Position numbers and translations under genes: made by a program. From Arthrobacter koreensis (GTDB taxonomy: Bacteria; Actinomycetota; Actinomycetes; Actinomycetales; Micrococcaceae): DNA of 64,000 nt. The notes beneath the pieces were generated by a model. It saw nothing but the letters and a program-made list of their open reading frames with translations, ran no database searches and had not been told where the DNA came from. The stretch lies in the NCBI RefSeq assembly GCF_009193255.1, contig NZ_WACG01000001.1:620001-684000 (forward strand), read 5' to 3'. Shown here one piece after another: positions 1-64,000 of this stretch. How positions within the stretch are numbered: position 1 is the first letter of the stretch; each line of letters starts with the position of its first letter.

Positions 1-932
1 GCGGTGGCGCGGTTGCCGCGGACGGCCGCGACGGCGGCGGCCAGCGCCTCGTCGGAGGTCAGGTCAGAATCCACGAGCTCCAGCACAGCAGCTGCTTCAG
101 CGTCCCCGGCGGCAGCGTTGCGGCGCAGCAGCAGCACCGGCAGCGTGGGCACGCCTTCCCGCAGGTCCGTTCCAGGAGTCTTGCCGGACTTGTCCTGCAG
201 GCCCGCAACGTCAATGACGTCGTCGGCGAGCTGGAAGGCCACGCCCACCTTCTCGCCGTAGTCCACCATGATTTTCACGGTCTGCGGATCTGCTCCGCCA
301 AACAGCGCGCCCAGCTGGCCCGAGGCCGCAATCAGCGATCCGGTCTTCCCCGCAATGACGGAGAGGTAGTGGGCCAGGGGATCTTCGCCGTCGGCCGGCC
401 CCATGGTCTCCTGCAGCTGGCCCATGACCAGGCGCTCGAAGGTGCGGGCCTGGATGCCGAGGGCTTCGGCGCCCAGGAGCGAGACCAGTGAGGATGCCCG
501 GGCAAAGATCAGGTCGCCGGTCAGGACGGCAACGGAGTTCCCCCAGACTTCGTGTGCGGTCGGTGCACCGCGGCGCACGGGCGCGGAATCCATCACGTCG
601 TCGTGATAGAGGGTGGCAAGATGCGTCAGCTCAACAACGACGGCGGCCATTCGCACCTGGTCATTGCCCGGGTTCGGGCCCAGGTGGGAAGCAAGCAGGA
701 CCAGCAGCGGGCGCACGCGCTTCCCGCCCGCCTCCATCAGGTGCCGGGAGGTTGCGTCCGCGAAGGGGTCCGAATTGGCGATCGCCTCGCGCAGTTCCTC
801 TTCGACCTTTTCCAGGCCGGCCACAATGGCTGGGCCCAGGACGGGATCTTCCGCGAGCGGGGTGAACCCGGGAGGCAGCGCCATCTCGGCGTCCCCGAGG
901 GCATCCGGGCTGGCATTGGTGGATTCAGTCAC
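1..932 (-). CDS. Polyprenyl diphosphate synthase (menaquinone side chain), 3' end cut by window edge
   Basis: All-trans polyprenyl diphosphate synthase that condenses isopentenyl diphosphate units to make the isoprenoid tail of menaquinone; cytosolic or membrane-associated. Reading leftwards from a GTG at 932 the translation shows the first aspartate-rich motif (HDDVMD, after ELTHLATLY) and the second (LADDVID), which bind the Mg-diphosphates. About 310 codons are present and the C-terminus lies beyond base 1. It follows menJ by about 40 bp in the order menG-menJ-polyprenyl synthase, the same neighbourhood as mycobacterial menG/menJ/grcC1, so the quinone tail is a better guess than carotenoid or undecaprenyl synthesis. 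Chain length cannot be read from sequence alone. Confidence 0.9.
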   Translation of the reverse strand, partial: MTESTNASPDALGDAEMALPPGFTPLAEDPVLGPAIVAGLEKVEEELREAIANSDPFADATSRHLMEAGGKRVRPLLVLLASHLGPNPGNDQVRMAAVVVELTHLATLYHDDVMDSAPVRRGAPTAHEVWGNSVAVLTGDLIFARASSLVSLLGAEALGIQARTFERLVMGQLQETMGPADGEDPLAHYLSVIAGKTGSLIAASGQLGALFGGADPQTVKIMVDYGEKVGVAFQLADDVIDVAGLQDKSGKTPGTDLREGVPTLPVLLLRRNAAAGDAEAAAVLELVDSDLTSDEALAAAVAAVRGNRAT

Positions 933-971
933 TGTTCAAGGCTAACTTCTCGTGGGGACGGGTTGGCAGGG

Positions 972-2309
972 TCAAACTCTGGCATTGCGGCCCGCGCCCT
1001 GAACGGGCTGCGGCGCGCCGTCCTGGTTGGAGGCGGCCGGAACCAGCATTTCCATCAACGCAATCACTCTATCCTCGATCCGCCGCGGCGAGTCGTCCGT
1101 GAGGTTGGCCAGCATCCGGACCACGAATCGCATCAGGACGGGGATTGGCATGCCGGTGCGCAGCGCCAGCTTCATCACGGCGGGTTTGCCGATGAGGCCG
1201 GCGAAGACGCGGCCCAGGGTGAAGTGGCTGCCCCACTCGGACCGGACGCGTCCGGCGTAACCCTCCAGCGCGGCGTCGTACGCCGCCTCCGGTGCCAGGA
1301 TTCCGGGGGTCCTGCGGGCCTGTTCGGCGGAGACGATGTAATCGGCCGCGAAGCGCGCGGACTCCATGGCGTAGGAAATGCCCTCACCGTTGAACGGGCT
1401 GACCATGCCGCCCGCATCGCCAAGCAGCAGCAGCCCGGGCGAATAGTGCGGGGTGCGGTTGAAACCCATCGGCAGGGCTGCGCCGCGGATCTCCCCCACC
1501 TGGTTTTCCGGGGTGAACCCCCATTCAGCGGGCATGCCGGCAGTCCAGTCGCGCAGGACCTGGCGGTAGTCGAGGCGGCCGAATTCCTTGGAGGAGTTCA
1601 GGATGCCCAGGCCGACGTTGGAGGTCCCGTCACCGACGCCGAAGACCCAGCCGTACCCCGGCAGCGGGTTGCCCGCGGCGTCGGGCAGTTCCAGCCAGCC
1701 TTCCATCCAGTCATCGTTGGTGCGCGGGGACGTGAAGTAGGTGCGCACGGCAACGCCCAGCGGACGGTCATCGCGCTTTTCGAGCCCCAGGCTCAGCGCC
1801 GTGCGGGTGGAGTTGCCGTCTGCGGCCAGCACGACGTCGGCGGTGAATTCCCGCACCTCGCCCGTTTTCCGGCCGTTTTCGTCAAGGACATTCGCGACGA
1901 CGCCGCGTACCCGCCCGTCGTCGTTCCGGAGTGCCTCGGTGACGCTGTGGCGTTCAAGGATGCGGGCACCGGCAGCGCGGGCATGCTCCGCCAGTTCCTC
2001 GTCGAAGCCCAGGCGCGTGCGGACCAGGCCGTAGGAAGGGAAGTCATCCAGGTCCGGCCATGGCAGTTCGATGGTGCGGCCGGCGGCAATCAGGCGGAGG
2101 CCTTTGTTGCGCCGCCAGCCGTCTGCCTCATGGTGCGGCAGGCCAAGGAGCTGAATTTCACGGACGGCACGCGGGGTGAGTCCGTCGCCGCACACCTTTT
2201 CGCGCGGGAACGCCGTCTTCTCCAGGACCGTCACGTCGATCCCGGCCGAAGCCAGGTAATAGGCGGCGGTGGAGCCGGCCGGGCCGGCGCCGACGATGAG
2301 GACGCTCAC
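972..2309 (-). CDS. menJ: Geranylgeranyl reductase-family FAD oxidoreductase, MenJ-like menaquinone reductase
   Basis: FAD-dependent reductase expected to saturate one isoprene unit of the menaquinone tail, giving MK(H2), the form common in actinomycetes. The 445-residue protein opens with a dinucleotide-binding loop ([15 protein letters not shown], from about residue 6), has the family CGDG motif near residue 40 and a second FAD motif ([20 protein letters not shown]) near residue 300. The start is GTG, whose GTGA overlaps the menG stop codon, implying translational coupling. Position between menG and the polyprenyl synthase supports MenJ over chlorophyll- or lipid-type geranylgeranyl reductases. 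Family membership is clear; the exact substrate is inferred from context. Confidence 0.85.
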
Positions 2310-3016
2310 GCTCCGGCTGCCTCCGCAGGCTTCACAGCGCGGTGAATGGCAACGATGCCGCCCGAAAGGTTGCGGTATGCGACGCTCTCCCAGCCCTCTG
2401 CGGCGATCCAGGCCGCCAGTTCATCCTGGTTCGGCCAGGCGCGGATCGACTCTGCGAGGTAGACGTAGGCATCCGGGTTGGAGGCCACCTTGCGTGCGAT
2501 CGGAGGCAGCGCGCGCATGAGGTATTCCGTGTACATGGTCCGCCACAGCGGAACCACCGGCGAGGAGAACTCGGCAATGACCAGCTTGCCGCCGGGCTTG
2601 GTGACGCGCAGCATCTCTGCCAGCGCCTTCTTTGGCTCGTTGACGTTGCGCAGGCCGAAGGAAATGGTGGTGGCGTCGAAGGAGTTGTCCTCGAACGGCA
2701 GGTTGGTGGCGTCTCCGGCGACGAAGTCGATGTCCGGGCGGCGGCGCTTGCCTACCTTGAGCATGCCCAGGGAGAAATCGCAGGCAACAACCGAAACGCC
2801 TGCGTCGGCATAGGGCTCGCTGGAGGTACCGGTGCCGGCTGCGAGGTCCAGCACGCGGGATCCCGGACGGGCTCCGACGGCGTCGACCACCAGGCGCCGC
2901 CAGCGGCGGGTCTGGCCCATGGACAGAACATCGTTGACGATGTCGTACTTGGGGGCCACCTCGTCAAACATGGCAGCGACTTCATCGGGGCGTTTTTCCA
3001 AAGTTGCACGCTTCAC
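2306..3016 (-). CDS. menG: Demethylmenaquinone methyltransferase
   Basis: SAM-dependent C-methyltransferase (UbiE/MenG) catalysing the last step of menaquinone synthesis. The 236-residue protein carries the family signature from the N-terminus ([19 protein letters not shown]), SAM motif I ([10 protein letters not shown], about residue 56) and the later FGLRNV and EFSSP segments. The start is GTG at 3016; a -10-like hexamer GACAAT lies exactly six bases before it, so the mRNA may be leaderless. It is the first gene of menG-menJ-polyprenyl synthase and overlaps menJ by four bases. Confidence 0.95.
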
Positions 3017-3028
3017 CCGCTCATTGTC
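3017..3028 (-). promoter_or_regulatory. Leaderless-type -10 for menG
   Basis: On the minus strand GACAAT (3028 to 3023) is followed by six bases and then the GTG start of menG. This places the likely transcription start on the start codon. No Shine-Dalgarno-like sequence lies between. The same geometry recurs at ten other genes in the window. Confidence 0.5.
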
Positions 3029-3159
3029 TCAAACAAAGCGCAGGCCGCCGAACCGGCGTGTACCGGTTGGTCATGGGCCACATACCCGTGTGTTCCTCAA
3101 CGCTGCCTGCGCTTCGGGATATGGGGGTATCAGGGAGGCGGAGTAGGGTTGGAGGCATT

Positions 3160-4479
3160 ATGACCACCCTGCGTTCCCTCACCATTGCCCTGGGCGTGCC
3201 GTCGGCCGCCATCGGGCTGCTTGAATACCTGGTCCGCAATGACCAGCTGTGCTGGATCCGCCACGGCGAAGGCCTGGTGGGATTCGGAGAAGTCCTGCGC
3301 CACACCTCCACGGGCCCGGACCGTTTCGACTCCGCCCGAAACTGGTGGAACGCCGTGCGCGCCGATGCGCAGGTGGACGACGAGGTGCAGGTTCCGGGAA
3401 CCGGACTCGCAGCTTTCGGCTCCTTCGCATTCTCGAAGCGGTCCCCCTTCCTGTCCCGCGTCGTCGTGCCGGAAATCATCGTCGGTTCCCGCAACGGCAC
3501 CGCCTGGGTTACGCAGACCACCCTGGACCCGGATGCAGTCCTGGACCGCGAGTCCGTGGCTACGGCCCTGGCGGGGTACCTCGAAGAGATTTCCGCTGAC
3601 TCGCTGTCCCTCGGCAGCGACACCATCCTTCCCGGGATGCTCTCCGAATCCGAGTGGAAGAACGCCGTGGCACGGTCCGTGGCGCACATTGCCGCCGGTG
3701 AGCTGAGCAAGATCGTGCTGGCCCGGGACATCGTTGCGAGCCTCTCCGCTCCCATTGCGACGGCGCAGGTCCTGCGGGAACTGGCGCTGCGGTACCAGAG
3801 CTGCTGGACCTACTCCGTGGACGGGCTCATCGGCTCCACCCCGGAAATGCTGATCAAGGTGGAGGACGGCAAGGCCCGTGCCCGTGTCCTGGCCGGAACC
3901 CTGGACCGTGCCACTGCCCCGCTGGATGATCCGGACTATGCCAAGCGCGTCCTGGCCGGTTCGGAAAAGCAGCAGCACGAACACGCAATTGCCATCGATT
4001 CAGTAACCCGCCAGCTTGAACCCTTCACCTCCTCCATGACCTCGCACAGCGAACCGTTCGTCCTGGAGCTGCCCAACGTATGGCACCTCGCCTCGGACGT
4101 CACGGCCGAGCTTCGGAGCGAAGACGGCGCGGTGCCCAGCTCGCTGGACCTCGTCGAAGCCCTCCACCCGACCGCCGCCGTCTGCGGCTATCCCACCAGC
4201 GTGGCCGGGGAACTCATCAGTGAACTTGAACACATGGACCGGGGCCCCTATGCCGGTCCAGTCGGCTGGTTCGACGGCTCCGGCAACGGTGAATGGGGCA
4301 TTGCGCTGCGCGGCGCCGTCATCGAAGACCCCCAGGCTGTCCGCCTGTTCGCGGGCTGCGGGATCGTTTCCGGTTCCAACCCCGCGGCGGAGCTGGAGGA
4401 AACCTGGTCCAAGTTCCGTCCCATGCTCGAAGCCCTCGGACTGGACCGTGCCCGGGTGCTCTCCGGCCAGCCTTCCTGA
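3160..4479 (+). CDS. menF: Isochorismate synthase
   Basis: Chorismate-utilising enzyme converting chorismate to isochorismate, the entry step of menaquinone synthesis. The 439-residue product has the chorismate-binding domain in its C-terminal two thirds, including KIVLARD, LAGTLDRA, HPTAAVCGYP and the terminal GCGIVSGSNP with the metal-site glutamates around ELEETW. Open reading extends upstream to 3004, but the ATG at 3160 has GGAGG at 3151-3155 and starts where the family usually does (MTTLRSLTI). It is divergent from menG. The symbol menF is by function; entC/dhbC-type siderophore enzymes are close relatives, but the surrounding men genes favour menaquinone. Confidence 0.88.
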   Translation: MTTLRSLTIALGVPSAAIGLLEYLVRNDQLCWIRHGEGLVGFGEVLRHTSTGPDRFDSARNWWNAVRADAQVDDEVQVPGTGLAAFGSFAFSKRSPFLSRVVVPEIIVGSRNGTAWVTQTTLDPDAVLDRESVATALAGYLEEISADSLSLGSDTILPGMLSESEWKNAVARSVAHIAAGELSKIVLARDIVASLSAPIATAQVLRELALRYQSCWTYSVDGLIGSTPEMLIKVEDGKARARVLAGTLDRATAPLDDPDYAKRVLAGSEKQQHEHAIAIDSVTRQLEPFTSSMTSHSEPFVLELPNVWHLASDVTAELRSEDGAVPSSLDLVEALHPTAAVCGYPTSVAGELISELEHMDRGPYAGPVGWFDGSGNGEWGIALRGAVIEDPQAVRLFAGCGIVSGSNPAAELEETWSKFRPMLEALGLDRARVLSGQPS

Positions 4480-4493
4480 GCGGCGCGTACAAT
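4475..4493 (+). promoter_or_regulatory. Promoter block of first binding protein, duplicated before the second
   Basis: CCTGANNGNNGCGTACAAT occupies 4475-4493 and recurs at 5463-5481 in front of the paralogous gene. It includes a good -10 hexamer TACAAT (4488-4493). The block overlaps the menF stop codon (TGA, 4477-4479), so this promoter is embedded in the end of the preceding gene. No convincing -35 is seen. Confidence 0.6.
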
Positions 4494-4506
4494 TTATTCC
4501 CGTAAG

Positions 4507-4528
4507 AGCGGCTTTCTGCCGCTTTTTT
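4507..4528 (+). terminator. Intrinsic terminator of menF, possibly attenuating the ABC operon
   Basis: AGCGGC (4507-4512), a five-base loop and GCCGCT (4518-4523) form a stem followed by a run of T to 4528. It is a standard intrinsic terminator 28 bases after the menF stop. It lies downstream of the TACAAT -10 at 4488-4493, so transcripts from that promoter must read through it to reach the binding-protein gene. Confidence 0.8.
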
Positions 4529-4579
4529 CCAGCCCCCACCGGAGCCGCACGCTCCGTTCCGACCTAAGGTTCTAAACCA

Positions 4580-5365
4580 ATGCACCACAAAGCACGCAAC
4601 GCCGTCGCCGCTGTTCTGGCCGTCGGTGCCCTCAGCCTCGCAGCCTGCGGCTCTGGGTCCGGTTCAGCTGATGAGTCCGGACTGGGACTGGTCAATGACG
4701 GCACGCTGACTGTCTGCTCCAACCTGCCGTTCCAGCCCTTCGAGTATGTGGATGACAACGGCGAGTACGCCGGGTTCGATATGGACCTTTCGCGCGAAAT
4801 CGCCTCCGGCATGGGCCTGGAGTGGGAACTGCAGAACGTGGGCTTCGACGGACTCCAGAGCGGCACCGTCCTGGCCGCCGGCCAGTGCGACATGATCGCC
4901 GCAGCGGTAACCATCACCCCGGAGCGCGAGGAAAAGCTCGCCTTCTCGGACCCGTACTACGACTCCCTGCAGTCACTGCTGGTTCCCGAGGGCTCCTCCG
5001 TGAAATCCCTGGAGGACCTGGCCGGCAAGAAGGTTGGCGTGCAGCAGGGCACCACCGGCGAGTCCTATGCCCGGGACAATGCCGGCGACGCCGAGATCAT
5101 CTCCTACCAGTCCGACGCCGAACTGTTCCCGGCACTGCAGGCCGGCAACATCGACGCCGTCCTCCAGGACCTGCCCGTCAACCTGGACCACACGGACGGC
5201 GGTGCCTTCACCATCTCCGCCACGTACGAAACGGATGAAGTGTACGGCTTCGCCATGAAGAAGACCGGAAGCGAAGACCTGGTTGCTGCTGTCAACGCAG
5301 AGCTGGCAGAGCTGCGCAGCAACGGCAAGTACCAGGAAATCTACGACAAGTACTTCACCGAATAA
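4580..5365 (+). CDS. ABC transporter substrate-binding lipoprotein (amino-acid type), copy 1
   Basis: Extracytoplasmic solute-binding protein of family 3 (polar amino acid/opine type), anchored by lipidation. The signal peptide ends in the lipobox LAAC with Cys23. The mature protein has the family pattern: LTVCSNLPFQPFEY near the N-terminus, GFDMDLSREIA, FDGLQSGTVLAAGQCDM and SDPYYDSLQS. It is 261 residues long, normal for the family. It is followed by a close paralogue (5552-6334), one permease and one ATPase, so two binding proteins probably share one transporter. Ligand unknown; cationic or polar amino acids are the usual cargo. Confidence 0.92.
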   Translation: MHHKARNAVAAVLAVGALSLAACGSGSGSADESGLGLVNDGTLTVCSNLPFQPFEYVDDNGEYAGFDMDLSREIASGMGLEWELQNVGFDGLQSGTVLAAGQCDMIAAAVTITPEREEKLAFSDPYYDSLQSLLVPEGSSVKSLEDLAGKKVGVQQGTTGESYARDNAGDAEIISYQSDAELFPALQAGNIDAVLQDLPVNLDHTDGGAFTISATYETDEVYGFAMKKTGSEDLVAAVNAELAELRSNGKYQEIYDKYFTE

Positions 5366-5382
5366 CCCATCTGCTGCTGCAC

Positions 5383-5417
5383 GACGGCGCCGGCCTGGTT
5401 CACAGGCCAGCGCCGTC
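5383..5417 (+). terminator. Strong hairpin between the two binding-protein genes
   Basis: GACGGCGC-c-GGCCTG, loop GTTCA, CAGGCC-a-GCGCCGTC: a 14-bp stem with one opposed mismatch pair, 18 bases after the stop at 5365. There is no T-tract, so it may protect the 3' end or reduce read-through rather than terminate fully. The next gene has its own promoter block. Confidence 0.55.
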
Positions 5418-5462
5418 TGCCGTAAAGGGCACGCCCCGCGCTGTGAGCTGCGGCACCCGAAA

Positions 5463-5481
5463 CCTGATGGATGCGTACAAT
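5463..5481 (+). promoter_or_regulatory. Promoter block of second binding protein
   Basis: CCTGATGGATGCGTACAAT matches the block at 4475-4493 at all 13 fixed positions of CCTGANNGNNGCGTACAAT less the wildcards, with TACAAT at 5476-5481 as -10. Conservation in two otherwise different leaders argues it was duplicated with the gene and is functional. Confidence 0.6.
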
Positions 5482-5506
5482 CGAGACTGCTTACCAACAA
5501 TGTTCG

Positions 5507-5522
5507 GGACCGCCGGCGGTCC
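5507..5522. promoter_or_regulatory. 16-bp perfect palindrome in leader of second binding protein
   Basis: GGACCGCCGGCGGTCC is a perfect palindrome about 26 bases downstream of the TACAAT -10 and 30 bases before the start codon. It could be an operator or a leader hairpin. Nothing comparable lies before copy 1, so the paralogues may be regulated differently. Confidence 0.4.
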
Positions 5523-5551
5523 TGCCCGGCACCAAGAGAAGGTACCAATCC

Positions 5552-6334
5552 ATGCCGTACAAAGCACGATCCTCCGTCCTGGCCGCTGCGGCACTGTCCG
5601 TCCTTGCCCTTTCCGCCTGCGGCGGCGGCAGTGACAGCGCGTCCGATTCCGGAATGAACCTGGTTTCCGAAGGGAAGCTCACCGTCTGCTCAGACATTCC
5701 CTACCCGCCCTTCGAATACGAAGAAAACGGCGAGTACGTGGGCTTCGACATGGACCTCGTCAAGGAAATCGCCTCCGGCATGGGCCTGGAAGCCTCCATC
5801 CAGGACGTCGGTTTCGACGGCCTGCAGGGCGGCACCGTCCTGGCCGCCGGACAGTGCGACCTGGGCGCCAGCGCCATGACCATTACCGAGGAACGCCAGA
5901 AGAACCTGACGTTCTCCGACCCGTACTACGATTCGCTGCAGTCCATCCTGGTGCCCGAGGGCTCGGACATCACCGGCATCGAAGACCTCGCAGGCAAGAA
6001 GGTTGGAGTCCAGCAGGGCACCACCGGCGAGGCCTACGCCCGGGACAACGCCGCCGACGCCGAGATCATCTCCTACCCTTCGGACGCCGAGCTCTTCCCG
6101 GCCCTGCAGGCAGGGAATGTCGACGCCGTGCTCCAGGACCTCCCCGTGAACCTGGGCCACACCCAGGAGGGCGCCTTCACCATCGCCGCGAAGTTCGAGA
6201 CGGACGAATCCTACGGTTTCGCCATGGCGAAGAACGCGAGCGAAGAACTCGTATCCGGCGTCAACGAACAGCTGGCCGCCCTGCGTGACAACGGCAAGTA
6301 CCAGGAAATCTACGACAAGTACTTCACCGAATAA
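5552..6334 (+). CDS. ABC transporter substrate-binding lipoprotein (amino-acid type), copy 2
   Basis: Family 3 solute-binding lipoprotein, paralogue of the preceding gene. The start ATG at 5552 has AGAGAAGG nine bases upstream; an earlier in-frame ATG at 5471 would lie within the promoter block and add residues before the signal peptide, so it is rejected. The lipobox is LSAC with Cys23, the same position as in copy 1. Long segments are identical between the two copies (for example GKKVGVQQGTTGE, DAELFPALQAGN and the C-terminal KYQEIYDKYFTE), so the duplication is fairly recent. Differences cluster in the N-terminal third, including the segment after LTVCS, which may alter ligand preference. 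Confidence 0.92.
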   Translation: MPYKARSSVLAAAALSVLALSACGGGSDSASDSGMNLVSEGKLTVCSDIPYPPFEYEENGEYVGFDMDLVKEIASGMGLEASIQDVGFDGLQGGTVLAAGQCDLGASAMTITEERQKNLTFSDPYYDSLQSILVPEGSDITGIEDLAGKKVGVQQGTTGEAYARDNAADAEIISYPSDAELFPALQAGNVDAVLQDLPVNLGHTQEGAFTIAAKFETDESYGFAMAKNASEELVSGVNEQLAALRDNGKYQEIYDKYFTE

Positions 6335-6349
6335 CACTGACTGACCCAC

Positions 6350-6382
6350 GGCCGTCCCTGGCACATCCCGCCAGGGACGGCC
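6350..6382 (+). terminator. Intercistronic hairpin between binding protein and permease
   Basis: GGCCGTCCCTGG (6350-6361) pairs perfectly with CCAGGGACGGCC (6371-6382) around a nine-base loop. No T-run follows, and the permease begins 25 bases later. Such hairpins after binding-protein genes typically stabilise the upstream mRNA or cause partial termination, giving excess binding protein over membrane subunits. Role inferred from position. Confidence 0.6.
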
Positions 6383-6407
6383 CTAAACTTCCGCGGAAGG
6401 CCTTTAC

Positions 6408-7193
6408 TTGAAACCGTCCACCCGCAGACGCCTCACCCGGGGCATCCTGTACGCCGTCTTCGTCCTGGCAGTTGTTGCCGTCGTCCTGCTCGCCGACTGG
6501 CAGGCCATCGGCGTGAACTTCTTCGACCCGGAGGTGGCCCGCGCGGCCTTCCCGACCATCATCACGGTCGCCGTCAAGAACACCGTCGTCTACACGATCA
6601 TCGCGTTCATCGGCGGCCTGATCCTGGGCCTGATCCTGGCCCTGATGAAGCTCTCACCGGTGGGTCCCTACCGGTGGGCAGCCACCGTGTACATCGAAAT
6701 CTTCCGCGGCCTGCCCGCCCTGCTGGTGATCTTCGCAATGGCCTTCGCCGTCCCGATCGCCTTCTCCTGGCGTCCTCCGGGAGGCAACGCGGGAGCGGGC
6801 CTGATCGCCCTGATCATGGTGTCCGGCGCCTACATCGCCGAAACCATCCGTGCAGGCATCCAGGCCGTACCCGCCGGACAGACCGAAGCTGCCCGCTCGC
6901 TGGGCATGGGCCCGGCCTGGACCATGGTCTCCGTGACCCTGCCCCAGGCGTTCCGCATCATCACCCCGCCGCTGACCAATGAGCTGGTCATCCTGATCAA
7001 GGACACCTCGCTGCTGTTCATTGCCGGCATGGCAATGCAGGACCGGGAGCTGACCACCTTCGCGCGGGACTCCGTCTCGCAGAACGCCAACTCCACTCCC
7101 CTGGTGCTGGCCGCGATCATGTACCTGATCATCACCCTGCCGCTGACACAGCTGGTCGCCAAGCTCGAACGCCACAACCAGAGAGGCCGGTAA
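6408..7193 (+). CDS. Amino-acid ABC transporter permease
   Basis: Inner-membrane permease of the HisM/GlnP type. The 261-residue protein begins with a basic stretch and a hydrophobic helix (GILYAVFVLAVVAVVLLADW), followed by the usual five-helix core. The EAA-type loop that contacts the ATPase is visible as EAARSLGMG followed by LPQAFRIITPPLTNE. The start is a TTG at 6408 with GGAAGG seven bases upstream; no ATG or GTG fits the family start better. It sits between the two binding proteins and the ATPase, six bases before the latter. A single permease gene implies a homodimer. Confidence 0.92.
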   Translation: MKPSTRRRLTRGILYAVFVLAVVAVVLLADWQAIGVNFFDPEVARAAFPTIITVAVKNTVVYTIIAFIGGLILGLILALMKLSPVGPYRWAATVYIEIFRGLPALLVIFAMAFAVPIAFSWRPPGGNAGAGLIALIMVSGAYIAETIRAGIQAVPAGQTEAARSLGMGPAWTMVSVTLPQAFRIITPPLTNELVILIKDTSLLFIAGMAMQDRELTTFARDSVSQNANSTPLVLAAIMYLIITLPLTQLVAKLERHNQRGR

Positions 7194-7199
7194 TCCAGC

Positions 7200-7961
7200 G
7201 TGAGCACACCTGTACCTACCCCGTCCGCAGGCACTCCCGCCATTGAAGTCCGGAACCTGCACAAGTCCTTCGGCGACAACGAGGTGCTCAAGGGCATCGA
7301 CTTCCACGTCAACCAGGGCGAAGTCGTCTGCGTGATCGGCCCGTCCGGTTCAGGCAAGTCCACCCTGCTGCGCTGCGTGAACCGGCTCGAGGAACCCACC
7401 ACGGGAACCATCCGCGTCGAGGGCACGGACATCACGGATCCGGAGACGGACCTGGACGCCGTCCGCACCCGGATTGGCATGGTTTTCCAGCAGTTCAACC
7501 TCTTCCCGCACCTGAACGTGCTGCAGAACCTGACCCTGGCCCAGCGCCGCGCCAAGAAGCGCGGCAAGGCCGAGGCCGAGGCGACGGCCATGAAGAACCT
7601 GGCGAAGGTTGGACTGGCGGACCGCGCCAAGGCATTCCCGTCCCAGCTCTCCGGCGGACAGCAGCAGCGCGTGGCTATTGCCCGCGCCCTGTCCATGGAC
7701 CCGGACATGATGCTCTTTGACGAGCCCACCTCGGCCCTGGACCCGGAACTGGTCGGTGATGTCCTGGAGGTCATGCGCCAGCTGGCCCAGGAAGGCATGA
7801 CCATGATGGTGGTGACCCATGAGATGGGATTCGCCCGCGAGGTTGGCGACCGCGTGGTGTTTATGGACGGCGGCATCGTCGTCGAACAGGGAGCACCGGA
7901 GGCCGTGCTGGGCAACCCGCAGCACGAACGGACCCGCTCCTTCCTTTCCAAGGTCCTCTAG
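7200..7961 (+). CDS. Amino-acid ABC transporter ATP-binding protein
   Basis: Cytosolic ATPase that powers the importer. The 253-residue protein shows Walker [10 protein letters not shown] (residues 47-55), the Q-loop in [12 protein letters not shown], the signature LSGGQQQR, Walker [15 protein letters not shown] and the switch histidine in VVTHEMGFA. It is closest in pattern to the GlnQ/HisP class. GTG start. It is the last gene of the importer set and is followed by a strong terminator. Confidence 0.95.
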
Positions 7962-7972
7962 TATTCAGCCCT

Positions 7973-8020
7973 AACGGCTGTGGCCTGCATCGTTTCCGGT
8001 GCAGGCCACAGCCGTTTTTG
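7973..8020 (+). terminator. Terminator of ABC transporter operon
   Basis: A 17-bp perfect stem (7973-7989 with 8000-8016) carries a ten-base loop and ends in TTTTT. It separates the operon from the convergent menD gene, and may also help stop menD transcripts because the stem is preceded by AA on the plus strand. Confidence 0.9.
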
Positions 8021-8053
8021 CCGCCCGCAGCCACGGGTGCGGCACCGGTGGCG

Positions 8054-9754
8054 TCAGACGGCGCTGCGCACTGCTGCCTGCACCCGGCGGTGCAGGTCAC
8101 GCAGGCCTGTTCGGCCTGCCTGGACCTCGATCACGGACCGGCCGTGCACCGGTTCCTGCAGTGCTGCTTCCAGTTCCCCGGCAGTGCCTACCCGCAGGTG
8201 CCGCACGCCGTAGCCGGCCGCCAGAGCGCCCAGATCCGCCTGGTGCGGGGTGCCGAAGAAACGCTCGACGACGCCACGGTACTCCTCGCGTTCGCCGAGT
8301 TCGCCGTGCTCCAGCGTGGTGAAGATACCGCCGCCGGAGTCATTCAGCACCACCAGCTGCAGGTCCGGCTCTGCCTCGCCGTTCCCCAGAAGCAGGCCGC
8401 CGGCGTCATGCAGGAAGGTGAGGTCGCCGAGCAGCAGGCGGGTGGGAATTCCGTTGGCCAGCGCGATGCCCGAGGCAGTGGAGATGGTTCCGTCGATACC
8501 GGCCAGCCCGCGGTTGGCGTATACATCAAGCGGGTGCCACCTGCCTGCCGCGACCAGGTCCACGTCGCGGATGGTGTTGGAGGATCCAAGCACCAGGTTG
8601 GCATCGGAGTTATCCCACACCAGGCCCGCAACGCGGAGTCCGCTGAGCTGTTCCTCCGCTGCCAGCAGCTCCTGGATGGCGGCAGCCGCTGCGTGTGAGG
8701 CCCGCTGCCATTCTTCGAGCCAGCCCGGCGCTCCCCGTCCGGCGAAGGCCAGAAGGGAGGCGAGGTCCGAAACGATGGTCTCCGGCCGTTTGCCGGGCGT
8801 AAACCAGTTCACCGGCCGCGGCACGTAGAGCGCCTTTTTCACGTCCGGCCGGGCCAGCAGGGCGGAGACCGGACGGGAGAGCGTGGGCCTTCCGAAGACG
8901 ACCACCCGTTCTATCTCCGCACCGAGGTCCTGCAGAAGCAGCCGGTAGGCGGTTATTGAGTTGGGGCCGAACCGGGCGTTCGAGGACGGCTCCGCCAGCA
9001 GCGGCAGGCCGGCACGGCGGGCAAAGATGGCTGCCGTCTCCCCGGCGCCGTCCCCGGCGATGACCACCGTGCGGTGCGTTCCGCCCAGTTCCGCGAGCGC
9101 TCCGGGTGCCTCCTCGAATCCGGCCGGCTGCAGCTCCTCGAAGCCAGCCTGCGGTGTGCCGCCGAGCGCGTCCGCTTCCGTGGGAACCAGCGGATCCCGG
9201 AACTGCAGGTTGATGTGGACCGGGCCGGTGGGCGCGGCTCCGGCGAGTCTCGCAAAGGCCGCGGCAATGGGTCCGGCCGGGTCCATGCCGGCTTCAACGT
9301 CCGCGGCAGCGGCCGGGAATCGACCGAAGATCCCGTCCTGCACCGTGGTCTGGTTCGCGCCGGTCCCGTGCAGTTCCGCAGGACGGTCCGCGGAAAGCAC
9401 CACGAGCGGAACTCCGGCATGGTGGGCTTCCATGACAGCCGGAACCAGCTCGCCAACGGCGGTTCCCGACGTCGTTACCACTGCAGCCGGGCGCGCGCCT
9501 CCCCGGGCGAGCCCGAGGGCGGTGAAACCCGCAACCCGTTCGTCTATGCGCACGTGCCCGTGGACCTGTCCCTGCGCCTGGGCTTCGGCCAGCGCATAGG
9601 CGAGGGGTGCGCTGCGGGACCCGGGCGCGAGGACCACATCCCGCACGCCGGACCGGGCGAGGGCAGCGATGGCCGAGCGCGCCGCCTGCAGGGAACTGAG
9701 GGCGCTGCCTTCGGCGTCGGACGGCTGGCTGGAGGATAGGGAGGATCCGGTCAC
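8054..9754 (-). CDS. menD: 2-succinyl-5-enolpyruvyl-6-hydroxy-3-cyclohexene-1-carboxylate synthase
   Basis: Thiamine-diphosphate enzyme that adds 2-oxoglutarate to isochorismate in menaquinone synthesis. The 566-residue protein has the MenD N-terminal signature VLAPGSRSAPLAYAL, the ThDP-contacting RIDERVAGFTALGLARG and the Mg/ThDP half-site GDLTFLHDAGGLLL with NDSGGGIF. The GTG at 9754 is the only plausible start: an in-frame stop lies five codons upstream and the next GTG is inside the conserved domain. GGAGGG directly abuts the GTG, too close to act as a ribosome site, and CAGTAT precedes it, so a leaderless mRNA is likely. It follows menC by 97 bp. Confidence 0.95.
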   Translation of the reverse strand: MTGSSLSSSQPSDAEGSALSSLQAARSAIAALARSGVRDVVLAPGSRSAPLAYALAEAQAQGQVHGHVRIDERVAGFTALGLARGGARPAAVVTTSGTAVGELVPAVMEAHHAGVPLVVLSADRPAELHGTGANQTTVQDGIFGRFPAAAADVEAGMDPAGPIAAAFARLAGAAPTGPVHINLQFRDPLVPTEADALGGTPQAGFEELQPAGFEEAPGALAELGGTHRTVVIAGDGAGETAAIFARRAGLPLLAEPSSNARFGPNSITAYRLLLQDLGAEIERVVVFGRPTLSRPVSALLARPDVKKALYVPRPVNWFTPGKRPETIVSDLASLLAFAGRGAPGWLEEWQRASHAAAAAIQELLAAEEQLSGLRVAGLVWDNSDANLVLGSSNTIRDVDLVAAGRWHPLDVYANRGLAGIDGTISTASGIALANGIPTRLLLGDLTFLHDAGGLLLGNGEAEPDLQLVVLNDSGGGIFTTLEHGELGEREEYRGVVERFFGTPHQADLGALAAGYGVRHLRVGTAGELEAALQEPVHGRSVIEVQAGRTGLRDLHRRVQAAVRSAV

Positions 9755-9766
9755 CCCTCCATACTG
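9755..9766 (-). promoter_or_regulatory. Leaderless-type -10 for menD
   Basis: CAGTAT (9766 to 9761) and a six-base spacer GGAGGG precede the GTG start. This explains why a purine-rich tract touches the start codon without usable spacing. menD may therefore be transcribed separately from menC. Confidence 0.4.
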
Positions 9767-9851
9767 TCACTTCAACCTGCCCGGCCCGCCCGTTCCGACG
9801 CTTTAGCGGCGGGATCCGGCGCACATCGGCGGTCCGCGGTCCGGATCGCTG

Positions 9852-10853
9852 TCAGGGAGTCCGGGACGCCAGCTGAGCGTGCACGCGCGCGAGCCGGTCC
9901 AGCCACCACTGCTGCCGCTCCGGAGCGGCAGCGTAACGTTCCAGGAGTTCCTCCGAGACCGGCACCCCCCGCACCGCCAGCGCACCGCCGTGGGGCAGGA
10001 GGGGTTCACCCGTGACGTCCCCCTCCATCAGGGACAGCGTCCCAAGCCCGCAGGCATAGGGCAGGTCCGGCAGGCTGGCGGCCAGCGCCACCCCGGCCCG
10101 GATACCCACGGACGTGTCGAGTGCGGAACTGACGACGGCGGGAAGCCCGGCAGCTGCCACCACGCTGAGGGCACGGCGCACGCCCCCGAGCGGCGCGGCC
10201 TTCACGATGATCACGTCCGCTGCGTCCTCCCGCGCCACCAGCAGGGGATCAGTTTCCCTGCGGACACTTTCGTCCGCCGCGATCAGCACCGGAATGCCGC
10301 GGCGCTGCAGTTCCAGGCGCACGGCGCGGAGACCGGGGATGCCGGCAACGGGCTGCTCGGCGTACTCGAGCCCCGCTTCGGCCAGTGCTTCCAGGGCGTC
10401 GACGGCGGTGGCTTCGTCCCAGCCGCCGTTGGCATCAACCCGGATTCCGGCATGCGGCAGCAGCCTGCGCACCTCGGCCACGCGGGCCAGGTCCTCGGCG
10501 ACGCTCTGCCCGCGTTCTGCCACCTTGACCTTCACCGCGGGGACCTCACCGAAACGGGACAGGACCTTTTCGACGTGCTCCACGCCCACGGCCGGAACAG
10601 TGCCGTTGACGGGTACCGAAGTGCGCACCGGTTCCGGGTAGCCCTCCCAGGCAGCCTCGATGCCCGCTGCCAGCCAGGAGGCTGCCTCCGGGTCCCCGTA
10701 TTCGGGGAAAGGCGAAAACTCGCCCCAACCGGCCGGGCCGCGGAAAACCAGCGCTTCGCGGTGCAGGATGCCGCGGAATTTCACCCGCATGGGCAGGGTG
10801 ACCACGCGGGCGTTTGCCTGCAGGTCGGACAGGGACGGGCGTGTGTTCTCCAC
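9852..10853 (-). CDS. menC: o-Succinylbenzoate synthase
   Basis: Enolase-superfamily dehydratase forming o-succinylbenzoate in menaquinone synthesis. The 333-residue protein shows the KxK acid/base lysines (AVKVKVAE), metal ligands in RVDANGGW, EYAEQPV and ADESV, and the second catalytic lysine in DVIIVKAAPLGG. The GTG start is preceded by TAGGCT and a six-base spacer, so the mRNA is probably leaderless. menC and menD lie in the same direction, while the PAP2 gene diverges upstream. Confidence 0.93.
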   Translation of the reverse strand: MENTRPSLSDLQANARVVTLPMRVKFRGILHREALVFRGPAGWGEFSPFPEYGDPEAASWLAAGIEAAWEGYPEPVRTSVPVNGTVPAVGVEHVEKVLSRFGEVPAVKVKVAERGQSVAEDLARVAEVRRLLPHAGIRVDANGGWDEATAVDALEALAEAGLEYAEQPVAGIPGLRAVRLELQRRGIPVLIAADESVRRETDPLLVAREDAADVIIVKAAPLGGVRRALSVVAAAGLPAVVSSALDTSVGIRAGVALAASLPDLPYACGLGTLSLMEGDVTGEPLLPHGGALAVRGVPVSEELLERYAAAPERQQWWLDRLARVHAQLASRTP

Positions 10854-10865
10854 CCGGCCAGCCTA
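10854..10865 (-). promoter_or_regulatory. Leaderless-type -10 for menC
   Basis: TAGGCT (10865 to 10860) fits TANNNT and is followed by GGCCGG and the GTG start. There is no separate ribosome-binding site. Confidence 0.55.
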
Positions 10866-10915
10866 CCGCGCGGGCTCACAGGAAACCTGCACCGAGGTAT
10901 GGCACGCTGGAGGGG

Positions 10916-11815
10916 ATGGATACGCGCAACCTCCTGAACAAACGGCGGCCCACCCGGCGCCAGGCCGGACATAACCCCGCCCTTTTCCTTTTCGCGGCGC
11001 TGCTGGCGGCCGCGGGGGCGGCGGTCACGTACTTTGGGTTCGTACGGACCACCACGGGCCAGCTGGCTGATGAGTCGGCATGGCGCGAGGCGGAGCTGGT
11101 GGATCCTGGAACCCGGCTCCCCGCGCTTCAGTTCCTGGACAGCCTGCCCCTGGCCTCGGTGTTCATCGCCCTGGCCGTCATCATTGCCGTAACCCTGTAC
11201 CGGAAACGCTTCTCCCCCGCCGTCATCGCCATTGCCACCATGGCCGGCGCCAACCTGGTCACGCAGCTGCTGAAGAACCTGCTGCTGGACCGGCCGGACC
11301 GCGGCGTCATCACCCTGGACTTCAATTCCCTGCCATCGGGCCACACCACCATGGCGGCTTCGGCGATGGCGGCGGTGTTCCTGGTGTCCTCACCGCGCTG
11401 GCGGCCCGCTGTGGCAGTCCTGGGCGGCACCTACGCGGTGCTGGCCGGTTCGGCCACGTTCTTCAATCTCTGGCACCGGCCCGCGGACGTGGTTGCCGCC
11501 TTCTTCGTGGTCTCGGCCTGCACCCTGGTAGGCGGTCTCATCATGATGCGCACCAACCGCGGCTGGAACACCCTTCCGGCGGGCAGCCGGGGCGCAGCCG
11601 GAGGCCTGCTGACCGGCCTCTGCGCCGCAGCCGGGCTAGTGGCGCTGGCCTTCTCCGGGGCCGTCTACGCCTATGCGCGCTGGGGCGGAGGAGTGGCCGG
11701 CCTCGATGGGCGTCCGCTGTACTTCTGGTGCGGGCTCGCACTCATCGTCGGCGTGGGATACGTGCTGGCTGCCCTTGGCTCCTGGCTGTTCAGCCAGCAG
11801 GCCGGAGACCGCTAG
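10916..11815 (+). CDS. PAP2-family membrane phosphatase
   Basis: Integral-membrane lipid phosphatase of the PAP2 type; likely substrates are phosphatidate, undecaprenyl diphosphate or related lipids. Motif C1 is KNLLLDRP, C2 is PSGHTT (catalytic histidine), and C3 is FFNLWHRPADVV with its histidine and aspartate. In C3 the usual serine-arginine pair is read as alanine-threonine, an unusual substitution at a phosphate-binding position. Several hydrophobic helices are evident over 299 residues, with two more after the domain. The ATG at 10916 is chosen as the family start, though GGAGGGG lies very close to it; translation is open further upstream to 10814. It converges with the MFS gene and overlaps its last four bases. 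Confidence 0.8.
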   Translation: MDTRNLLNKRRPTRRQAGHNPALFLFAALLAAAGAAVTYFGFVRTTTGQLADESAWREAELVDPGTRLPALQFLDSLPLASVFIALAVIIAVTLYRKRFSPAVIAIATMAGANLVTQLLKNLLLDRPDRGVITLDFNSLPSGHTTMAASAMAAVFLVSSPRWRPAVAVLGGTYAVLAGSATFFNLWHRPADVVAAFFVVSACTLVGGLIMMRTNRGWNTLPAGSRGAAGGLLTGLCAAAGLVALAFSGAVYAYARWGGGVAGLDGRPLYFWCGLALIVGVGYVLAALGSWLFSQQAGDR

Positions 11816-13035
11816 GGGCCGATCCGGCGCCCTTTCGGTACGAACTTCCAGAGGACCGCCGCACCGGCCAGCCCCATGAGGGCAGTCGCCAGGATTCCGG
11901 CGGAGAGGGACACCGCTGCCGTCACGGCGGAGAGCAGTCCCGGGCCGCTGAGGATTCCGATGTCCGAGAGCAGCCGCCAGAGACCCAGGAACTGGGGGCG
12001 GCCCGGCTGCGGAGAGAAATCCGCCCCCAGCGTCATGACGATCCCGGAGCCGATTCCGTTGCCGAACCCGATCAGCAGCGCGGCCAGCAGCAGCTGGAGC
12101 GGCGTGGAGGTCAGCGGCAGCAGGCCAAGCCCGGCCGCCATGAACAGCATGCACGGCACGGCTACGGCACGGCGGCCCCGCAGGTCCATGACCCGTCCCG
12201 CCGGGTAGAAAATGAGCATGTCAATGCCCGCGGAGATGCCGTAGATCAGCGCTGTCTGGGCGGGATCTATCCCCAGGTGCTGAGCCCAGAGCGGGATCAC
12301 GGCCTGCCGGGTGGCCCGCACCGCGGCAATCAGGAGCACCCCAATACCCACCGTGCCGAAGACCCGCGAATGGCTGCGGAGGATTGAGCCGATGGAGGGA
12401 GCGGCCACGGCTTCCACCGTGTCCTCCAGTTCCCCGTTCCGCTTCCCCGCGCGGGGCGTCCGGACACTGAGGTCCGGGACGGTGAGGCTCAGCAGGCCGG
12501 CAGCGAAGGCGGCCGCGGCGCCCACCCAGTAGGCGCCCGGCGTCCCGGCGAAGGACATCACACCGGCAGCGGCAAACGGGCCGATGAATACGCCGATGCG
12601 GTTTGACCCGCCCAGGGTTGAAAGCGCCCGCGCCCGGAAATGCAGGGGCACGGCTTCCGTGACGTAGCTTTGCCGCGCCAGCCCAAATACGGCGCCGGCC
12701 ATGCCCACCATGAAGACGGCGAGGGCAAAGACCCCCAGCACCGGCACGGATGCCGCCAGCACCATGGCCAGCGCGCACCAGGCGGAGGCCCCCACGAGGG
12801 CCCATTTTTCCCCGAAGCGGGTGGTGACCAGTGTGGCCGGAACGTTGGTGAGCAGGGACCCTATGCCGGTCAGCGTGACGATCGCGGCGGCGAGGGCAAC
12901 GGTGGCACCGAGGTCACGGGCGGTCAGCGCAATGACAGGGAGGATCGCCCCAATGGCCGTCCCGTACAGCACGGTGGGCCCAAAGGCAGGGACTGCGATG
13001 CTCCGCAGGCTGAAGGTATCTATTGCTTCAGCCAC
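11812..13035 (-). CDS. MFS transporter
   Basis: Major facilitator membrane transporter of about 407 residues with some twelve hydrophobic segments, for example the second half from FGTVGIGVLLIAAVRATRQA to the C-terminus. The loop after the second helix (VTTRFGEKW) matches the usual MFS motif A position only loosely. The reading frame is open upstream to 13287, but that part is antisense-like within the MBL gene. The GTG at 13035 (MAEAIDTFSLR) overlaps the end of the MBL gene by 16 bases and is the likely coupled start. Substrate unknown; efflux of small molecules is the common role. Confidence 0.75.
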   Translation of the reverse strand: MAEAIDTFSLRSIAVPAFGPTVLYGTAIGAILPVIALTARDLGATVALAAAIVTLTGIGSLLTNVPATLVTTRFGEKWALVGASAWCALAMVLAASVPVLGVFALAVFMVGMAGAVFGLARQSYVTEAVPLHFRARALSTLGGSNRIGVFIGPFAAAGVMSFAGTPGAYWVGAAAAFAAGLLSLTVPDLSVRTPRAGKRNGELEDTVEAVAAPSIGSILRSHSRVFGTVGIGVLLIAAVRATRQAVIPLWAQHLGIDPAQTALIYGISAGIDMLIFYPAGRVMDLRGRRAVAVPCMLFMAAGLGLLPLTSTPLQLLLAALLIGFGNGIGSGIVMTLGADFSPQPGRPQFLGLWRLLSDIGILSGPGLLSAVTAAVSLSAGILATALMGLAGAAVLWKFVPKGRRIGP

Positions 13036-13871
13036 TTCCAGCGCGCCAGGGTGCGCAGCCGGGTCAGCAGCGCCCGGGACTGCTCCGGGCCGTAGGGAAG
13101 GATCGGAATGGCCTTGGTCATGTCTGTGGAGGCCTGGTCCATGGCACTGCGCGTCACGGCGACGGCGGTGCGCATCTTGTTCATCTGGGTGGTCACGAAG
13201 TCCATGTCCACGGGCTTGCCGTGTCCGGGCACCACCGTGCCGTACAGGTCTTCCAGCGCGGCGATCTTCCCCAGCGTCCGGATCCATTCCTTGGGATATG
13301 AGTCGCCGAAGTTCGGGTCGGCGCCCTGCTCCACCAGGTCACCGGCAAAAAGCACGTCCCCGGCGCCCACCAGCAGGTCATGGTCGGTGTGCCCGCGGCC
13401 CAGGTGGAACAGCGTCACGGATATGCCGCCCAGGTCCAGGTCCACGGGGGCACCGTCAACGAGCTTCCCGGGTGCCGTAACCGCGGTCCCCGGCCCGGTT
13501 CCCGCAGCCATGTCCGGCTCGACGGCGGCGACGGAGGCCCGCTGTTCCTCACCGGTAGCGGCGATCGTCCGGGCGCAGTCGCTGGTTGCCCAGATGTCTT
13601 CAACGCCGTTCTCCAGCAGGTAGGCGTTGCCGAAGAAATGGTCGAAGTGCGCGTGGGTATTGACGGCGGTCACCGGCAGGTCGGTCAGCTTCCGGATGCC
13701 GTCGAGCAGCGCTTTCGCCTGGACTGGACCGGCACCGGTGTCCACCAGCAGAGCCCGTTCCTGCCCGATGACCAGGCCGGAGTTCATTCCCCAGCCCGGA
13801 CTGGACCGCACGTAGGTGTGCGGCGCCAGCTCCAGCCAGTCGCCGGCGGTCTGCGGGTGGGTCTCGGTCAT
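13020..13871 (-). CDS. MBL-fold metallo-hydrolase
   Basis: Metallo-beta-lactamase-fold hydrolase of 283 residues. Metal ligands are seen in THAHFDH (HxHxDH), the later GRGHTDHD, the FAGD aspartate and the VPGHGKP histidine, the full two-metal set. The ATG at 13871 (MTETHPQTAGDW) has AAGGAC eight bases upstream and is preferred over an upstream extension to 13904. It lies between the bkd operon and the MFS gene on the same strand, overlapping the latter. The substrate cannot be assigned; a thioester or lactone hydrolase is possible given the neighbouring acyl-CoA enzymes. Confidence 0.8.
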   Translation of the reverse strand: MTETHPQTAGDWLELAPHTYVRSSPGWGMNSGLVIGQERALLVDTGAGPVQAKALLDGIRKLTDLPVTAVNTHAHFDHFFGNAYLLENGVEDIWATSDCARTIAATGEEQRASVAAVEPDMAAGTGPGTAVTAPGKLVDGAPVDLDLGGISVTLFHLGRGHTDHDLLVGAGDVLFAGDLVEQGADPNFGDSYPKEWIRTLGKIAALEDLYGTVVPGHGKPVDMDFVTTQMNKMRTAVAVTRSAMDQASTDMTKAIPILPYGPEQSRALLTRLRTLARWKWLKQ

Positions 13872-13922
13872 GGCATCCGTCCTTCGGGTATCTGCGCTAA
13901 CCAACCTACCGTGTGCCGGCGG

Positions 13923-15350
13923 TTACAGGTCAGCCAGGACGCTGCCCGGGTTCTCTATTGCGTCCGCGACGTAACGGAGGAATCCGCCTGCCGTGCCGCC
14001 GTCGCACACCCGGTGGTCGAAGACCAGGGTCAGCTCGGTCATTTTGCGAACGGCCAGCTGCCCGTCCACAACCCAGGGCTTGTCGATGATGCGGCCGATT
14101 CCCAGGATCGCCGACTCCGGGTAGTTGATGATTGCGGCGCTGCCGTCCACACCGAAGACGCCGTAGTTGTTCAGCGTGAAGGTTCCGCTGGTCAGTTCGG
14201 CCGGGGTGGCGGCACCGGAACGGGCCGACGCCGTCAGCCGCCGGATCTCCGCGTCCAGTTCCCTGGCACTGAGCTTTTCGGCGTGCCGGATGGAGGGGAC
14301 CATCAGCCCGCGGTCGGTCTGCGCGGCGAAGCCCAGGTTGACGCCGTCGAACGCCACCAGCTCAGCGTCCGGTCCGGCACCTGCCACGTAGCGGGTATTC
14401 AGTTCCGGGAACCGGCGCAGGCCGGCAAGCGTAAACCGGGCCAGGAAAGCCATCAGGCCGGGAGTGTTCTCCGGGTCCCGGCGCTTGAGGTCGGCACGCA
14501 GTTCCAGCAGCGCAGTGGCATCCACGTCCACCCAGACGGTGGCTTCCGGGATTTCACTGCGGCTGGCGCTGAGGTTCGCCGCCACGGTGCGGCGCAGTCC
14601 CTTCACCGGGGTGCGGGACGTGACGGCCAGGCCGGAGCGGGGATCCGTGTCGCCCGCGGCCGGAGCCGCCGGCGAAGCCGGCACGGGCGCGGTTGAAGGG
14701 GCAGGCGCGGAACCGCCGCTGATGGCCAGTTCAACATCGCGGCGCAGGATCAGGCCGTCACGGCCGGTGCCGTGCACGGAACGCAGCGCGATCCCGGATT
14801 CGCGGGCCAGCCGGCGGACCAGCGGCGAGATGCACCGGGGAGCTTCGAGCGTGGCGGTAGCCGGGGCGGCAACTGCGGCTGCTGCAGCCGGTGCCGATGC
14901 CGATGCCGATGCCGGAGCTGGAGCGGCCGGGGCGGGTGCCGGGCGGCGCGGCGCCCGGGTGCGGCGGTTGGTGCCATGTCCTCCCGGAGTCCCGTAGCCA
15001 ATGAGCACGTTGCCCGAACCCGCGCGTTCCTCCTGCCGGTAGGCTTCCCCGGCAGGATCCGGGTCAGCCGGCGCAGCTGGTGCGGTCTCGCCGGGCGCCG
15101 GAGCATCCGCCGTCGTGCGCACCGAGATCAGCGGCTTGCCGACGTCGATGCTCTCCCCCGCAGCGCCGTGCAGGGTCTCCACGACGCCCGCGAAGGGTGA
15201 GGGGACCTCCACCAGCGACTTGGCGGTCTCAACCTCGGCCACAGGCTGGTCCACCGCAATGGTGTCCCCTTCGGCAACGAGCCAGTTCACCAGTTCCGCG
15301 TCGGTCAGGCCTTCGCCCAGGTCCGGGAGCAGGAAAGTACGCACGCTCAC
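13923..15350 (-). CDS. bkdC: Branched-chain 2-oxoacid dehydrogenase E2 (dihydrolipoamide acyltransferase)
   Basis: Core acyltransferase of a 2-oxoacid dehydrogenase complex. Domains in order: an N-terminal lipoyl domain (residues 1-80) with the lipoylated Lys44 in VETAKSLVEV; an Ala/Pro-rich linker; a peripheral-subunit-binding domain (ISPLVRRLARESGI, VHGTGRDGLILRRDV); a second Ala/Pro linker; and the catalytic domain ending with LVFDHRVCDGGTAGGF, whose His and Asp are catalytic. The GTG at 15350 overlaps the E1-beta stop (GTGA) and has GGAGG upstream. The linked E1-alpha/E1-beta pair and Lrp regulator favour branched-chain substrates over pyruvate. Confidence 0.9.
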   Translation of the reverse strand: MSVRTFLLPDLGEGLTDAELVNWLVAEGDTIAVDQPVAEVETAKSLVEVPSPFAGVVETLHGAAGESIDVGKPLISVRTTADAPAPGETAPAAPADPDPAGEAYRQEERAGSGNVLIGYGTPGGHGTNRRTRAPRRPAPAPAAPAPASASASAPAAAAAVAAPATATLEAPRCISPLVRRLARESGIALRSVHGTGRDGLILRRDVELAISGGSAPAPSTAPVPASPAAPAAGDTDPRSGLAVTSRTPVKGLRRTVAANLSASRSEIPEATVWVDVDATALLELRADLKRRDPENTPGLMAFLARFTLAGLRRFPELNTRYVAGAGPDAELVAFDGVNLGFAAQTDRGLMVPSIRHAEKLSARELDAEIRRLTASARSGAATPAELTSGTFTLNNYGVFGVDGSAAIINYPESAILGIGRIIDKPWVVDGQLAVRKMTELTLVFDHRVCDGGTAGGFLRYVADAIENPGSVLADL

Positions 15351-16417
15351 TTGTCCTCCCACTGCAGTTCGTCAACGGTGTCCAGGATCCGGTCCACGCC
15401 GGGCAGGAAGAAGTGCTCCAGTTTCGGAGCCGGGTACGGGATGTCGAAGCCGGTGACGCGCAGCACGGGGGCGCCGAGGGAGTGGAAGCAGCGCTCCTGC
15501 ACACGGGCCACGATTTCGGAGGCGACGGACGCGAAACCGGGGGCTTCGGAGATGACGACGGCGCGGCCGGTCTTGCGCACGGAAGCGCACACCGTCTCAT
15601 CGTCGAAGGGGACGATGCTGCGGACATCGATGACCTCCAGGCTGCGGCCCTCGGCAGCGGCGGCTTCCGCGGCGGACAGCGCCGTTGAAACGGACGGCCC
15701 GTAGGCGATCAGCGTGGCGTCGGTGCCTTCGCGGGCTACGACGGCCCTGCCGATCGCGGCCTCGGCTTCCGGTGCGCTGTCCTCGAAGGGTGCGCTGTCC
15801 TCGAAGGGGGCGCGCAGCGCTGCGAGGTCAACGTCCTCCTTGGTCCAGTAGAGCTTCTTGGGTTCCAGGAAGACCACCGGGTCCGGGAAGCGGATGGCTT
15901 CACGCAGCATGGTGTAGGCGTCCGCGACGGTGGCCGGGGCGAGGACGGTCAGGCCCGGAGTGTGGGCGTAGTAGGACTCTGAGGAGTCGCAGTGGTGCTC
16001 CACTCCGCCAATTCCGCCGGCGTACGGAATGCGGATGACCAGGGGCAGCTTGACCTTGCCCCGGGTGCGGTTGGACATCTTGGCAACGTGGCTGACCACC
16101 TGCTCAAAGGCGGGGTAGGCGAACGCGTCGAACTGCATCTCCACCACCGGGCGGATGCCGTTCATGGCCATGCCCACAGCCATGCCCATGATGCCCGATT
16201 CGGCCAGCGGCGTATCGAAGCAGCGTTCCTCGCCGAAACGTTCGGTCAGGCCGTCGGTGATGCGGAAAACGCCGCCGAGCGGGCCAACGTCCTCACCGAA
16301 CATCACCACGGTTGAATCCGCGGCCATTTCGTCTGCCAGGGCGGTGTTGAGGGCCTTCGCGAAGGTCAGGCTGACGCGGGTGTCTTCGGGCGCAGGCGCC
16401 TGTGCTGTGACTGTCAT
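15347..16417 (-). CDS. bkdB: Branched-chain 2-oxoacid dehydrogenase E1 beta subunit
   Basis: Beta subunit of the thiamine-dependent decarboxylase of the complex; with E1-alpha it decarboxylates oxidised Val, Leu and Ile skeletons and feeds branched acyl-CoA, the primers for iso and anteiso fatty acids typical of this group. The 356-residue protein has family segments GEDVGPLGGVFRITDGL, DTPLAESGIMGMAVGMA, PYAGGIGGVEHH and VVFLEPKKLY. An in-frame 18-bp tandem duplication (15771-15806) inserts an extra PFEDSA in a surface-like region around residues 204-216. It overlaps bkdC by four bases and follows bkdA by 12 bases. Confidence 0.92.
   Translation of the reverse strand: MTVTAQAPAPEDTRVSLTFAKALNTALADEMAADSTVVMFGEDVGPLGGVFRITDGLTERFGEERCFDTPLAESGIMGMAVGMAMNGIRPVVEMQFDAFAYPAFEQVVSHVAKMSNRTRGKVKLPLVIRIPYAGGIGGVEHHCDSSESYYAHTPGLTVLAPATVADAYTMLREAIRFPDPVVFLEPKKLYWTKEDVDLAALRAPFEDSAPFEDSAPEAEAAIGRAVVAREGTDATLIAYGPSVSTALSAAEAAAAEGRSLEVIDVRSIVPFDDETVCASVRKTGRAVVISEAPGFASVASEIVARVQERCFHSLGAPVLRVTGFDIPYPAPKLEHFFLPGVDRILDTVDELQWEDK
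15771..15806. repeat. 18-bp tandem duplication within E1 beta
   Basis: GGTGCGCTGTCCTCGAAG occurs twice in perfect tandem (15771-15788 and 15789-15806). It keeps the frame and adds one PFEDSA unit. The two copies are identical, suggesting recent slippage. Confidence 0.95.
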
Positions 16418-16429
16418 TGGTGGCTCCTG

Positions 16430-17578
16430 TTAGTCCTGTGCCCGGGAAAGCTCGTCGGCCAGCAGGGCAGCCTGCTCGCTGAGCTGCGGGGTGCGGCTGT
16501 CATAGACATAGTTGAAGAGGTCCATGGGCTCGGGCACTACGTCCGTGTTCAGCCCCTCGCGGATGCGGGCGGCAACCGTCTCCGCGGCGGCCTTCATGGC
16601 GTCCTCGGCCTCGTCGTCGAGCATGCCCAGCGACGTGAGGTAGGTCCGCAGCCGGGTCAGCGGGTCACGGGGAACCCACTTGGCGACGTCGTCGTCGGAG
16701 CGGTAGCGGGTGGCGTCGTCGGCGTTGGTGTGGGCCTGCATCCGGTAGGTGTGTGCCTCCACCAGGGCCGGGCCGCCGCCTTCGCGGGCCCGCTCCACTG
16801 CGGCGCCCAGCACGGCCAGCAGGGCCGCGGCGTCGTTGCCGTCCACCCGCTCGCCGGGCATGCCGTAGCCGATTGCCTTGTGGGCCAGGGACGGGGCAAC
16901 GCTCTGGTTCTTCAGCGGAACCGAGATGGCGTATTCGTTGTTCTGGACGAAGAACACCACCGGTACGTGGAACACGGCCGCGAAGTTCAGTGCCTCGTGG
17001 AAGTCGCCTTCGCTGGTGGCGCCGTCGCCGCACATGGCCAGCACCACGGTGTTCTCGCCGCGCAGTTTGGCCGCGTGGGCCACGCCGACGGCGTGCAGCA
17101 GCTGGGTGGCGAGCGGAGTCGCCTGCGGTGCCACGTTGTGCTCGTACGGATCGTATCCGGCATGCCAGTCACCCTTGAGCAGGGTCAGTACCTGCAGCGG
17201 GTCCACGCCGCGGTGGACGACTGCAACGGTGTCGCGGTAGGTCGGGAACAGCCAGTCACCTTCGGCGAGCACCGCGGCAGCGGCCACCTGGCACGCTTCC
17301 TGCCCGTGGGAGGAGGGGTAGACCGCAAGGCGGCCCTGGCGAACCAGGGCATTGGCCTGGTCATTGATGCGCCGGCCGGAGACCAGGCCTTCGAAGGCTG
17401 CCTTCAGCGCATCGCCGTCGGGCAGGGGGTACTTGTCGCTGTGCCGGTGGGTGCCGTCAGCGTCGATCAGCTGGACGGGCTCGGCGGAGGGCAGCATGGT
17501 GGCGGTGCGGTCCTCGTTGTCCTCCGGCCGCGTGCCCTCTGCGGACCCGGCGCGTGTGTTGCCGGTGGGAATTGTCAT
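16430..17578 (-). CDS. bkdA: Branched-chain 2-oxoacid dehydrogenase E1 alpha subunit
   Basis: Alpha subunit of the thiamine-dependent decarboxylase. The ThDP motif is evident as MCGDGATSEGDFHEALNF ending in FVQNNEY (GDG to NN). Further family marks are YPSSHGQEACQV, FPTYRDTVA and the phosphorylation-loop-like YRSDDDV. The ATG at 17578 (MTIPTGNT) has GGAGA seven bases upstream; the open frame to 17752 runs through the promoter region and is not used. 382 residues. First gene of bkdABC, divergent from the Lrp-type regulator. Confidence 0.92.
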   Translation of the reverse strand: MTIPTGNTRAGSAEGTRPEDNEDRTATMLPSAEPVQLIDADGTHRHSDKYPLPDGDALKAAFEGLVSGRRINDQANALVRQGRLAVYPSSHGQEACQVAAAAVLAEGDWLFPTYRDTVAVVHRGVDPLQVLTLLKGDWHAGYDPYEHNVAPQATPLATQLLHAVGVAHAAKLRGENTVVLAMCGDGATSEGDFHEALNFAAVFHVPVVFFVQNNEYAISVPLKNQSVAPSLAHKAIGYGMPGERVDGNDAAALLAVLGAAVERAREGGGPALVEAHTYRMQAHTNADDATRYRSDDDVAKWVPRDPLTRLRTYLTSLGMLDDEAEDAMKAAAETVAARIREGLNTDVVPEPMDLFNYVYDSRTPQLSEQAALLADELSRAQD

Positions 17579-17649
17579 GGGAATCTCCGTCTGCCGCGGC
17601 GGATGCCGGAGGGTTACCGGGCGTCCCGGAGCCTCCAGCGTGGATGGAA

Positions 17650-17727
17650 TTTCTGTAAGCCCAGTATGCGGAACTGAACGATTCGCATCTACCGCGGGCG
17701 GAAATCCTAGATTTTCTGTATCCCAGT
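17650..17727. promoter_or_regulatory. Direct repeats in the bkdA-lrp intergenic region
   Basis: TTTCTGTAAGCCCAGT (17650-17665) and TTTCTGTATCCCAGT (17713-17727) are near-identical direct repeats. Their starts are 63 bp apart, about six helical turns, so both face the same side of the DNA. Location between bkdA and the divergent Lrp/AsnC gene makes them candidate binding sites for that regulator, which would wrap the intervening DNA as Lrp proteins often do. Confidence 0.5.
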
Positions 17728-17787
17728 GCGTATTGTGATGGACAAGTTGCAAAAGTGAGCTGGATTACTTTGAAGGACGTAGACACT

Positions 17788-18237
17788 ATGGCCCAGGCGC
17801 AGGCGGCGTTGGATGAGATCGATAAGCGGATCCTCGCGGAACTCACGAAGGACGGCAGGGCTTCGGTCAGTGCCGTGGCGGAAGCGGTCCACATCTCCCG
17901 GGCACACGCCTATTCGCGCATATCCAAACTGACCGGCTCCGGGGTCCTGACCCGGTTCACGGCGCTGGTGGATCCGGTCAAGGCCGGGCTCCGGTCCAGC
18001 GCATACGTCACCATGAAGGTCCGCCAGCAGTCCTGGCGCGAGCTCAAGGAATTCCTGCGCAAGATTCCGGAGGTGCACCACGTGGCCCTCGTCGGCGGAA
18101 CCTTCGACGTGATCCTGCTGGTCCGGGCCGAGGACAACCTGCACCTCCGGCAGGTCATCTTCGACCAGCTGCAGTCCGCCCCCGGGGTCCTGGATACTCA
18201 GACGTTCCTGGTCTTCGAGGATCTCGACGTCCGCTGA
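17788..18237 (+). CDS. Lrp/AsnC-family transcriptional regulator (probable bkd regulator)
   Basis: Feast/famine regulator of 149 residues: N-terminal winged HTH (residues about 8-55, LDEIDKRILAELTKDGRASV, VHISRAHAYSRISKL) and a C-terminal RAM/ACT-like ligand domain (YVTMKVRQQSWRELKEFL, VALVGGTFDVILLVRAED). ATG at 17788 with GAAGGA upstream is preferred to a GTG at 17755 that lacks one. Its divergence from bkdA suggests it senses a branched-chain amino acid or oxoacid and controls the operon. Confidence 0.88.
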   Translation: MAQAQAALDEIDKRILAELTKDGRASVSAVAEAVHISRAHAYSRISKLTGSGVLTRFTALVDPVKAGLRSSAYVTMKVRQQSWRELKEFLRKIPEVHHVALVGGTFDVILLVRAEDNLHLRQVIFDQLQSAPGVLDTQTFLVFEDLDVR

Positions 18238-18259
18238 TCCACCCTCCCCCTCCCCCCTC

Positions 18260-18319
18260 ATCGAGATGACAGAAACTGCCCGTTTGAAGCTTCAAACGGG
18301 CAGTTTCTGCCATCTCGAT
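18260..18319. repeat. Dispersed palindromic element, copy 1
   Basis: Near-perfect 60-bp palindrome centred on AAGCTT (18287-18292). Left arm begins ATCGAGATGACAGAAACTGC; one mismatch (A 18269 against C 18310). It lies 22 bases after the Lrp stop and 16 bases from the stop of the convergent DUF6480-like gene. No T-tract. Preceded by a C-rich tract. Confidence 0.95.
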
Positions 18320-18335
18320 TTAGGCGGAGGGGACG

Positions 18336-18599
18336 CTAGTTCTCGTCATGCCCCTGGTCCATGCTCATCTGGTCTTCGGCGGGAGGGGTCTCCCCCGGCG
18401 GAACTCCGCCGCCGGGCTCGAGGCCGGTGATGTTGCCTTCGGCGGGATCAGGGTTCACCCGGCGGCCCTTCTCACCGCTGCCGGCATGGTTCCCGGTGCC
18501 CTCCTGAGTATCCGGACCCTTCTGGGCGGCAGCGTGGTCAGCTTCCTTGGGTTTGTCCGGATTGGCTGGATCATTGTTCGGATCATAGCTTTGCGTCAT
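18336..18599 (-). CDS. Small DUF6480-like hydrophilic protein
   Basis: An 87-residue, highly hydrophilic, Pro/Gly/Asp-rich protein with no membrane segment or signal peptide, predicted disordered. The segment GLEPGGGVPPGETPPAED resembles the conserved motif of DUF6480 proteins of actinomycetes as I recall it. Function unknown. The ATG at 18599 has GAAAGG six bases upstream. A perfect palindrome GTCAGCATGCTGAC sits about 42 bases before the start. Isolated transcription unit, convergent with the Lrp gene across palindromic element copy 1. Confidence 0.7.
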   Translation of the reverse strand: MTQSYDPNNDPANPDKPKEADHAAAQKGPDTQEGTGNHAGSGEKGRRVNPDPAEGNITGLEPGGGVPPGETPPAEDQMSMDQGHDEN

Positions 18600-18640
18600 C
18601 GTGGCCTTTCGGTGATGTCCCGCAAGGGAGGAAACATTTA

Positions 18641-18654
18641 GTCAGCATGCTGAC
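18641..18654. promoter_or_regulatory. Palindromic operator candidate upstream of the DUF6480-like gene
   Basis: GTCAGCATGCTGAC is a perfect 14-bp palindrome. The flanks continue some symmetry (GGAAATG on one side, CATTT near the other). Placement 42-55 bases before the start codon fits a promoter-proximal operator. The binding protein is unknown. Confidence 0.5.
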
Positions 18655-18693
18655 ATTTCCAACCTAGCGGGACTACCGGCGGAGGAGCAATCC

Positions 18694-19944
18694 CTAGCTA
18701 AAGAGCCCCTCCCCCATGAATCCGCCCTCCGCAGCGCCCGGCGGCACGGCGAACACCGCCGAACCGATCGGCGTCGTCCACTCGTTGAGCAGGTCCAGCT
18801 TGTCCAACCGCTGCTGGATCGGCACGAACTGGCGGGTCACATCCGCCTGGAAGGCCACGAAGATCAACCCGGCATTGGAGACGCCGCCGCCCGGCTCCGG
18901 AGCGGCGTCGTAGTTGTACCCGCGGCGGAAGATCCGCTGGCGCGGATCGTCCGGACGCGCACGGCGCATGTGGGCATAGTCCGGGATGACCTTGAAGCCG
19001 AGCCCGGTCACCGCGTCGAAATCCGGTTCGTCACGCTCGGACTCGCCGGTGAGCGGAGCGCCGTTGTCCAGCTTCCGTCCCACCGATTCTTCCCTGCCGC
19101 GGCGGTCAAGCTCGTCCCAGGTGTCCAGGTTCATGGCGATCCGCCGGATCACCATGGAGGTGCCGCCTTCAAGCCACGCCGGGATCTCCGAGTCACCCCA
19201 GACCACCCGGTCGAATTCGGGGCTGCCGGGCAGCGCGTTGGCGCTGCCATCCACCTGGCCGAAGTGGTTCCGCATGGTGGTCCCGGCCTTTTCGGTGCCG
19301 TAGGCGCGCCGGAAGCCCGGCTGCACCCAGCGCACGACGGCGAACGCGCGGCTGTCCTTGAGCAGCATGCGCTGGGCGTGAGCCAGCGTCATCGGATCAT
19401 CGGCGCACAGCTGGAGCACCAGGTCGCCGCCGCTCCAGCGGTCCTCCAGCCTGTCGACGCCGAAGGCAGGCAGCGGAGCCAGCCAGGCCGGGGCCATTTC
19501 CGGCGCGGCGGCGGCCAGCAGCCCTGGCCCGAATCCGAACGTCACCGTCAGCCGCGCCGGGTTCCGGGCCAGCTCCGGTTCGGTGTCTGCCAGCGCTGGT
19601 TCGCCCTGGGTCAGCGCGGCGGCGTCATCACTCAGCATCCGCAGCCAGGACCGGATGCGGTCCCGGCCGATGCCCTCGCGGAGGTCCAGGGCAACGAAAG
19701 CGGCGTAGGCTCCGGGCGGCGTGGCTATGCCGGCCTGGTGCCGTCCATAGAACGGAACTGTCTGGCGGCCGTTGCTTCCGGCCTCATCCAGCCCCGCGCG
19801 TTCCAGCTCCGTGCTTCCCTGCCCGAACCCCCGGCTGCCGGCCAGATGGCCGCCGGCAGCCGCAACCGCGCCCAGGCCCGCCGCGGCACCGCCGAAGAGC
19901 AGGCGGCGCCGGCCCACGCCCCGTGGTGTGGTTTCAGCGCTCAT
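18694..19944 (-). CDS. DyP-type heme peroxidase, Tat-exported (EfeB-like)
   Basis: Dye-decolourising peroxidase of 416 residues. The N-terminus has a Tat-like signal (GRRRLLFGGAAAG). The DyP GxxDG motif appears as FGQVDGSAN and the heme-ligand histidine region follows (YAHMRRARPDDPRQRIFRRG). It would act outside the membrane, oxidising phenolics or handling heme or iron as EfeB does. Here no efeU or efeO neighbours are seen; the start codon overlaps the stop of the PCu(A)C gene (TAATG), placing it in a copper-handling operon instead, so copper-linked oxidative defence is an equally good guess. Confidence 0.88.
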   Translation of the reverse strand: MSAETTPRGVGRRRLLFGGAAAGLGAVAAAGGHLAGSRGFGQGSTELERAGLDEAGSNGRQTVPFYGRHQAGIATPPGAYAAFVALDLREGIGRDRIRSWLRMLSDDAAALTQGEPALADTEPELARNPARLTVTFGFGPGLLAAAAPEMAPAWLAPLPAFGVDRLEDRWSGGDLVLQLCADDPMTLAHAQRMLLKDSRAFAVVRWVQPGFRRAYGTEKAGTTMRNHFGQVDGSANALPGSPEFDRVVWGDSEIPAWLEGGTSMVIRRIAMNLDTWDELDRRGREESVGRKLDNGAPLTGESERDEPDFDAVTGLGFKVIPDYAHMRRARPDDPRQRIFRRGYNYDAAPEPGGGVSNAGLIFVAFQADVTRQFVPIQQRLDKLDLLNEWTTPIGSAVFAVPPGAAEGGFMGEGLFS

Positions 19945-20549
19945 TAGTGGTCCGCAGTCCCATGGGTTTCAGTCCCGTGGGTCTCAGCCCCGCGGGTCTC
20001 AGTGCCGTGTGATCCGGCCCCGTGGCTCCCGGCGTCGTGGCCTTCGCCGGACCCGTAGCTTTCGTTTCCGCCGGCGAAGTCCTTGGCTACGGCGTCGACG
20101 TCCAGAGTGGAGCCGTCAGCCAGCTCGAGGGTGATCGTCACCGTGTCTCCGGCGAGCAGTCCGTCCGTCAGGCCCATCAGCATCAGGTGGCTCGCTCCGG
20201 GTTCCAGGAGGTAGTCGCTTCCGGCGGGGACCACGAATCCGCCTTCGATTTCGCGCATGACCATCGCGCCGTCGTCGTCCATTGCCACTTCATGCAGCTC
20301 CACGGTGGAGGCCGCGGGCGAACTGGCGGCGACGATGGTGAGGTCCTCGTCGCCGGAGTTTTCGAGGGTGCCGAAAGCGCCGGTCATTCCGTCTGCTTCT
20401 GCGGCCTTCGCCCAGGCTCCGGTCATGGACAGGGCTGCGGCATCATCCGGGGCAGGGGCCGTTTCGGCTGCGGGGTTGGAGGAGCCGCAGCCGGTGAGGG
20501 CCGCGGCGGACACGGCAAGGACGGCTGCGGCAAGGGTGAATTTCTTCAT
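19944..20549 (-). CDS. PCu(A)C-type copper chaperone lipoprotein with His-rich tail
   Basis: Periplasm-side copper(I) chaperone that can deliver copper to cytochrome oxidase. The start ATG at 20549 (MKKFTLAAAV) gives a lipoprotein signal with lipobox LTGC. The copper site is seen as LHEVAMDDDGAMVM followed by ASHLMLMGL, matching H(M)-x10-M-x21-HxM spacing approximately. The last 30 residues are a low-complexity tail of HG(T/A)ET-like repeats with six histidines, likely an extra metal-binding tail. 201 residues. A longer frame to 20738 is not supported by the signal peptide. Confidence 0.88.
   Translation of the reverse strand: MKKFTLAAAVLAVSAAALTGCGSSNPAAETAPAPDDAAALSMTGAWAKAAEADGMTGAFGTLENSGDEDLTIVAASSPAASTVELHEVAMDDDGAMVMREIEGGFVVPAGSDYLLEPGASHLMLMGLTDGLLAGDTVTITLELADGSTLDVDAVAKDFAGGNESYGSGEGHDAGSHGAGSHGTETRGAETHGTETHGTADH
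19964..20035. repeat. 15-bp degenerate tandem repeats coding for the His-rich tail
   Basis: Units resembling GTCCCGTGGGTCTCA recur several times in 15-base register, each coding (on the minus strand) a pentapeptide such as ETHGT or ETRGA. The array explains the repetitive tail of the PCu(A)C protein and could vary in length between strains. Confidence 0.75.
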
Positions 20550-20676
20550 GTTTTCGGTACTCCAAAGGTGTGGTCCGCGTTTTTGGGCGCGGGAAAGGGA
20601 AGGGTGCGGCCGTGCCGGAGCACGTCCGCAGAAGGTGCCGCTGGGCGGCGGTGTTTGTGAGGTGCCTGCGTGCCGG

Positions 20677-21297
20677 TTAGGCGTCCGTGCCGCGGCGCTT
20701 CCTGGCCTGCGCAACGATGACATAAACCAGCAAAGCAACGAGGGCGACGCCGACAGCCGTCAGCACCCAGCCCATGGGGCCAAACGAGGTGCTGTCGGAA
20801 GAGGTGGCGGCCTCGGGCGAGGCAGTTTCCGCGGCGGCGGGGTCGCTGGCCGCCGGAGCAGCAGCAGACTCGGTGGCAGCCGGGGACGGGCTCTCGCCGG
20901 CGGGGCCGTTCACGGTGAAGCTGAAGGTGCCGGTGATCGGGTGTCCGTCGCTGGATACCGCACGCCAGTTGACCTTGTAGTCGCCGGCCTCAAGGGCGGG
21001 AACGGACTGGACCAGGGTTTCGCGTGTCAGGACCGGCTCGGACTCGGCGAGGTTGGTACCAGCGGAGCCTTCGACGATGACCTGGTTGCCCAGGTCCATG
21101 AGTTCTGAACTGAAGACCAGTTCAATCTCGGAGGGAGCGGCGTCCAGGACGGCACCGTCCGCCGGGTTGGAGGACACAAGTTCATCGTGCGCGTGTGCCG
21201 GTGCTGCAAGGAAGAGAACCGCTGCGAATGCGGCGAGGAGAGCTGCGGCAAGGAGCGAGGCGCGCGTGCGGGCCTGGCGGTAAAAAGAGGTAGGCAT
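20677..21297 (-). CDS. CopC-like copper-binding protein, membrane-anchored
   Basis: Exported copper-binding protein. A signal peptide ends at AHAHDELV, leaving the N-terminal histidine used for Cu(II) in CopC proteins. The domain continues with SSNPADGAVLDAAPSEIELVF and the second histidine region SSDGHPITGTFSF. After a Ser/Ala/Thr/Pro-rich linker a single C-terminal helix (WVLTAVGVALVALLVYVIVA) anchors it, followed by a basic tail. ATG at 21297 with GGAAAG upstream; 206 residues. It lies between the His-rich membrane protein and the PCu(A)C lipoprotein on the same strand. Confidence 0.9.
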   Translation of the reverse strand: MPTSFYRQARTRASLLAAALLAAFAAVLFLAAPAHAHDELVSSNPADGAVLDAAPSEIELVFSSELMDLGNQVIVEGSAGTNLAESEPVLTRETLVQSVPALEAGDYKVNWRAVSSDGHPITGTFSFTVNGPAGESPSPAATESAAAPAASDPAAAETASPEAATSSDSTSFGPMGWVLTAVGVALVALLVYVIVAQARKRRGTDA

Positions 21298-21352
21298 AAC
21301 TGCTTTCCGTTCCGGGAAGGAACTGGGATTCGTGTGGGTGCGCGGAGTGCGC

Positions 21353-21967
21353 CTAGCTGGACACGAATGCAGCAGGTGGGCCCCGGTGCCGGAGCGTGAG
21401 GAGGGGAATGCCGAGGTTCCGCAGCCCAAGGGGGCGCACGGCCAGGACGGAAGCGATAGGGCGGGGAAGGTGCGCTGGGCGGAAGAACGGCAGCAGTGCA
21501 CCGGGCCGGACACCGAGCGCTTCGATGAGGCGGACCAGTGTCCGTTCGCCGTGGGCAATGATCCACACCGTGGCCACCGCGGCCAGGGCGTGGCTGGCCC
21601 ACATCAGGAGGCCGTGGGAGGGGGCCGGCGCTGCGGCCATTGCCGTGGCAGTTCCGGTCCCTGCCAGTGAGTGGCCTGTGTGGTGGGCGTGGGCGGAACC
21701 CGCATCCACGGCGGCTGGAGCCGAACCGAAGCTGAAGATGAGGTGGAAGAGTCCCTGGCTGAACGCCACGGCGGTGCCGAGCCGGAGCAGCGAGAGCCCG
21801 CGTCCGGCGAGCAGGCAGCTGACCATGCCGGAGACTGCGAGGCAGAACAGGACGAGGGCGGGTTCGGGAGCTGCTCCGCCGCCAAGCATGTGCGACGCAG
21901 CAGCGACGGCCGTGGCCGCGAATGCTCCGGCCCAGCCGCGCACCAAGCGTGCGGCACGCGCTGTCAT
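21353..21967 (-). CDS. His-rich membrane protein of the copper cluster (function unknown)
   Basis: A 204-residue protein of four or five hydrophobic segments that I do not recognise as a named family. Between helices lies a His-rich loop (AHAHHTGHSLAG), and further histidines occur in SHGLLMWASHAL and IIAHGERTL. The spacing suggests metal binding at the membrane. ATG at 21967 has a strong GGAGGA five bases upstream. It is the first gene of the set His-rich protein, CopC-like, PCu(A)C, DyP, so a part in copper uptake or delivery is likely by context only; it is not recognisably CopD. Confidence 0.7.
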   Translation of the reverse strand: MTARAARLVRGWAGAFAATAVAAASHMLGGGAAPEPALVLFCLAVSGMVSCLLAGRGLSLLRLGTAVAFSQGLFHLIFSFGSAPAAVDAGSAHAHHTGHSLAGTGTATAMAAAPAPSHGLLMWASHALAAVATVWIIAHGERTLVRLIEALGVRPGALLPFFRPAHLPRPIASVLAVRPLGLRNLGIPLLTLRHRGPPAAFVSS

Positions 21968-22066
21968 CGGTCCTCCTCAGGCACCGTGTACCGGGCGGGA
22001 TCGCAACCGGCCCTGTAATTCTCGCGAAGTTTCGACGCCGTGTCGAATATCCACTCCCCGTCACCG

Positions 22067-22124
22067 TCGAGATGGCAGAAACTGCACGTTACAGGGCTGT
22101 ATCGTGCAGTTTCTGCTATCTCGA
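22067..22124. repeat. Dispersed palindromic element, copy 2
   Basis: 58-bp palindrome with left arm TCGAGATGGCAGAAACTGCA and centre ACAGGGCTGT. Two arm mismatches. It lies 11 bases beyond the paaG stop and upstream of the copper operon, so it sits between two minus-strand genes. No T-tract. Confidence 0.93.
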
Positions 22125-22135
22125 TGACGGGAGGG

Positions 22136-22930
22136 CTAGCCCTTGAACACCGGCTTGCGCTTCTCCTTGAACGCGGCGAAACCTTCGGCATAGTCCTCGG
22201 TGCCGCACAGCACGCCCTGCGCCTTGTTCTCGTCTTCAACCGATTCCCATAGGCCCAGGCGGGCATCGCGGATCTGCGCCACGAGTTCCTTGGACGCGCG
22301 GAAGGCTCCGGTGGCGCCGGAGGCAACGCGGGCAACCGTGGCCCGGGTGCTTTCGAGCAGCTCATCGGCCGGGAAGACCCGGCTGAACAGGCCAGCGGCA
22401 ACGGCTTCGGCGCCGCTCATCAGGTCTGCTGTGTAGATCAGGTCCAGGGTACGGTGGGCGCCCAGCCGCTCGGTGAAGAGCCAGTGCCCACCCGAATCCA
22501 GGGTTGCCCCCAGGTTCGCGAACGGGGAACCGATCTTCGCATTGTCCGCCACATAGACCACGTCCGTGGCCACCAGCAGGCCAAGCCCGACGCCGAGGCA
22601 GGCGCCCTGGGCGGCCGCGAAGGTGGGTGCCGGGAAGGCTGCCATCTTCTTCAGCAGCGGGGTGACGAGGTCACCCAGGTAGGCATAGGCGTCGTCTTCG
22701 GCCGGTACGACGCCGGAGATATCGCGTCCGGCGCAGAAGGCCCGTCCTTCCCCGCGCAGCAGGAGGGCGCGCACTCCGGCGGCAGCGGCGTCGTCGTAGG
22801 CCCTGGACAGGTCCGCAAGAGCCTGCTCATCCAGGGAGTTGAGCTTGTGCGGGGCCGTCAGCACGATCTCGGCAACGCCGTCGGAGATGCTGAGTTGGAC
22901 CATGGATTCGGTCTGGTTCTGCTCGCTCAT
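22136..22930 (-). CDS. paaG: Enoyl-CoA hydratase/isomerase, probable ring-1,2-epoxyphenylacetyl-CoA isomerase
   Basis: Crotonase-fold enzyme of 264 residues expected to convert ring-1,2-epoxyphenylacetyl-CoA to oxepin-CoA. Oxyanion-hole segments are GRAFCAGRDIS and AAQGACLGVGLGLL; the ATLDSGGHWLF stretch places an aspartate where PaaG has its catalytic one and lacks the paired glutamates of true hydratases. It is the last gene of paaABCDE-G, 14 bases after paaE, which supports PaaG over PaaF; the hydratase role is covered by another gene at 41961-42716. Confidence 0.85.
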   Translation of the reverse strand: MSEQNQTESMVQLSISDGVAEIVLTAPHKLNSLDEQALADLSRAYDDAAAAGVRALLLRGEGRAFCAGRDISGVVPAEDDAYAYLGDLVTPLLKKMAAFPAPTFAAAQGACLGVGLGLLVATDVVYVADNAKIGSPFANLGATLDSGGHWLFTERLGAHRTLDLIYTADLMSGAEAVAAGLFSRVFPADELLESTRATVARVASGATGAFRASKELVAQIRDARLGLWESVEDENKAQGVLCGTEDYAEGFAAFKEKRKPVFKG

Positions 22931-22944
22931 CGGTGGCTTCGTTC

Positions 22945-24105
22945 CTAGGCGTCGTAGTCGACGGTGACTTCGGGGCTGGTGGGGCGGCTCTGGCAGGTCA
23001 GGATGTAACCCTTTTCGATTTCATCCGGTTCCAGTGCGTAGTTTTCTTCCATTTCCACGGTTCCGGAAACAACCTTGGCGCGGCAGGTGCCGCAGACGCC
23101 GCCGGCGCAGGCGAACGGAACATCCGGCCGGACGCGGAGCGCGGCGTTCAGGATCGATTCGCGGGCGTGGGTGGGGCTGGCCACCTTGCCCTGCAGCCCG
23201 TCCAGCCGGAAGCTGATCTCGAAGTTGTCCGCTGACGGGTCCACCTGGACCGGGCGGCCAATCTGGCCCTCGGGCTTTCCGGGCTGGCCCGTGGTGAAGA
23301 GTTCAAAACGGACCTTTTCCGACTCGACGCCGCGCTCGGCCAGGGTGTCCCGGCACAGCTGCACGAGTTCGAACGGGCCGCAGAGGAACCACTCGTCCAC
23401 GTCGCGCGTGGGGAGCACGGACTCGATAAGCGCGGAGAGCTTCTCCGCGTCGATGCGGCCGGAGAGCAGCGGAGAAATACGCTGTTCACGGGAGAGCACG
23501 TGGTGCACGGCAAAGCGGGCCGGGTACTTGTCCTTAAGGTCCGCCAGTTCCTCCAGGAACATCACGTCCATGGCAGCCTTGTTGGCGTAGACCAGGTCAA
23601 AGCGGACGTTCTCCGAGGCTGCGAGGACGGTGCGGGCAATCGAAATTACCGGGGTGATGCCGGAGCCGGCGGCGACGGCGACGAACACGTTCTCATCGGT
23701 GACGTCAATGTCTTCTGGATGGTTCAGGGCCGTCATCGGGTGCTTGGAAATGAAACCGCCGGTGGGGCTCATGACGTCCAGGACGTCTCCGGCCTTGAGG
23801 TTTTCATTGGCCCAGGTGGAGAACTTGCCGCCGAGGTCCCGCTTGATGGCAACCCGGATCTCTCCTGGCCGGGGCTCGGCGCAGATGGAGTAGCTGCGGC
23901 GGATCTCCGCCCCGTCCAGGGTGGTGCGCAGGGCGACGTACTGGCCCGGCAGGTAATCGAAGGAACCGGCCAGCTCTTCGGGAACCGCGAAGGTGACTTC
24001 GATGGCGTCTTCGGTGAGCCGGCGGACAGCACTGACCGTCAGCGGGTGGAAGGCGGTGCGGCGCGAGGCGGGAGCTGCGCCTGCCTCGGTGGTGGAGGTT
24101 GTCAT
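22945..24105 (-). CDS. paaE: Phenylacetyl-CoA epoxidase reductase subunit
   Basis: NAD(P)H-dependent reductase that feeds electrons to the PaaA di-iron centre. The 386-residue protein has a ferredoxin-NADP reductase module (FAD motif RRSYSICAEP, nucleotide region AAGSGITPVISI) followed by a plant-type [2Fe-2S] domain with CAGGVCGTC and a final cysteine in LTCQSRP. Three bases separate it from paaD. Complete and in frame. Confidence 0.95.
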   Translation of the reverse strand: MTTSTTEAGAAPASRRTAFHPLTVSAVRRLTEDAIEVTFAVPEELAGSFDYLPGQYVALRTTLDGAEIRRSYSICAEPRPGEIRVAIKRDLGGKFSTWANENLKAGDVLDVMSPTGGFISKHPMTALNHPEDIDVTDENVFVAVAAGSGITPVISIARTVLAASENVRFDLVYANKAAMDVMFLEELADLKDKYPARFAVHHVLSREQRISPLLSGRIDAEKLSALIESVLPTRDVDEWFLCGPFELVQLCRDTLAERGVESEKVRFELFTTGQPGKPEGQIGRPVQVDPSADNFEISFRLDGLQGKVASPTHARESILNAALRVRPDVPFACAGGVCGTCRAKVVSGTVEMEENYALEPDEIEKGYILTCQSRPTSPEVTVDYDA

Positions 24106-24108
24106 GGT

Positions 24109-24654
24109 TTAGAGCACCTTGAAGTAGTCGAAGGGTTCCTGGCAGTCGCGGCAGACGTACAGCGCCTTGCAGGAAGTAGAGCCGAAGCGTGTCATTTCAC
24201 GCGTGTTGAGTGAGGAGCACTGGGGGCACTTGACGCTCAGGCCCAGCCGCACGGGCCCGGCAGCGGCCCGGCCGGTGGGCGGGGCAATGCCGTACTCGTT
24301 GAGCTTGGTCTTGCCGGATTCGCTCATCCAGTCCGTGGTCCAGGCCGGGGCCAGGACCAGGTCCACCTGGACCTGGCCGTAGCCGGCGGCACGGAGCGCG
24401 GCGGTCACGTCGTCGCGGATGGCGTCCATAGCGGGGCAGCCGGAGTAGGTGGGGGTGATGGCCACCCGCACCGCATTGTCCGCCTGCACCTCCACGGAAC
24501 GCAGCACACCCAGATCCTCGATGGTCAGGACCGGAATTTCCGGGTCACAGACTGTCGCCGCGACATCCCACGCTGCCGCTGATGCGGGGTCCGCGGGGCG
24601 CAGCTGCGTACTGGCTGCGGCGTCGACGGCGGGGGCTGCCTCAGTCTCGTTCAT
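24109..24654 (-). CDS. paaD: PaaD, Fe-S assembly-type subunit of phenylacetyl-CoA epoxidase system
   Basis: MIP18/SufT-like protein needed to mature the PaaE iron-sulfur centre. The DUF59 domain shows VCDPEIPVLTIEDLGVLRSV and TYSGCPAMDAI. The C-terminal extension has two CxxC pairs (KCPQCSSLNT and YVCRDCQEPF) plus a middle cysteine, probably a zinc or Fe-S site. 181 residues. Spaced five bases from paaC. Confidence 0.93.
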   Translation of the reverse strand: MNETEAAPAVDAAASTQLRPADPASAAAWDVAATVCDPEIPVLTIEDLGVLRSVEVQADNAVRVAITPTYSGCPAMDAIRDDVTAALRAAGYGQVQVDLVLAPAWTTDWMSESGKTKLNEYGIAPPTGRAAAGPVRLGLSVKCPQCSSLNTREMTRFGSTSCKALYVCRDCQEPFDYFKVL

Positions 24655-24659
24655 GGCAG

Positions 24660-25478
24660 TTACCAGGTTGCGCCGGGGTGCTGGCGGGCCAGGACCTGGA
24701 GCTCAGCCAGGATGTAGCCGAGGTACTCGCTGTGTTCGCCGCGGCGTCCGCCGCCCGGTGCGGGCTGCACTTCGGGGACTTCAAGCTCGGCTTCAGCCAG
24801 TACGGCGCCTACCTTCTCATCGAAGGTTGCACGGAGCGTGGAGGGTGCGACGGCGATGCCGTCGAGGGAGCGGACCAGGTCATCATCCTCGAACAGTTCA
24901 CCCACGTACGGCCAGGTGAGTTCCAGCGCGCGGATCATGCGGGTGCGTGATTCCTCGGTTCCCTGGCCCAGGCGCAGCACCCACTGGGCACTGTGGTCCC
25001 GGTGGTAGTCGACTTCCTTGACGGCCTTGGCTGCGATGGCGGCCAGGGTCTCGTCCTTGGAGGAAAGCATGGCTGTGTAGAGCTCGTACTGGAAGAAGGA
25101 AACCACCAGCTGGCGGGCGATCGTCTTGGCGAAGTCGCCGTTTTCCTGCTCCACGATGTGCGCGGAACGGTATTCCTCTTCGCCGCGCCAGTAGGCGAGG
25201 TCGTCCTCGGTCTTGTCCCAGGCGGTGCCGGCATAGGTGAGGAAAGACCGGGCGTGGCCAAGCAGGTCCAGGGCGATATTGGAGAGGGCAATGTCCTCTT
25301 CGAGTTCCGGAGCCCGGGCAACCCACCAGCCAAGGCGCTGCGCCAGGATCAGTGCGTCATCGCCGAGGCGCAGGGCGTACTCGGCAACGGCTTCCGGGGC
25401 CTTGGCGTCGGAGGCTGCGATGTCCTCCGGGCGGAGGGCGTTGCCCGGGGTAATGCGGGTGGCGCTGTCCGTGTTCAC
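24660..25478 (-). CDS. paaC: Phenylacetyl-CoA epoxidase structural subunit
   Basis: Ferritin-like helical subunit that pairs with PaaA in the epoxidase. The 272-residue protein includes YALRLGDDALILAQRLG, SNIALDLLGHARSFLTYAG and EVDYHRDHSAQWVLRLG, typical for PaaC. GTG start at 25478 forms a GTGA overlap with the paaB stop; a longer frame up to 25607 belongs to the paaB region and is not used. Confidence 0.94.
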   Translation of the reverse strand: MNTDSATRITPGNALRPEDIAASDAKAPEAVAEYALRLGDDALILAQRLGWWVARAPELEEDIALSNIALDLLGHARSFLTYAGTAWDKTEDDLAYWRGEEEYRSAHIVEQENGDFAKTIARQLVVSFFQYELYTAMLSSKDETLAAIAAKAVKEVDYHRDHSAQWVLRLGQGTEESRTRMIRALELTWPYVGELFEDDDLVRSLDGIAVAPSTLRATFDEKVGAVLAEAELEVPEVQPAPGGGRRGEHSEYLGYILAELQVLARQHPGATW

Positions 25479-25837
25479 AGGTGCTTCACCCCTTCTGACT
25501 TGCGGTAGTACGTGGCGTGCCGGTAGTCCTTGCCCTGCGGGGACTCGAAGAACTGCCCCTTGGCATCGGGGTCGGAAGAGATGATGGCCTCCGCCGGAAC
25601 CACCCACAGGGAAATGCCTTCGTTGCGCCGGGTGTAGAGGTCACGTGCGTTGCGCAGCGCCATGTCGGCGTCGGGCGCGTGCAGCGAACCGGCGTGGACG
25701 TGGGAGAGGCCGCGTGAGGAGCGGACAAAGACTTCCCAGAGCGGCCAGGCCGCGTTGACGCCCGTGTCAGGCTCCACCGAACCGGACGTTGCCGCCGTCT
25801 TGGTGCCGTCGTCGCCCGTTGTCGAACCGGAAACCAT
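25475..25837 (-). CDS. paaB: Phenylacetyl-CoA epoxidase subunit B
   Basis: Small subunit bridging PaaAC heterodimers. The conserved part starts at WPLWEVFVRSSRGLSHVHAG and ends HATYYRKSEGVKHL. A poorly conserved Thr/Gly-rich N-terminus of about 25 residues precedes it. 120 residues, two bases after paaA and overlapping paaC by four. Confidence 0.94.
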   Translation of the reverse strand: MVSGSTTGDDGTKTAATSGSVEPDTGVNAAWPLWEVFVRSSRGLSHVHAGSLHAPDADMALRNARDLYTRRNEGISLWVVPAEAIISSDPDAKGQFFESPQGKDYRHATYYRKSEGVKHL

Positions 25838-25839
25838 GC

Positions 25840-26823
25840 TTATGCCACCTCAGTCTTTCGTGCCTGCTTTGCCGCGTAGGCTGCTGCTGCTTCGCGCACC
25901 CAGGCGCCGTTCTCGTGTGCTTCGCGGCGGCGGGCCAGCCGCTGCGAGTTGCACGGGCCGCGTCCTGCGAGGACTTCCTTGAACTCGTTCCAGTCCAGCG
26001 GTCCGTGCTCCCATTTGCCGGTTTCTTCGTTGAACCGGATCTGGTCATCGGGCAGGGTCAGGCCAAGGACCTTCACCTGCTCGTAGATCATGCCGACGAA
26101 GCGCTGGCGCAGTTCGTCATTGGAGAAGCGCTTGATGTTCCACGCCATGGACTGGCGGGAGTTGGGGGAATCGTCATCCGGCGGGCCGAACATCATCAGG
26201 GCCGGCGCGTACCAGCGGTTGATGGCGTCCTGGGCCATCTGCTTCTGGGCCTCGGTGCCGTTGGCGAGCTCAAGCAGGATTTCGAATCCCTGGCGCTGGT
26301 GGAAGGACTCTTCCTTGCAGATGCGGACCATGGCACGGCCGTAGGGGCCGTAGGAGGCGCGGCACAGCGGAACCTGGTTGCAGATCGCTGCGCCGTCGAC
26401 GAGCCAGCCGATTGCGCCCATGTCCGCCCAGCTGCGGGTGGGGTAGTTGAAGATGCTGGAGTAGCGCGCCTTGCCGGCGATCAGGTCCTCGGTCATCTTC
26501 TCCCGCGGCGTTCCGAGCGTCTCGGCGGCGGAGTAGAGGTAGAGGCCGTGGCCTGCCTCGTCCTGGACCTTGGCCAGGAGGATGGCCTTGCGCTTCAGTG
26601 AGGGTGCGCGGGTGATCCAGTTGGCTTCGGGCTGCATGCCGATGATCTCGGAGTGCGCGTGCTGGGAGACCTGGCGGACCAGGGTTTTCCGGTAGCCTTC
26701 GGGCATCCAGTCACGCGGTTCGATCCGCGAATCGTCGGCGATGACCGCATCGAATGCTGCCTGTCCGGCTGCGTCATCATCCTGCTGGGCCGGGACTGCG
26801 TACAACTCTGTCTGCGTAGCCAT
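25840..26823 (-). CDS. paaA: Phenylacetyl-CoA epoxidase catalytic subunit
   Basis: Di-iron oxygenase subunit that epoxidises the aromatic ring of phenylacetyl-CoA. The 327-residue protein has the ferritin-like core with metal ligands in [16 protein letters not shown] and [15 protein letters not shown], and the family segment [19 protein letters not shown]. The ATG at 26823 ([10 protein letters not shown]) has GAGGTGAC upstream; the frame is open far upstream but not coding. First gene of paaABCDE-G, behind a promoter overlapped by a PaaR-type operator. Confidence 0.96.
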
Positions 26824-26885
26824 AGATGTCACCTCACTGTTTTCCACGGGGCCGCGGACAGCTCCGCGGAAGTCGTTCGGCCAAT

Positions 26886-26934
26886 AATTACCGACCGTTC
26901 GTTCAGGATATGCGTGTGAGCGATCGCACGTCAA
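26886..26934 (-). promoter_or_regulatory. paaA promoter with overlapping PaaR-type operator
   Basis: On the minus strand -35 TTGACG (26934-26929), 18-base spacer and -10 TATCCT (26910-26905) form a good promoter. The operator core ACCGACCGTTCGTT (26890-26903, plus-strand reading) overlaps the -10 and start point, one mismatch from ACCGNNCGNNCGGT. This is classic repressor placement; binding by the TetR protein at 32864-33502 is inferred. Confidence 0.7.
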
Positions 26935-27049
26935 GGCGGATCGCGATTCCTGCGGCCTGCGGCGGTGTGGCAGGCAGGCGCCGTGGACGCGGGGTGTCCG
27001 GGCAGGGGCTACCTTTGAACTAACAGCCCCGGCAAGGAGGAAGCAGAGC

Positions 27050-27607
27050 ATGGCAGCAAGCGGAGCGCCTGAAGGCACCCGGGTGCGTCCGGCCGCCGAC
27101 GCGGCTTCCGCCCCGGGCCTGGCCGCGCACCTGCTGGTGCCCATCCTGCTGGGCCTGCTGGGGTTCTGCGCCGTTGCCGCTGCCGTGGCCTCCACCGGAG
27201 GCACCCTCGGCATCACGGTCAGCGGGCTGGGCGTGGTCCTGACGCTCCTGGCCGCCGCGGCCGCCACGCCCCGGTACCTGCCCGTGGCCCTCGCGGGAAG
27301 GCCCGGGCGCCCGCTGGCCGTCCTGGCCGGCGTCGCACTGGCGCATGTCCTTCTGTACTGGACCACAGGCAGCACCGTCATCCTGGCCCTGCCGGCCTTT
27401 CCGGTCGCTGCCGCCGGCGGCTGCCTCCTGCTCGCAACCTCCCTGTGGTCCCAGTTCCGCCGCGGGCCCGCCGGCCAGGACCCGGCATACACGAGGGGCG
27501 TCCAGATCCGCAGGCCCTTCGCCCACACCCTGGCCCTGGTGGTAGCCAACTGGGTGTTCTTCGCCGCGGCAGGCATGTTCAGCGCCTGGATCCTGCTGGG
27601 CCGCTAG
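27050..27607 (+). CDS. Hypothetical membrane protein, four helices
   Basis: A 185-residue protein with four clear hydrophobic helices ([77 protein letters not shown]) and short basic loops. I do not recognise the family. ATG at 27050 is preceded by AAGGAGGA at nine bases. It stands alone between the divergent paaA promoter and the oligopeptidase gene. Confidence 0.75.
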
Positions 27608-27679
27608 GCACGCTGCTGCGGAGCATAAGCCGCCAGCATAAAGGGGGCGCGGCCCGTCGCGGGCTGACAGACGGATCGA

Positions 27680-27691
27680 TATATTCGGGAC
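27680..27691 (+). promoter_or_regulatory. Leaderless-type -10 for the oligopeptidase gene
   Basis: TATATT (27680-27685) and the six bases CGGGAC precede the ATG at 27692. There is no Shine-Dalgarno sequence in between, so the mRNA probably begins at the start codon. Confidence 0.6.
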
Positions 27692-29875
27692 ATGACTACA
27701 CCTGTTCCCCCGGCCGCGAAAAAAGTCCCCGTCGAACGCACGCACCACGGTGAGACGTTCACCGATGACTACGAATGGATGCGGGAAAAGGACAACCCGG
27801 AGGTGGTTGAGCACCTGAACGCGGAGAACGCCTACACCGAAGCGGTTACCGCGGACCAGGAGCCGCTGCGGCAGCAGATCTTCGACGAGATCAAGGCCCG
27901 CACCGTTGAAACGGACCTGTCCGTTCCTGCCCGCAAGCGCGGCTGGTGGTACTACACCCGCACCGAAGAAGGCCAGCAGTACGCGATCCACTGCCGCACC
28001 GCGGCGCAGGACACCGGCGATCTGCACGCGGACTGGACACCACCCGTCGTCGAACCGGGCGTCGCCGTGCCCGGGGAACAGATCCTGATTGACGGCAATG
28101 CCGAAGCCGAAGGCAAGCCGTTCTTCTCCCTGGGCGGGCTGGCCGTCACCGAGGACGGCAATCTGCTGGCCTACTGCGAAGACAACGCCGGGGATGAACG
28201 CTTCACCCTGCGGATCAAGGACCTGCGCACCGGCGAACTGCTGCCCGACGTCGTCTCCAACGTTTTCTACTCCCTGGCCTTCTCCCCGGACGGCACCCGC
28301 GTCTTCTACACGGTCGTCGATGATTCCTGGCGTCCGTACCAGATCAAGGCCCACACCCTGGGTACGGACGTCAGTGAAGACGCCGTGATTTACCAGGAGG
28401 ACGACGTCGCCATGTGGACTGGTTTCGATCTTTCCGCGGACCGGAAGCAGCTGCTGATCGGCATCAGCTGCTCGGAATACAGCGAATACCGGGTGATGGA
28501 TTTCGACGACGCGTCGGACACCCTCCGGACCCTGATTCCACGCAGCGAGCGGATCCTCTACGAAGCCGAGCCGTTCACCCGGGATGGCGTGCGCCAGTAC
28601 CTGGTAACGCACAACAAGGACGCCCTGAACTCGATGGTGTCCCTGGTGGCCGAGGGCGAGTTCGCCAAGCCGCTGAGCGAGCAGCACTGGCAGACCGTAG
28701 TGGCGCACGACGACGCCGTGCGGGTCAACGGCGCGTCCGTCACCTCCACGCACGTCCTGGTGTCGGTGCGCAAGGACACCACCGAGCGCGTGCAAATCCT
28801 GCCGCTGGCCGGGATCGGCACCCCGGAGCAGGAATCCCCCGCCGAACCCGCCTTCGACGAGGAGCTCTACACCGCAGGCCTGACCAACGCGGAATATGAT
28901 TCGCCGATCATCCGGCTGAGCTACACGTCCTACCTGACCCCTCCGCGGGTCTACGACTACGTGCTGGCCACCGGCGAGCTCCAGCTGCGCAGGGAAACCC
29001 CGGTGCGCGGCGGCTACGACCCCGCGCAGTACGTCGTGGAACGCGACTGGGCCACGGCATCCGACGGCACCCGGATTCCGCTCTCTGTCCTGCGCCGGGC
29101 CGAGGTGGTCAGGGACGGATCCAATCCCGCCCTGGTCTACGCCTACGGCAGCTACGAAGTCTCCATGGACCCGGCCTTCAACATTGCCCGGCTGTCCCTG
29201 CTGGACCGCGGCGTCGTCTTTGTGGTGGCGCATATCCGCGGCGGCGGCGAGATGGGCCGCACCTGGTATGACCAGGGCAAGAAGCTGAACAAGAAGAACA
29301 CCTTCACGGACTACGTGGCAGCCACCGACCACATGGCGGCGTCCGGCTGGGTTGACCCGGCACGGATCGCGGCCATGGGCGGCTCCGCCGGCGGGCTGCT
29401 GATGGGCGCCGTCGCGAACCTGGCGCCGGAGAAGTACCGCGCGATCGTGGCGCAGGTGCCGTTCGTGGACGCTCTGACCACCATCCTGGATCCCAACCTG
29501 CCGCTGTCCGCGCTGGAGTGGGAGGAATGGGGCAACCCGATCACCGATCCGGAGGTGTACCGCTACATGAGCGAGTACAGCCCGTATGAGAACGTGCGTG
29601 CCGTTGATTATCCGCGCATCGCCGCGGTCACCAGCTTCAATGACACCCGCGTGCTCTACGTGGAGCCGGCCAAGTGGGTGGCAAAGCTGCGTGAAACCAC
29701 CACCGGCTCCGAGCCCGTGGTGCTGAAGATCGAAATGGACGGCGGGCACGGCGGCGCCTCCGGCCGTTACGAGGCCTGGAAGGACCGCGCCTGGGACTAC
29801 GCCTTTGTGCTGTCCGCGCTGGATGCCCGGGATCTGCTTCCGGGCGTCAGCTCACCGGCTGCTGCCGCCCGGTAA
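27692..29875 (+). CDS. Oligopeptidase B-like S9 serine peptidase
   Basis: Cytosolic prolyl-oligopeptidase-family enzyme that cleaves short peptides, probably after basic residues. The N-terminal beta-propeller covers about residues 1-430 and the alpha/beta hydrolase domain the rest. The catalytic serine lies in MGGSAGGLLMGA, the aspartate in SFNDTRVLYVEPAKW and the histidine in DGGHGGASGRYEAW. RGGGEMGRTWYDQGK is the family signature. 727 residues, normal for oligopeptidase B. Monocistronic, followed by a terminator. Confidence 0.92.
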   Translation: MTTPVPPAAKKVPVERTHHGETFTDDYEWMREKDNPEVVEHLNAENAYTEAVTADQEPLRQQIFDEIKARTVETDLSVPARKRGWWYYTRTEEGQQYAIHCRTAAQDTGDLHADWTPPVVEPGVAVPGEQILIDGNAEAEGKPFFSLGGLAVTEDGNLLAYCEDNAGDERFTLRIKDLRTGELLPDVVSNVFYSLAFSPDGTRVFYTVVDDSWRPYQIKAHTLGTDVSEDAVIYQEDDVAMWTGFDLSADRKQLLIGISCSEYSEYRVMDFDDASDTLRTLIPRSERILYEAEPFTRDGVRQYLVTHNKDALNSMVSLVAEGEFAKPLSEQHWQTVVAHDDAVRVNGASVTSTHVLVSVRKDTTERVQILPLAGIGTPEQESPAEPAFDEELYTAGLTNAEYDSPIIRLSYTSYLTPPRVYDYVLATGELQLRRETPVRGGYDPAQYVVERDWATASDGTRIPLSVLRRAEVVRDGSNPALVYAYGSYEVSMDPAFNIARLSLLDRGVVFVVAHIRGGGEMGRTWYDQGKKLNKKNTFTDYVAATDHMAASGWVDPARIAAMGGSAGGLLMGAVANLAPEKYRAIVAQVPFVDALTTILDPNLPLSALEWEEWGNPITDPEVYRYMSEYSPYENVRAVDYPRIAAVTSFNDTRVLYVEPAKWVAKLRETTTGSEPVVLKIEMDGGHGGASGRYEAWKDRAWDYAFVLSALDARDLLPGVSSPAAAAR

Positions 29876-29899
29876 GGAGCAGCAAAGAACGACGGCGTT

Positions 29900-29930
29900 A
29901 GCCGGGTGCCCCCGCGGGTGCCCGGCTTTT
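29900..29930 (+). terminator. Terminator of the oligopeptidase gene
   Basis: AGCCGGG (29900-29906) pairs with CCCGGCT (29921-29927), with a partly paired interior, and is followed by TTT. It separates the gene from the convergent dedA-type gene. Confidence 0.75.
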
Positions 29931-29936
29931 GCCGTT

Positions 29937-30743
29937 TCAGTCCTCTTCCGCTGCTGCTTCCGGCCGGGGGCGGGGCAGCGGCCGCGGCTTCCGCACCCCT
30001 TTTTCCTGCGGCGCGCTTTCCGGCTCGGACACGTCTTCCTGCTTACCTGTCCGCTGCGGGCGGTGGCCGGGCCGGAACAGGCCAGCGACGACGAACACCA
30101 GCGTGAGCCCGATGACGCCGAGGAAGATCAGGTCCAGGTTGTCCCGCACAAACGGGACGCGGTCCCCCAGGATGTAGCCCAGCAGCGTGACAGAGAGCGC
30201 CCACACAGCGCCGCCGATGGCGTTGTAGGCAATGAAGGTGGCGTAATGCATCCGCCCCACGCCGGCCACTACCGGGGTGAAGGTACGGATCACCGGGATA
30301 AAGCGTGCCAGCACCACGGCCTTACCGCCATGCCGGGCAAAGAAGGCCTCCGCGCGGTCCACGTTCTCCTGGTGGAAGAACCTGGACTCGGGTCTGTTGA
30401 ACACCACCGGACCGGCTTTGCGTCCGATGAGGTATCCCAGCTGGTCGCCGAGGAAGGCGCTGAGAGCAATCAGCAGGATCAGCACCCAGATGTTGATCTG
30501 CACCGCTCCGGTGGCTACCAGCAGCCCCGCCGTGAAGAGCAGTGAATCTCCCGGGAGGAAGAAGCCGATGAGCAGCCCGGTCTCCACGAAGACGATGCCG
30601 CAGATGAGCAGCACTACCCACGGGCCTATTGCGGGATCAGCCAGGAAAACCTGGGGGTCCAGCCATTCCGGCAGGAGCGAGGACTTTGGCTGCAGCGCAG
30701 CGGGAGCAGCTGTGGCTAGGGACACCACCTCAGGGTAGACCAT
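29937..30743 (-). CDS. DedA-family membrane protein
   Basis: Integral-membrane protein of the DedA/VTT group, linked to lipid carrier flipping and membrane homeostasis. The 268-residue protein has FVETGLLIGFFLPGDSLLF, the FFARHGGKAVVLARFIPVIR signature with conserved Gly and Arg residues, and a final pair of helices. The C-terminal 50 residues are Pro/Arg/Glu-rich and cytosolic. ATG at 30743 with GAAGG close upstream. Convergent with the oligopeptidase gene and divergent from paaI. Confidence 0.9.
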   Translation of the reverse strand: MVYPEVVSLATAAPAALQPKSSLLPEWLDPQVFLADPAIGPWVVLLICGIVFVETGLLIGFFLPGDSLLFTAGLLVATGAVQINIWVLILLIALSAFLGDQLGYLIGRKAGPVVFNRPESRFFHQENVDRAEAFFARHGGKAVVLARFIPVIRTFTPVVAGVGRMHYATFIAYNAIGGAVWALSVTLLGYILGDRVPFVRDNLDLIFLGVIGLTLVFVVAGLFRPGHRPQRTGKQEDVSEPESAPQEKGVRKPRPLPRPRPEAAAEED

Positions 30744-30822
30744 GAGCCTTCGCGCCGACTGGGAGAGCCCTGCTTTTACCCGCGGCGACGGTCGTCACAG
30801 ATGACGGCGGACGCTCATCAAC

Positions 30823-30870
30823 TTGACAGTGATCATGCTCACAGGATTACCTAATGAACATTCGGTAAAG
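30823..30870 (+). promoter_or_regulatory. paaI promoter with PaaR-type half operator
   Basis: TTGACA at 30823-30828 is a consensus -35; a -10 such as TTACCT falls near 30847-30852. AATGAACATTCGGT (30853-30866) matches the right half of ACCGNNCGNNCGGT with three mismatches and would cover the transcription start. This controls paaI-paaK and perhaps paaR. Confidence 0.55.
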
Positions 30871-30886
30871 AAAAGAGAGGGCTTCC

Positions 30887-31363
30887 ATGGCTGACTCCGC
30901 TGTCACCGCCCCGGTCCGTGAAACGGGCCTGGCGCATCCGATCCTCGAACATGATGCGACGTCCGAATGGCTCGGCATCTCTGTCCAGGAACTCGCAGAC
31001 GGCTATGCCGTGATCACCATGGACCTGCGGCCGGAGATGCTCAACGGCTTCTCCATCGCCCACGGCGGCATGGTCTTCGCCTTCGCGGACACTGCCTTCG
31101 CCCTGGCCTGCAACCCTTTCGGTGCCGATTCACTCGCCGGCATGGACACGATCACCGTGGCCTCCGGCGCGGACATCAACTTCATCTCCTCCGCCCGTGC
31201 CGGCGACAAACTGCGGGCAGAAGCCAGCCGGCGGGCTGCGGCAGGCCGCAGCGGCGTCTTCGACATTGAAGTCACCGCCCAGTCCCCCGACGGCACCACC
31301 CGCGTCATCGCCGAGTTCAGGGGCCGTTCCCGCACCATTCCCAACCCGGCGCGCCGCAGCTAG
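30887..31363 (+). CDS. paaI: Hydroxyphenylacetyl-CoA thioesterase
   Basis: Hot-dog thioesterase that removes dead-end or toxic CoA esters during phenylacetate breakdown. The 158-residue protein has the PaaI signature NGFSIAHGGMVFAFADTAFA with the catalytic aspartate, then GADINFISSARAGDKL. ATG at 30887 with AGAGAGGG upstream. First gene of paaI-paaK, with paaR just beyond. Confidence 0.94.
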   Translation: MADSAVTAPVRETGLAHPILEHDATSEWLGISVQELADGYAVITMDLRPEMLNGFSIAHGGMVFAFADTAFALACNPFGADSLAGMDTITVASGADINFISSARAGDKLRAEASRRAAAGRSGVFDIEVTAQSPDGTTRVIAEFRGRSRTIPNPARRS

Positions 31364-31450
31364 GGTCCAGGCCCGCGGGATCCCGCTCTTTCGTTTTCCC
31401 TTCCCACACTGCACAATCAAGCCCCACCCCTCTCCCAAAGGTTCTACGCA

Positions 31451-32794
31451 ATGAATACCGCCTCCGCCATCAAGGCCACCGCAGCAGATCCCAGCACCCT
31501 CGACGCCGAGGAGCTCATGAGCCGGGACCAGATCGAGGCCCTTCAGCTCACCCGCCTCAAGGAGACGGTCCGCTACGCCTATGAGCGGGTGCCGCTGTAC
31601 ACCAAGAAGTTCGACGACGCCGGCGTCCACCCGGACGATCTCAAGGAACTCGCGGACCTGGCCAAGTTCCCGTACACCACCAAGGAAGACCTGCGCCAAA
31701 GCTACCCCTTCGGCATGTTCGCCGTACCGATGGACCAGGTCTCCCGAATCCACGCTTCCTCCGGCACCACCGGCCGGCCCACCGTGGTTGGCTACACCAA
31801 GGGCGACCTGGACCGCTGGGGAACCCTGGTAGCCCGCTCACTGCGCGCCTCCGGCGTGAAGTCCAGCTACAAGGTCCACAACGCCTATGGCTACGGCCTC
31901 TTCACCGGCGGCCTGGGTGCCCACTTCGGCGCCGAGAAGCTCGGCTGCACGGTCATTCCGATGTCCGGCGGCCAGACCGAACGCCAGATCCAGCTGATCC
32001 AGGACTTCCAGCCGGACACCATCCTCGCCACGCCCACGTACCTGCTGACCATTGCCGACGCCATGAAGCGCGCCGGGATTGATCCGCGCTCCACCTCGCT
32101 GAAGAATGCGGTACTGGGTGCCGAGCCGTGGACCGAGGAAATGCGGCATGAACTTGAGCAGATGATGGACATCGACGCCTGCGACATCTACGGGCTCTCC
32201 GAGGTCATGGGCCCGGGCGTCGCCGGGGAATGCGTTGAGACCAAGGACGGCGCCCACATTTGGGAGGACCACTTCCGTCCGGAAATCATCGACCCGTTTG
32301 ATGACACCCGGGTCCTTGGCGACGGCGAGCACGGAGAACTGGTCTTCACTTCCCTCACCAAGGAAGCGCTGCCGATCATCCGCTACCGCACCCATGACCT
32401 GACCCGCCTGCTGCCGGGTACCGCACGGCCGGGCATGCGCCGCATGGGCCGCATTACGGGCCGCAACGATGACATGATCATCCTGCGGGGCGTGAACCTC
32501 TTCCCGAGCCAGATCGAGGAAATCGCACTGCGGATTCCCGCCCTGAGCCCGCACTTCCAGCTCGAAATTACCCGTCCGGACCGCATGGACGAACTGGCTG
32601 TAAAGATCGAGCGCCGCGCCGAGTCCTCCGCGGACGAATGCACCAAGGCGGCGGCCGAGCTGAAGAACCAGATCAAGATCCACATCGGTTCCTCCTGCGC
32701 CATCCACGTTGTGGAGCCCGGCTCGCTGGCACGCTCCAGCGGCAAGCTGCGCCGCATCTATGACCTGCGCAAGCAGGAGAACAAGCCGGCCTAG
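31451..32794 (+). CDS. paaK: Phenylacetate-CoA ligase
   Basis: AMP-forming ligase that activates phenylacetate to phenylacetyl-CoA, the first step of the pathway. The 447-residue protein has the P-loop-like SSGTTGRPTVVGYT, YGLSEVMGPGVA, YRTHDLTRLLPG and the C-terminal catalytic region RITGRNDDMIILRGVNLFP. It follows paaI by 87 bp. Ends before a strong hairpin that overlaps the paaR control region. Confidence 0.95.
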   Translation: MNTASAIKATAADPSTLDAEELMSRDQIEALQLTRLKETVRYAYERVPLYTKKFDDAGVHPDDLKELADLAKFPYTTKEDLRQSYPFGMFAVPMDQVSRIHASSGTTGRPTVVGYTKGDLDRWGTLVARSLRASGVKSSYKVHNAYGYGLFTGGLGAHFGAEKLGCTVIPMSGGQTERQIQLIQDFQPDTILATPTYLLTIADAMKRAGIDPRSTSLKNAVLGAEPWTEEMRHELEQMMDIDACDIYGLSEVMGPGVAGECVETKDGAHIWEDHFRPEIIDPFDDTRVLGDGEHGELVFTSLTKEALPIIRYRTHDLTRLLPGTARPGMRRMGRITGRNDDMIILRGVNLFPSQIEEIALRIPALSPHFQLEITRPDRMDELAVKIERRAESSADECTKAAAELKNQIKIHIGSSCAIHVVEPGSLARSSGKLRRIYDLRKQENKPA

Positions 32795-32810
32795 CGGCCG
32801 ATGTGATCAC

Positions 32811-32841
32811 TCGGTTGGCCGGGCCTGTCCCGGCCAACCGA
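32811..32841. terminator. Hairpin after paaK
   Basis: TCGGTTGGCCGGG (32811-32823) pairs perfectly with CCCGGCCAACCGA (32829-32841) around CCTGT. No T-run follows. It ends inside the PaaR-type operator before paaR, so termination and regulation may be linked. Confidence 0.6.
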
Positions 32842-32857
32842 ACGGTCATGCGAAAAT
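32837..32857 (+). promoter_or_regulatory. paaR autoregulatory operator and leaderless -10
   Basis: ACCGAACGGTCATG (32837-32850) matches the left half of ACCGNNCGNNCGGT exactly and misses in the right half. GAAAAT (32852-32857) then lies exactly six bases before the paaR ATG, a leaderless-type -10. The overlap predicts autorepression. Confidence 0.5.
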
Positions 32858-32863
32858 ATCCAG

Positions 32864-33502
32864 ATGCCTAGTCCCTCGAGTTCCGCGACTTCCCCGTCCT
32901 CCGCAGCCGGCAACGGTTCCCGCCGCGGACGCCCGGGCTACGACCAGCAGACCGTGCTGAACATCGCCGTCGACGTCTTTAACCGCCATGGTTATGAAGC
33001 GACCTCGATGGGCATCCTGGCGGAGAACCTGGGCATCACGAAGTCCGCCATCTACCACCACGTTCCGTCCAAGGGCGACCTGCTGCGCCTGGCCCTGGAG
33101 AACGCACTGGGCGGACTCGAGGGCGTCCTCGATGATCCACGTGCCTCCACCGGTCCTGCCGACGCGCGACTTGAGTTCGTGCTGCGCGGGACGATCAACG
33201 TCCTGACCGAACGACTGCCCTTCGTCACCCTGCTGCTGCGGCTGCGCGGGAACACTGACATTGAGCGTGACGCGCTGGAACGGCGTCGGCAGTTCGACCG
33301 CCGGGTTGCCGCGCTCGTGGACGCCGCGCGTTCCGAAGGCTCCCTGCGCAGCGACATCGATCCGCGCACCACTACCCGACTGCTCTTCGGCACCATCAAC
33401 TCAATTGTCGAGTGGTACAAGCCCGGCGGATCCCTCAGCGGGGAAAAGCTGGCCGATGACATCATTTCCATGATGTTCGACGGCCTGCACGGCAAGCCCT
33501 GA
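32864..33502 (+). CDS. paaR: TetR-family regulator of phenylacetate genes
   Basis: TetR-family repressor of 212 residues. After a Ser-rich N-terminal tail of about 20 residues and GRPGYD, the HTH covers TVLNIAVDVFNRHGYEATSM and LGITKSAIYHHVPSKGDLL. The C-terminal ligand domain is helical. The family member PaaR responds to phenylacetyl-CoA in related actinobacteria. Its place after paaK and the shared operator cores before paaA, paaZ, paaJ and paaI support this role; direct binding is inferred. Confidence 0.88.
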   Translation: MPSPSSSATSPSSAAGNGSRRGRPGYDQQTVLNIAVDVFNRHGYEATSMGILAENLGITKSAIYHHVPSKGDLLRLALENALGGLEGVLDDPRASTGPADARLEFVLRGTINVLTERLPFVTLLLRLRGNTDIERDALERRRQFDRRVAALVDAARSEGSLRSDIDPRTTTRLLFGTINSIVEWYKPGGSLSGEKLADDIISMMFDGLHGKP

Positions 33503-33534
33503 CCCCGTTCTCTTTACCCGCGCCCATACACCCC

Positions 33535-33594
33535 ATCGAGATGACAGAAACTGCCCGTTAGAAGCTTCTAACGGGCAGTTTCTGTGATCTCGAT
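33535..33594. repeat. Dispersed palindromic element, copy 3
   Basis: Near-perfect 60-bp palindrome centred on AAGCTT. It differs from copy 1 by TTAGAAG/CTTCTAA in place of TTTGAAG/CTTCAAA, a paired change that keeps the dyad. It lies 32 bases after the paaR stop and 15 bases from the stop of the convergent paaZ gene. Confidence 0.95.
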
Positions 33595-33609
33595 GCGGGG
33601 TGAAGGAGG

Positions 33610-35694
<2,085 letters not shown>

Positions 35695-35772
35695 CTTTGA
35701 CGGACCCTTTCGGTACTGGACGTTCGTTGGCCTGTCCGGCCCGGCTGGCCGCAGCTGCGGCACATGCCGATA

Positions 35773-35805
35773 ACTGACCGGACGGTCGGTAATGAATCCA
35801 GCCTA
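35773..35805 (-). promoter_or_regulatory. paaZ promoter with perfect-core PaaR-type operator
   Basis: ACCGGACGGTCGGT (35777-35790) matches ACCGNNCGNNCGGT at every fixed base. A minus-strand -10 TAGGCT (35805-35800) lies just upstream, so the operator would cover the transcription start near 35793. Confidence 0.7.
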
Positions 35806-35968
35806 CATGAGAGTGCCGTGCCGCACATCACCCTGGCAGCTGGCTATTCCTGTATTTTCGGCGCGGGCGCCTCCCGGCACCCTTCGTGTTCCGCCGCCGC
35901 GGTGGGGCCGTTACCGTATTCCGTTACGCGGCACGGCGCTGCGGACACCGACGCCGGAAGGCAAGGAC

Positions 35969-36940
35969 ATGTTCGAGTTACGCAAGTGGAGGCGGGCGGC
36001 AGCCGTGCTTTTAACCGGATGCCTGCTCACGGCAGGCTCCGTGGTGACGCCGGTGGCCGGAGCCGCCGCAGACACTCCGCCGGGATGGACCGCGTCCGGC
36101 ATTGACCGGGACCGCGGGCACCATGGGCCGCCCAAGGGCTGGGACCGCGGCGGAAAGCGGACCGTTGACTATGTGGCGCTCGGGGATTCGTACGCGGCCG
36201 GATTCGGCGGCGGCGCGGTGCTGGACGCGTGCGGCCGGACTGCCGAGGGCTATCCCGCGCTGCTGGACGCACTGCCCAGGATTGAACTGGATGCTGACGT
36301 AACCTGCGGCGGCGCCACGGCGTCCACGACGCCGCCTGCGCCGCCTGCCGGGCCGGTGGACCTGCCGGAGCAGATCGCTGCCCTGCAGGCGGCAGGCAGC
36401 ATCGACCGGGACACTGATCTGGTGACCCTGACGATCGGCGGCAACGACGTACGTTTCACGGACGTCGTCGCGGCCTGTGCCGGAGCCGAACTTCCGGCCA
36501 CCTGTGAACCCGCCATCGCCGCAGCCCAGGCGTACGCGGAGACCGCACTGGCCCCACAAGTACGCCAGTCCCTGGAGCAGCTGCGCATCCTGGCGCCCCG
36601 GGCGGAACTGGTCCTGGTGGGCTATCCGCACCTGTTCGACTCAGCAGGGGTTCCCGGCCTGCTGACCGCGGAGGCAGCCGGGCTGTTCAACGCCGGCACC
36701 GACGCGCTGAACGCAGTGCTCGCCGCCCAGCTCCCGGACCGGCGGTCTGCGTACGTGGATGTCGTGGACGAGTTTGCCGGGCACGGTGTTGGCTCGGCCG
36801 ATCCGTGGATCATTTTCGAACGGGGCCCGTTCGACCTGCACCCGAATGCCACCGGCTACCGCGACGGGTACCTCGCAGCCATCACGGCCGACGTCGACCT
36901 GCATCCGGGCAGCGGCCACCCCTGCCGCGGGCGCCGCTGA
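35969..36940 (+). CDS. Secreted SGNH/GDSL hydrolase
   Basis: Exported esterase or lipase of 323 residues. A signal peptide (RKWRRAAAVLLTGCLLTAGS) is followed by a charged linker and the SGNH domain: block I GDSYAAGFGGG with the catalytic serine, the glycine region CGGATAS, block III IGGNDVRF, and block V PFDLHPNATGY with the aspartate and histidine. Paired cysteines suggest disulfides, typical of secreted actinomycete lipases. ATG at 35969 after GGAAGGCAAGG. Ends in a bidirectional terminator. Confidence 0.9.
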   Translation: MFELRKWRRAAAVLLTGCLLTAGSVVTPVAGAAADTPPGWTASGIDRDRGHHGPPKGWDRGGKRTVDYVALGDSYAAGFGGGAVLDACGRTAEGYPALLDALPRIELDADVTCGGATASTTPPAPPAGPVDLPEQIAALQAAGSIDRDTDLVTLTIGGNDVRFTDVVAACAGAELPATCEPAIAAAQAYAETALAPQVRQSLEQLRILAPRAELVLVGYPHLFDSAGVPGLLTAEAAGLFNAGTDALNAVLAAQLPDRRSAYVDVVDEFAGHGVGSADPWIIFERGPFDLHPNATGYRDGYLAAITADVDLHPGSGHPCRGRR

Positions 36941-36957
36941 CCGCAGGCACTCCCTCA

Positions 36958-37000
36958 GCACGACGGCGGTGCCCGCCAAACGCGGGCACCGCCGTCGTGC
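36958..37000. terminator. Bidirectional terminator between esterase and alcohol dehydrogenase
   Basis: A 19-bp perfect stem (36958-36976 with 36982-37000) has loop CAAAC. It lies in the 77-bp gap between convergent genes. T content after the stem is low on both sides (CTTTG on the plus strand), so stem strength must do the work. Confidence 0.85.
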
Positions 37001-37017
37001 CTTTGACTCCCGAAGAA

Positions 37018-38064
37018 CTACTTCATGTGCGGAACGACGACGGCGCGTCCGGTGAGCTCACCGGCTTCCAGCTTGCGGTAAGCCTCCAGCGCGTTGTCCA
37101 TGCTGTAAAGCTCCACCTCGGGCTTGATCTGGCCGGCACGGTACATGGCAACCACTTCGTGCAGGTCCTCGATGGTGCCCCAGTAGGTGTTGGTGACGGT
37201 CGATTCGTACGGCGTGGTGAAGAAGCTCCACTCGAACGTTCCGCCGGCAATACCCACCACGGTGAAACGTGACTGCGGGGCCATCGATGCGGCCGCCGTC
37301 TTGATGGTCGGGCCGGCCCCCACGAAGTCGAATGCGGCATCCACGCCGCGGCCTCCGGTGATCTCACGGATACGCTCAACCTGGCCGTCACCGCCGGGCA
37401 CCACAACGGCGCCGGCTGCCTCTGCCCGCTTCATGGCGTCTTCCTTCATGTCCGTGGCAATCACGGTGGCACCGGTCAGGGCCTTGAGGATCTGGACCGC
37501 CATCTGGCCGAGTCCGCCCAGGCCAATGACCAGGGCGTACTTGCCACCGCCGGCCAGGTTCGGCAGCGAGTTCTTGATCGCGTGGTACGGAGTCAGGGCT
37601 GCGTCCGAGAGCGGGGCGGCAGCGACCGGATCGGCGTCGCCCAGGGGCACGAGGTTGCGCACCGGAGCCACCATGTACTCGGCCATGCCGCCGTCGCGGC
37701 CCAGACCCATGCCGAGGTACGGCATCTCCGCAGCGTTCTCGCAGTACGTGTCCTGGCCACGGGAGCAGGCCTTGCAGCGGCCGCAGCCCACCGGACCGTA
37801 GACCAGGTACGCGCCGCCAACTTCCACGCCGGTCACACCTTCACCAAGTTCTTCGACCCAGCCGGAGTTCTCGTGGCCCAGAACGAACGCCGGCGGGATC
37901 GACCCCGGGGCACCTTCTTCGAAGTCCTTGTACAGGGCGACGTCGGAATGGCAGGCTCCGGCACCGGCCACCTTCAGCAGGACTTCTCCCGGGCCCGGCT
38001 TGGGCCGCTCGATGTCCGTCAGGGACGGGAAAGTCTGCCACTTCTCAAATACAACTGCACGCAT
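37018..38064 (-). CDS. Zinc-dependent alcohol dehydrogenase
   Basis: Medium-chain NAD(P)-dependent alcohol dehydrogenase of 348 residues. Catalytic-zinc ligands appear in GACHSDV and GHENSG; the structural-zinc cysteines in GCGRCKACSRGQDTYC; the nucleotide motif in VIGLGGLGQMAVQ. The pattern resembles actinomycete aryl or long-chain alcohol dehydrogenases, but the substrate cannot be fixed. ATG at 38064. Monocistronic; an inverted repeat lies upstream. Its presence in the paa region may be incidental. Confidence 0.9.
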   Translation of the reverse strand: MRAVVFEKWQTFPSLTDIERPKPGPGEVLLKVAGAGACHSDVALYKDFEEGAPGSIPPAFVLGHENSGWVEELGEGVTGVEVGGAYLVYGPVGCGRCKACSRGQDTYCENAAEMPYLGMGLGRDGGMAEYMVAPVRNLVPLGDADPVAAAPLSDAALTPYHAIKNSLPNLAGGGKYALVIGLGGLGQMAVQILKALTGATVIATDMKEDAMKRAEAAGAVVVPGGDGQVERIREITGGRGVDAAFDFVGAGPTIKTAAASMAPQSRFTVVGIAGGTFEWSFFTTPYESTVTNTYWGTIEDLHEVVAMYRAGQIKPEVELYSMDNALEAYRKLEAGELTGRAVVVPHMK

Positions 38065-38116
38065 GATGCCTTCTTCTTTGAATCGGTTGGGTGGAGGTTA
38101 TCCACCTTCCTCACCA

Positions 38117-38134
38117 TACATGCATTTACATGTA
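38117..38134. promoter_or_regulatory. Inverted repeat upstream of the alcohol dehydrogenase
   Basis: TACATG, six bases, CATGTA: an 18-bp dyad 52-70 bases before the start codon. This is AT-richer than the surroundings and fits an operator. The rest of 38065-38345 shows no further gene that I can support. Confidence 0.45.
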
Positions 38135-38345
38135 CCCAATTCGGCAGCCCCGGAGGATGTACCGGTGTCCCTGCGGGCTGCTAACGTAATCAGTGCTTCA
38201 CGAGATATGGCCTCCGCACCCGTCAGGGTACGGAAAAGCTCCGACTGGCCATGCACCAACCCCACTGTTCGGCGGGTGGTTCGGATGACGAAGCGGCCCG
38301 CGTCCATCCGGAGCGGGCAAGGACACTCATCTCGAAGGACACGCT

Positions 38346-38732
38346 GTGATTCCCTCCAGTGACCCGCGCTGCACCGCTTTCTACCCCGGCCATAAGATCC
38401 ACTGGATCCACGGCGGCCGCCTCATGAGGTACGACGACTGGATCGACGTCGAAGTCCACGCCGATCCGGAGCTGGACCTGATCTACCTGGTGCTGGACGG
38501 CCGGCAGCAGATCATGTGGCACCACGATGTTCCGCTGGTGGCCGAGGCCCTTGCTGCCACGCAGGGACAGCCCCAGTGGTGCACCCGGTATTCATCCCTG
38601 ATGGTCCCCGGTGCCTATGCAGGCCGGAACCGGAGCTCTTTTTTCTACTTAGCCACTCCTGAGAGGGTGGTTCCCTGCCGCGGCCGGGTTCCGCGTCATG
38701 ACGCCACCATGCAGGACCACGGTTCTGCCTAA
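38346..38732 (+). CDS. Conserved-looking hypothetical protein
   Basis: A 128-residue soluble protein rich in His, Trp and Tyr (AFYPGHKIHWIHGGRLMRYD, IMWHHDVPLVAEAL). It is not recognised. GTG start at 38346 with GAAGGA six bases upstream supports real translation, and base composition is like its neighbours. The C-terminal third (from about residue 90) is less ordered and basic. It ends 11 bases before palindromic element copy 4. Confidence is moderate because no family supports it. Confidence 0.6.
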   Translation: MIPSSDPRCTAFYPGHKIHWIHGGRLMRYDDWIDVEVHADPELDLIYLVLDGRQQIMWHHDVPLVAEALAATQGQPQWCTRYSSLMVPGAYAGRNRSSFFYLATPERVVPCRGRVPRHDATMQDHGSA

Positions 38733-38743
38733 ACCCCGACCGC

Positions 38744-38799
38744 CGAGATGGCAGAAACTGCCCGTATGAGCGCTGTAACGTGCAGTTTCTGTCATCTCG
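38744..38799. repeat. Dispersed palindromic element, copy 4 (degenerate)
   Basis: 56-bp element centred on AGCGCT. Left arm CGAGATGGCAGAAACTGCCC is of the copy 1/3 type; the right arm reads as the complement of the ACGTTACAG type of copy 2, so several positions do not pair. It starts 11 bases after the preceding stop codon, and its right arm contains the stop codon of the convergent tyrosine phosphatase gene. Confidence 0.9.
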
Positions 38800-39538
38800 A
38801 TGGGGAGTCAAGAAGCCGGGACCGGAGCCGGGCGAGGGTTTCCTCGCCGGTTCCGGCACTGCGCAGGTAGGCTGCGGCGTCGAGGTCCCGCAGGAAACTG
38901 AGCAGCTCGGCTTCGGCAGCGTCCGCGCGGCCTGCCAGTTCGGCGTCGTCCAGCGGACGTTCACGCGGTTGCGGCTGCCTCCGGTGCCAGGCATTGATAC
39001 CCGCCAGGGCTGCCCGGTAGTCCGCGGCGATGCCCTCCGGCGGGACGCCGGCCAGGTCCAGCAGCAGTGCCGCCACCAGGCCGGTGCGGTCCCGGCCTGC
39101 GGAACAGTGGAGAACGACGCCGCCGGGCGGCGTATCGGCGACGGCCTGCGCGATTGCCGCGAACGTCTCCGGCCAGCGGCGCAGGTTCTCCGCGTAGAAC
39201 CGCGGCGAGCTCATATAGGGGCCGGTCAATGCGGTGAAGTCCGGATCGTCGGGTTCCTGGGTGGGCAGGTTCAGGAACCGGATGCCGCGGACTGCGGCCG
39301 GCGGCACTACGGGGTCCGTGTCCCGGCGGCCAATCTCCGCTGCGTTGCGCAGGTCGACGACGGTGCGGACACCGGCGTCGTGCGCCTGCCGCCAGCCTCG
39401 GCCCGTCAGCCATTCGGAGCGCCCCATCCGGTACACGCGCCCCGGCTGGACGTACCCGCTTACTGCCGAAATTCCCCCGAGGTCCCGCGCATTCGCGGCA
39501 CCCTCCCAGTTCACAGTGCGGTTCGGCCGGTTCCCCAT
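38792..39538 (-). CDS. Tyrosine/phosphoinositide-type protein phosphatase
   Basis: Cysteine-dependent phosphatase of 248 residues. The P-loop is HCSAGRDRTG (CX5R), and the N-terminus has GAANARDLGGIS, typical of the bacterial tyrosine phosphatase group that includes mycobacterial PtpB-like enzymes. VVDLRNAAEI precedes the acid region. The last codons and TGA stop (38794-38792) come from the right arm of palindromic element copy 4, so the C-terminus DSPSR is repeat-derived. ATG at 39538 with TACGCT and a six-base spacer upstream. Confidence 0.87.
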   Translation of the reverse strand: MGNRPNRTVNWEGAANARDLGGISAVSGYVQPGRVYRMGRSEWLTGRGWRQAHDAGVRTVVDLRNAAEIGRRDTDPVVPPAAVRGIRFLNLPTQEPDDPDFTALTGPYMSSPRFYAENLRRWPETFAAIAQAVADTPPGGVVLHCSAGRDRTGLVAALLLDLAGVPPEGIAADYRAALAGINAWHRRQPQPRERPLDDAELAGRADAAEAELLSFLRDLDAAAYLRSAGTGEETLARLRSRLLDSPSR

Positions 39539-39550
39539 GCCTCCAGCGTA
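39539..39550 (-). promoter_or_regulatory. Leaderless-type -10 for the tyrosine phosphatase gene
   Basis: TACGCT (39550 to 39545), then GGAGGC, then ATG. The purine tract is too close for a ribosome site, consistent with leaderless translation. Confidence 0.5.
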
Positions 39551-39635
39551 GGCGTCATGGCACCGCCGGCGTCACGAAAAGCAGTCCGGGGGCGATACTT
39601 GACCCTGACACTGTGGAAGGCAGGAGAACTGAGGC

Positions 39636-40439
39636 ATGTTATCCATTGGAGCGTTCGCGCAGATCGGGCAGGTGACCCACCGCATGCTGCGGCACTGGGA
39701 CACCGCCGGGCTGCTTGTTCCCGCCCACGTGGATGAGTTCAGCGGCTACCGCTCCTACGACCCGTCCCAGCTCGAGCGGCTGCACCGGATTGTGGCACTG
39801 CGTTCCCTCGGCTTTGGCCTGGACGATATATCCGCGATGCTCGCTTCCGGGGTGGACTCGGGCCGCATCGCCGGCCTGCTGCGCATCCGGCGTGCGGAAG
39901 TCGCGGAGGAAGCGCGGACAGCGGCGGCTCGGCTCATCGACGTCGAGCGCAGGCTCCACCTTATTGAAAAGGAGAATGCCATGACCCAGATCGAAATCAT
40001 CGAAAAGCCCCTCCCCGCCGTCCGGCTCGCGGCCCGGCGCGCTGTGGTGTCCGAACAGCCCGAAGTCCCCGGCGTCGTCGGGCCGCTCTTCGACGCCGTC
40101 GGGGCGCTCCTGGCACCCTCCGGTACGCCGGGCGGTGTGCCGGTGGCGGAGTATGACATGGGCGAAGACGGCCTGCGGATCACTGCCGGTTTCGCGCACA
40201 CAGGACCGGTGCCCGACGGCGCCGAGGCAGTTGAGCTGCCGGCCGTCCCAACGGCAGTCTGCGGAGTCCACCTCGGGTCAATGGAGCACATTGCCGAGAG
40301 CTGGCAGGCGGTACACGCCGAGATTCTTGCCCGCGGTTTCACCCTGTCCGGTCCGTGCCGTGAAGTTTACCTGCGGTCGGAGTCTGCGGACCAGGCCGAC
40401 TGGGTCACTGAGCTGCAGCAGCCGGTCGCCCGGGCCTAG
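39636..40439 (+). CDS. MerR-family regulator with GyrI-like ligand domain
   Basis: Transcription regulator of 267 residues. The N-terminal MerR HTH (MLSIGAFAQIGQVTHRMLRH, GYRSYDPSQLERLHRIVALR) is followed by a helical linker to about residue 110 and a GyrI-like/AraC-effector domain (ITAGFAHTGPVPDGAEAVEL to the end). This BmrR-type architecture senses bulky, often cationic, compounds and activates efflux or detoxification genes. No metal-binding cysteines. ATG at 39636 with GGAGAA upstream. The target is not evident; it has its own promoter region and the next gene is 45 bp downstream. Confidence 0.88.
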   Translation: MLSIGAFAQIGQVTHRMLRHWDTAGLLVPAHVDEFSGYRSYDPSQLERLHRIVALRSLGFGLDDISAMLASGVDSGRIAGLLRIRRAEVAEEARTAAARLIDVERRLHLIEKENAMTQIEIIEKPLPAVRLAARRAVVSEQPEVPGVVGPLFDAVGALLAPSGTPGGVPVAEYDMGEDGLRITAGFAHTGPVPDGAEAVELPAVPTAVCGVHLGSMEHIAESWQAVHAEILARGFTLSGPCREVYLRSESADQADWVTELQQPVARA

Positions 40440-40484
40440 CCGGAATCCGGTAGGCAGCCGCGCACCAGCTACGAGGAGGCACCG

Positions 40485-41051
40485 GTGAACAAAGCCGAGA
40501 TCCGGCTGTGGTGGCTGCCGGTGGGCGCCGGCGGACACGTGGTGATCCACACCAGCCGCTGGTGGGAGCACTGGCATGCCCTGCGCGAAGGGCGCAGCCC
40601 CCGCCCGCTGTTCCACGCCGCTCTGGAAATACTGGCCCCGGCCGGTCGCTACGCCGTCGAGATGGCACCCGCGTGGGGCCGGAGTGCCGGCGGCCCAGGG
40701 GTGGTGGCGACTGGCCCGGTCGGTCTCCGGCTGCTGGGACGTTTTAGGCTTCTCCGGTATGAGGTGAGGTGCTGGCGCGGGGGCGTCATACCCGATCTCG
40801 GCTACGCTCCCGGTCCGCCGGTGGTGTTCGGCATGGACTCATCCGACGCCGCGGCCCTGCTCGCGCGGGTCCCACAGGTTCCCCGCTTGGTGTGGGGTGC
40901 CAAAACGTCCGCCGGCGATATGTGGAACTCGAACTCCCTGGTGTCCTGGCTGCTGCAGGAATCGGGCGTGGACGCCGCGGCCGTTTTCCCGCCGAACGGG
41001 GGCCGGGCGCCGGGATGGCTTGCGGGCGTTGATGCCGCCCGGGTTCGTTAA
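40485..41051 (+). CDS. Hypothetical protein, Trp-rich, in apparent operon with the MerR gene
   Basis: A 188-residue protein, GTG start with GAGGAGG upstream. It has a Trp/His-rich N-terminus (WWLPVGAGGHVVIHTSRWWE) and a C-terminal part with MWNSNSLVSWLLQESGVDA, reminiscent of small actinomycete proteins with a putative hydrolase-like NSN motif. No transmembrane segments. Function unknown. It sits 45 bp after the MerR gene and ends at a terminator. Confidence 0.72.
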   Translation: MNKAEIRLWWLPVGAGGHVVIHTSRWWEHWHALREGRSPRPLFHAALEILAPAGRYAVEMAPAWGRSAGGPGVVATGPVGLRLLGRFRLLRYEVRCWRGGVIPDLGYAPGPPVVFGMDSSDAAALLARVPQVPRLVWGAKTSAGDMWNSNSLVSWLLQESGVDAAAVFPPNGGRAPGWLAGVDAARVR

Positions 41052-41055
41052 CGGC

Positions 41056-41100
41056 AGCAGCCCGCGTGCTCGCTCTACGGGGCGAAGCACTCGGGCTGCT
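41056..41100. terminator. Bidirectional terminator before the paaH stop
   Basis: AGCAGCCCG (41056-41064) pairs with CGGGCTGCT (41092-41100), and GTGCT with AGCAC inside. GTGTTT follows on the plus strand. It sits between convergent genes. Confidence 0.75.
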
Positions 41101-41115
41101 GTGTTTGGCGAAAAA

Positions 41116-41964
41116 CTAGCTCCAGTCGAAGAAGCCCTTGCCGGTCTTGCGGCCGAGTTCGCCGCGGGCCACCTTGTCCCGCAGGATCTGCGGCGGCTCG
41201 AAGCGCGGGCCGAGGGTGGCAGCAAGGTATTCGGCGATGCCGAGGCGTACATCCAGGCCCACGATGTCGGTGGTCTTCAGCGGGCCGGTCGGGTGCTTGT
41301 AGCCCAGGACCATGGCGGCATCGATGTCCTCGGCGGACGCCACGCCCTCCTCGACCATGCGCATTGCTTCGAGGGCGATGGCCACACCCAGCCGGGAGCT
41401 GGCAAAGCCGGGAGCATCATTGACGACGACGGGCGTTTTGCCCAGGTCAGCGACCCAGGTCCGCGCAGCCTCGGCGAGTTCGTCCGAGGTCTGCTTGCCC
41501 AGGACCACCTCGATCAGGGTGGAGGCAGGAACCGGGTTAAAGAAGTGCAGTCCGCAGAACCGCTCGGGACGCTGCAGCTTCTCCGCCAGTTCCGAAACCG
41601 ACAGGGAGGAGGTGTTGGACGCCAGCCAGGCATCGGCGTCGAGCTGTTCCTCCACAGCCTGCAGGGCCGAAGCCTTCAGGTCGAAGTCTTCCGGAACTGC
41701 TTCAACAACCAGGCCGGAGCCGGCAAAGTCCGCGTAGTCCGTGGAGACGCTGAGCCGGGCCACCAGGGCGTCGAGGGATTCATCCGTGGTGCCGCGCTCG
41801 ACGCTCTTGGCCAGGTTGGAGGCGACGCGCTCGTATGCAGCGTTTGCTGCCTGCTCGTCGCGCTCGACGACGACGACGGAGGCGCCTGCGGTGCAGAAGG
41901 CATGGGCAATGCCTGCACCCATGCGGCCGCCGCCGAGGACACCGACCTTGGAGGGAACTGTCAT
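41116..41964 (-). CDS. paaH: 3-Hydroxyacyl-CoA dehydrogenase (3-hydroxyadipyl-CoA)
   Basis: NAD-dependent dehydrogenase of 282 residues. The Rossmann motif is GVLGGGRMGAGIAHAF, followed by SNTSSLSVSELA, the catalytic histidine in FCGLHFFNPVP, and the C-terminal GYKHPTGPLKTTDIVGLDV. In phenylacetate breakdown it oxidises 3-hydroxyadipyl-CoA; the 3-hydroxybutyryl-CoA role is possible too. Its ATG overlaps the paaF stop. Third gene of paaJ-paaF-paaH. Confidence 0.88.
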   Translation of the reverse strand: MTVPSKVGVLGGGRMGAGIAHAFCTAGASVVVVERDEQAANAAYERVASNLAKSVERGTTDESLDALVARLSVSTDYADFAGSGLVVEAVPEDFDLKASALQAVEEQLDADAWLASNTSSLSVSELAEKLQRPERFCGLHFFNPVPASTLIEVVLGKQTSDELAEAARTWVADLGKTPVVVNDAPGFASSRLGVAIALEAMRMVEEGVASAEDIDAAMVLGYKHPTGPLKTTDIVGLDVRLGIAEYLAATLGPRFEPPQILRDKVARGELGRKTGKGFFDWS

Positions 41965-42716
41965 TTCTTTTTCTTCCTTTCCAGGAATGCCTGCATGCGG
42001 TCGAACTTCGCCTCGGACTCGAAGAGGATGCCCTGGGCGAGGGTGTCGATCACGGGGTGCGCCTCGGCCGGCGCGTGGAACACGGACTTGGTGATGCGTA
42101 CGGCCAGCGGGTCCTGCTTCGCGATCCGGTCGGCCAGGGCGTTCGCTGCGGCCAGCAGCTCGTTCGCCTCATGGATCTCGGTGACCAGGCGGGCCGCGAG
42201 GGCTTCCTCGGCGTTGAGGATGCGGCCGGCCAGAAGGATTTCCTTGGCCAGGGGTTCGCCCACCAGTTCCTTCAGGCGCCAGGTTGCGCCGGCTGCAGCC
42301 ATAATGCCGAGCGAGGTTTCCGGGTTGCCAATCTTCACGCTCGGAGTAGCGATGCGGAAATCGGCGGCGAAGGCCAGCTCCGCTCCCCCGCCCAGTGCGT
42401 AGCCGTCCAGCGCGGCGATGACCGGCATGGGGAGCTTGGCGATGCGGTGGAAGATGGTGGAGTTAATGCCGCGCAGGGCGTCTTCCCGGCGGCGTTCACG
42501 CAGCTGGGCGATGTCCGCACCGGAGGCGAAAATCCCGTTGGTTCCGGAGAGGATCAGGATCTTCGGGTTGTGTTCGAGTTCGGCGCAGAGTTCGTGCAGT
42601 TCATCGACCATGGCCTGGTCAATGGCGTTGCGGACCTCGGGCCGGTTCAGGACCGCGGAAACCCGGTCCTCGCCGACGGTGACCTCCAGCGTGGTGAAGG
42701 AATCGAACCCTGCCAC
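41961..42716 (-). CDS. paaF: Enoyl-CoA hydratase (2,3-dehydroadipyl-CoA hydratase)
   Basis: Crotonase-family hydratase of 251 residues with oxyanion-hole segments GIFASGADIAQL and ALDGYALGGGAELAFAADF, and the region FSIGNPETSLGIMAAAGATW-like (seen as VKIGNPETSLGIMAAAGA) containing one catalytic glutamate. GTG at 42716 shares a base with the thiolase stop (TAGTG) and has GAGG upstream. Context places it at the dehydroadipyl-CoA step. The C-terminus ends in four lysines. Confidence 0.87.
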   Translation of the reverse strand: MAGFDSFTTLEVTVGEDRVSAVLNRPEVRNAIDQAMVDELHELCAELEHNPKILILSGTNGIFASGADIAQLRERRREDALRGINSTIFHRIAKLPMPVIAALDGYALGGGAELAFAADFRIATPSVKIGNPETSLGIMAAAGATWRLKELVGEPLAKEILLAGRILNAEEALAARLVTEIHEANELLAAANALADRIAKQDPLAVRITKSVFHAPAEAHPVIDTLAQGILFESEAKFDRMQAFLERKKKK

Positions 42717-43927
42717 TACACGGCCTCGATCAGCATGGCGGTGCCCTGCCCGACACCGACGCACATGGTCGCGATGCCATGGGAAGCGCCTTCGCGTTCC
42801 ATGCGGCCCAGCAGGGTGATGGCGATGCGGGAGCCGGAGGAGCCGAGCGGGTGGCCGAGGGCGATGGCGCCGCCGTCGTTGTTCACGATTGCCTCGTCGA
42901 CGCCGAGGCGGCGGATGCAGGCCAGTGACTGAGTGGCGAAGGCTTCGTTGAGTTCGAAGGCTCCCACCTGGTCCAGGCGAATGCCGCTGCGCTGCAGGAC
43001 CTTCTGGGTGGCCGGAACCGGACCAATGCCCATGATTTCCGGCGGGACACCGGCGGAGGCGCCGTCGACGATCCGGGCGCGGGCGGTGAGTCCGTATTCC
43101 TTGATGGCGCGCTCGGAGGCGATGATGATCGCCGAGGCGCCGTCATTCAGGGAGCTGGCGTTGCCGGCAGTGACGATTCCACCGGGCTTGACCACGGGGC
43201 GGAGCTTGCCGAGAACCTCCAGGGTGGTGCCCTCGCGGGGACCTTCATCGGTGTCCACAACCGTGTCCCCCTTGCGGCCCTTGACGGTGACGGGAACGAT
43301 TTCGTCCTTGAAGCGGCCGGCAGCGATTGCGGCCAGGGCGTTTTCGTGGGAGCGGACGGCGAATGCGTCCGCGTCTTCACGCGAAATGCTGTCCGTTGAG
43401 GCCAGTTCCTCGGCGGTTTCCGGCATGGAGTAGGTCATCTTGCCGTCGCGGGAGAGGTCGCCGGAGACGAAGCGTTCGTTGGCGAAGCGCCAGCCGATCG
43501 AGGTGTCGAACGTGTCGCCGGGCTTAGCGAAGGCCTTGGTCGGCTTTTCGGTGACCCAGGGGGCACGGGACATTGATTCAGTGCCGCCGGCAATGACGAT
43601 GTCCGCAGCACCCGCCTTGATCATGTGGGAGGCCATGATGATTGCGGAGAGGCCCGAGGCGCAGAGGCGGTTCACGGTGATGCCCGGAACCGTGTCCGGG
43701 AAGCCCGCGAGCAGGGCGGCCATGCGGGCCACGTTGCGGTTTTCCTCGCCGGCACCGTTGGCGTTGCCGAGGATAACTTCGTCGACGACCGCGGGATCGA
43801 GGCCCTCGCGCGCAACCAGTTCGCGCAGCGTGAGTGCTGCGAGGTCATCGGGACGGACGCTGGACAGCGCACCTCCGTAGCGGCCCACCGGGGTCCGCAC
43901 TCCGCCAACGAGAAAAGCCTCAGCCAT
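42716..43927 (-). CDS. paaJ: 3-Oxoadipyl-CoA/3-oxo-5,6-dehydrosuberyl-CoA thiolase
   Basis: Thiolase of 403 residues doing two steps of the pathway. Catalytic residues are in NRLCASGLSA, GHPLGSSG and TMCVGVGQGTA. NGAGEENRNVARMAALLAGF is characteristic of 3-oxoadipyl-CoA thiolases (PcaF/PaaJ). ATG at 43927 has GGGAG upstream; a TTG at 43939 is less likely. First gene of the operon, behind a PaaR-type operator. Confidence 0.9.
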   Translation of the reverse strand: MAEAFLVGGVRTPVGRYGGALSSVRPDDLAALTLRELVAREGLDPAVVDEVILGNANGAGEENRNVARMAALLAGFPDTVPGITVNRLCASGLSAIIMASHMIKAGAADIVIAGGTESMSRAPWVTEKPTKAFAKPGDTFDTSIGWRFANERFVSGDLSRDGKMTYSMPETAEELASTDSISREDADAFAVRSHENALAAIAAGRFKDEIVPVTVKGRKGDTVVDTDEGPREGTTLEVLGKLRPVVKPGGIVTAGNASSLNDGASAIIIASERAIKEYGLTARARIVDGASAGVPPEIMGIGPVPATQKVLQRSGIRLDQVGAFELNEAFATQSLACIRRLGVDEAIVNNDGGAIALGHPLGSSGSRIAITLLGRMEREGASHGIATMCVGVGQGTAMLIEAV

Positions 43928-43986
43928 GTCTGCTCCCAAAGAGTTGCCAGTTCACCGCCGGGCTTCGCTGCCCGTCCGGCCGCCGG

Positions 43987-44009
43987 ATTTACCGACCAAT
44001 CGTTCTATA
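43987..44009 (-). promoter_or_regulatory. paaJ operator and -10
   Basis: ACCGACCAATCGTT (43991-44004) differs from ACCGNNCGNNCGGT at two fixed bases and is nearly the same as the paaA site. The minus-strand -10 TATAGA (44009-44004) overlaps it, the same geometry as at paaA. Confidence 0.6.
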
Positions 44010-44054
44010 AACAATCGCAGACCCGGCGGGGGCGGTCAAACAGGTGACGCCCGG

Positions 44055-44110
44055 CGAGAGGGCAGATAAGGCTCGTTTGGGACCTCAAAAGAGCCTTATC
44101 TGCCCTCTCG
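44055..44110. repeat. Dispersed palindromic element, copy 6 (divergent variant)
   Basis: Perfect 20-bp arms: CGAGAGGGCAGATAAGGCTC (44055-44074) with its complement at 44091-44110, and a 16-base partly paired loop. It shares CGAGA, GGCAGA and CGTT positions with the other copies, but differs elsewhere. It lies between divergent genes (paaJ and the VOC gene), so it cannot be a terminator for either. Confidence 0.88.
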
Positions 44111-44178
44111 ACGGGACGGACGGGATGTTGCGGACGGCATGTGTCCGCATTGCGCAGGACGCACAGCCGCCGCTGCCC

Positions 44179-44184
44179 TAGGTT
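44179..44184 (+). promoter_or_regulatory. -10 near the VOC gene start
   Basis: TAGGTT ends seven bases before the ATG at 44192, one base more than in the other leaderless-type cases. Confidence 0.35.
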
Positions 44185-44191
44185 TGGCCCT

Positions 44192-44632
44192 ATGGCTTAC
44201 GACATCCAGATCTGCATCGACTGCGAAAACGCCCATGACCAGGCCGACTGGTGGGCTGAAACCCTCGGCTGGCCGGTCGAGGAAACCAACCAGGACTTCA
44301 TTGACGAGATGCTCGCGAAGGGCTTCGCTTCCCCCGAGGACGTCATTGACCATAACGGCACCCGGATGTGGGCGGCCGGGTCAGCGGTCCTGCAGCCGGT
44401 GCCGCCCGGATCCCCGGTGGCACCGATGCGTATCCTGTTCCAGCCGGTTCCCGAGCCCAAGACGGTCAAGGACCGGATCCACCTGGACATCCGGCTCGCC
44501 GGGGATGACATCAACGCCACCCGCGCGGCCCTTGAAGCCCGCGGGGCAACGTTCCTCTGGGAAGCCAGCCAGGGCCCGCACCTCTGGTACACCATGGCAG
44601 ACCCGGAGGGCAACGAGTTCTGCATCAGCTAG
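44192..44632 (+). CDS. VOC-family (glyoxalase-like) protein
   Basis: Vicinal-oxygen-chelate fold protein of 146 residues (two beta-alpha-beta-beta-beta modules). The start of the first module is YDIQICIDCENAHDQADWW; the second shows KDRIHLDIRLAGDDI and ends WYTMADPEGNEFCIS, the usual VOC ending. Likely metal ligands are a histidine of the second module and the C-terminal glutamate. Substrate unknown. ATG at 44192 preferred over an upstream frame to 44141. Confidence 0.85.
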   Translation: MAYDIQICIDCENAHDQADWWAETLGWPVEETNQDFIDEMLAKGFASPEDVIDHNGTRMWAAGSAVLQPVPPGSPVAPMRILFQPVPEPKTVKDRIHLDIRLAGDDINATRAALEARGATFLWEASQGPHLWYTMADPEGNEFCIS

Positions 44633-44649
44633 GCCCCCAAACGGCCCGG

Positions 44650-45405
44650 CTACTGCTGCAGCAGCTCCGCGGGAACGGCATAGGTAAGGACCACTGCCAG
44701 CAGGTTCTTCGCCGCGTGCACAAAGTAGGACAGCATGAAGTTGTTTCCTGCCCACATGTACACGCCCACCAGCACCACTCCCATGGCCAGGTACGGGACG
44801 AGCACAGCCAGCGAGAACTCGGATTCGCCCAGGACGTGAATGCCGGAGAAGACGATCACGGACAGCAGCGCGCACACCCAGATGTTCACCCGCCGCGACA
44901 GCTTGCCGATCAGCAGATGGCGGTAGATGTACTCCTCCACGAACGGAGCAAGCACCACGAACAGCGGCACGATCAGCCACGGGGACACTGAGGTCATCAG
45001 GTCCTGGGCTGCCACCTGGTTGACTGCGGTTTCCGGCGGACCAGTCAGCAGTACCAGGATCATGGTGGCGACCAGCATCGCGAGAATGGACAGCGGAATC
45101 ACGCCCAGCGTGAGCCAGGGCCGCGTCGCAAGGATCCGGGTTTCACGCACCACGTACTGGCGGGCCGCAACAAATGCGAGGACTCCCGCGACCAGGTAGA
45201 AGGTGAAGTTCACGGCGTACGACGCCGTTACCGGGTCCTCGATCACGGCAGTCACCGCAAGCGCAGCCGGCGTCAGGCTGAGCAGCAGCATGGCCGCGAC
45301 GTAGAAAGCCAGGGCTGCGCCGTCGCTCCTGGAGAAGCGGTAGGACAGCGGCGCCTCCTGCAGGACGGCGCGGCGTGGTTGGGCCGGGAGGTCAGGTGTT
45401 GCCAT
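44650..45405 (-). CDS. CPBP-family intramembrane metalloprotease
   Basis: Membrane protein of 251 residues with about eight hydrophobic segments. The Abi/CAAX protease motifs are APFVEEYIYRHLLIG (EExxxR), FSGIHVLGE (histidine) and FMLSYFVHAAKN (histidine). Substrate and role are unknown; members range from prenyl-protein processing to bacteriocin immunity. The ATG at 45405 is six bases after TACTGT, so it probably starts a leaderless mRNA. It converges with the VOC gene. Confidence 0.85.
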   Translation of the reverse strand: MATPDLPAQPRRAVLQEAPLSYRFSRSDGAALAFYVAAMLLLSLTPAALAVTAVIEDPVTASYAVNFTFYLVAGVLAFVAARQYVVRETRILATRPWLTLGVIPLSILAMLVATMILVLLTGPPETAVNQVAAQDLMTSVSPWLIVPLFVVLAPFVEEYIYRHLLIGKLSRRVNIWVCALLSVIVFSGIHVLGESEFSLAVLVPYLAMGVVLVGVYMWAGNNFMLSYFVHAAKNLLAVVLTYAVPAELLQQ

Positions 45406-45417
45406 CAACCCACAGTA
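45406..45417 (-). promoter_or_regulatory. Leaderless-type -10 for the CPBP gene
   Basis: TACTGT (45417 to 45412), six bases GGGTTG, then ATG. Confidence 0.5.
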
Positions 45418-45453
45418 TCGGCCCCGCGCCGTGCAGGCACTAACGCAGAGGCA

Positions 45454-46323
45454 CTACACCGTCAGTTCCGTCATCACCTGCGGCATGGCTTCGAGCAGTT
45501 CACTGGCCAGGAAGCTCAGCGGCCCCTTCGAGGATGACAGCCTGTCCCCGGCCGCGGCATGGAGGTACGTGCCCCAGCAGGCTGCCTGATCCGGTGTTGC
45601 TCCACGGGCCAGGAAACCGGCCACGGAACCGGCCAGGACGTCGCCGCTTCCGGACGTGGCCAGCCCCGGATTGCCGGCCGGAACCTCCCAGGCGCGCCCG
45701 TCCGGGGCGGTAATCCGCCCCTTGCTGGTCACCACCGCGCCGTAGCGGCGCGCGATCTCCAGGGCTGCGGCGTCGGCGTCCTCAACCTCATCCACCTCGA
45801 GCAGGCGGGCAGCTTCGGTTCGGTTGGGTGTCAGCACCAGACGGCCGGCCAGGAGCCCGCCCAGTTCCGGCAGGCCCGGCAGCACGCCCAGCGCGTAGGC
45901 GTCCAGTACCACGGATGCCTCCTGCGGGATCCCGGAGCTAATGCTGCGCAGCAGGTCTGCCGTGTCTTCGGCGTTGTCCAGGCCAGGACCCACCACCAGG
46001 ACGTCCGCGGTTTCAAGGTCTGTGCCCAGGGCATCGGCGGCAGCGCTCCCCTCGATGCGCTGTCCTTTCTCCGGCAGGCCCACGGTGCCGCACTCAGGCA
46101 GCGAGACGGCGGAGGCGACGGCGGCGGCTTCGGCAACAGCGAGCGTCAGCCGCCCGGCGCCGGCCCGCAGCGCCGTCCGCCCGGTGAGGATCGCGGCGCC
46201 GGGTGTGCGCCGGGCACCGCCGATCACCAGGACGGTTCCCCTGTCATCCTTGCCCTCGGCGTCCCGGGAGACCTGCCAGGCACGCAGCAGTGCCGGGGTG
46301 ACCAGTTCAGCGCGGGTGGACAT
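45454..46323 (-). CDS. nnrD: ADP-dependent NAD(P)H-hydrate dehydratase
   Basis: Repairs hydrated NAD(P)H. The 289-residue ribokinase-fold protein has VLVIGGARRTPGAAILTGR, VGPGLDNAEDTADLL, LTPNRTEAARLL and the active-site NPGLATSGSGDVLAG. The standalone dehydratase form, without the N-terminal epimerase domain seen in fused NnrD proteins. The ATG at 46323 has AGGAG six bases upstream; two further ATGs lie just before it. It overlaps the histidine phosphatase gene by 17 bases. Confidence 0.9.
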   Translation of the reverse strand: MSTRAELVTPALLRAWQVSRDAEGKDDRGTVLVIGGARRTPGAAILTGRTALRAGAGRLTLAVAEAAAVASAVSLPECGTVGLPEKGQRIEGSAAADALGTDLETADVLVVGPGLDNAEDTADLLRSISSGIPQEASVVLDAYALGVLPGLPELGGLLAGRLVLTPNRTEAARLLEVDEVEDADAAALEIARRYGAVVTSKGRITAPDGRAWEVPAGNPGLATSGSGDVLAGSVAGFLARGATPDQAACWGTYLHAAAGDRLSSSKGPLSFLASELLEAMPQVMTELTV

Positions 46324-47032
46324 TGTCATCTCCTGCATGTTCGGTAACCGGGGCGCCGCCTGCGGCGAGGTGCTCCACTGCGTTAAAGTCCGCGACGGCC
46401 CAGAAACCGGTTCCCGTGGGGCGGACCAGACGGGTGATGGAGCCGTTCCGGACGCTGGCCGTGGAGGCGATGTCCAGCAGGTCTGCTTCCAGGAGCCCTT
46501 CGCACACGTAGCGCAGCAGCAGGATCACCGCGTCGTGGCAGACTACCGCCACGCGGCGTCCGTCTTCGGCGTCGTCCAGGTCCCGCAGCAGCGAGCGCAG
46601 CCGGAGCGCAACATCGGCCCAGGACTCACCGCCCGGGGGACGGTAGGCGAACTTGCCCAGCCACTGCTTGCGCTCGGCTTCGGCCGGGTAGCGGGCTGCG
46701 ACGCCGCGCGATGTGAGCAGGTCAAGGATTCCCAGTTCGCGGTCCCGCAGGCGTTCATCCACCCGGAAGGGGGACAGCCCGGCGAGTTCGGCCGTCTGCC
46801 GGGCCCGCAGATACGGTGAACACCAGACCGAGTCCGCCCGTTCGCCCGCGGGAAGGGCTGCCAGCCAGGCGCCCAGCGCCATGGCCTGCCGCTCGCCGTC
46901 GGAACTCAGCGGCACGTCCGGGTCACGGAGCCCGACGTCGATTACTTCAGCCCCGGTTTCCTGGGCCCGGGTGGCCGCGACGTTGCCGGCGCTTTCGCCG
47001 TGACGGATGAGGATCAGCTCTGTTGCACCCAT
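46307..47032 (-). CDS. Histidine phosphatase family protein (phosphoglycerate mutase-like)
   Basis: Phosphatase or mutase of 241 residues with the RHGES motif at the N-terminus (ELILIRHGESAGN), conserved WCSPYLRARQTAEL, RLRDRELGILD and the second catalytic histidine in VAVVCHDAVILLL. Substrate unknown. ATG at 47032 with TAGAGT and a six-base spacer, indicating a leaderless mRNA. It leads the pair with nnrD. Confidence 0.88.
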   Translation of the reverse strand: MGATELILIRHGESAGNVAATRAQETGAEVIDVGLRDPDVPLSSDGERQAMALGAWLAALPAGERADSVWCSPYLRARQTAELAGLSPFRVDERLRDRELGILDLLTSRGVAARYPAEAERKQWLGKFAYRPPGGESWADVALRLRSLLRDLDDAEDGRRVAVVCHDAVILLLRYVCEGLLEADLLDIASTASVRNGSITRLVRPTGTGFWAVADFNAVEHLAAGGAPVTEHAGDDNVHPR

Positions 47033-47044
47033 CGTCCGACTCTA
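47033..47044 (-). promoter_or_regulatory. Leaderless-type -10 for the histidine phosphatase gene
   Basis: TAGAGT (47044 to 47039) fits TANNNT and is followed by CGGACG and the ATG start. Confidence 0.55.
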
Positions 47045-47068
47045 CTCCGGCGCCCGGCGTGGCCAAGG

Positions 47069-48307
47069 CTACGACGACGGCGCTGCCGCCCGTTCGTCGG
47101 TTTTCCCGCCGTTGCGCACGGTGAAGGTCAGCAGCAGCGCCAGCGCCGCGAAAACCGCCAGCAGGGTCAGGCCGACGAAGTAGCTGGAGTTCTCGGCGTC
47201 GTAGGTTGCGCCCATGACCAGCGGCGGGAAGTAGCCGCCTAATCCTCCGGCGGCCGCGATGATTCCGCCGACGGTTCCCACGTCCTTCGGCGGAGCAGCG
47301 CGTCCCACCCAGGCAAAGACGCCGCCTGTGCCGAGTCCCAGGAACAGCGCCATCAGCAGGAACGCCGTTCCATAGACCCGTTCCTGGCTGGGCTGGAACG
47401 CCACTACCATGGCCAGGACCACGGTGCCCGCGAAGGACACCAGGGTCACGATCTTGGGGCCGATCCGGTCCGCGACGGTTCCACCAATGGGCCGCGCAAT
47501 CACCGCCGCGACGGCGAAACCTGCGGTGCGGGTCCCGGCGTCTGTAGCGTCCCAGTTGTACACGTTGCCAAGGTAGGTGGGCAGGTAGTTGGAGAACGCG
47601 ACGAACGCCCCGAACACAATCCCGTAGAGGAAACACAGCTGCCAGGTGGCTTTGAGCGTGAACGCATGCCGGATCTTGGGCAGCGTTGGCTCCGTGGGCC
47701 TGCTCCAGGCCGGGGACTCGCGCAGCACCAGCCAGCTGATCACGGCCATCAGCGCTACCACGCCGGCAATGATCAGGTGCGCCGGAAAGTATCCGACGCC
47801 GGCGACCAGGCGGGGCGTGAAGAACGCGGACACGGCGGTGCCAACCATTCCGGCGCCGAAGACACCGGTGGCGAAGCCCTTGCGGCTGCGGTCATACCAG
47901 GCGGAGCAGAACGGAATGCCGATCGCGAAGACTGTACCGGCGATGCCGAGGAAGAACGCGACGATGATGAGCAGCGCGTAGCTTCCCGATTCTCCCGCCA
48001 GCGCTGTCAGCAGGACCAGCGGCGCCGTGGCTCCCAGCACCAGCGTGAACATGCGCCGCCCGCTGTACCGGTCGGTCCAGGCGCCCACCGGGATACGGGC
48101 CAGGGAGCCCACCAGGATGGGCATGGCCACCAGAATGGACGTCTGGGATGGGTTCAGGTCCAGTGTCTGGGTGTAGCGGGCGGAAAGCGGGCCGATGATG
48201 GTCCAGGCCCAGAAGCCCACGGTGGAGGCCACCGTGGCCGTGATCAGGTTCAGCAGCTGCCCGGATTTCAGGTCCGGGGCGGCCGGTGCGGATGGTGCCG
48301 GTGCCAT
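47069..48307 (-). CDS. narK: Nitrate/nitrite MFS transporter
   Basis: Moves nitrate in and/or nitrite out for respiration. The 412-residue, twelve-helix protein has nitrate-signature-like glycine motifs (GTVFAIGIPFCSAWYDRSRK, GLGTGGVFAWVGRA, GTVGGIIAAAGGLGGYFPP) and the substrate arginine region LVGSLARIPVGAWTDRYSGR. It is the last gene of narGHJI-narK, 21 bp after narI. Confidence 0.93.
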   Translation of the reverse strand: MAPAPSAPAAPDLKSGQLLNLITATVASTVGFWAWTIIGPLSARYTQTLDLNPSQTSILVAMPILVGSLARIPVGAWTDRYSGRRMFTLVLGATAPLVLLTALAGESGSYALLIIVAFFLGIAGTVFAIGIPFCSAWYDRSRKGFATGVFGAGMVGTAVSAFFTPRLVAGVGYFPAHLIIAGVVALMAVISWLVLRESPAWSRPTEPTLPKIRHAFTLKATWQLCFLYGIVFGAFVAFSNYLPTYLGNVYNWDATDAGTRTAGFAVAAVIARPIGGTVADRIGPKIVTLVSFAGTVVLAMVVAFQPSQERVYGTAFLLMALFLGLGTGGVFAWVGRAAPPKDVGTVGGIIAAAGGLGGYFPPLVMGATYDAENSSYFVGLTLLAVFAALALLLTFTVRNGGKTDERAAAPSS

Positions 48308-48328
48308 GGCTGTCCTCTCGCGAAGTCC

Positions 48329-49156
48329 TTACTGCCGGGGAACTCCCCTGCGGTCCCGGTCCGGTGTGCCCACCGGCGCCCAGCCGCGGCGCGGCGGCAC
48401 GGCCCCCGGAGCTTTCCGCTTCCCGCGGGAGCGGTAGACGATGTACGGGCGGAAGATGTACTGCAGCGGAGCCGTGAACGCGTGCACCAGCCGGGTAAAG
48501 GGCCAGATGGCGAACAGGGCCAGGCCCCACAGGGTATGGATCTTGAAGGAGAGGCTCGCGGCGGTCATCGCCGCGATGTCCGGCTGGAAGATGAAGATGG
48601 ACCGGAACCAGGGCGAGACCGTTTCCCGGTAATCGGTGATGCTGGGATCAAAGACGGAGATGAGAGTCGTAGCCAGCCCGGCGAACAGGGCCGCAACCAG
48701 GACGACGTACATCAGCTTGTCATTCCGGGTGGTGGCCATGAACACCGGCCCCGTGGTGCGGCGCCGGTAAATCAGCAGGACAATCCCCACCATGGTGCCG
48801 ATCCCCGCGATGAGCCCGATCCCGAGGGCTAACGCGTGGTACAGCCCCTCGGAGATCCCCGCCTCCTGGGTCCAGGACTGGGGAATCACCAGCCCGATGA
48901 AGTGCCCGGCAATGACCGCCAGGATCCCGAAGTGGAACAGCGGGGAGGCGATGCGCAGGATCCGCGCCTCGTAGAGCTGGGAGGACCGGGTGGTCCAGCC
49001 GAACTGGTCATAGCGGTACCGCCAGATTGAGCCCAGCACCAGGACGGCGATCACCACGTACGGAAGCACGCCCCAGAGCATGACGTCGCCCAGGGTGACA
49101 GTCACGTTCTCCGGCGGGGGCACATCGGCGGGGAAGCGGGAGCCTGCAGCAGTCAT
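48329..49156 (-). CDS. narI: Respiratory nitrate reductase gamma subunit
   Basis: Membrane cytochrome b that oxidises menaquinol and passes electrons to NarH. The 275-residue protein has five helices; heme-ligand histidines are visible in ASPLFHFGILAVIAGHFIG and in KIHTLWGLALFAIWPFTRLV with HAFTAP. The C-terminal 45 residues are a basic, Pro/Arg-rich tail longer than in E. coli. It overlaps narJ by four bases. Confidence 0.95.
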   Translation of the reverse strand: MTAAGSRFPADVPPPENVTVTLGDVMLWGVLPYVVIAVLVLGSIWRYRYDQFGWTTRSSQLYEARILRIASPLFHFGILAVIAGHFIGLVIPQSWTQEAGISEGLYHALALGIGLIAGIGTMVGIVLLIYRRRTTGPVFMATTRNDKLMYVVLVAALFAGLATTLISVFDPSITDYRETVSPWFRSIFIFQPDIAAMTAASLSFKIHTLWGLALFAIWPFTRLVHAFTAPLQYIFRPYIVYRSRGKRKAPGAVPPRRGWAPVGTPDRDRRGVPRQ

Positions 49157-49851
49157 GTCCGGTTCCTCTCGGAGAGCGGCAGCAGCCGGGAGCTGTAGGG
49201 TTCCAGGCCCACGCTTTCCGTGGGCGGACCGTAGCCGGCGGTGCGCATCACCGTCTGGGCGTCCTCGGGCGAGACACCGGGAAGGGTAGAGCAGACCAGC
49301 GCCAGCAGGTGGTGGTAGGGCAGGCCGGCGTCCCGCAGGGCGAGCCGCAGCAGTTCCACGGAAGGACGGTAGCGCTGCAGCAGTTCGTAGCCGTCAGCCG
49401 GAGAAACCTTGGCCGCGAACTCCAGCACCAGCGGAAGGTAGTCCGGCAGCTCCGTGCCCTCGGGCAGTATCCCGTGTTCCCGGTAGACCTCCTTGAAGGC
49501 GGCGAGCGCTTCGCCGCGGCGGCGGGTATCGCCGTCGGTCCAGTAGGTCAGGTGCAGGCTGTGCCGTTTGGACAGGTCGAATTCCTGGACGTATTCGCTC
49601 TGGAGAACCGTCAGCGGGCGTTCCGTGAACCACTCCAGGAACTCGTCCATGCCGTCGGTGAGCGCTTCCTCCTCGGCGAGCGCGGTGCGCAGCAGCGGCA
49701 GGGAGGCCAGCAGGGCCTCGTCCGGGTACTGGAGCAGCAGCGACGCCACCTGGCGGACGACGGCGCTGCGCCGGGGATTGCTGTCCGCGTAGGCTTCGGG
49801 GGCCAGCGTGCCCTTGCCGGGTTTGCCCAGCAGCTTCTCCAGCAGGCTCAT
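49153..49851 (-). CDS. narJ: Nitrate reductase assembly chaperone
   Basis: Chaperone needed to insert the molybdenum cofactor into NarG. The 232-residue helical protein shows VRQVASLLLQYPDEALLASL, EYVQEFDLSKRHSLHLTYW and DYLPLVLEFAA, characteristic of NarJ. Overlaps narH and narI by four bases each. Confidence 0.94.
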   Translation of the reverse strand: MSLLEKLLGKPGKGTLAPEAYADSNPRRSAVVRQVASLLLQYPDEALLASLPLLRTALAEEEALTDGMDEFLEWFTERPLTVLQSEYVQEFDLSKRHSLHLTYWTDGDTRRRGEALAAFKEVYREHGILPEGTELPDYLPLVLEFAAKVSPADGYELLQRYRPSVELLRLALRDAGLPYHHLLALVCSTLPGVSPEDAQTVMRTAGYGPPTESVGLEPYSSRLLPLSERNRT

Positions 49852-51524
49852 GTCCGTTCACCGCCCTCAGCCTGGCCCGGCGGGAACAACCCGCGGGGCG
49901 AACCCCGTCCGTCCCAGTTCAGCAGGTTGACCCGGCCCGTCATGTCCCGGTTCCCGGCCGGGTCCTCGCCGCGCTGCCGTGCCTCGAGTGCTGCGAAGTT
50001 CTCTACCGCTACCGGCAGAGGACGCCCGGACGCTTCACCGAAAACGCCAGTCTGGCCCATCCCCGGCCCGCCGTCGGTATCCAGCGAGCAGCCGATTTCC
50101 TCGAGGTTGTGCGCATCCTCGAGGTGGGCGCTGGGAATCACATACCGTTCCTCGTATTTGGCCACCGCCATGAGCCGGTACATCCGCACGATGGCTTCCC
50201 CGGTCATCCCCACGTCGGTGGCGATTGATTCCTCCGGGGCGTCGCCCAGGGTGATGGCCCGCATGTAGGCACGCATGGCCGCGAGCTTGCGCAGCACCGA
50301 AGTCACCAGGTCCGTGTCCCCTGTGGTAAAGAGTTCCGCCAGGTACTCCACCGGAATGCGCAGCGCCTCAATGGCGCCGAACAGGTTCCGGGCGTCCTCG
50401 CCGTCGTGCCCCTGGTCCTTGAGCACGTCCACGATCGGTGAGAGCGGCGGCACGTACCAGACCATGGGCATGGTCCGGTACTCCGGATGCAGCGGCAGGG
50501 CGACCCGCAGTTCCTTCGCCAGCGTGTACACCGGGGACCGGCGGGCCGCGTCCAGCCAGTCCTCCGGGATGCCTTCGGCCCGGGCGGCGGCAACCACTTC
50601 CGGGTCGTTCGGATCCATCATGAGGTCCAGCTGCGCTTCGTAGAGGTCCTGCTCGTTGGGCGTGGCCGCCGCTTCGGTGACGCGGTCGGCGTCGTACAGG
50701 AAAATCCCGATATACCGCAGCCGGCCCACGCAGGTCTCCGCGCACACCGTGGGCAGGCCAACCTCAATCCGGGGATAGCAGAATGTGCACTTCTCTGCCT
50801 TGCCGGAGCGGTGGTTGAAGTACATCTTCTTGTACGGGCAGCCGGTGACGCACTGCCGCCAGCCGCGGCAGCGGTCCTGGTCCACCAGGACAATTCCGTC
50901 TTCCTCCCGCTTGTAGATCGCGCCGGAGGGGCAGGATGCCATGCAGGAGGGGTTGAGGCAGTGCTCGCAGATCCGCGGCAGGTAGAACATGAAAGTCTGG
51001 TCGAACTCGAACTTCACCTTGTCCTCGGCATCGCGGCGCAGCTTCTCCACCACCGGATCCTGCTGCGCGGTCTCCGGGGCACCGCCCAGATCGTCATCCC
51101 AGTTCGCCGACCACTTGATCTTCATGGTGTCCCCGGTGATCAGGGACTTGGGCCGGGCCACCGGGAAATCGTTCCCGGCCGGGGCCTGGATAAGGTTCTC
51201 GTAGTCATACGTCCAGGGTTCGTAGTAGTCGCTGAGCTCGGGCTGCACCGGTGAGGCAAACAGGCCAAAGAGCTTCGCGGCCCGGCCGCCGGACTTCAGC
51301 TTTAGGTTTCCGCGACGGTTCAGCTCCCACCCGCCGCGCCACTTCTCCTGGTCCTCATACCGGCGCGGGTAGCCCTGCCCCGGCCGGGTTTCAACGTTGT
51401 TGAACCACACGTATTCGGTACCGGCCCGGTTGGTCCAGGCTTGTTTGCAGGTCACCGAACAGGTGTGGCAGCCAATGCACTTGTCCAGTGCCATGACCAT
51501 CGCAGTCTGCGCCATGATCCTCAT
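49848..51524 (-). CDS. narH: Respiratory nitrate reductase beta subunit
   Basis: Electron-transfer subunit with four Fe-S clusters. Ligand groups are CIGCHTCSVTCK, CEHCLNPSCMASCP, CRGWRQCVTGCPYKK (with tryptophan at the position giving a 3Fe-4S centre) and CTFCYP with CAETCVG. The ATG at 51524 overlaps the narG stop (TGATG) with GGAGGTGAGC upstream; a longer frame is within narG. 558 residues. Confidence 0.96.
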   Translation of the reverse strand: MRIMAQTAMVMALDKCIGCHTCSVTCKQAWTNRAGTEYVWFNNVETRPGQGYPRRYEDQEKWRGGWELNRRGNLKLKSGGRAAKLFGLFASPVQPELSDYYEPWTYDYENLIQAPAGNDFPVARPKSLITGDTMKIKWSANWDDDLGGAPETAQQDPVVEKLRRDAEDKVKFEFDQTFMFYLPRICEHCLNPSCMASCPSGAIYKREEDGIVLVDQDRCRGWRQCVTGCPYKKMYFNHRSGKAEKCTFCYPRIEVGLPTVCAETCVGRLRYIGIFLYDADRVTEAAATPNEQDLYEAQLDLMMDPNDPEVVAAARAEGIPEDWLDAARRSPVYTLAKELRVALPLHPEYRTMPMVWYVPPLSPIVDVLKDQGHDGEDARNLFGAIEALRIPVEYLAELFTTGDTDLVTSVLRKLAAMRAYMRAITLGDAPEESIATDVGMTGEAIVRMYRLMAVAKYEERYVIPSAHLEDAHNLEEIGCSLDTDGGPGMGQTGVFGEASGRPLPVAVENFAALEARQRGEDPAGNRDMTGRVNLLNWDGRGSPRGLFPPGQAEGGERT

Positions 51525-54500
51525 CAGTAGCTCACCTCCTGCGAGCGCCGGCGGACCACGGAGACGATGTCCCGCTGGTTGCCCGTGGGGCCCAGGTAGT
51601 TGAAGGCCCATGACAGCTGGGCGTACCCGCCGATCATGTGGCTGGGTTTGACCAGGATCCGGGTGACCGAGTTGTGGATGCCGCCGCGGCGTCCGGTGGC
51701 CTCGGACTTTGGGGTATCGATGATCCGTTCCTGGGCATGGTGCACGTAGACCACCCCGGCGGGCATGCGGCTCGAGACGATGGCCCGGCCAACCAGCACG
51801 CCGTTGGTGTTCACGCACTCCACCCAGTCGTTATCCGCCACCTGGATCAGCTCCGCGTCCTGCGGGCTCATCCACACCGCCGTACCGCCCCGGGAGAGCG
51901 AAAGCATAAAGAGGTTGTCCTGGTACTCGGAGTGGATCGACCACTTGTTGTGCGGGGTCAGGTACCGCACCGCGACGGACAGTTCCCCCCGGGTGCCCAG
52001 CTTGGGTTCACCGAACAGCCGGTGCATGTCCAGCGGCGGACGGAACACCGGCAGGGCCTCCCCCATGTCCCGAATCCAGTCGTGGTCCAGGAAGAAGTGC
52101 ATCCGCCCGGTGAGCGTGTGGAAGGGTTTGAGCCGTTCAATGTTGATGGTGAACGGCGCGTAGCGCCGGCCGCCGGACTCGGACCCGGACCATTCCGGGG
52201 AGGTGATTACCGGCGTCGGGCGGTCCTGGGTGTCGCGGAAGGTGATGATTCTGTCTTCCGCGCCGGCCGCCAGGTCTGCCAGCGGAGTTCCGGTGCGCTG
52301 TTCAAGGGTTTCGAAGCCCTGGACGGCCAGTTCGCCGTTGGTGGTGCCGGAGAAGAGCAGGATGGCCTCCGCCATCCGGGCGTCCGTATCCACTGCCGGC
52401 CTGCCGCGGGCGGCACCGGAGTCGAAGACGCCGTGTTTTTGCGCCAGCTGCCGCACCTGTTTATCCACCCTGTAGGTGACGTGCTTGGTGGTGAAGCCCA
52501 GCGTTTCCGCCAGCGGACCCAGTGCCGTGAACTTGTCCCCAATGGCCGGGTAGTCCCGCTCGACAACGGCGAGCGTGGGCATGTTTTTCCCGGGAACCGC
52601 GGGAACGTCCGTGTTCTTCCAGTCCGGGGCGTGACCGCCGGGCTGGGCGATCTCCCCGGGGGTGTCATGCGTAAGCGCGGTGGCCACGAGGTCCCTGCGG
52701 ACACCCAGATGCACGGCAGCCTGCCGGGAGAACTCCACGGAAAGCAGCCGGAACAGCTCGAAGTCCGACTTCGATTCCCACGGCGGCGCGATCGCCGGGG
52801 TGAAGGCATGCACGTACGGATGCATGTCTGTGGAGGAGAGGTCGTATTTCTCATACCAGGTGGCGGCCGGGAACACGACGTCGGAAAGCAGGGTGGAGCT
52901 GGTCATCCGGAAGTCCGCCGAGACCAGCAGGTCGAGCTTGCCCTGCGGTGCTTCCTCGCGCCACACCACATCCCTGGGCCGGGCATCGCCGTGGTCCGTT
53001 CCCAGCACATTGTTCAGGGTGCCCAGCAGGTGCTTCTGGAAATACTCCTCGCCCTTGGCCGAGGAGCCCAGCAGGTTGGACCGCCAGAGGATGAGGGTCC
53101 GCGGCCAGTTCTCCGGTGCGTCGATGTCCTCCACGGCAAAGCGCAGCCGGCCTTCCTTCAGGCGGTCTGCCACCCAGCGTGCCGGCGTTTCGGCTTCGCC
53201 GCGTTCGACGCCGGCCGCGGCCTCATCCGCCACGTCCAGGGAATTCTTCGCATCGAACTGCGGGAAGAACGGCATCCAGCCCATCCGGGTGGACTTGGCA
53301 ATCACGTCTGCCGAGTGCATGCCGCGCAGATGGCCCTCGGCCAGCGGGGACTGCACCCCGTCCGTTGAGTAGCCGTCAGACCGGAACTGGTCCGTGTGCA
53401 TGTACCAGAACGCGGTGCCGATCATAAAGCGCGGCGGACGGTTCCAATCGCCGGCCGAGGCCATGGCCGCCCAGCCCGTGATGGGGCGGCACTTCTCCTG
53501 CCCCACATAGTGTGCCCAGCCGCCGCCGTTGCGTCCCTCGCATCCGGTGAGCATCAGCATGGCCAGGATCGCCCGGTAGGTAACGTCCCCGTGGTACCAC
53601 TGGCAGATTCCGGCGCCCAGGATGATCATGGACCGGCCCTTGGATTTCTCGGCGTTCGCGGCGAAGTCCCGGGCGGTGCGGATCACCGCGGAGGGTTTAA
53701 CGGACGTCAGCTCCTCCTGCCAGGCCGGAGTGCAGGCGGTGGCGGCGTCGTCGTATCCCGCCGCCCAGTCCCCCGGCAGCCCGTCCCGGCCCACACCGTA
53801 TTGCGCCAGCATCAGGTCGAAGACCGTGGTGACCTTCCGGCCGGCCACGTCCGCGACCGGCACGCCGCGGTGCGCCACGGACCCGGTGCCGGAAGGATCC
53901 GAGAACACGGGCAGGTCCACGCCAGAGGTCTCACCGGACCATCCGGCGGTGTCCGCCAGCGAGAGAGATGGCACCACACCCTGCAGGTCAAGGTTCCACT
54001 TGCCGGCGTCGTCGTCGTTGTACCGGAACCCCAGGGAACCGTTGGGCACCACGGGATCCCCGCTGAACCGGTCCACCAGGACGGTCTTGAACGCGGCGTC
54101 CGCCGCCTGCGCACTCTCCCCGCCGAGGTCCCGTGCCGTGAGGAACTTGCCCGGCACTGTGGTGCCGCCCGGTCCGTCCACCAGGGTGACGAGGAACGGC
54201 AGGTCGGTGTACTGCAGGACGTAGTCCTCGAAGAACGGCACACGCCGGTCCACGAAGTTCTCCTTGAGGATCACGTGCCCCATGGCCATCGCCATCGCCG
54301 CATCGGAACCCGCCTGGACCGGCAGCCATTCGTCGGCGAACTTGGTGTTGTCCGCATAGTCGGGACTGACGGACACCACTTTGGTGCCGCGGTAGCGCCC
54401 TTCCACCATCCAGTGCGCGTCCGGGGTGCGGGTCACGGGAATGTTGGAGCCCCACATCATCAGGTAGGTCGCGTCCCACCAGTCTCCTGATTCGGGGACG

Positions 54501-55249
54501 TCCGTCTGGTCGCCGAACACCTGCGGGGACGCCACCGGGAGGTCCGCGTACCAGTCGTAGAAGCTGTTCATCACCCCGCCGATCAGGTTGATGAACCGGG
54601 CACCGGCAGCGTGGGAAACCATGGACATGGCCGGGATCGGGGAAAACCCGGTACAGCGGTCCGGCCCGAAGTTCCTGATGGTGGAAACATGCGCCGCCGC
54701 CGTCATCTCCAGGGCTTCCTGCCAGCTGGAACGCACCAGCCCGCCCTTGCCGCGGGCCTGCTGCCAGGTGCGTCGCTTCTCGGGGTCAGCCACCAGTGCC
54801 TCCCACGCCAGCACCGGGTCTCCGCCGGAGGATTGCTTGGCCTCGCGGTACATTTCCAGCAGGACCCCGCGGATATAGGGGTACCGCACCCGGGTGGGCG
54901 AATAGGTGTACCAGGAGAACGCGGCGCCTCGCGGGCAGCCGCGGGGTTCGTACTCGGGCCGGTCCGGGCCCACCGTTGGATAGTCGGTTTCCTGTGCTTC
55001 CCAGGTGATGATCCCGTCCTTGACGTAGACCTTCCAGGAACATGACCCGGTGCAGTTCACCCCGTGCGTGGAACGGACCACCTTGTCATGGCTCCACCGG
55101 TTCCGGTAGAACGCGTCGCCCTTCCGTCCGCCTTCGCGGAAGACCGCGCGGCCGTCGGCCGTCTCATCCCATCGGGTGAAGAACCTGCCGAGTTTCAGGA
55201 GTGCGTCTGATGCGGGGCCGTCTGTCCCCGTTACGGAGCTGCTAGCCAT
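51524..55249 (-). CDS. narG: Respiratory nitrate reductase alpha subunit
   Basis: Catalytic molybdo-bis-MGD subunit, 1241 residues, facing the cytoplasm. The FS0 cluster ligands lie in STHGVNCTGSCSWKVYV and RGCPRGAAF (one histidine and three cysteines). The molybdenum-ligand aspartate is in SFYDWYADLPVASPQ. No Tat signal is obvious beyond the usual NarG N-terminus. First gene of narGHJI-narK, divergent from menB across 125 bp. The molybdenum cofactor genes are not in this window. I found no FNR-type box in the intergenic region. Confidence 0.97.
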   Translation of the reverse strand: MASSSVTGTDGPASDALLKLGRFFTRWDETADGRAVFREGGRKGDAFYRNRWSHDKVVRSTHGVNCTGSCSWKVYVKDGIITWEAQETDYPTVGPDRPEYEPRGCPRGAAFSWYTYSPTRVRYPYIRGVLLEMYREAKQSSGGDPVLAWEALVADPEKRRTWQQARGKGGLVRSSWQEALEMTAAAHVSTIRNFGPDRCTGFSPIPAMSMVSHAAGARFINLIGGVMNSFYDWYADLPVASPQVFGDQTDVPESGDWWDATYLMMWGSNIPVTRTPDAHWMVEGRYRGTKVVSVSPDYADNTKFADEWLPVQAGSDAAMAMAMGHVILKENFVDRRVPFFEDYVLQYTDLPFLVTLVDGPGGTTVPGKFLTARDLGGESAQAADAAFKTVLVDRFSGDPVVPNGSLGFRYNDDDAGKWNLDLQGVVPSLSLADTAGWSGETSGVDLPVFSDPSGTGSVAHRGVPVADVAGRKVTTVFDLMLAQYGVGRDGLPGDWAAGYDDAATACTPAWQEELTSVKPSAVIRTARDFAANAEKSKGRSMIILGAGICQWYHGDVTYRAILAMLMLTGCEGRNGGGWAHYVGQEKCRPITGWAAMASAGDWNRPPRFMIGTAFWYMHTDQFRSDGYSTDGVQSPLAEGHLRGMHSADVIAKSTRMGWMPFFPQFDAKNSLDVADEAAAGVERGEAETPARWVADRLKEGRLRFAVEDIDAPENWPRTLILWRSNLLGSSAKGEEYFQKHLLGTLNNVLGTDHGDARPRDVVWREEAPQGKLDLLVSADFRMTSSTLLSDVVFPAATWYEKYDLSSTDMHPYVHAFTPAIAPPWESKSDFELFRLLSVEFSRQAAVHLGVRRDLVATALTHDTPGEIAQPGGHAPDWKNTDVPAVPGKNMPTLAVVERDYPAIGDKFTALGPLAETLGFTTKHVTYRVDKQVRQLAQKHGVFDSGAARGRPAVDTDARMAEAILLFSGTTNGELAVQGFETLEQRTGTPLADLAAGAEDRIITFRDTQDRPTPVITSPEWSGSESGGRRYAPFTINIERLKPFHTLTGRMHFFLDHDWIRDMGEALPVFRPPLDMHRLFGEPKLGTRGELSVAVRYLTPHNKWSIHSEYQDNLFMLSLSRGGTAVWMSPQDAELIQVADNDWVECVNTNGVLVGRAIVSSRMPAGVVYVHHAQERIIDTPKSEATGRRGGIHNSVTRILVKPSHMIGGYAQLSWAFNYLGPTGNQRDIVSVVRRRSQEVSY

Positions 55250-55362
55250 TTCTTCAAGCTACGCGCCGCTCCGCGGGGCCAACAGCGTGGGGGTTGATTC
55301 CTGTCCGGCAGCAGCGAAGATGCCGCCGTGGCTGTCCCGCAGGCCGCGTTTTGCGGCCGCGA

Positions 55363-55374
55363 TAAACTCGATGC
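55363..55374 (+). promoter_or_regulatory. Leaderless-type -10 for menB
   Basis: TAAACT (55363-55368), six bases CGATGC, then GTG. No ribosome-binding site. Confidence 0.6.
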
Positions 55375-56328
55375 GTGAGCACACAACTTCCCGAGCAGGT
55401 CTCTGACATCTTCGATCCCAGGCAGTGGAGGGTGGTTGGCGGCTTCGACGACTTCACCGACATGACCTACCACCGGCAGGTGGAGCGCGACGCCGACGGC
55501 GCCGTTGTGCGAGACCTGCCCACGGTGCGGATCGCCTTCAACCGGCCCGAGGTGCGCAACGCGTTCCGTCCGGGCACCGTGGACGAGCTGTACCGGGCCA
55601 TGGACCACGCGCGGATGACGCCGGACGTGGCAACCGTCCTGCTCACCGGCAACGGCCCCTCCCCCAAGGACGGCGGGCACTCCTTCTGCTCCGGCGGCGA
55701 CCAGCGGATCCGCGGCCGGGACGGGTACCGGTACGCCGATGGAGAGACCCAGGAAACCATTGATCCGGCACGCGCCGGCAGGCTGCACATCCTGGAAGTG
55801 CAGCGCCTGATGCGCACCATGCCCAAGGTGGTTATCGCCGTCGTCAACGGCTGGGCAGCCGGCGGCGGGCACAGCCTGCACGTTGTCTCGGACCTGACCA
55901 TCGCTTCCCGCCAGCACGGTAAGTTCAAGCAGACCGACGCCACCGTTGGCAGCTTCGACGCCGGCTACGGCTCGGCCCTGCTGGCCCGGCAAATCGGCCA
56001 GAAGCGCGCACGGGAAATCTTCTTCCTGGCCCGCGAATACTCCGCCGAGGACATGGTGGCCATGGGCGCCGTCAACGAAGCGGTGGACCACGAAAACCTG
56101 GAGAAGGTGGCCCTGGAATATGCTGCGGACATTGCCCGGCAGTCTCCGCAGGCCATCCGCATGCTCAAGTTCGCCTTTAACCTGGCTGACGACGGCCTGG
56201 CCGGCCAGCAGGTCTTCGCCGGCGAAGCCACCCGGCTGGCGTACATGACGGATGAGGCGGTGGAGGGAAAGGAAGCGTTCCTGGCGAAACGGGACCCGGA
56301 CTGGTCCAACTTCCCCTACTACTTCTAG
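55375..56328 (+). CDS. menB: 1,4-Dihydroxy-2-naphthoyl-CoA synthase
   Basis: Crotonase-fold enzyme closing the naphthoquinone ring. The 317-residue protein shows FCSGGDQRIRGRDGYRY, the oxyanion segment NGWAAGGGHSLHVVSDLT, and QTDATVGSFDAGYGSALLAR, which marks MenB. It is a full-length actinomycete form. Followed by menE after six bases. Confidence 0.96.
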   Translation: MSTQLPEQVSDIFDPRQWRVVGGFDDFTDMTYHRQVERDADGAVVRDLPTVRIAFNRPEVRNAFRPGTVDELYRAMDHARMTPDVATVLLTGNGPSPKDGGHSFCSGGDQRIRGRDGYRYADGETQETIDPARAGRLHILEVQRLMRTMPKVVIAVVNGWAAGGGHSLHVVSDLTIASRQHGKFKQTDATVGSFDAGYGSALLARQIGQKRAREIFFLAREYSAEDMVAMGAVNEAVDHENLEKVALEYAADIARQSPQAIRMLKFAFNLADDGLAGQQVFAGEATRLAYMTDEAVEGKEAFLAKRDPDWSNFPYYF

Positions 56329-56334
56329 GACGCC

Positions 56335-57471
56335 ATGGAACTGCTTCCAGTCCACACGCCGTCCGGCTTCAACGCCGGGGACCTGCTGCCGCCGCTCGCC
56401 GCTGCGCTGGCCGGGGAAGGCCCCGCCGTCGCGCCGCATGCCGATCCGGCGCAGACCTTCACCGGGGAACTGCCCAATGACGACGTCGCGCTGGTGATCA
56501 GCACCTCAGGATCCACCGGCACACCCAAGCAGACCATGCTCAGCACCGATGCCTTGGCGGCTTCTTCGATGGCCACCGCGATGCACCTGGGCCAGGACGG
56601 CCAGTGGCTGCTGGCGCTGCCGGTGCACTACATTGCCGGCGTGCAGGTGCTGGTGCGGTCGCTCTACGCCGGAACTGAACCGGTGCTGATGGACACGGGT
56701 GCCCCGTTCAGCCCCGAGGCCTTCACGGCCGCCGCGCAGGCCATGACGGACCGGACCCGGCTCACTTCCCTGGTGCCCACCCAGCTGCACCGGCTGCTCA
56801 CGGATCCCGCTCCGGACACGCTGGCGGTGCTGCGCCGCTTCGACACGATCCTGCTCGGCGGTGCCGCCGCCAGCCCGTCGCTGCTGGCGCAGGCCCAGGA
56901 CTCCGGACTTCACGTGGTGCGCACCTACGGCATGAGCGAGACCGCCGGCGGCTGCGTGTACGACGGCGTTCCGCTGCCCGGCGTGGAGGTCCAGGAAGAC
57001 CAGGGCCGGCTTTGGATCGCCGGGGACATGCTCGCGGAAGGTTATCTTGGTGCGCCTGAACTGAGCGCCGAGCGGTTCGCCTTCCATTCCGGCAAGCGCT
57101 GGTTCCGCACAGATGACACCGGTTCCGTGTCCGGGGACGGCGTCGTCTCGGTGTCCGGCCGGCTCGACGACGTGATCGTCACCGGCGGGGTGAAGGTCTC
57201 CGGCGCTGCAGTTGCCGCAGCCGCCGAACAGCTTCCCGAGGTGCACCAGGCGGTGGCCATGGGGCTCGATGACCCGGAGTGGGGCGCGGTGGTGGGAATC
57301 GTCGTCGTCGGGTCCGTGGACACCGGCAGGCTGCGCAGCGCCGTCCGCTCCGCACTCGGCGCGCCCGCTGTTCCGAAGGTAGTGGTGGAGCTGGAACGGC
57401 TTCCCCTGCTGCCCGGCGGTAAGACCGACCGTCTGGCTGTGCGCCAGCTGCTCGCCGCCGCCCGCGGTTAG
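56335..57471 (+). CDS. menE: o-Succinylbenzoate-CoA ligase
   Basis: AMP-forming ligase activating o-succinylbenzoate. The compact 378-residue protein (short, as usual for actinomycete MenE) has the P-loop STSGSTGTPKQTMLS, RTYGMSETAGGCVYDG, FRTDDTGSVSGDGVVSVSGR and the catalytic lysine in PLLPGGKTDRLAV. It lies between menB and menA, six bases after menB. Confidence 0.94.
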   Translation: MELLPVHTPSGFNAGDLLPPLAAALAGEGPAVAPHADPAQTFTGELPNDDVALVISTSGSTGTPKQTMLSTDALAASSMATAMHLGQDGQWLLALPVHYIAGVQVLVRSLYAGTEPVLMDTGAPFSPEAFTAAAQAMTDRTRLTSLVPTQLHRLLTDPAPDTLAVLRRFDTILLGGAAASPSLLAQAQDSGLHVVRTYGMSETAGGCVYDGVPLPGVEVQEDQGRLWIAGDMLAEGYLGAPELSAERFAFHSGKRWFRTDDTGSVSGDGVVSVSGRLDDVIVTGGVKVSGAAVAAAAEQLPEVHQAVAMGLDDPEWGAVVGIVVVGSVDTGRLRSAVRSALGAPAVPKVVVELERLPLLPGGKTDRLAVRQLLAAARG

Positions 57472-57475
57472 GCCA

Positions 57476-57486
57476 CCCCCCCCCCC
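57476..57486. repeat. Poly-C tract of 11 bases
   Basis: Eleven consecutive C residues just after the menE stop, followed by more C/T-rich sequence leading into palindromic element copy 5. Homopolymer length may vary. Confidence 0.9.
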
Positions 57487-57505
57487 GCTCCCCCCTCTCC
57501 CCCAT

Positions 57506-57561
57506 CGAGATGGCAGAAAGTGCACGTCTCAGCGCTGAGACGTGCACTTTCTGCTATCTCG
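57506..57561. repeat. Dispersed palindromic element, copy 5
   Basis: 56-bp palindrome centred on AGCGCT with one arm mismatch. It reads GCAGAAAGTGCACG where the others read GCAGAAACTGCACG, and the opposite arm changes to match (GCACTTTC). It starts 34 bases after the menE stop and upstream of menA. Confidence 0.94.
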
Positions 57562-57618
57562 GCGCGCGGCGGACGGCGTTTTCGCGGTCCCGGCGGCGGT
57601 GCGGGAGAATGAAGCTGT

Positions 57619-57641
57619 CCGGAGGGAACATCTCCCTCCGG
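57619..57641 (+). promoter_or_regulatory. Leader hairpin upstream of menA
   Basis: CCGGAGGGA (57619-57627) pairs with TCCCTCCGG (57633-57641) around ACATC, about 42 bases before the menA start. No T-run. GAGAAT at 57605-57610 could be a -10 for menA, placing the hairpin in the leader. Confidence 0.4.
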
Positions 57642-57683
57642 CGCGCATCAGCCCAAGAACGCCAAACGAAGAAGGAATGAACT

Positions 57684-58568
57684 GTGGCCACAGCGGCGCA
57701 ATGGTTGGAGGGGGCACGCCCCAGGACACTTCCGATGGCGGTTGCTCCGGTGATAATCGGCTCCGCTGCGGCGTTCGATCTGGGCGGCTTCCGCTGGCTC
57801 AATGCCGTGCTCGCGGCCGCCGTGGCAGTCCTGCTTCAGGTGGGCGTCAACTACGCCAACGACTATTCCGACGGCGTCCGCGGCACCGACGACAACCGGG
57901 TTGGTCCGCTGCGGCTCACCGGTTCCGGTGCCGCACCGGCGAAATCGGTGAAGTACGCCGCGTTTACGGCCTTCGGCCTGGCGATGGCTGCAGGACTGGC
58001 TCTGGTGGTCCTTTCCCAGGCCTGGTTCCTGCTGCTCGTCGGCGTGGGCTGCATTGCCGCTGCCTGGGGCTACACCGGAGGCCGGAACCCCTACGGGTAC
58101 CTCGGCCTGGGTGATGTTTTCGTCTTTGTCTTCTTTGGTCTCGTGGCCACCCTGGGCACCACTTACACGCAGGCCGGCACGGTGAATGCCGCGGCCTGGA
58201 TCGGCGCGGTCTCCACGGGACTGATTGCCACCGCACTGCTGATGGCCAACAATGTGCGGGATATCCCCACTGATCGGGAGTCCGGCAAGCGGACCCTCGC
58301 CGTGCGCCTGGGCGACGACGCCGCACGCATCAGCTACGTCATGATGCTGGCGCTGGCCCTGCTCCTGCCGCTGCTCCTGGTGGGCGACTACCCCTGGGTA
58401 CTGCTCGTCCTGCTGCTGCTGCCGGCGTGCCTGATGCCGAGCTGGCTGATGCTCAAGGGAAAGAAGCGCCGCAGCCTGATTCCGGTGCTCAAGCAGACCG
58501 GCCTGATCAACCTTGGCTTCAGCGTCATCTACGGCCTGGCCCTGGTGCTGACCCGGCTGCTGGCCTAG
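57684..58568 (+). CDS. menA: 1,4-Dihydroxy-2-naphthoate polyprenyltransferase
   Basis: Membrane prenyltransferase that attaches the polyprenyl tail. The 294-residue protein has about eight to nine helices and both aspartate-rich loops: NYANDYSDGVRGTDD and NNVRDIPTDRESGKRTLAVR. GTG at 57684 with GAAGGA eight bases upstream. Its product is the substrate of MenG at the other end of the window. Confidence 0.95.
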   Translation: MATAAQWLEGARPRTLPMAVAPVIIGSAAAFDLGGFRWLNAVLAAAVAVLLQVGVNYANDYSDGVRGTDDNRVGPLRLTGSGAAPAKSVKYAAFTAFGLAMAAGLALVVLSQAWFLLLVGVGCIAAAWGYTGGRNPYGYLGLGDVFVFVFFGLVATLGTTYTQAGTVNAAAWIGAVSTGLIATALLMANNVRDIPTDRESGKRTLAVRLGDDAARISYVMMLALALLLPLLLVGDYPWVLLVLLLLPACLMPSWLMLKGKKRRSLIPVLKQTGLINLGFSVIYGLALVLTRLLA

Positions 58569-58593
58569 CCTTCGGGGCATTTTAGCCCCGAGG
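58569..58593. terminator. Terminator hairpin between menA and the DUF1648 gene
   Basis: CCTTCGGGGC and GCCCCGAGG form a stem with one bulged base around ATTTTA. The loop contains the TAA stop of the convergent gene (58584-58582). No T-tract follows. Confidence 0.6.
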
Positions 58594-59643
58594 CGTACCC
58601 GGTTCATCCCCCAGGCCAGCGCGGTAGGCATTTACCAGGGCACAGGCGCGTCCTGCGGTCTCAGCGTCCGGCATTGAGATGACGTACTTCTGGTTGAAGC
58701 CTGCGGTCAGGATCAGCGCCGGACCGCTGTGAAGGATGAAGCCAGTGCCCGCAGCGCTGATCCGGTACCCCCAACCGCCGAAGTCCAGGGCCTGGATATC
58801 CTGCACCGACGCAGCGGCGATCTCCCGGTGTGCCAGCGGCATTAGTTTCCAGAACCCGCCCGCCAATACCCGCACACCGGCGTCGTCAATGATTGCCTTG
58901 CCCGAGGAGAAGATCCACAGCAGCGCGGCCGTGGGAAGCCCCAGCAGGGCCAGGGCAGGATGGATGAAGACGAGGCTCAGCGCGACTGCGGCGCCGGTGC
59001 CAAGGCTGAGCGGCCACTTGCCCGGCCCCATGGAGATCCTGACCGTCATGCTTTCCCGGTTGGCGGCGGTCCGGCGTGCATCTGCCGCCACCATTGAGTC
59101 CTGGTTGGCTGCGGCTGCATCGGCGGACAATGTATCCGCGCTGGGCGTCCGGTCAGCTTCTGCGGGGCGATAGAGCCAGCCGCAGACGATACCCGCGGCA
59201 CAGCCGACGACGGCGGACATCCAGATCACCGGTCCGTCGACCTCCGCCTGCGAAGCGTCAGCGAGCCCGATCTGACCGGCGACGACGGCGACGGCCAGTC
59301 CCGTCATCAGCACACCGAAGGCGATACCGAATCCAACCCCGATGCGGGCTAGGACTGCCGAATAGCCACGGGTCAGGACGGACAGACCTGCAATGACGGC
59401 ACCGCTTCCGCCGCCGGCGAAGACAGCAATGGCTGCCATGGTCCACAGGGACGAGTACCCGTCTACGCCGTCAGGTCCCCAGTGGCTGGCGAGGCGGTCG
59501 GGAAGATCGCCGGAAACCGTGGCCATCCACACTGCCGCAGCCAGCCCCAGGGCCAGCGGGCCGATAATCACTGCGATCAGCCAGCGCCGGTTGCGGGAAC
59601 TTTCGGCCTGCTCTGACCGGCTTCTGAGTTCTGAATTCGACAT
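58582..59643 (-). CDS. DUF1648/SdpI-like membrane protein
   Basis: A 353-residue membrane protein. After a charged N-terminus there are four helices; DRLASHWGPDGVDGYSS matches the DUF1648 pattern. A hydrophilic region around residues 165-205 is followed by two more helices and a soluble C-terminal domain resembling a PH-like fold (GKAIIDDAGVRVLAGGFWKL, ISAAGTGFILHSGPALILTA). Function unknown. ATG at 59643 has GGGGAG five bases upstream. Confidence 0.75.
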   Translation of the reverse strand: MSNSELRSRSEQAESSRNRRWLIAVIIGPLALGLAAAVWMATVSGDLPDRLASHWGPDGVDGYSSLWTMAAIAVFAGGGSGAVIAGLSVLTRGYSAVLARIGVGFGIAFGVLMTGLAVAVVAGQIGLADASQAEVDGPVIWMSAVVGCAAGIVCGWLYRPAEADRTPSADTLSADAAAANQDSMVAADARRTAANRESMTVRISMGPGKWPLSLGTGAAVALSLVFIHPALALLGLPTAALLWIFSSGKAIIDDAGVRVLAGGFWKLMPLAHREIAAASVQDIQALDFGGWGYRISAAGTGFILHSGPALILTAGFNQKYVISMPDAETAGRACALVNAYRAGLGDEPGTPRG

Positions 59644-59722
59644 GCGCTCCCCCACGGCTACCCGCCGTTCTGCGGGCAGGACTGTCCGTCGACCCTAGCA
59701 GGGACGGCCGGAGGGACCGGTG

Positions 59723-60031
59723 TCAGCTCTCGCGGGGCTTGCGGTCCGCGTCGATGGTGACGTCCGGGTTGGCGTCATGCAGCGAGTCCTCGGCAGCCGA
59801 GTCATCCAGCTCGGCCCGGTTGCGGGACGGAGGCGTCTTCTCGCTGAAACGGCTCTGCAGGCCGACGGCCGCTGCGTCGCGCATGTCCCGGAAGAAGAGG
59901 TACGTCACGCACCAGGCCAGGATGGCAGAGACGATCGCGGAGAGCACCAGCCCCAACTGCAGGTACACACCGGCGATGAAGAAGATTGCCACCAGACCAA
60001 GGCGGAGAGCAGTAAATTTCCAGAAAGCCAC
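59723..60031 (-). CDS. DUF4229-like small membrane protein
   Basis: A 102-residue protein with two helices (LRLGLVAIFFIAGVYLQLGL, VLSAIVSAILAWCVTYLFF) followed by FRDMRDAAAVGLQSRF and an acidic tail, the pattern of DUF4229 proteins of actinomycetes as I recall them. GTG at 60031 lies six bases after TAGAAT, a near-consensus -10, so the mRNA is probably leaderless. Function unknown; such genes commonly sit next to menaquinone and cytochrome assembly genes. Confidence 0.75.
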   Translation of the reverse strand: MAFWKFTALRLGLVAIFFIAGVYLQLGLVLSAIVSAILAWCVTYLFFRDMRDAAAVGLQSRFSEKTPPSRNRAELDDSAAEDSLHDANPDVTIDADRKPRES

Positions 60032-60043
60032 GTGCCCATTCTA
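60032..60043 (-). promoter_or_regulatory. Leaderless-type -10 for the DUF4229-like gene
   Basis: TAGAAT (60043 to 60038), six bases GGGCAC, then GTG. Closest to consensus in the set. Confidence 0.65.
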
Positions 60044-60140
60044 CGGGCACGGGCCCATCCGGTCTCCCAGTTGATTCACAGCCTCGAAAACGAATTAGGT
60101 GCCTTTGGAAACCATTCAGGCCGCCTCCAGCCGGCTCCAC

Positions 60141-60152
60141 TACACTGGGGGC
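60141..60152 (+). promoter_or_regulatory. Leaderless-type -10 for the PLDc_N gene
   Basis: TACACT (60141-60146) and GGGGGC precede the ATG at 60153. Confidence 0.55.
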
Positions 60153-60533
60153 ATGCCCCGCTTCGTACTCCTCGGCGTCATCGTCGTAGCAGCCGTAATT
60201 ATCTACGCCGTCATCGACTGCCTGATGTCCCGGGCCCATGAAGTGCGGAGCATCTCCAAACCTTTCTGGATCGCAGTGATCCTCCTGCTGCCGGTTCTCG
60301 GCGCTATTCTCTGGTTCCTCTTTGGCCGCCCCGGCCACGGACCCGAGCCCAAGCCCCGCGCTCCCCGCCGCCCCACCGCACCGGATGACGATCCTGAGTT
60401 CCTCCGCAACCTGGAAATCCGCCGCCGCCAGCAGGCCAAGGAGGCAGAGCTCAAGCGCCGCGAGCAGGAAATCGCTGACCGTGAGAAGCGCTCCAAGCAG
60501 AACGACGACGAGAAGCCCAGCAGCAACAGCTAG
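60153..60533 (+). CDS. PLDc_N-domain membrane protein
   Basis: A 126-residue protein. Two helices (FVLLGVIVVAAVIIYAVIDC and FWIAVILLLPVLGAILWFLF, ending GRP) make up the phospholipase D nuclease N-terminal-type domain. A long charged coiled-coil-like C-terminus follows (from about residue 85, rich in Arg, Lys, Glu, Gln). No catalytic HKD motif, so it is not a phospholipase. Starts at 60153 rather than the upstream ATG at 60099, because of the -10 placement. Function unknown. Confidence 0.8.
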   Translation: MPRFVLLGVIVVAAVIIYAVIDCLMSRAHEVRSISKPFWIAVILLLPVLGAILWFLFGRPGHGPEPKPRAPRRPTAPDDDPEFLRNLEIRRRQQAKEAELKRREQEIADREKRSKQNDDEKPSSNS

Positions 60534-60552
60534 CCTGGCACCGTAAGCCTCG

Positions 60553-60590
60553 AAGCCCCGTTCCGGAATCCTTTCCGGGACGGGGCTTTT
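60553..60590 (+). terminator. Terminator of the PLDc_N gene
   Basis: AAGCCCCGTTCCGGAA pairs with TTCCGGGACGGGGCTT around TCCTT-like loop bases, ending in TTTT. Strong intrinsic terminator. Confidence 0.9.
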
Positions 60591-60743
60591 CGTGTGCCCC
60601 GGTTACCTGTGTGACCCCCGGTCCATGCGCCCCCACCCGCCGTGCCCATCTCGCCGGGGCCCCCGCTGCAGCGCCGTCGCGGACTACTCCCGTGGTTGGA
60701 GGGAAGCCCCACCAGAGCGGACCGCACTCACCAGACACAGCAA
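60591..60743. other. Unassigned GC-rich spacer between two convergent terminators
   Basis: About 150 bp between the terminators of the PLDc_N gene and ccsB. Open frames here lack start signals and family features. Short complementary pieces exist, but I cannot draw a convincing structured RNA. I see no gene. Confidence 0.6.
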
Positions 60744-60776
60744 GAAACCCCGCCCCGGCAGAAGCCGGAGCGGGGT
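60744..60776 (-). terminator. Terminator of the ccdA-resB-ccsB operon
   Basis: ACCCCGC-c-CCGGC, loop AGAA, GCCGG-a-GCGGGGT. On the minus strand it is followed by TTCTT, giving an intrinsic terminator 16 bases after the ccsB stop. Confidence 0.85.
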
Positions 60777-60792
60777 CCTTGGACGAGAGCTG

Positions 60793-61821
60793 CTAGACGC
60801 CGGAGTAGCTGTGCAGGCCGGCGAAATAGACGTTCACGATCGTGAAGTTGAAGACCACGCACAGGTAGCCGACGATCGAGAGCCAGGCGGCGCGGGTGCC
60901 GGTCCAGCCGCGGGTAGCGCGGGCGTGCAGGTAACCGGCGTAGACAACCCAGATCACGAAGGTCCAGACTTCCTTGGTGTCCCAGCCCCAGTAACGGCCC
61001 CAGGCCTGCTCGGCCCACACGGCACCGGCCATGAGGGTGAAGGTCCACAGCACGAACGCGACGGCGTTGATGCGGTAGGAGAAGTTCTCCAGGGACTGCG
61101 CCGAGGGAACAATCTTCAGGAAGCCGAAACGTTCCTTGCCGCCGGCGCGGGCCTTGGATTCACGGTCAGCCTGCAGCAGCTGAAGCACGGACATGGCAAA
61201 GGTCAGGGTGAAGAGGGCGGACGCGATGACCGCGACGGAAACGTGGATGATCAGCCAGTAGCTCTGCAGTGCCGGGATCAGGTGCCCCACCGGGGTGGGG
61301 AAGCCGATGGTCGCGGCCATCATCATGATCAGCACCAGGCCAACCACGAAGGTGCCCAGGAACCGGAGGTCGCGGCGCAGCAGCACCAGCAGGAAGACCA
61401 CGGAGACCACCAGCGCGCCGGTGGTGCAGAACTCGTACATGTTGCCCCACGGCACGCGGTGCGCGGCAAGGCCGCGGGAAACCACGGCGGCTGCATGGAT
61501 GAGCGTAGCCAGTGCGGTCAGCGCGACGGCGACGCGGGCCGCGTTGCGGCGCTTACCGGTGTAGCCCATGGCGTCGTCAGCGGTGACGGCTTCGCCGGAC
61601 CACTCACGGTTGGAATCCGCCGGGCCGGACGACGGCGCTCCGGCAGTCACCATGACCTTCGGGGCGGACTGGACGGCAGCCTTCTGGTCGATCGCCTTCA
61701 GGGTTTTGCTGCTCTTTGCCAGGTCCCAGGCGAACGCAAGCAGCGCGACGGTGTACGTGAACGCCGCCAGCAGCATGAAGAGATCGCTGTATTCCGCGAG
61801 CTGGTAGTCAATGGAGGGCAT
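60793..61821 (-). CDS. ccsB: Cytochrome c biogenesis protein CcsB (heme-delivery subunit, ResC/CcsA type)
   Basis: Membrane component of system II cytochrome c maturation, carrying heme to the outer face. The 342-residue protein has about eight helices, the WWD-type motif AWGRYWGWDTKEVWTF, and conserved VPWGNMYEF. External histidines that ligate heme lie in SYWLIIHVSVAV and GYLHARATRG. An insertion of about 55 residues after the first helix is hydrophilic. Its ATG overlaps the resB stop (TAATG). Some annotations name this protein CcsA or ResC. Confidence 0.94.
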   Translation of the reverse strand: MPSIDYQLAEYSDLFMLLAAFTYTVALLAFAWDLAKSSKTLKAIDQKAAVQSAPKVMVTAGAPSSGPADSNREWSGEAVTADDAMGYTGKRRNAARVAVALTALATLIHAAAVVSRGLAAHRVPWGNMYEFCTTGALVVSVVFLLVLLRRDLRFLGTFVVGLVLIMMMAATIGFPTPVGHLIPALQSYWLIIHVSVAVIASALFTLTFAMSVLQLLQADRESKARAGGKERFGFLKIVPSAQSLENFSYRINAVAFVLWTFTLMAGAVWAEQAWGRYWGWDTKEVWTFVIWVVYAGYLHARATRGWTGTRAAWLSIVGYLCVVFNFTIVNVYFAGLHSYSGV

Positions 61822-63626
61822 TAGGAGTCCTTACCTTCTTCTTCCGTGCGTCCGGTGCTGCCGGTCACTGATGCATCGGCCGGGGTTCCCTGGCCTTCCG
61901 CTGGGGTTTCGGCGGGGGCGTCCGCCAGCCACTTCTTTTCAAGCAGGGTCCGCAGTGCTTCGCCCTCAGTTTCCAGCCGCGGGTCTTCGCCCCGGGCCAG
62001 CAATCCGTACTCGACCATTATGCGTCCATCGTCGGCCGTTCCGGTACGGACCCAGACGCGCCGGCGTGCGATGAAGAGCGACGCCGAGAGGCCGAGGAGG
62101 CTGAGCGCGGCGAAAACGCCCACCGCAGTCTTCGCCGGGTCATAGTGCACGTCCAGGGCCGCGTAGCGCAGCAGCCCGTCAAAGCTGATGGAGCCCTTGC
62201 CCTCGGGGAGGTCGTAGCTCTGGTTCATGCCCAGGACGATGCCGCCGGAATCGAGGTCCCGGTTGTTAAGTTCGGTGAGGTCATCGGTGTCCAGGACGAA
62301 CACGTTGGTGGGCACGCCGTCATCCAGGCCAAGGTCTCCGTAGTAGGAGTTCAGGTTCAGCTGCGGGTTGACCGGATCAGGGTCTCCGGAGAAGGAGACG
62401 CCGGCGGGGTCCAGCATGGCGGTGGGGAGGAAGAACCCCACGAATCCGAGCTGGTCCGGCTTGGCGTCGGGTGCCTTGATGACCATCAGGGACGTGTAGA
62501 CGCCGTCCGTCGGCACGCCGACTACCGGGCCCTGGAAGGCGATGTCGCCTTCCCCGTCACGCACCGTGACCACCGGAGCGTAGCCGTTACCGACCAGGTA
62601 GACCTTGGTGCCGCCGATGTTCAGCGGCTCGTTGACTTTCAGGGTCTCCTGGCGGGGTTCTTCCTCGGCGTCTTCCTGCACGGTCACGCTGGCAGTGAAG
62701 TCCAGGGGCTGGACATTGCCGTTGGGCTGCCGGTCGAAGGTGACGTCGAAGTCGTCGAGCGTCAGGGAATAGGGACTGAGCTGGGACTCGGAGAAGTTCG
62801 TGCCCGGGCTGAAGGTGTCGTATCCCACGAGGGTGTTCACGAAGGTATCCCCCTCAACCACGATGCGCTGTCCGTTGTAGCCCATCAGTCCGCCGACGGC
62901 AACGGAGGCCAGGACACCGATCAGCGAAACGTGGAACACCAGGTTGCCGGTCTCCTTGGCGAAACCGCGCTCGGCGCCGACGGACGGACGGTTACCGTCC
63001 AGGTCCCGGGTCTCAACGCGGTACCCGCGCTTGCGCAGGACGGCCGCTGCGTCGCGGGCGGCGTCGGCGGCTGTGAGTCCCGTACCAGCCTGCACGGCCA
63101 GGGTTCCGTATTCCGGCAGGCGGGAAAGCCGGGTGGGCGTGCGGGGCGGCTTGGAGCGCAGGGCCTTCCAGTGCACCTTGGCACGGGGAATAACGCAGCC
63201 GATCAGGGAGATGAACAGCAGCAGGTAGATGGCGGAGAACCATACCGAGGAGTAGACGTCGAACAGCTGGAACCGGTCCAGCCAGGGCCCGGTGTCCGGA
63301 TTGTCCTGGATGTACTGGGTTACTGCTCCGGGGTTGGCTGGACGCTGCGGGAACAGCGATCCGGGCACCGCCGCCACTGCGAGCAGCAGCAGCAGGAACA
63401 GTGCCGTGCGCATGCTGGTGAGCTGCGTCCACGCCCAGCGCAGGGTGCCGCGCAGTCCCAGGGCAGGAAGGGCGACGTCGTTGTCAGCCTTTTTGCCCGC
63501 ACGGTCCGCGGCAGCGGTCTCCGCTTCCGTGTTCTCCACGGGAGGCTGTGGCGTCATTTCGCTCTCCGGTTTCGGTTTCAACTGGTTCTCATTGTTCTCT
63601 GGGGAGGGATTCGAGGGTTTAGTCAT
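61821..63626 (-). CDS. resB: Cytochrome c biogenesis protein ResB
   Basis: Partner of CcsB in system II. The 601-residue protein starts with a 60-residue acidic/Asn/Pro-rich cytosolic tail, then three helices (MRTALFLLLLLAVAAVPGSL, VWFSAIYLLLFISLIGCVIP, LVFHVSLIGVLASVAVGGLM), a large extracytoplasmic domain with DDFDVTFDR and VYLVGNGYAPVV, and a final helix (VGVFAALSLLGLSASLFIA) before a cytosolic C-terminus. ATG at 63626 overlaps the ccdA stop (TGATG); the upstream frame to 63677 is ccdA sequence. Confidence 0.94.
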   Translation of the reverse strand: MTKPSNPSPENNENQLKPKPESEMTPQPPVENTEAETAAADRAGKKADNDVALPALGLRGTLRWAWTQLTSMRTALFLLLLLAVAAVPGSLFPQRPANPGAVTQYIQDNPDTGPWLDRFQLFDVYSSVWFSAIYLLLFISLIGCVIPRAKVHWKALRSKPPRTPTRLSRLPEYGTLAVQAGTGLTAADAARDAAAVLRKRGYRVETRDLDGNRPSVGAERGFAKETGNLVFHVSLIGVLASVAVGGLMGYNGQRIVVEGDTFVNTLVGYDTFSPGTNFSESQLSPYSLTLDDFDVTFDRQPNGNVQPLDFTASVTVQEDAEEEPRQETLKVNEPLNIGGTKVYLVGNGYAPVVTVRDGEGDIAFQGPVVGVPTDGVYTSLMVIKAPDAKPDQLGFVGFFLPTAMLDPAGVSFSGDPDPVNPQLNLNSYYGDLGLDDGVPTNVFVLDTDDLTELNNRDLDSGGIVLGMNQSYDLPEGKGSISFDGLLRYAALDVHYDPAKTAVGVFAALSLLGLSASLFIARRRVWVRTGTADDGRIMVEYGLLARGEDPRLETEGEALRTLLEKKWLADAPAETPAEGQGTPADASVTGSTGRTEEEGKDS

Positions 63627-64000
63627 CAGATCGGCAGGGTCACGCTGTCCAGCCAGCCCTGCAGCTGGTTGATCCAAAGGTTCCAGATGCCGGTGACCAT
63701 CAGCAGGCCAAGGGCAATCAGCATGCCGCCGCCAAAACGCTGCAGCCCTACGCGGTAGCGGCGGAAGAATCCGAGGGCCCCCATGCCGCGCCGGAAGCCG
63801 AGGGCGATCAGCAGGAACGGCAGTCCCAGCCCCAGGCAGTAGACAAAGGTGAGCAGCGCACCCTTGGCCGCGGAAGCGTCGTCGCCGGAGAAGGAGAGCA
63901 ACTGCACGGCGGAGAGGGTTGGGCCCAGGCAGGGGGCCCAGCCCAGGCCGAATGTGATGCCCAGCAGCGGAGCGCCCCAGAGCCCGGCGGGCGGGCGGGC
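63626..64000 (-). CDS. ccdA: Cytochrome c biogenesis protein CcdA, 5' end cut by window edge
   Basis: Thiol-disulfide membrane transporter that passes reductant from cytosolic thioredoxin to apocytochrome c. Translation continues to the window edge; the visible part reads FGLGWAPCLGPTLSAVQLL with the first redox cysteine and FVYCLGLGLPFLLIALGF with the second, then two further helices. About 124 codons are present; the N-terminus is beyond base 64000. It overlaps resB by one base, giving ccdA-resB-ccsB. Confidence 0.93.
   Translation of the reverse strand, partial: ARPPAGLWGAPLLGITFGLGWAPCLGPTLSAVQLLSFSGDDASAAKGALLTFVYCLGLGLPFLLIALGFRRGMGALGFFRRYRVGLQRFGGGMLIALGLLMVTGIWNLWINQLQGWLDSVTLPI

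Follow-up and report, generated by a model that had tools for sequence, protein, structure and literature searches.

The stretch of DNA analysed here (the window) comprises 64,000 nucleotides of the Arthrobacter koreensis genome and carries six palindromes, all of which were found where a preliminary description had placed them, with common 56-bp frames (Table 1). The window contains eight hairpins in which 18 or more of 20 pairs form, namely the six family copies and two unrelated terminator-like structures; 100 dinucleotide-preserving shuffles of the window gave none. Independent gene calls agreed with the earlier reading that three of the six copies (18262, 33537, and 38744) separate convergent genes and that five lie 11–34 nt past a stop codon, the copy at 44055 being between divergent genes. 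The arms described as shared do mark one family, with the correction that the copy at 44055 is of another subtype within the same frame.

Table 1. Family elements and unrelated strong hairpins in the window.
Feature	Position	Strand	Context
T1 element, 56 bp	18262..18317	.	Convergent genes with stop codons 24 and 18 nt away; orthologous sites occupied in G032 and G100
T1 element, 56 bp	22068..22123	.	Codirectional genes, 12 nt past stop codon; inner stem imperfect
T1 element, 56 bp	33537..33592	.	Convergent: TetR-type regulator and aldehyde dehydrogenase/MaoC protein
T1 element, 56 bp	38744..38799	.	Convergent genes; two halves differ in inner type; A. gandavensis (G032) copy identical
T3 element (CGAGAGGGCAGATAAGGC), 56-bp frame	44055..44110	.	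Flanking genes called divergent
T1b-like element (AAAGTGC variant), 56 bp	57506..57561	.	Stop codon 34 nt before
Unrelated terminator-like hairpin	7973-8016	.	At least 18/20 pairs
Unrelated terminator-like hairpin	36958-37000	.	At least 18/20 pairs

The six window palindromes belong to a single repeat family, of which the 3.55-Mb genome holds 79 signature matches. The 18-mer arm, searched genome-wide with up to two mismatches, is abundant outside the window as well (58 forward and 57 reverse matches, against none in the reversed control). Nearly every arm is paired, and at one spacing (38 in 79/81 sampled elements), the arms occurring as 56-bp pairs; length is exactly 56 bp in 79 of the 81 sampled A. 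koreensis copies and in 69/74 and 36/38 copies from relatives. The elements end in CGAGA/TCTCG. Subtype T1 corresponds to the 18-mer first described and subtype T2 to CGAGAGGCCAGTTACGGC, with intermediates linking both, and their common frame is CGANAKKNCAG-N34-CTGNMMTNTCG; the T3 arm, CGAGAGGGCAGATAAGGC, sits in the same 56-bp frame, which is kept even in a far clade whose arms are of the CGAAAGTGCAGTACTTAC type. A search allowing up to 12 mismatches returned 151 candidates in the real sequence (70 of them with 9–12 mismatches) versus 115 in the reversed control, and we estimate some 80–100 copies in this genome, a figure well short of the hundreds first suggested. Counts from the model search are lower bounds (at least), since it scored 150 of 543 to 1,186 candidates per genome.

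In the genomes that were searched, members of the family occur only in Micrococcaceae and almost only in a single genus, where they are abundant mainly in two clades. A. gandavensis has 58 signature matches, A. citreus has 52, and two further species have 40 and 39. In other genera the signature gave 11 matches in nine genomes and the reversed control eight matches in eight genomes; because these numbers are similar, only matches with inner pairing beyond chance were accepted, namely those in G378, G391, G029 (two) and G158, where the 15 unconstrained inner positions pair (P ≤ 0.0015 each). The six remaining matches, with inner pairing within chance, were set aside. An order-wide search with two mismatches matched 4/396 genomes, all of the same bacterial family; one of them, G057, belongs to another genus, and its match has just 4/15 inner positions paired. 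A plasmid or phage source was rejected for T1, as one T1 element with its borders (18256–18323) matched none of 72,556 plasmid and 50,697 phage records.

Ideally folded, the element is a 26-bp stem closed by a 4-nt loop. The stem covaries, with 11 of the 26 pairs changed on both sides among 36 sequences and none of 500 shuffles scoring as high, the shuffles taking no account of relatedness. In the inner eight pairs, 107 of 181 copies have one or more mismatches and 74 are perfect, and the perfect inner stems differ among copies. Sequence is constrained unevenly: the arm core (positions 9–18) diverges by 0.9% and the inner stem, although paired to the same degree, by 4.6%, as measured on 38 ortholog pairs preselected at nine or fewer differences, in which orthologous copies are not independent. 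Inner sequence identity is 0.943 between orthologs versus 0.644 between non-orthologous copies, and the best inner match is the ortholog in 31/38 cases. In T1, an A-rich/T-rich pair of segments (CAGAAA/TTTCTG) flanks the GC-rich core, with the T-rich part inside the stem, while T2 has no U-tract. The earlier remark that T-tracts are missing holds only in part, because the short T-rich TTTCTG after the GC-rich inner stem of T1 is present yet paired with the A-rich stretch of the other arm.

Placement follows gene ends. With gene boundaries drawn by a simple in-house caller and not from standard annotation, the 81 A. koreensis elements sampled in 0.99 Mb fall between convergent genes in 38 cases, the commonest setting, between codirectional genes in 32 and between divergent genes in eight; three lie within called ORFs and 78 outside. 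Median distance to the stop codon is 13 nt for convergent copies (nearer stop) and 19.5 nt for codirectional ones, and the medians in G032 and G100 are 12–19 nt. Among the 85 A. koreensis gaps between convergent genes that measure 30 nt or more, 38 contain an element, an occupancy inflated by the choice of sampled stretches around elements. In 41 of the remaining 47 there is an unrelated hairpin at least as strong as −25 kcal/mol, and the median hairpin energy in these element-free gaps is −33 kcal/mol versus −34.9 kcal/mol for the elements. Both flanks are shorter than 30 nt in 29/38 element-bearing gaps, leaving little space for a second terminator, and a leftover flank hairpin of −20 or better was found in 5/38. 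The same equivalence is seen across genomes at the convergent site between the genes for inositol-1-phosphate synthase and formate-THF ligase, where 21 genomes are without a family-like hairpin; 16 of them have another strong hairpin, one a GC-rich structure and three a weak one, the last being incomplete.

The palindromes are probably dispersed bidirectional transcription terminators (3′-end hairpins) that form one repeat family in a rigid 56-bp frame; among the functions listed in the preliminary description, this is the one favoured, because of placement and of what fills the same slot elsewhere, and a classical REP is unsupported. As in intrinsic terminators, a strong hairpin stands soon after stop codons and is favoured between convergent genes, although a simple terminator scan of 18001–38000 listed none of the three elements located there. 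Read from either side, the element would fold into nearly the same hairpin, typically 10–20 nt past the stop codon, and would putatively terminate or protect transcripts. The A-rich/T-rich flanks around the GC-rich core of T1 could act like those of ordinary two-way terminators, and T2, being without a U-tract, may provide a hairpin-only (“I-shaped”) or Rho-assisted transcript end. Against this reading stand the eight copies between genes called divergent, the missing U-tract of T2 and the inner-stem mismatches of 107/181 copies. Among mispairs of codirectional copies there is no excess of G-U over A-C (44 versus 37, p = 0.51), and this too counts against a terminator, because RNA-level selection would predict a G-U excess.

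Comparison of orthologous sites shows both conservation and replacement. Set against the corresponding gaps of A. gandavensis, the 81 A. koreensis elements are present in 58 cases, absent in five, ambiguous in four and uncovered in 14, absence being undercounted with stretches sampled around elements; the intergenic DNA flanking elements has about 45% ungapped identity. The subtype differs at 15 of 84 compared sites, and ortholog distances are bimodal (64 pairs with nine or fewer differences, 15 with 13–22 and none between). At switched sites the median unaligned flank is 36 nt versus 15 nt at others. The spacing between element and conserved flank differs by no more than 1 nt on both sides in four of 14 switched and 16 of 69 same-type comparisons, and on one side or both in seven and 52, respectively; both-side position is therefore kept about equally, but flanking DNA is altered more at switched sites, and on this account we claim replacement at the site and not precise in-place exchange. 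Half-swapping between copies is likewise not claimed, as only 4/39 copies with three or more inner mismatches have both halves equal to perfect types elsewhere. Local evolution of terminators is the usual assumption; here their source seems to be a repeat family, base-exact in length and with subtypes replaced at orthologous sites.

A plain terminator leaves unexplained the base-exact length, the constrained core, the lack of G-U preference and the replacement between T1 and T2, which together hint at a factor reading DNA sequence and length. One alternative, which we think unlikely, is that a sequence-specific DNA-binding protein (nucleoid, replication/chromosome-organising or termination-assisting) recognises on the duplex a pair of inverted half-sites set a fixed distance apart and that the hairpin is secondary. 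The frame is fixed across subtypes with unrelated inner sequences, including the CGAAAGTGCAGTACTTAC-type arms of the far clade, the core is under tighter constraint than inner positions with the same degree of pairing, at loci where the inner sequence is vertically inherited, the mispairs give no wobble signal, and in G312, where the contig begins with dnaA, 34 T2 places are shifted toward that end relative to a uniform distribution (KS p = 0.03). However, the inner stem covaries as well, no candidate protein was found, and placement closely follows gene ends and the terminator slot, as a nucleoid site need not. An equally doubtful extension, made slightly less likely by the altered flanks of switched sites, is a new class of chromosomal cassette, in which a dedicated factor would read the 56-bp palindrome as duplex or cruciform DNA by its CGAGA..CAG termini and exact spacing; this factor or a partner would install and exchange cassettes at gene ends without an HUH transposase, and the host would use them as two-way terminators. 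If so, terminators would be interchangeable modules that are copied from place to place in the genome.

That the elements are non-autonomous mobile palindromes (REP/MITE-like), neutral or mildly harmful and tolerated mainly past stop codons, so that placement is a survival filter, seems to us quite improbable. The scatter of many similar copies over unrelated loci, mostly within two clades of a single genus, the bimodal distances and subtype differences at orthologous sites, and the altered flanks at switched sites, such as fresh insertions would leave, are in keeping with mobility. Yet the Y1/RAYT transposase proposed as a check (PF01797) was found in none of 29 congeneric genomes, including A. 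koreensis (positive control, 5/14 genomes), on which ground RAYT/IS200 was rejected as mobiliser, and no parent element was found; most A. koreensis sites, moreover, are common to another species. Ten absences (seven A. koreensis sites, two relatives) gave no readable insertion boundary: at C5:1320866 half an element is left in G032, and at C5:856090 the G032 absence falls within a 1.4-kb deletion. AT occurs on both flanks in 29/81 copies and also lengthens the palindrome; where AT is missing from both flanks (16 copies), the flanking dinucleotides are equal in two and palindromic in four, and the case for a target-site duplication is thus unconvincing. Seven pairs of copies lie less than 2.5 kb apart, and the one intervening gene typed encodes phosphoglucomutase. 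A mutational origin, with template switching keeping a terminator hairpin self-complementary and ectopic conversion homogenising copies, could produce the perfect but differing inner stems and the subtype replacement, but is very improbable given that the ortholog is usually the best inner match, which makes homogenisation rare at those sites, that T1/T2 similarity would be too low for ordinary homologous conversion, and that the fixed frame in distant clades is left unexplained.

The elements also fail the tests for RAYT-driven REPs, uptake sequences and Rfam families. REPs, BIMEs and REPINs with RAYT, such as GTAG REPs (PMC2817692, PMC3116915, PMC1525189, PMC3733652), are, in the accessible parts of these papers, likewise short, palindromic, extragenic and present in many copies, and IS elements may insert into them. 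The Arthrobacter element differs in occurring in a genus without the Y1 transposase, as a symmetric 56-bp unit (versus 20–40 bp) that ends in CGAGA/TCTCG and carries no GTAG or CGTC end tag; BIME-like arrays were not seen among the sampled copies. CGTC-tagged REPs without a dedicated transposase (20–40 bp, CGTC end; PMC3733652) are similarly intergenic palindromic repeats with no transposase identified, and the accessible text of that source has no mention of Arthrobacter, Actinobacteria, Micrococc-, Rothia or Kocuria. In the uptake-signal terminators of Neisseria and Pasteurellaceae, as outlined by Kingsford et al. (2007; PMC1852404), inverted pairs of a repeated conserved motif of about 10 nt, generally with at least 1000 occurrences, form terminator hairpins; Arthrobacter arms, by contrast, are nearly all paired at one spacing, with about 80–100 pairs per genome, and their number falls far below the ~1000 or more copies of DNA uptake sequences. 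Also similar are the U-less, I-shaped and HS-U-lack terminators of high-GC actinobacteria, strong hairpins at transcript ends with a U-tract poor or missing, for which bidirectional ends are known (PMC8269248), although that work, in its available portion, treats a class of transcript ends and not a family of repeated sequences with one fixed length. Sponge mitochondria, too, have intergenic families of repetitive hairpin-forming elements, with two types differing by a few complementary substitutions (PMC2800124); these are organellar and of several lengths, with no conserved frame in the accessible account.

The family offers a testable system for the spread of a palindromic repeat without RAYT and for high-GC actinobacterial transcript ends without clear U-tracts, and in Arthrobacter engineering its members might find use as compact terminators that work in both directions. 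The impression that no described family has this arm holds for Rfam and for the open-access texts searched; sub-threshold Rfam hits at 18200–18380 were mostly to microRNA-precursor models far under their cut-offs, and the only match in the window at gathering score was SAM-IV at 38196–38329.

All six palindromes of the preliminary description are present in the window where it placed them, and no hairpin of their quality arose in 100 dinucleotide shuffles of that sequence. The 18-mer arm with which it proposed to search the genome, and which defines subtype T1 (CGAGATGRCAGAAACTGC), matches the 3.55-Mb genome at 58 forward and 57 reverse places with up to two mismatches allowed, and nowhere in a reversed control. 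Across 991,807 bases of A. koreensis stretches, an open scan found 104 hairpins of any sequence with at least 18 of 20 pairs and revealed a second subtype, T2 (CGAGAGGCCAGTTACGGC), whose arm has 28 forward and 28 reverse matches in the genome; T3 and T4 are intermediates. A covariance model built on 36 copies gave at least 146 matches on both strands at no fewer than 74 places, one of them partial (150 of 1,089 candidates scored).

The family is defined by a rigid frame. With the spacing between the arms left free (30-46), the A. koreensis stretches yielded 81 elements with at most five arm mismatches and no candidate with 6-8. A length of exactly 56 bp holds for 79 of these and, in stretches of the relatives, for 69 of 74 A. 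gandavensis and 36 of 38 A. citreus elements, counts into which overlapping stretches may have entered a copy twice. The subtype-blind signature CGANAKKNCAG-N34-CTGNMMTNTCG, with one mismatch allowed, found 79 places in A. koreensis, 58 in A. gandavensis, 52 in A. citreus, and 40, 39, 27 and 14 in genomes G232, G312, G213 and G131. A far clade of the genus (G241, G172, G257, G265) has one or two copies each, with arms quite unlike these (CGAAAGTGCAGTACTTAC and similar); the four copies tested all pair well at positions that the signature leaves free.

The 81 A. koreensis elements lie between convergent (38), codirectional (32) or divergent (8) genes, or inside called ORFs (3); the corresponding numbers are 36, 30, 5 and 1 in A. 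gandavensis and 19, 13, 3 and 1 in A. citreus, and the median distance from stop codon to element is 12-19.5 nt. In the sampled A. koreensis stretches, 85 gaps between convergent genes measure 30 nt or more; 38 of them hold an element, and in 41 of the 47 element-free ones a different hairpin folds at -25 kcal/mol or better. Two strong hairpins of the window unrelated to the family (7973-8016 and 36958-37000, the second between genes called convergent) are probably ordinary terminators in the same type of slot. Read towards the element, the bases from -9 to -3 beyond either end of the 81 copies are 54-79% C, the other side thus being G-rich, and the commonest border is CAT|CGAGA. The element at 38744 follows closely on a small ORF without a Pfam match (38346-38732), which lies downstream of a SAM-IV riboswitch (38196-38329; Rfam RF00634, 49.5 bits).

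One convergent site, between the genes for inositol-1-phosphate synthase and formate-THF ligase, was matched in 29 of 29 genomes, and its gaps were compared in 28. Some inner sequences (TCCCAG..) are alike between genomes with and without the element, a resemblance by which part of the site's hairpins may be homologous. A second site, too, was matched in 29 genomes.

Structures in the gap between the convergent inositol-1-phosphate synthase and formate-THF ligase genes (G000, A. koreensis; G032, A. gandavensis; G100, A. citreus; other G numbers, further genomes compared)
Structure	Genomes	Remark
Family element	G000, G032, G100, G232, G312, G213	found by scan
56-bp family member	G131	confirmed by signature search
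Related long hairpin	G058	
Other strong hairpins	G194, G183, G080, G249, G117, G146, G241, G172, G223, G279, G306, G318, G204, G286, G257, G265	
GC-rich structure	G272	
Short gap, weak structure	G159, G293, G323	
Gap incomplete	G300	

The A. koreensis elements recur in the same gap of A. gandavensis in 58 of 81 cases; in 5 the element is missing, 4 cases with long gaps are ambiguous, and 14 were not covered. In A. citreus, 26 recur, 5 are missing, 3 are ambiguous and 47 were not covered. Among 79 equal-length orthologous pairs, 64 have at most 9 differences, 15 have 13-22, and none falls between; in a different set, by subtype, 15 of 84 comparisons are switches between T1-type and T2-type. One of these, at 854664 in A. 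gandavensis, comes with a deletion of 1.4 kb. Of the remaining 14, 4 keep the element's distance to conserved flank within 1 nt on both sides, and 7 keep it on one side or both; among the 69 same-type comparisons the numbers are 16 and 52. The flanks are more altered at switched sites (median unaligned 36 nt versus 15). For 38 same-type T1 pairs, orthologs have an identity of 0.943 over the inner 20 nt, whereas copies at non-orthologous sites reach 0.644, and these loci therefore descend vertically. Divergence in these pairs is 0.9% in the core (positions 9-18), 4.6% in the inner stem, 9.9% in the loop and 18% at positions 7-8; ungapped identity of the intergenic flanks falls to about 45% by 14 nt (random flank pairs, about 30%). 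Judged by these alignments, the core is constrained for sequence and not for pairing alone, since it is the least diverged part of vertically descended loci with fast-decaying flanks. Two A. koreensis hairpins (contig C5, 540423 and 1308463), whose stems are of AAGAAACCGCCCGTTTGA and CAAAAAGTGCCCGTTTGG type, look like the T1 centre without its outer arms, and are possibly ancestors or relics.

Where the elements lie, how symmetric and strong they are, and their interchangeability with ordinary hairpins favour the terminator option raised in the preliminary description, and on balance the elements are best read as bidirectional terminators. A plain terminator fits poorly with the fixed length, the constrained core, the lack of a U-tract in T2, or mispairs in which G-U is not preferred (44 G-U versus 37 A-C in 72 codirectional copies, orthologs pooled; p = 0.51). 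We infer that the duplex is read by something, be it an agent by which the elements are spread and swapped or a factor making use of them; no candidate for either was found. The suggestion of REP-like repeats with a RAYT-like transposase gene is not supported, as no Y1 transposase was found in the 29 genomes of the genus.

No Rfam family matched the elements at the curated cut-off, and five arm or core strings do not occur in the open-access PMC text searched. Topic searches of that text showed no such family described for Arthrobacter or Micrococcaceae, and the preliminary description knew of none with this arm; in passages of a general REP survey, Arthrobacter figures only as one genome's table row. 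We call the 56-bp family a new form of a known kind, the intergenic palindromic repeat serving as a 3'-end hairpin.

Covariance-model matches at E <= 0.001 occur in 17 of 29 genomes of the genus and are numerous in five. In a one-locus tree, these five form a clade of eight with low-copy G080, G183 and G194, and another clade unites middle-to-low-copy G213, G131 and G058 with G323 and G300. Outside the genus, the signature gave 11 matches in 9 genomes, of the same order as a reversed control (8), and 5 of the 11 were accepted on fullness of pairing; an order-wide search of 396 genomes found no match outside Micrococcaceae. Copies are scarce in A. koreensis contig C6 (4 seen, 13.5 expected; P 0.003) and A. 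gandavensis contig C9 (4 versus 18.4), and 640 kb of G312 (C1, 1.38-2.02 Mb), roughly opposite dnaA, lacks any listed T2 place.

The palindrome centre may be a target of IS elements. In A. koreensis stretch L144 (contig C11), only the right half of a T1 element is present (about 1314-1339), and a transposase carrying the domains HTH_38 and rve (156-1274), which we take to be of IS30 type, ends about 40 nt before it; a similar half element follows a similar IS-like end in stretch L143 (contig C8, about 430-460).
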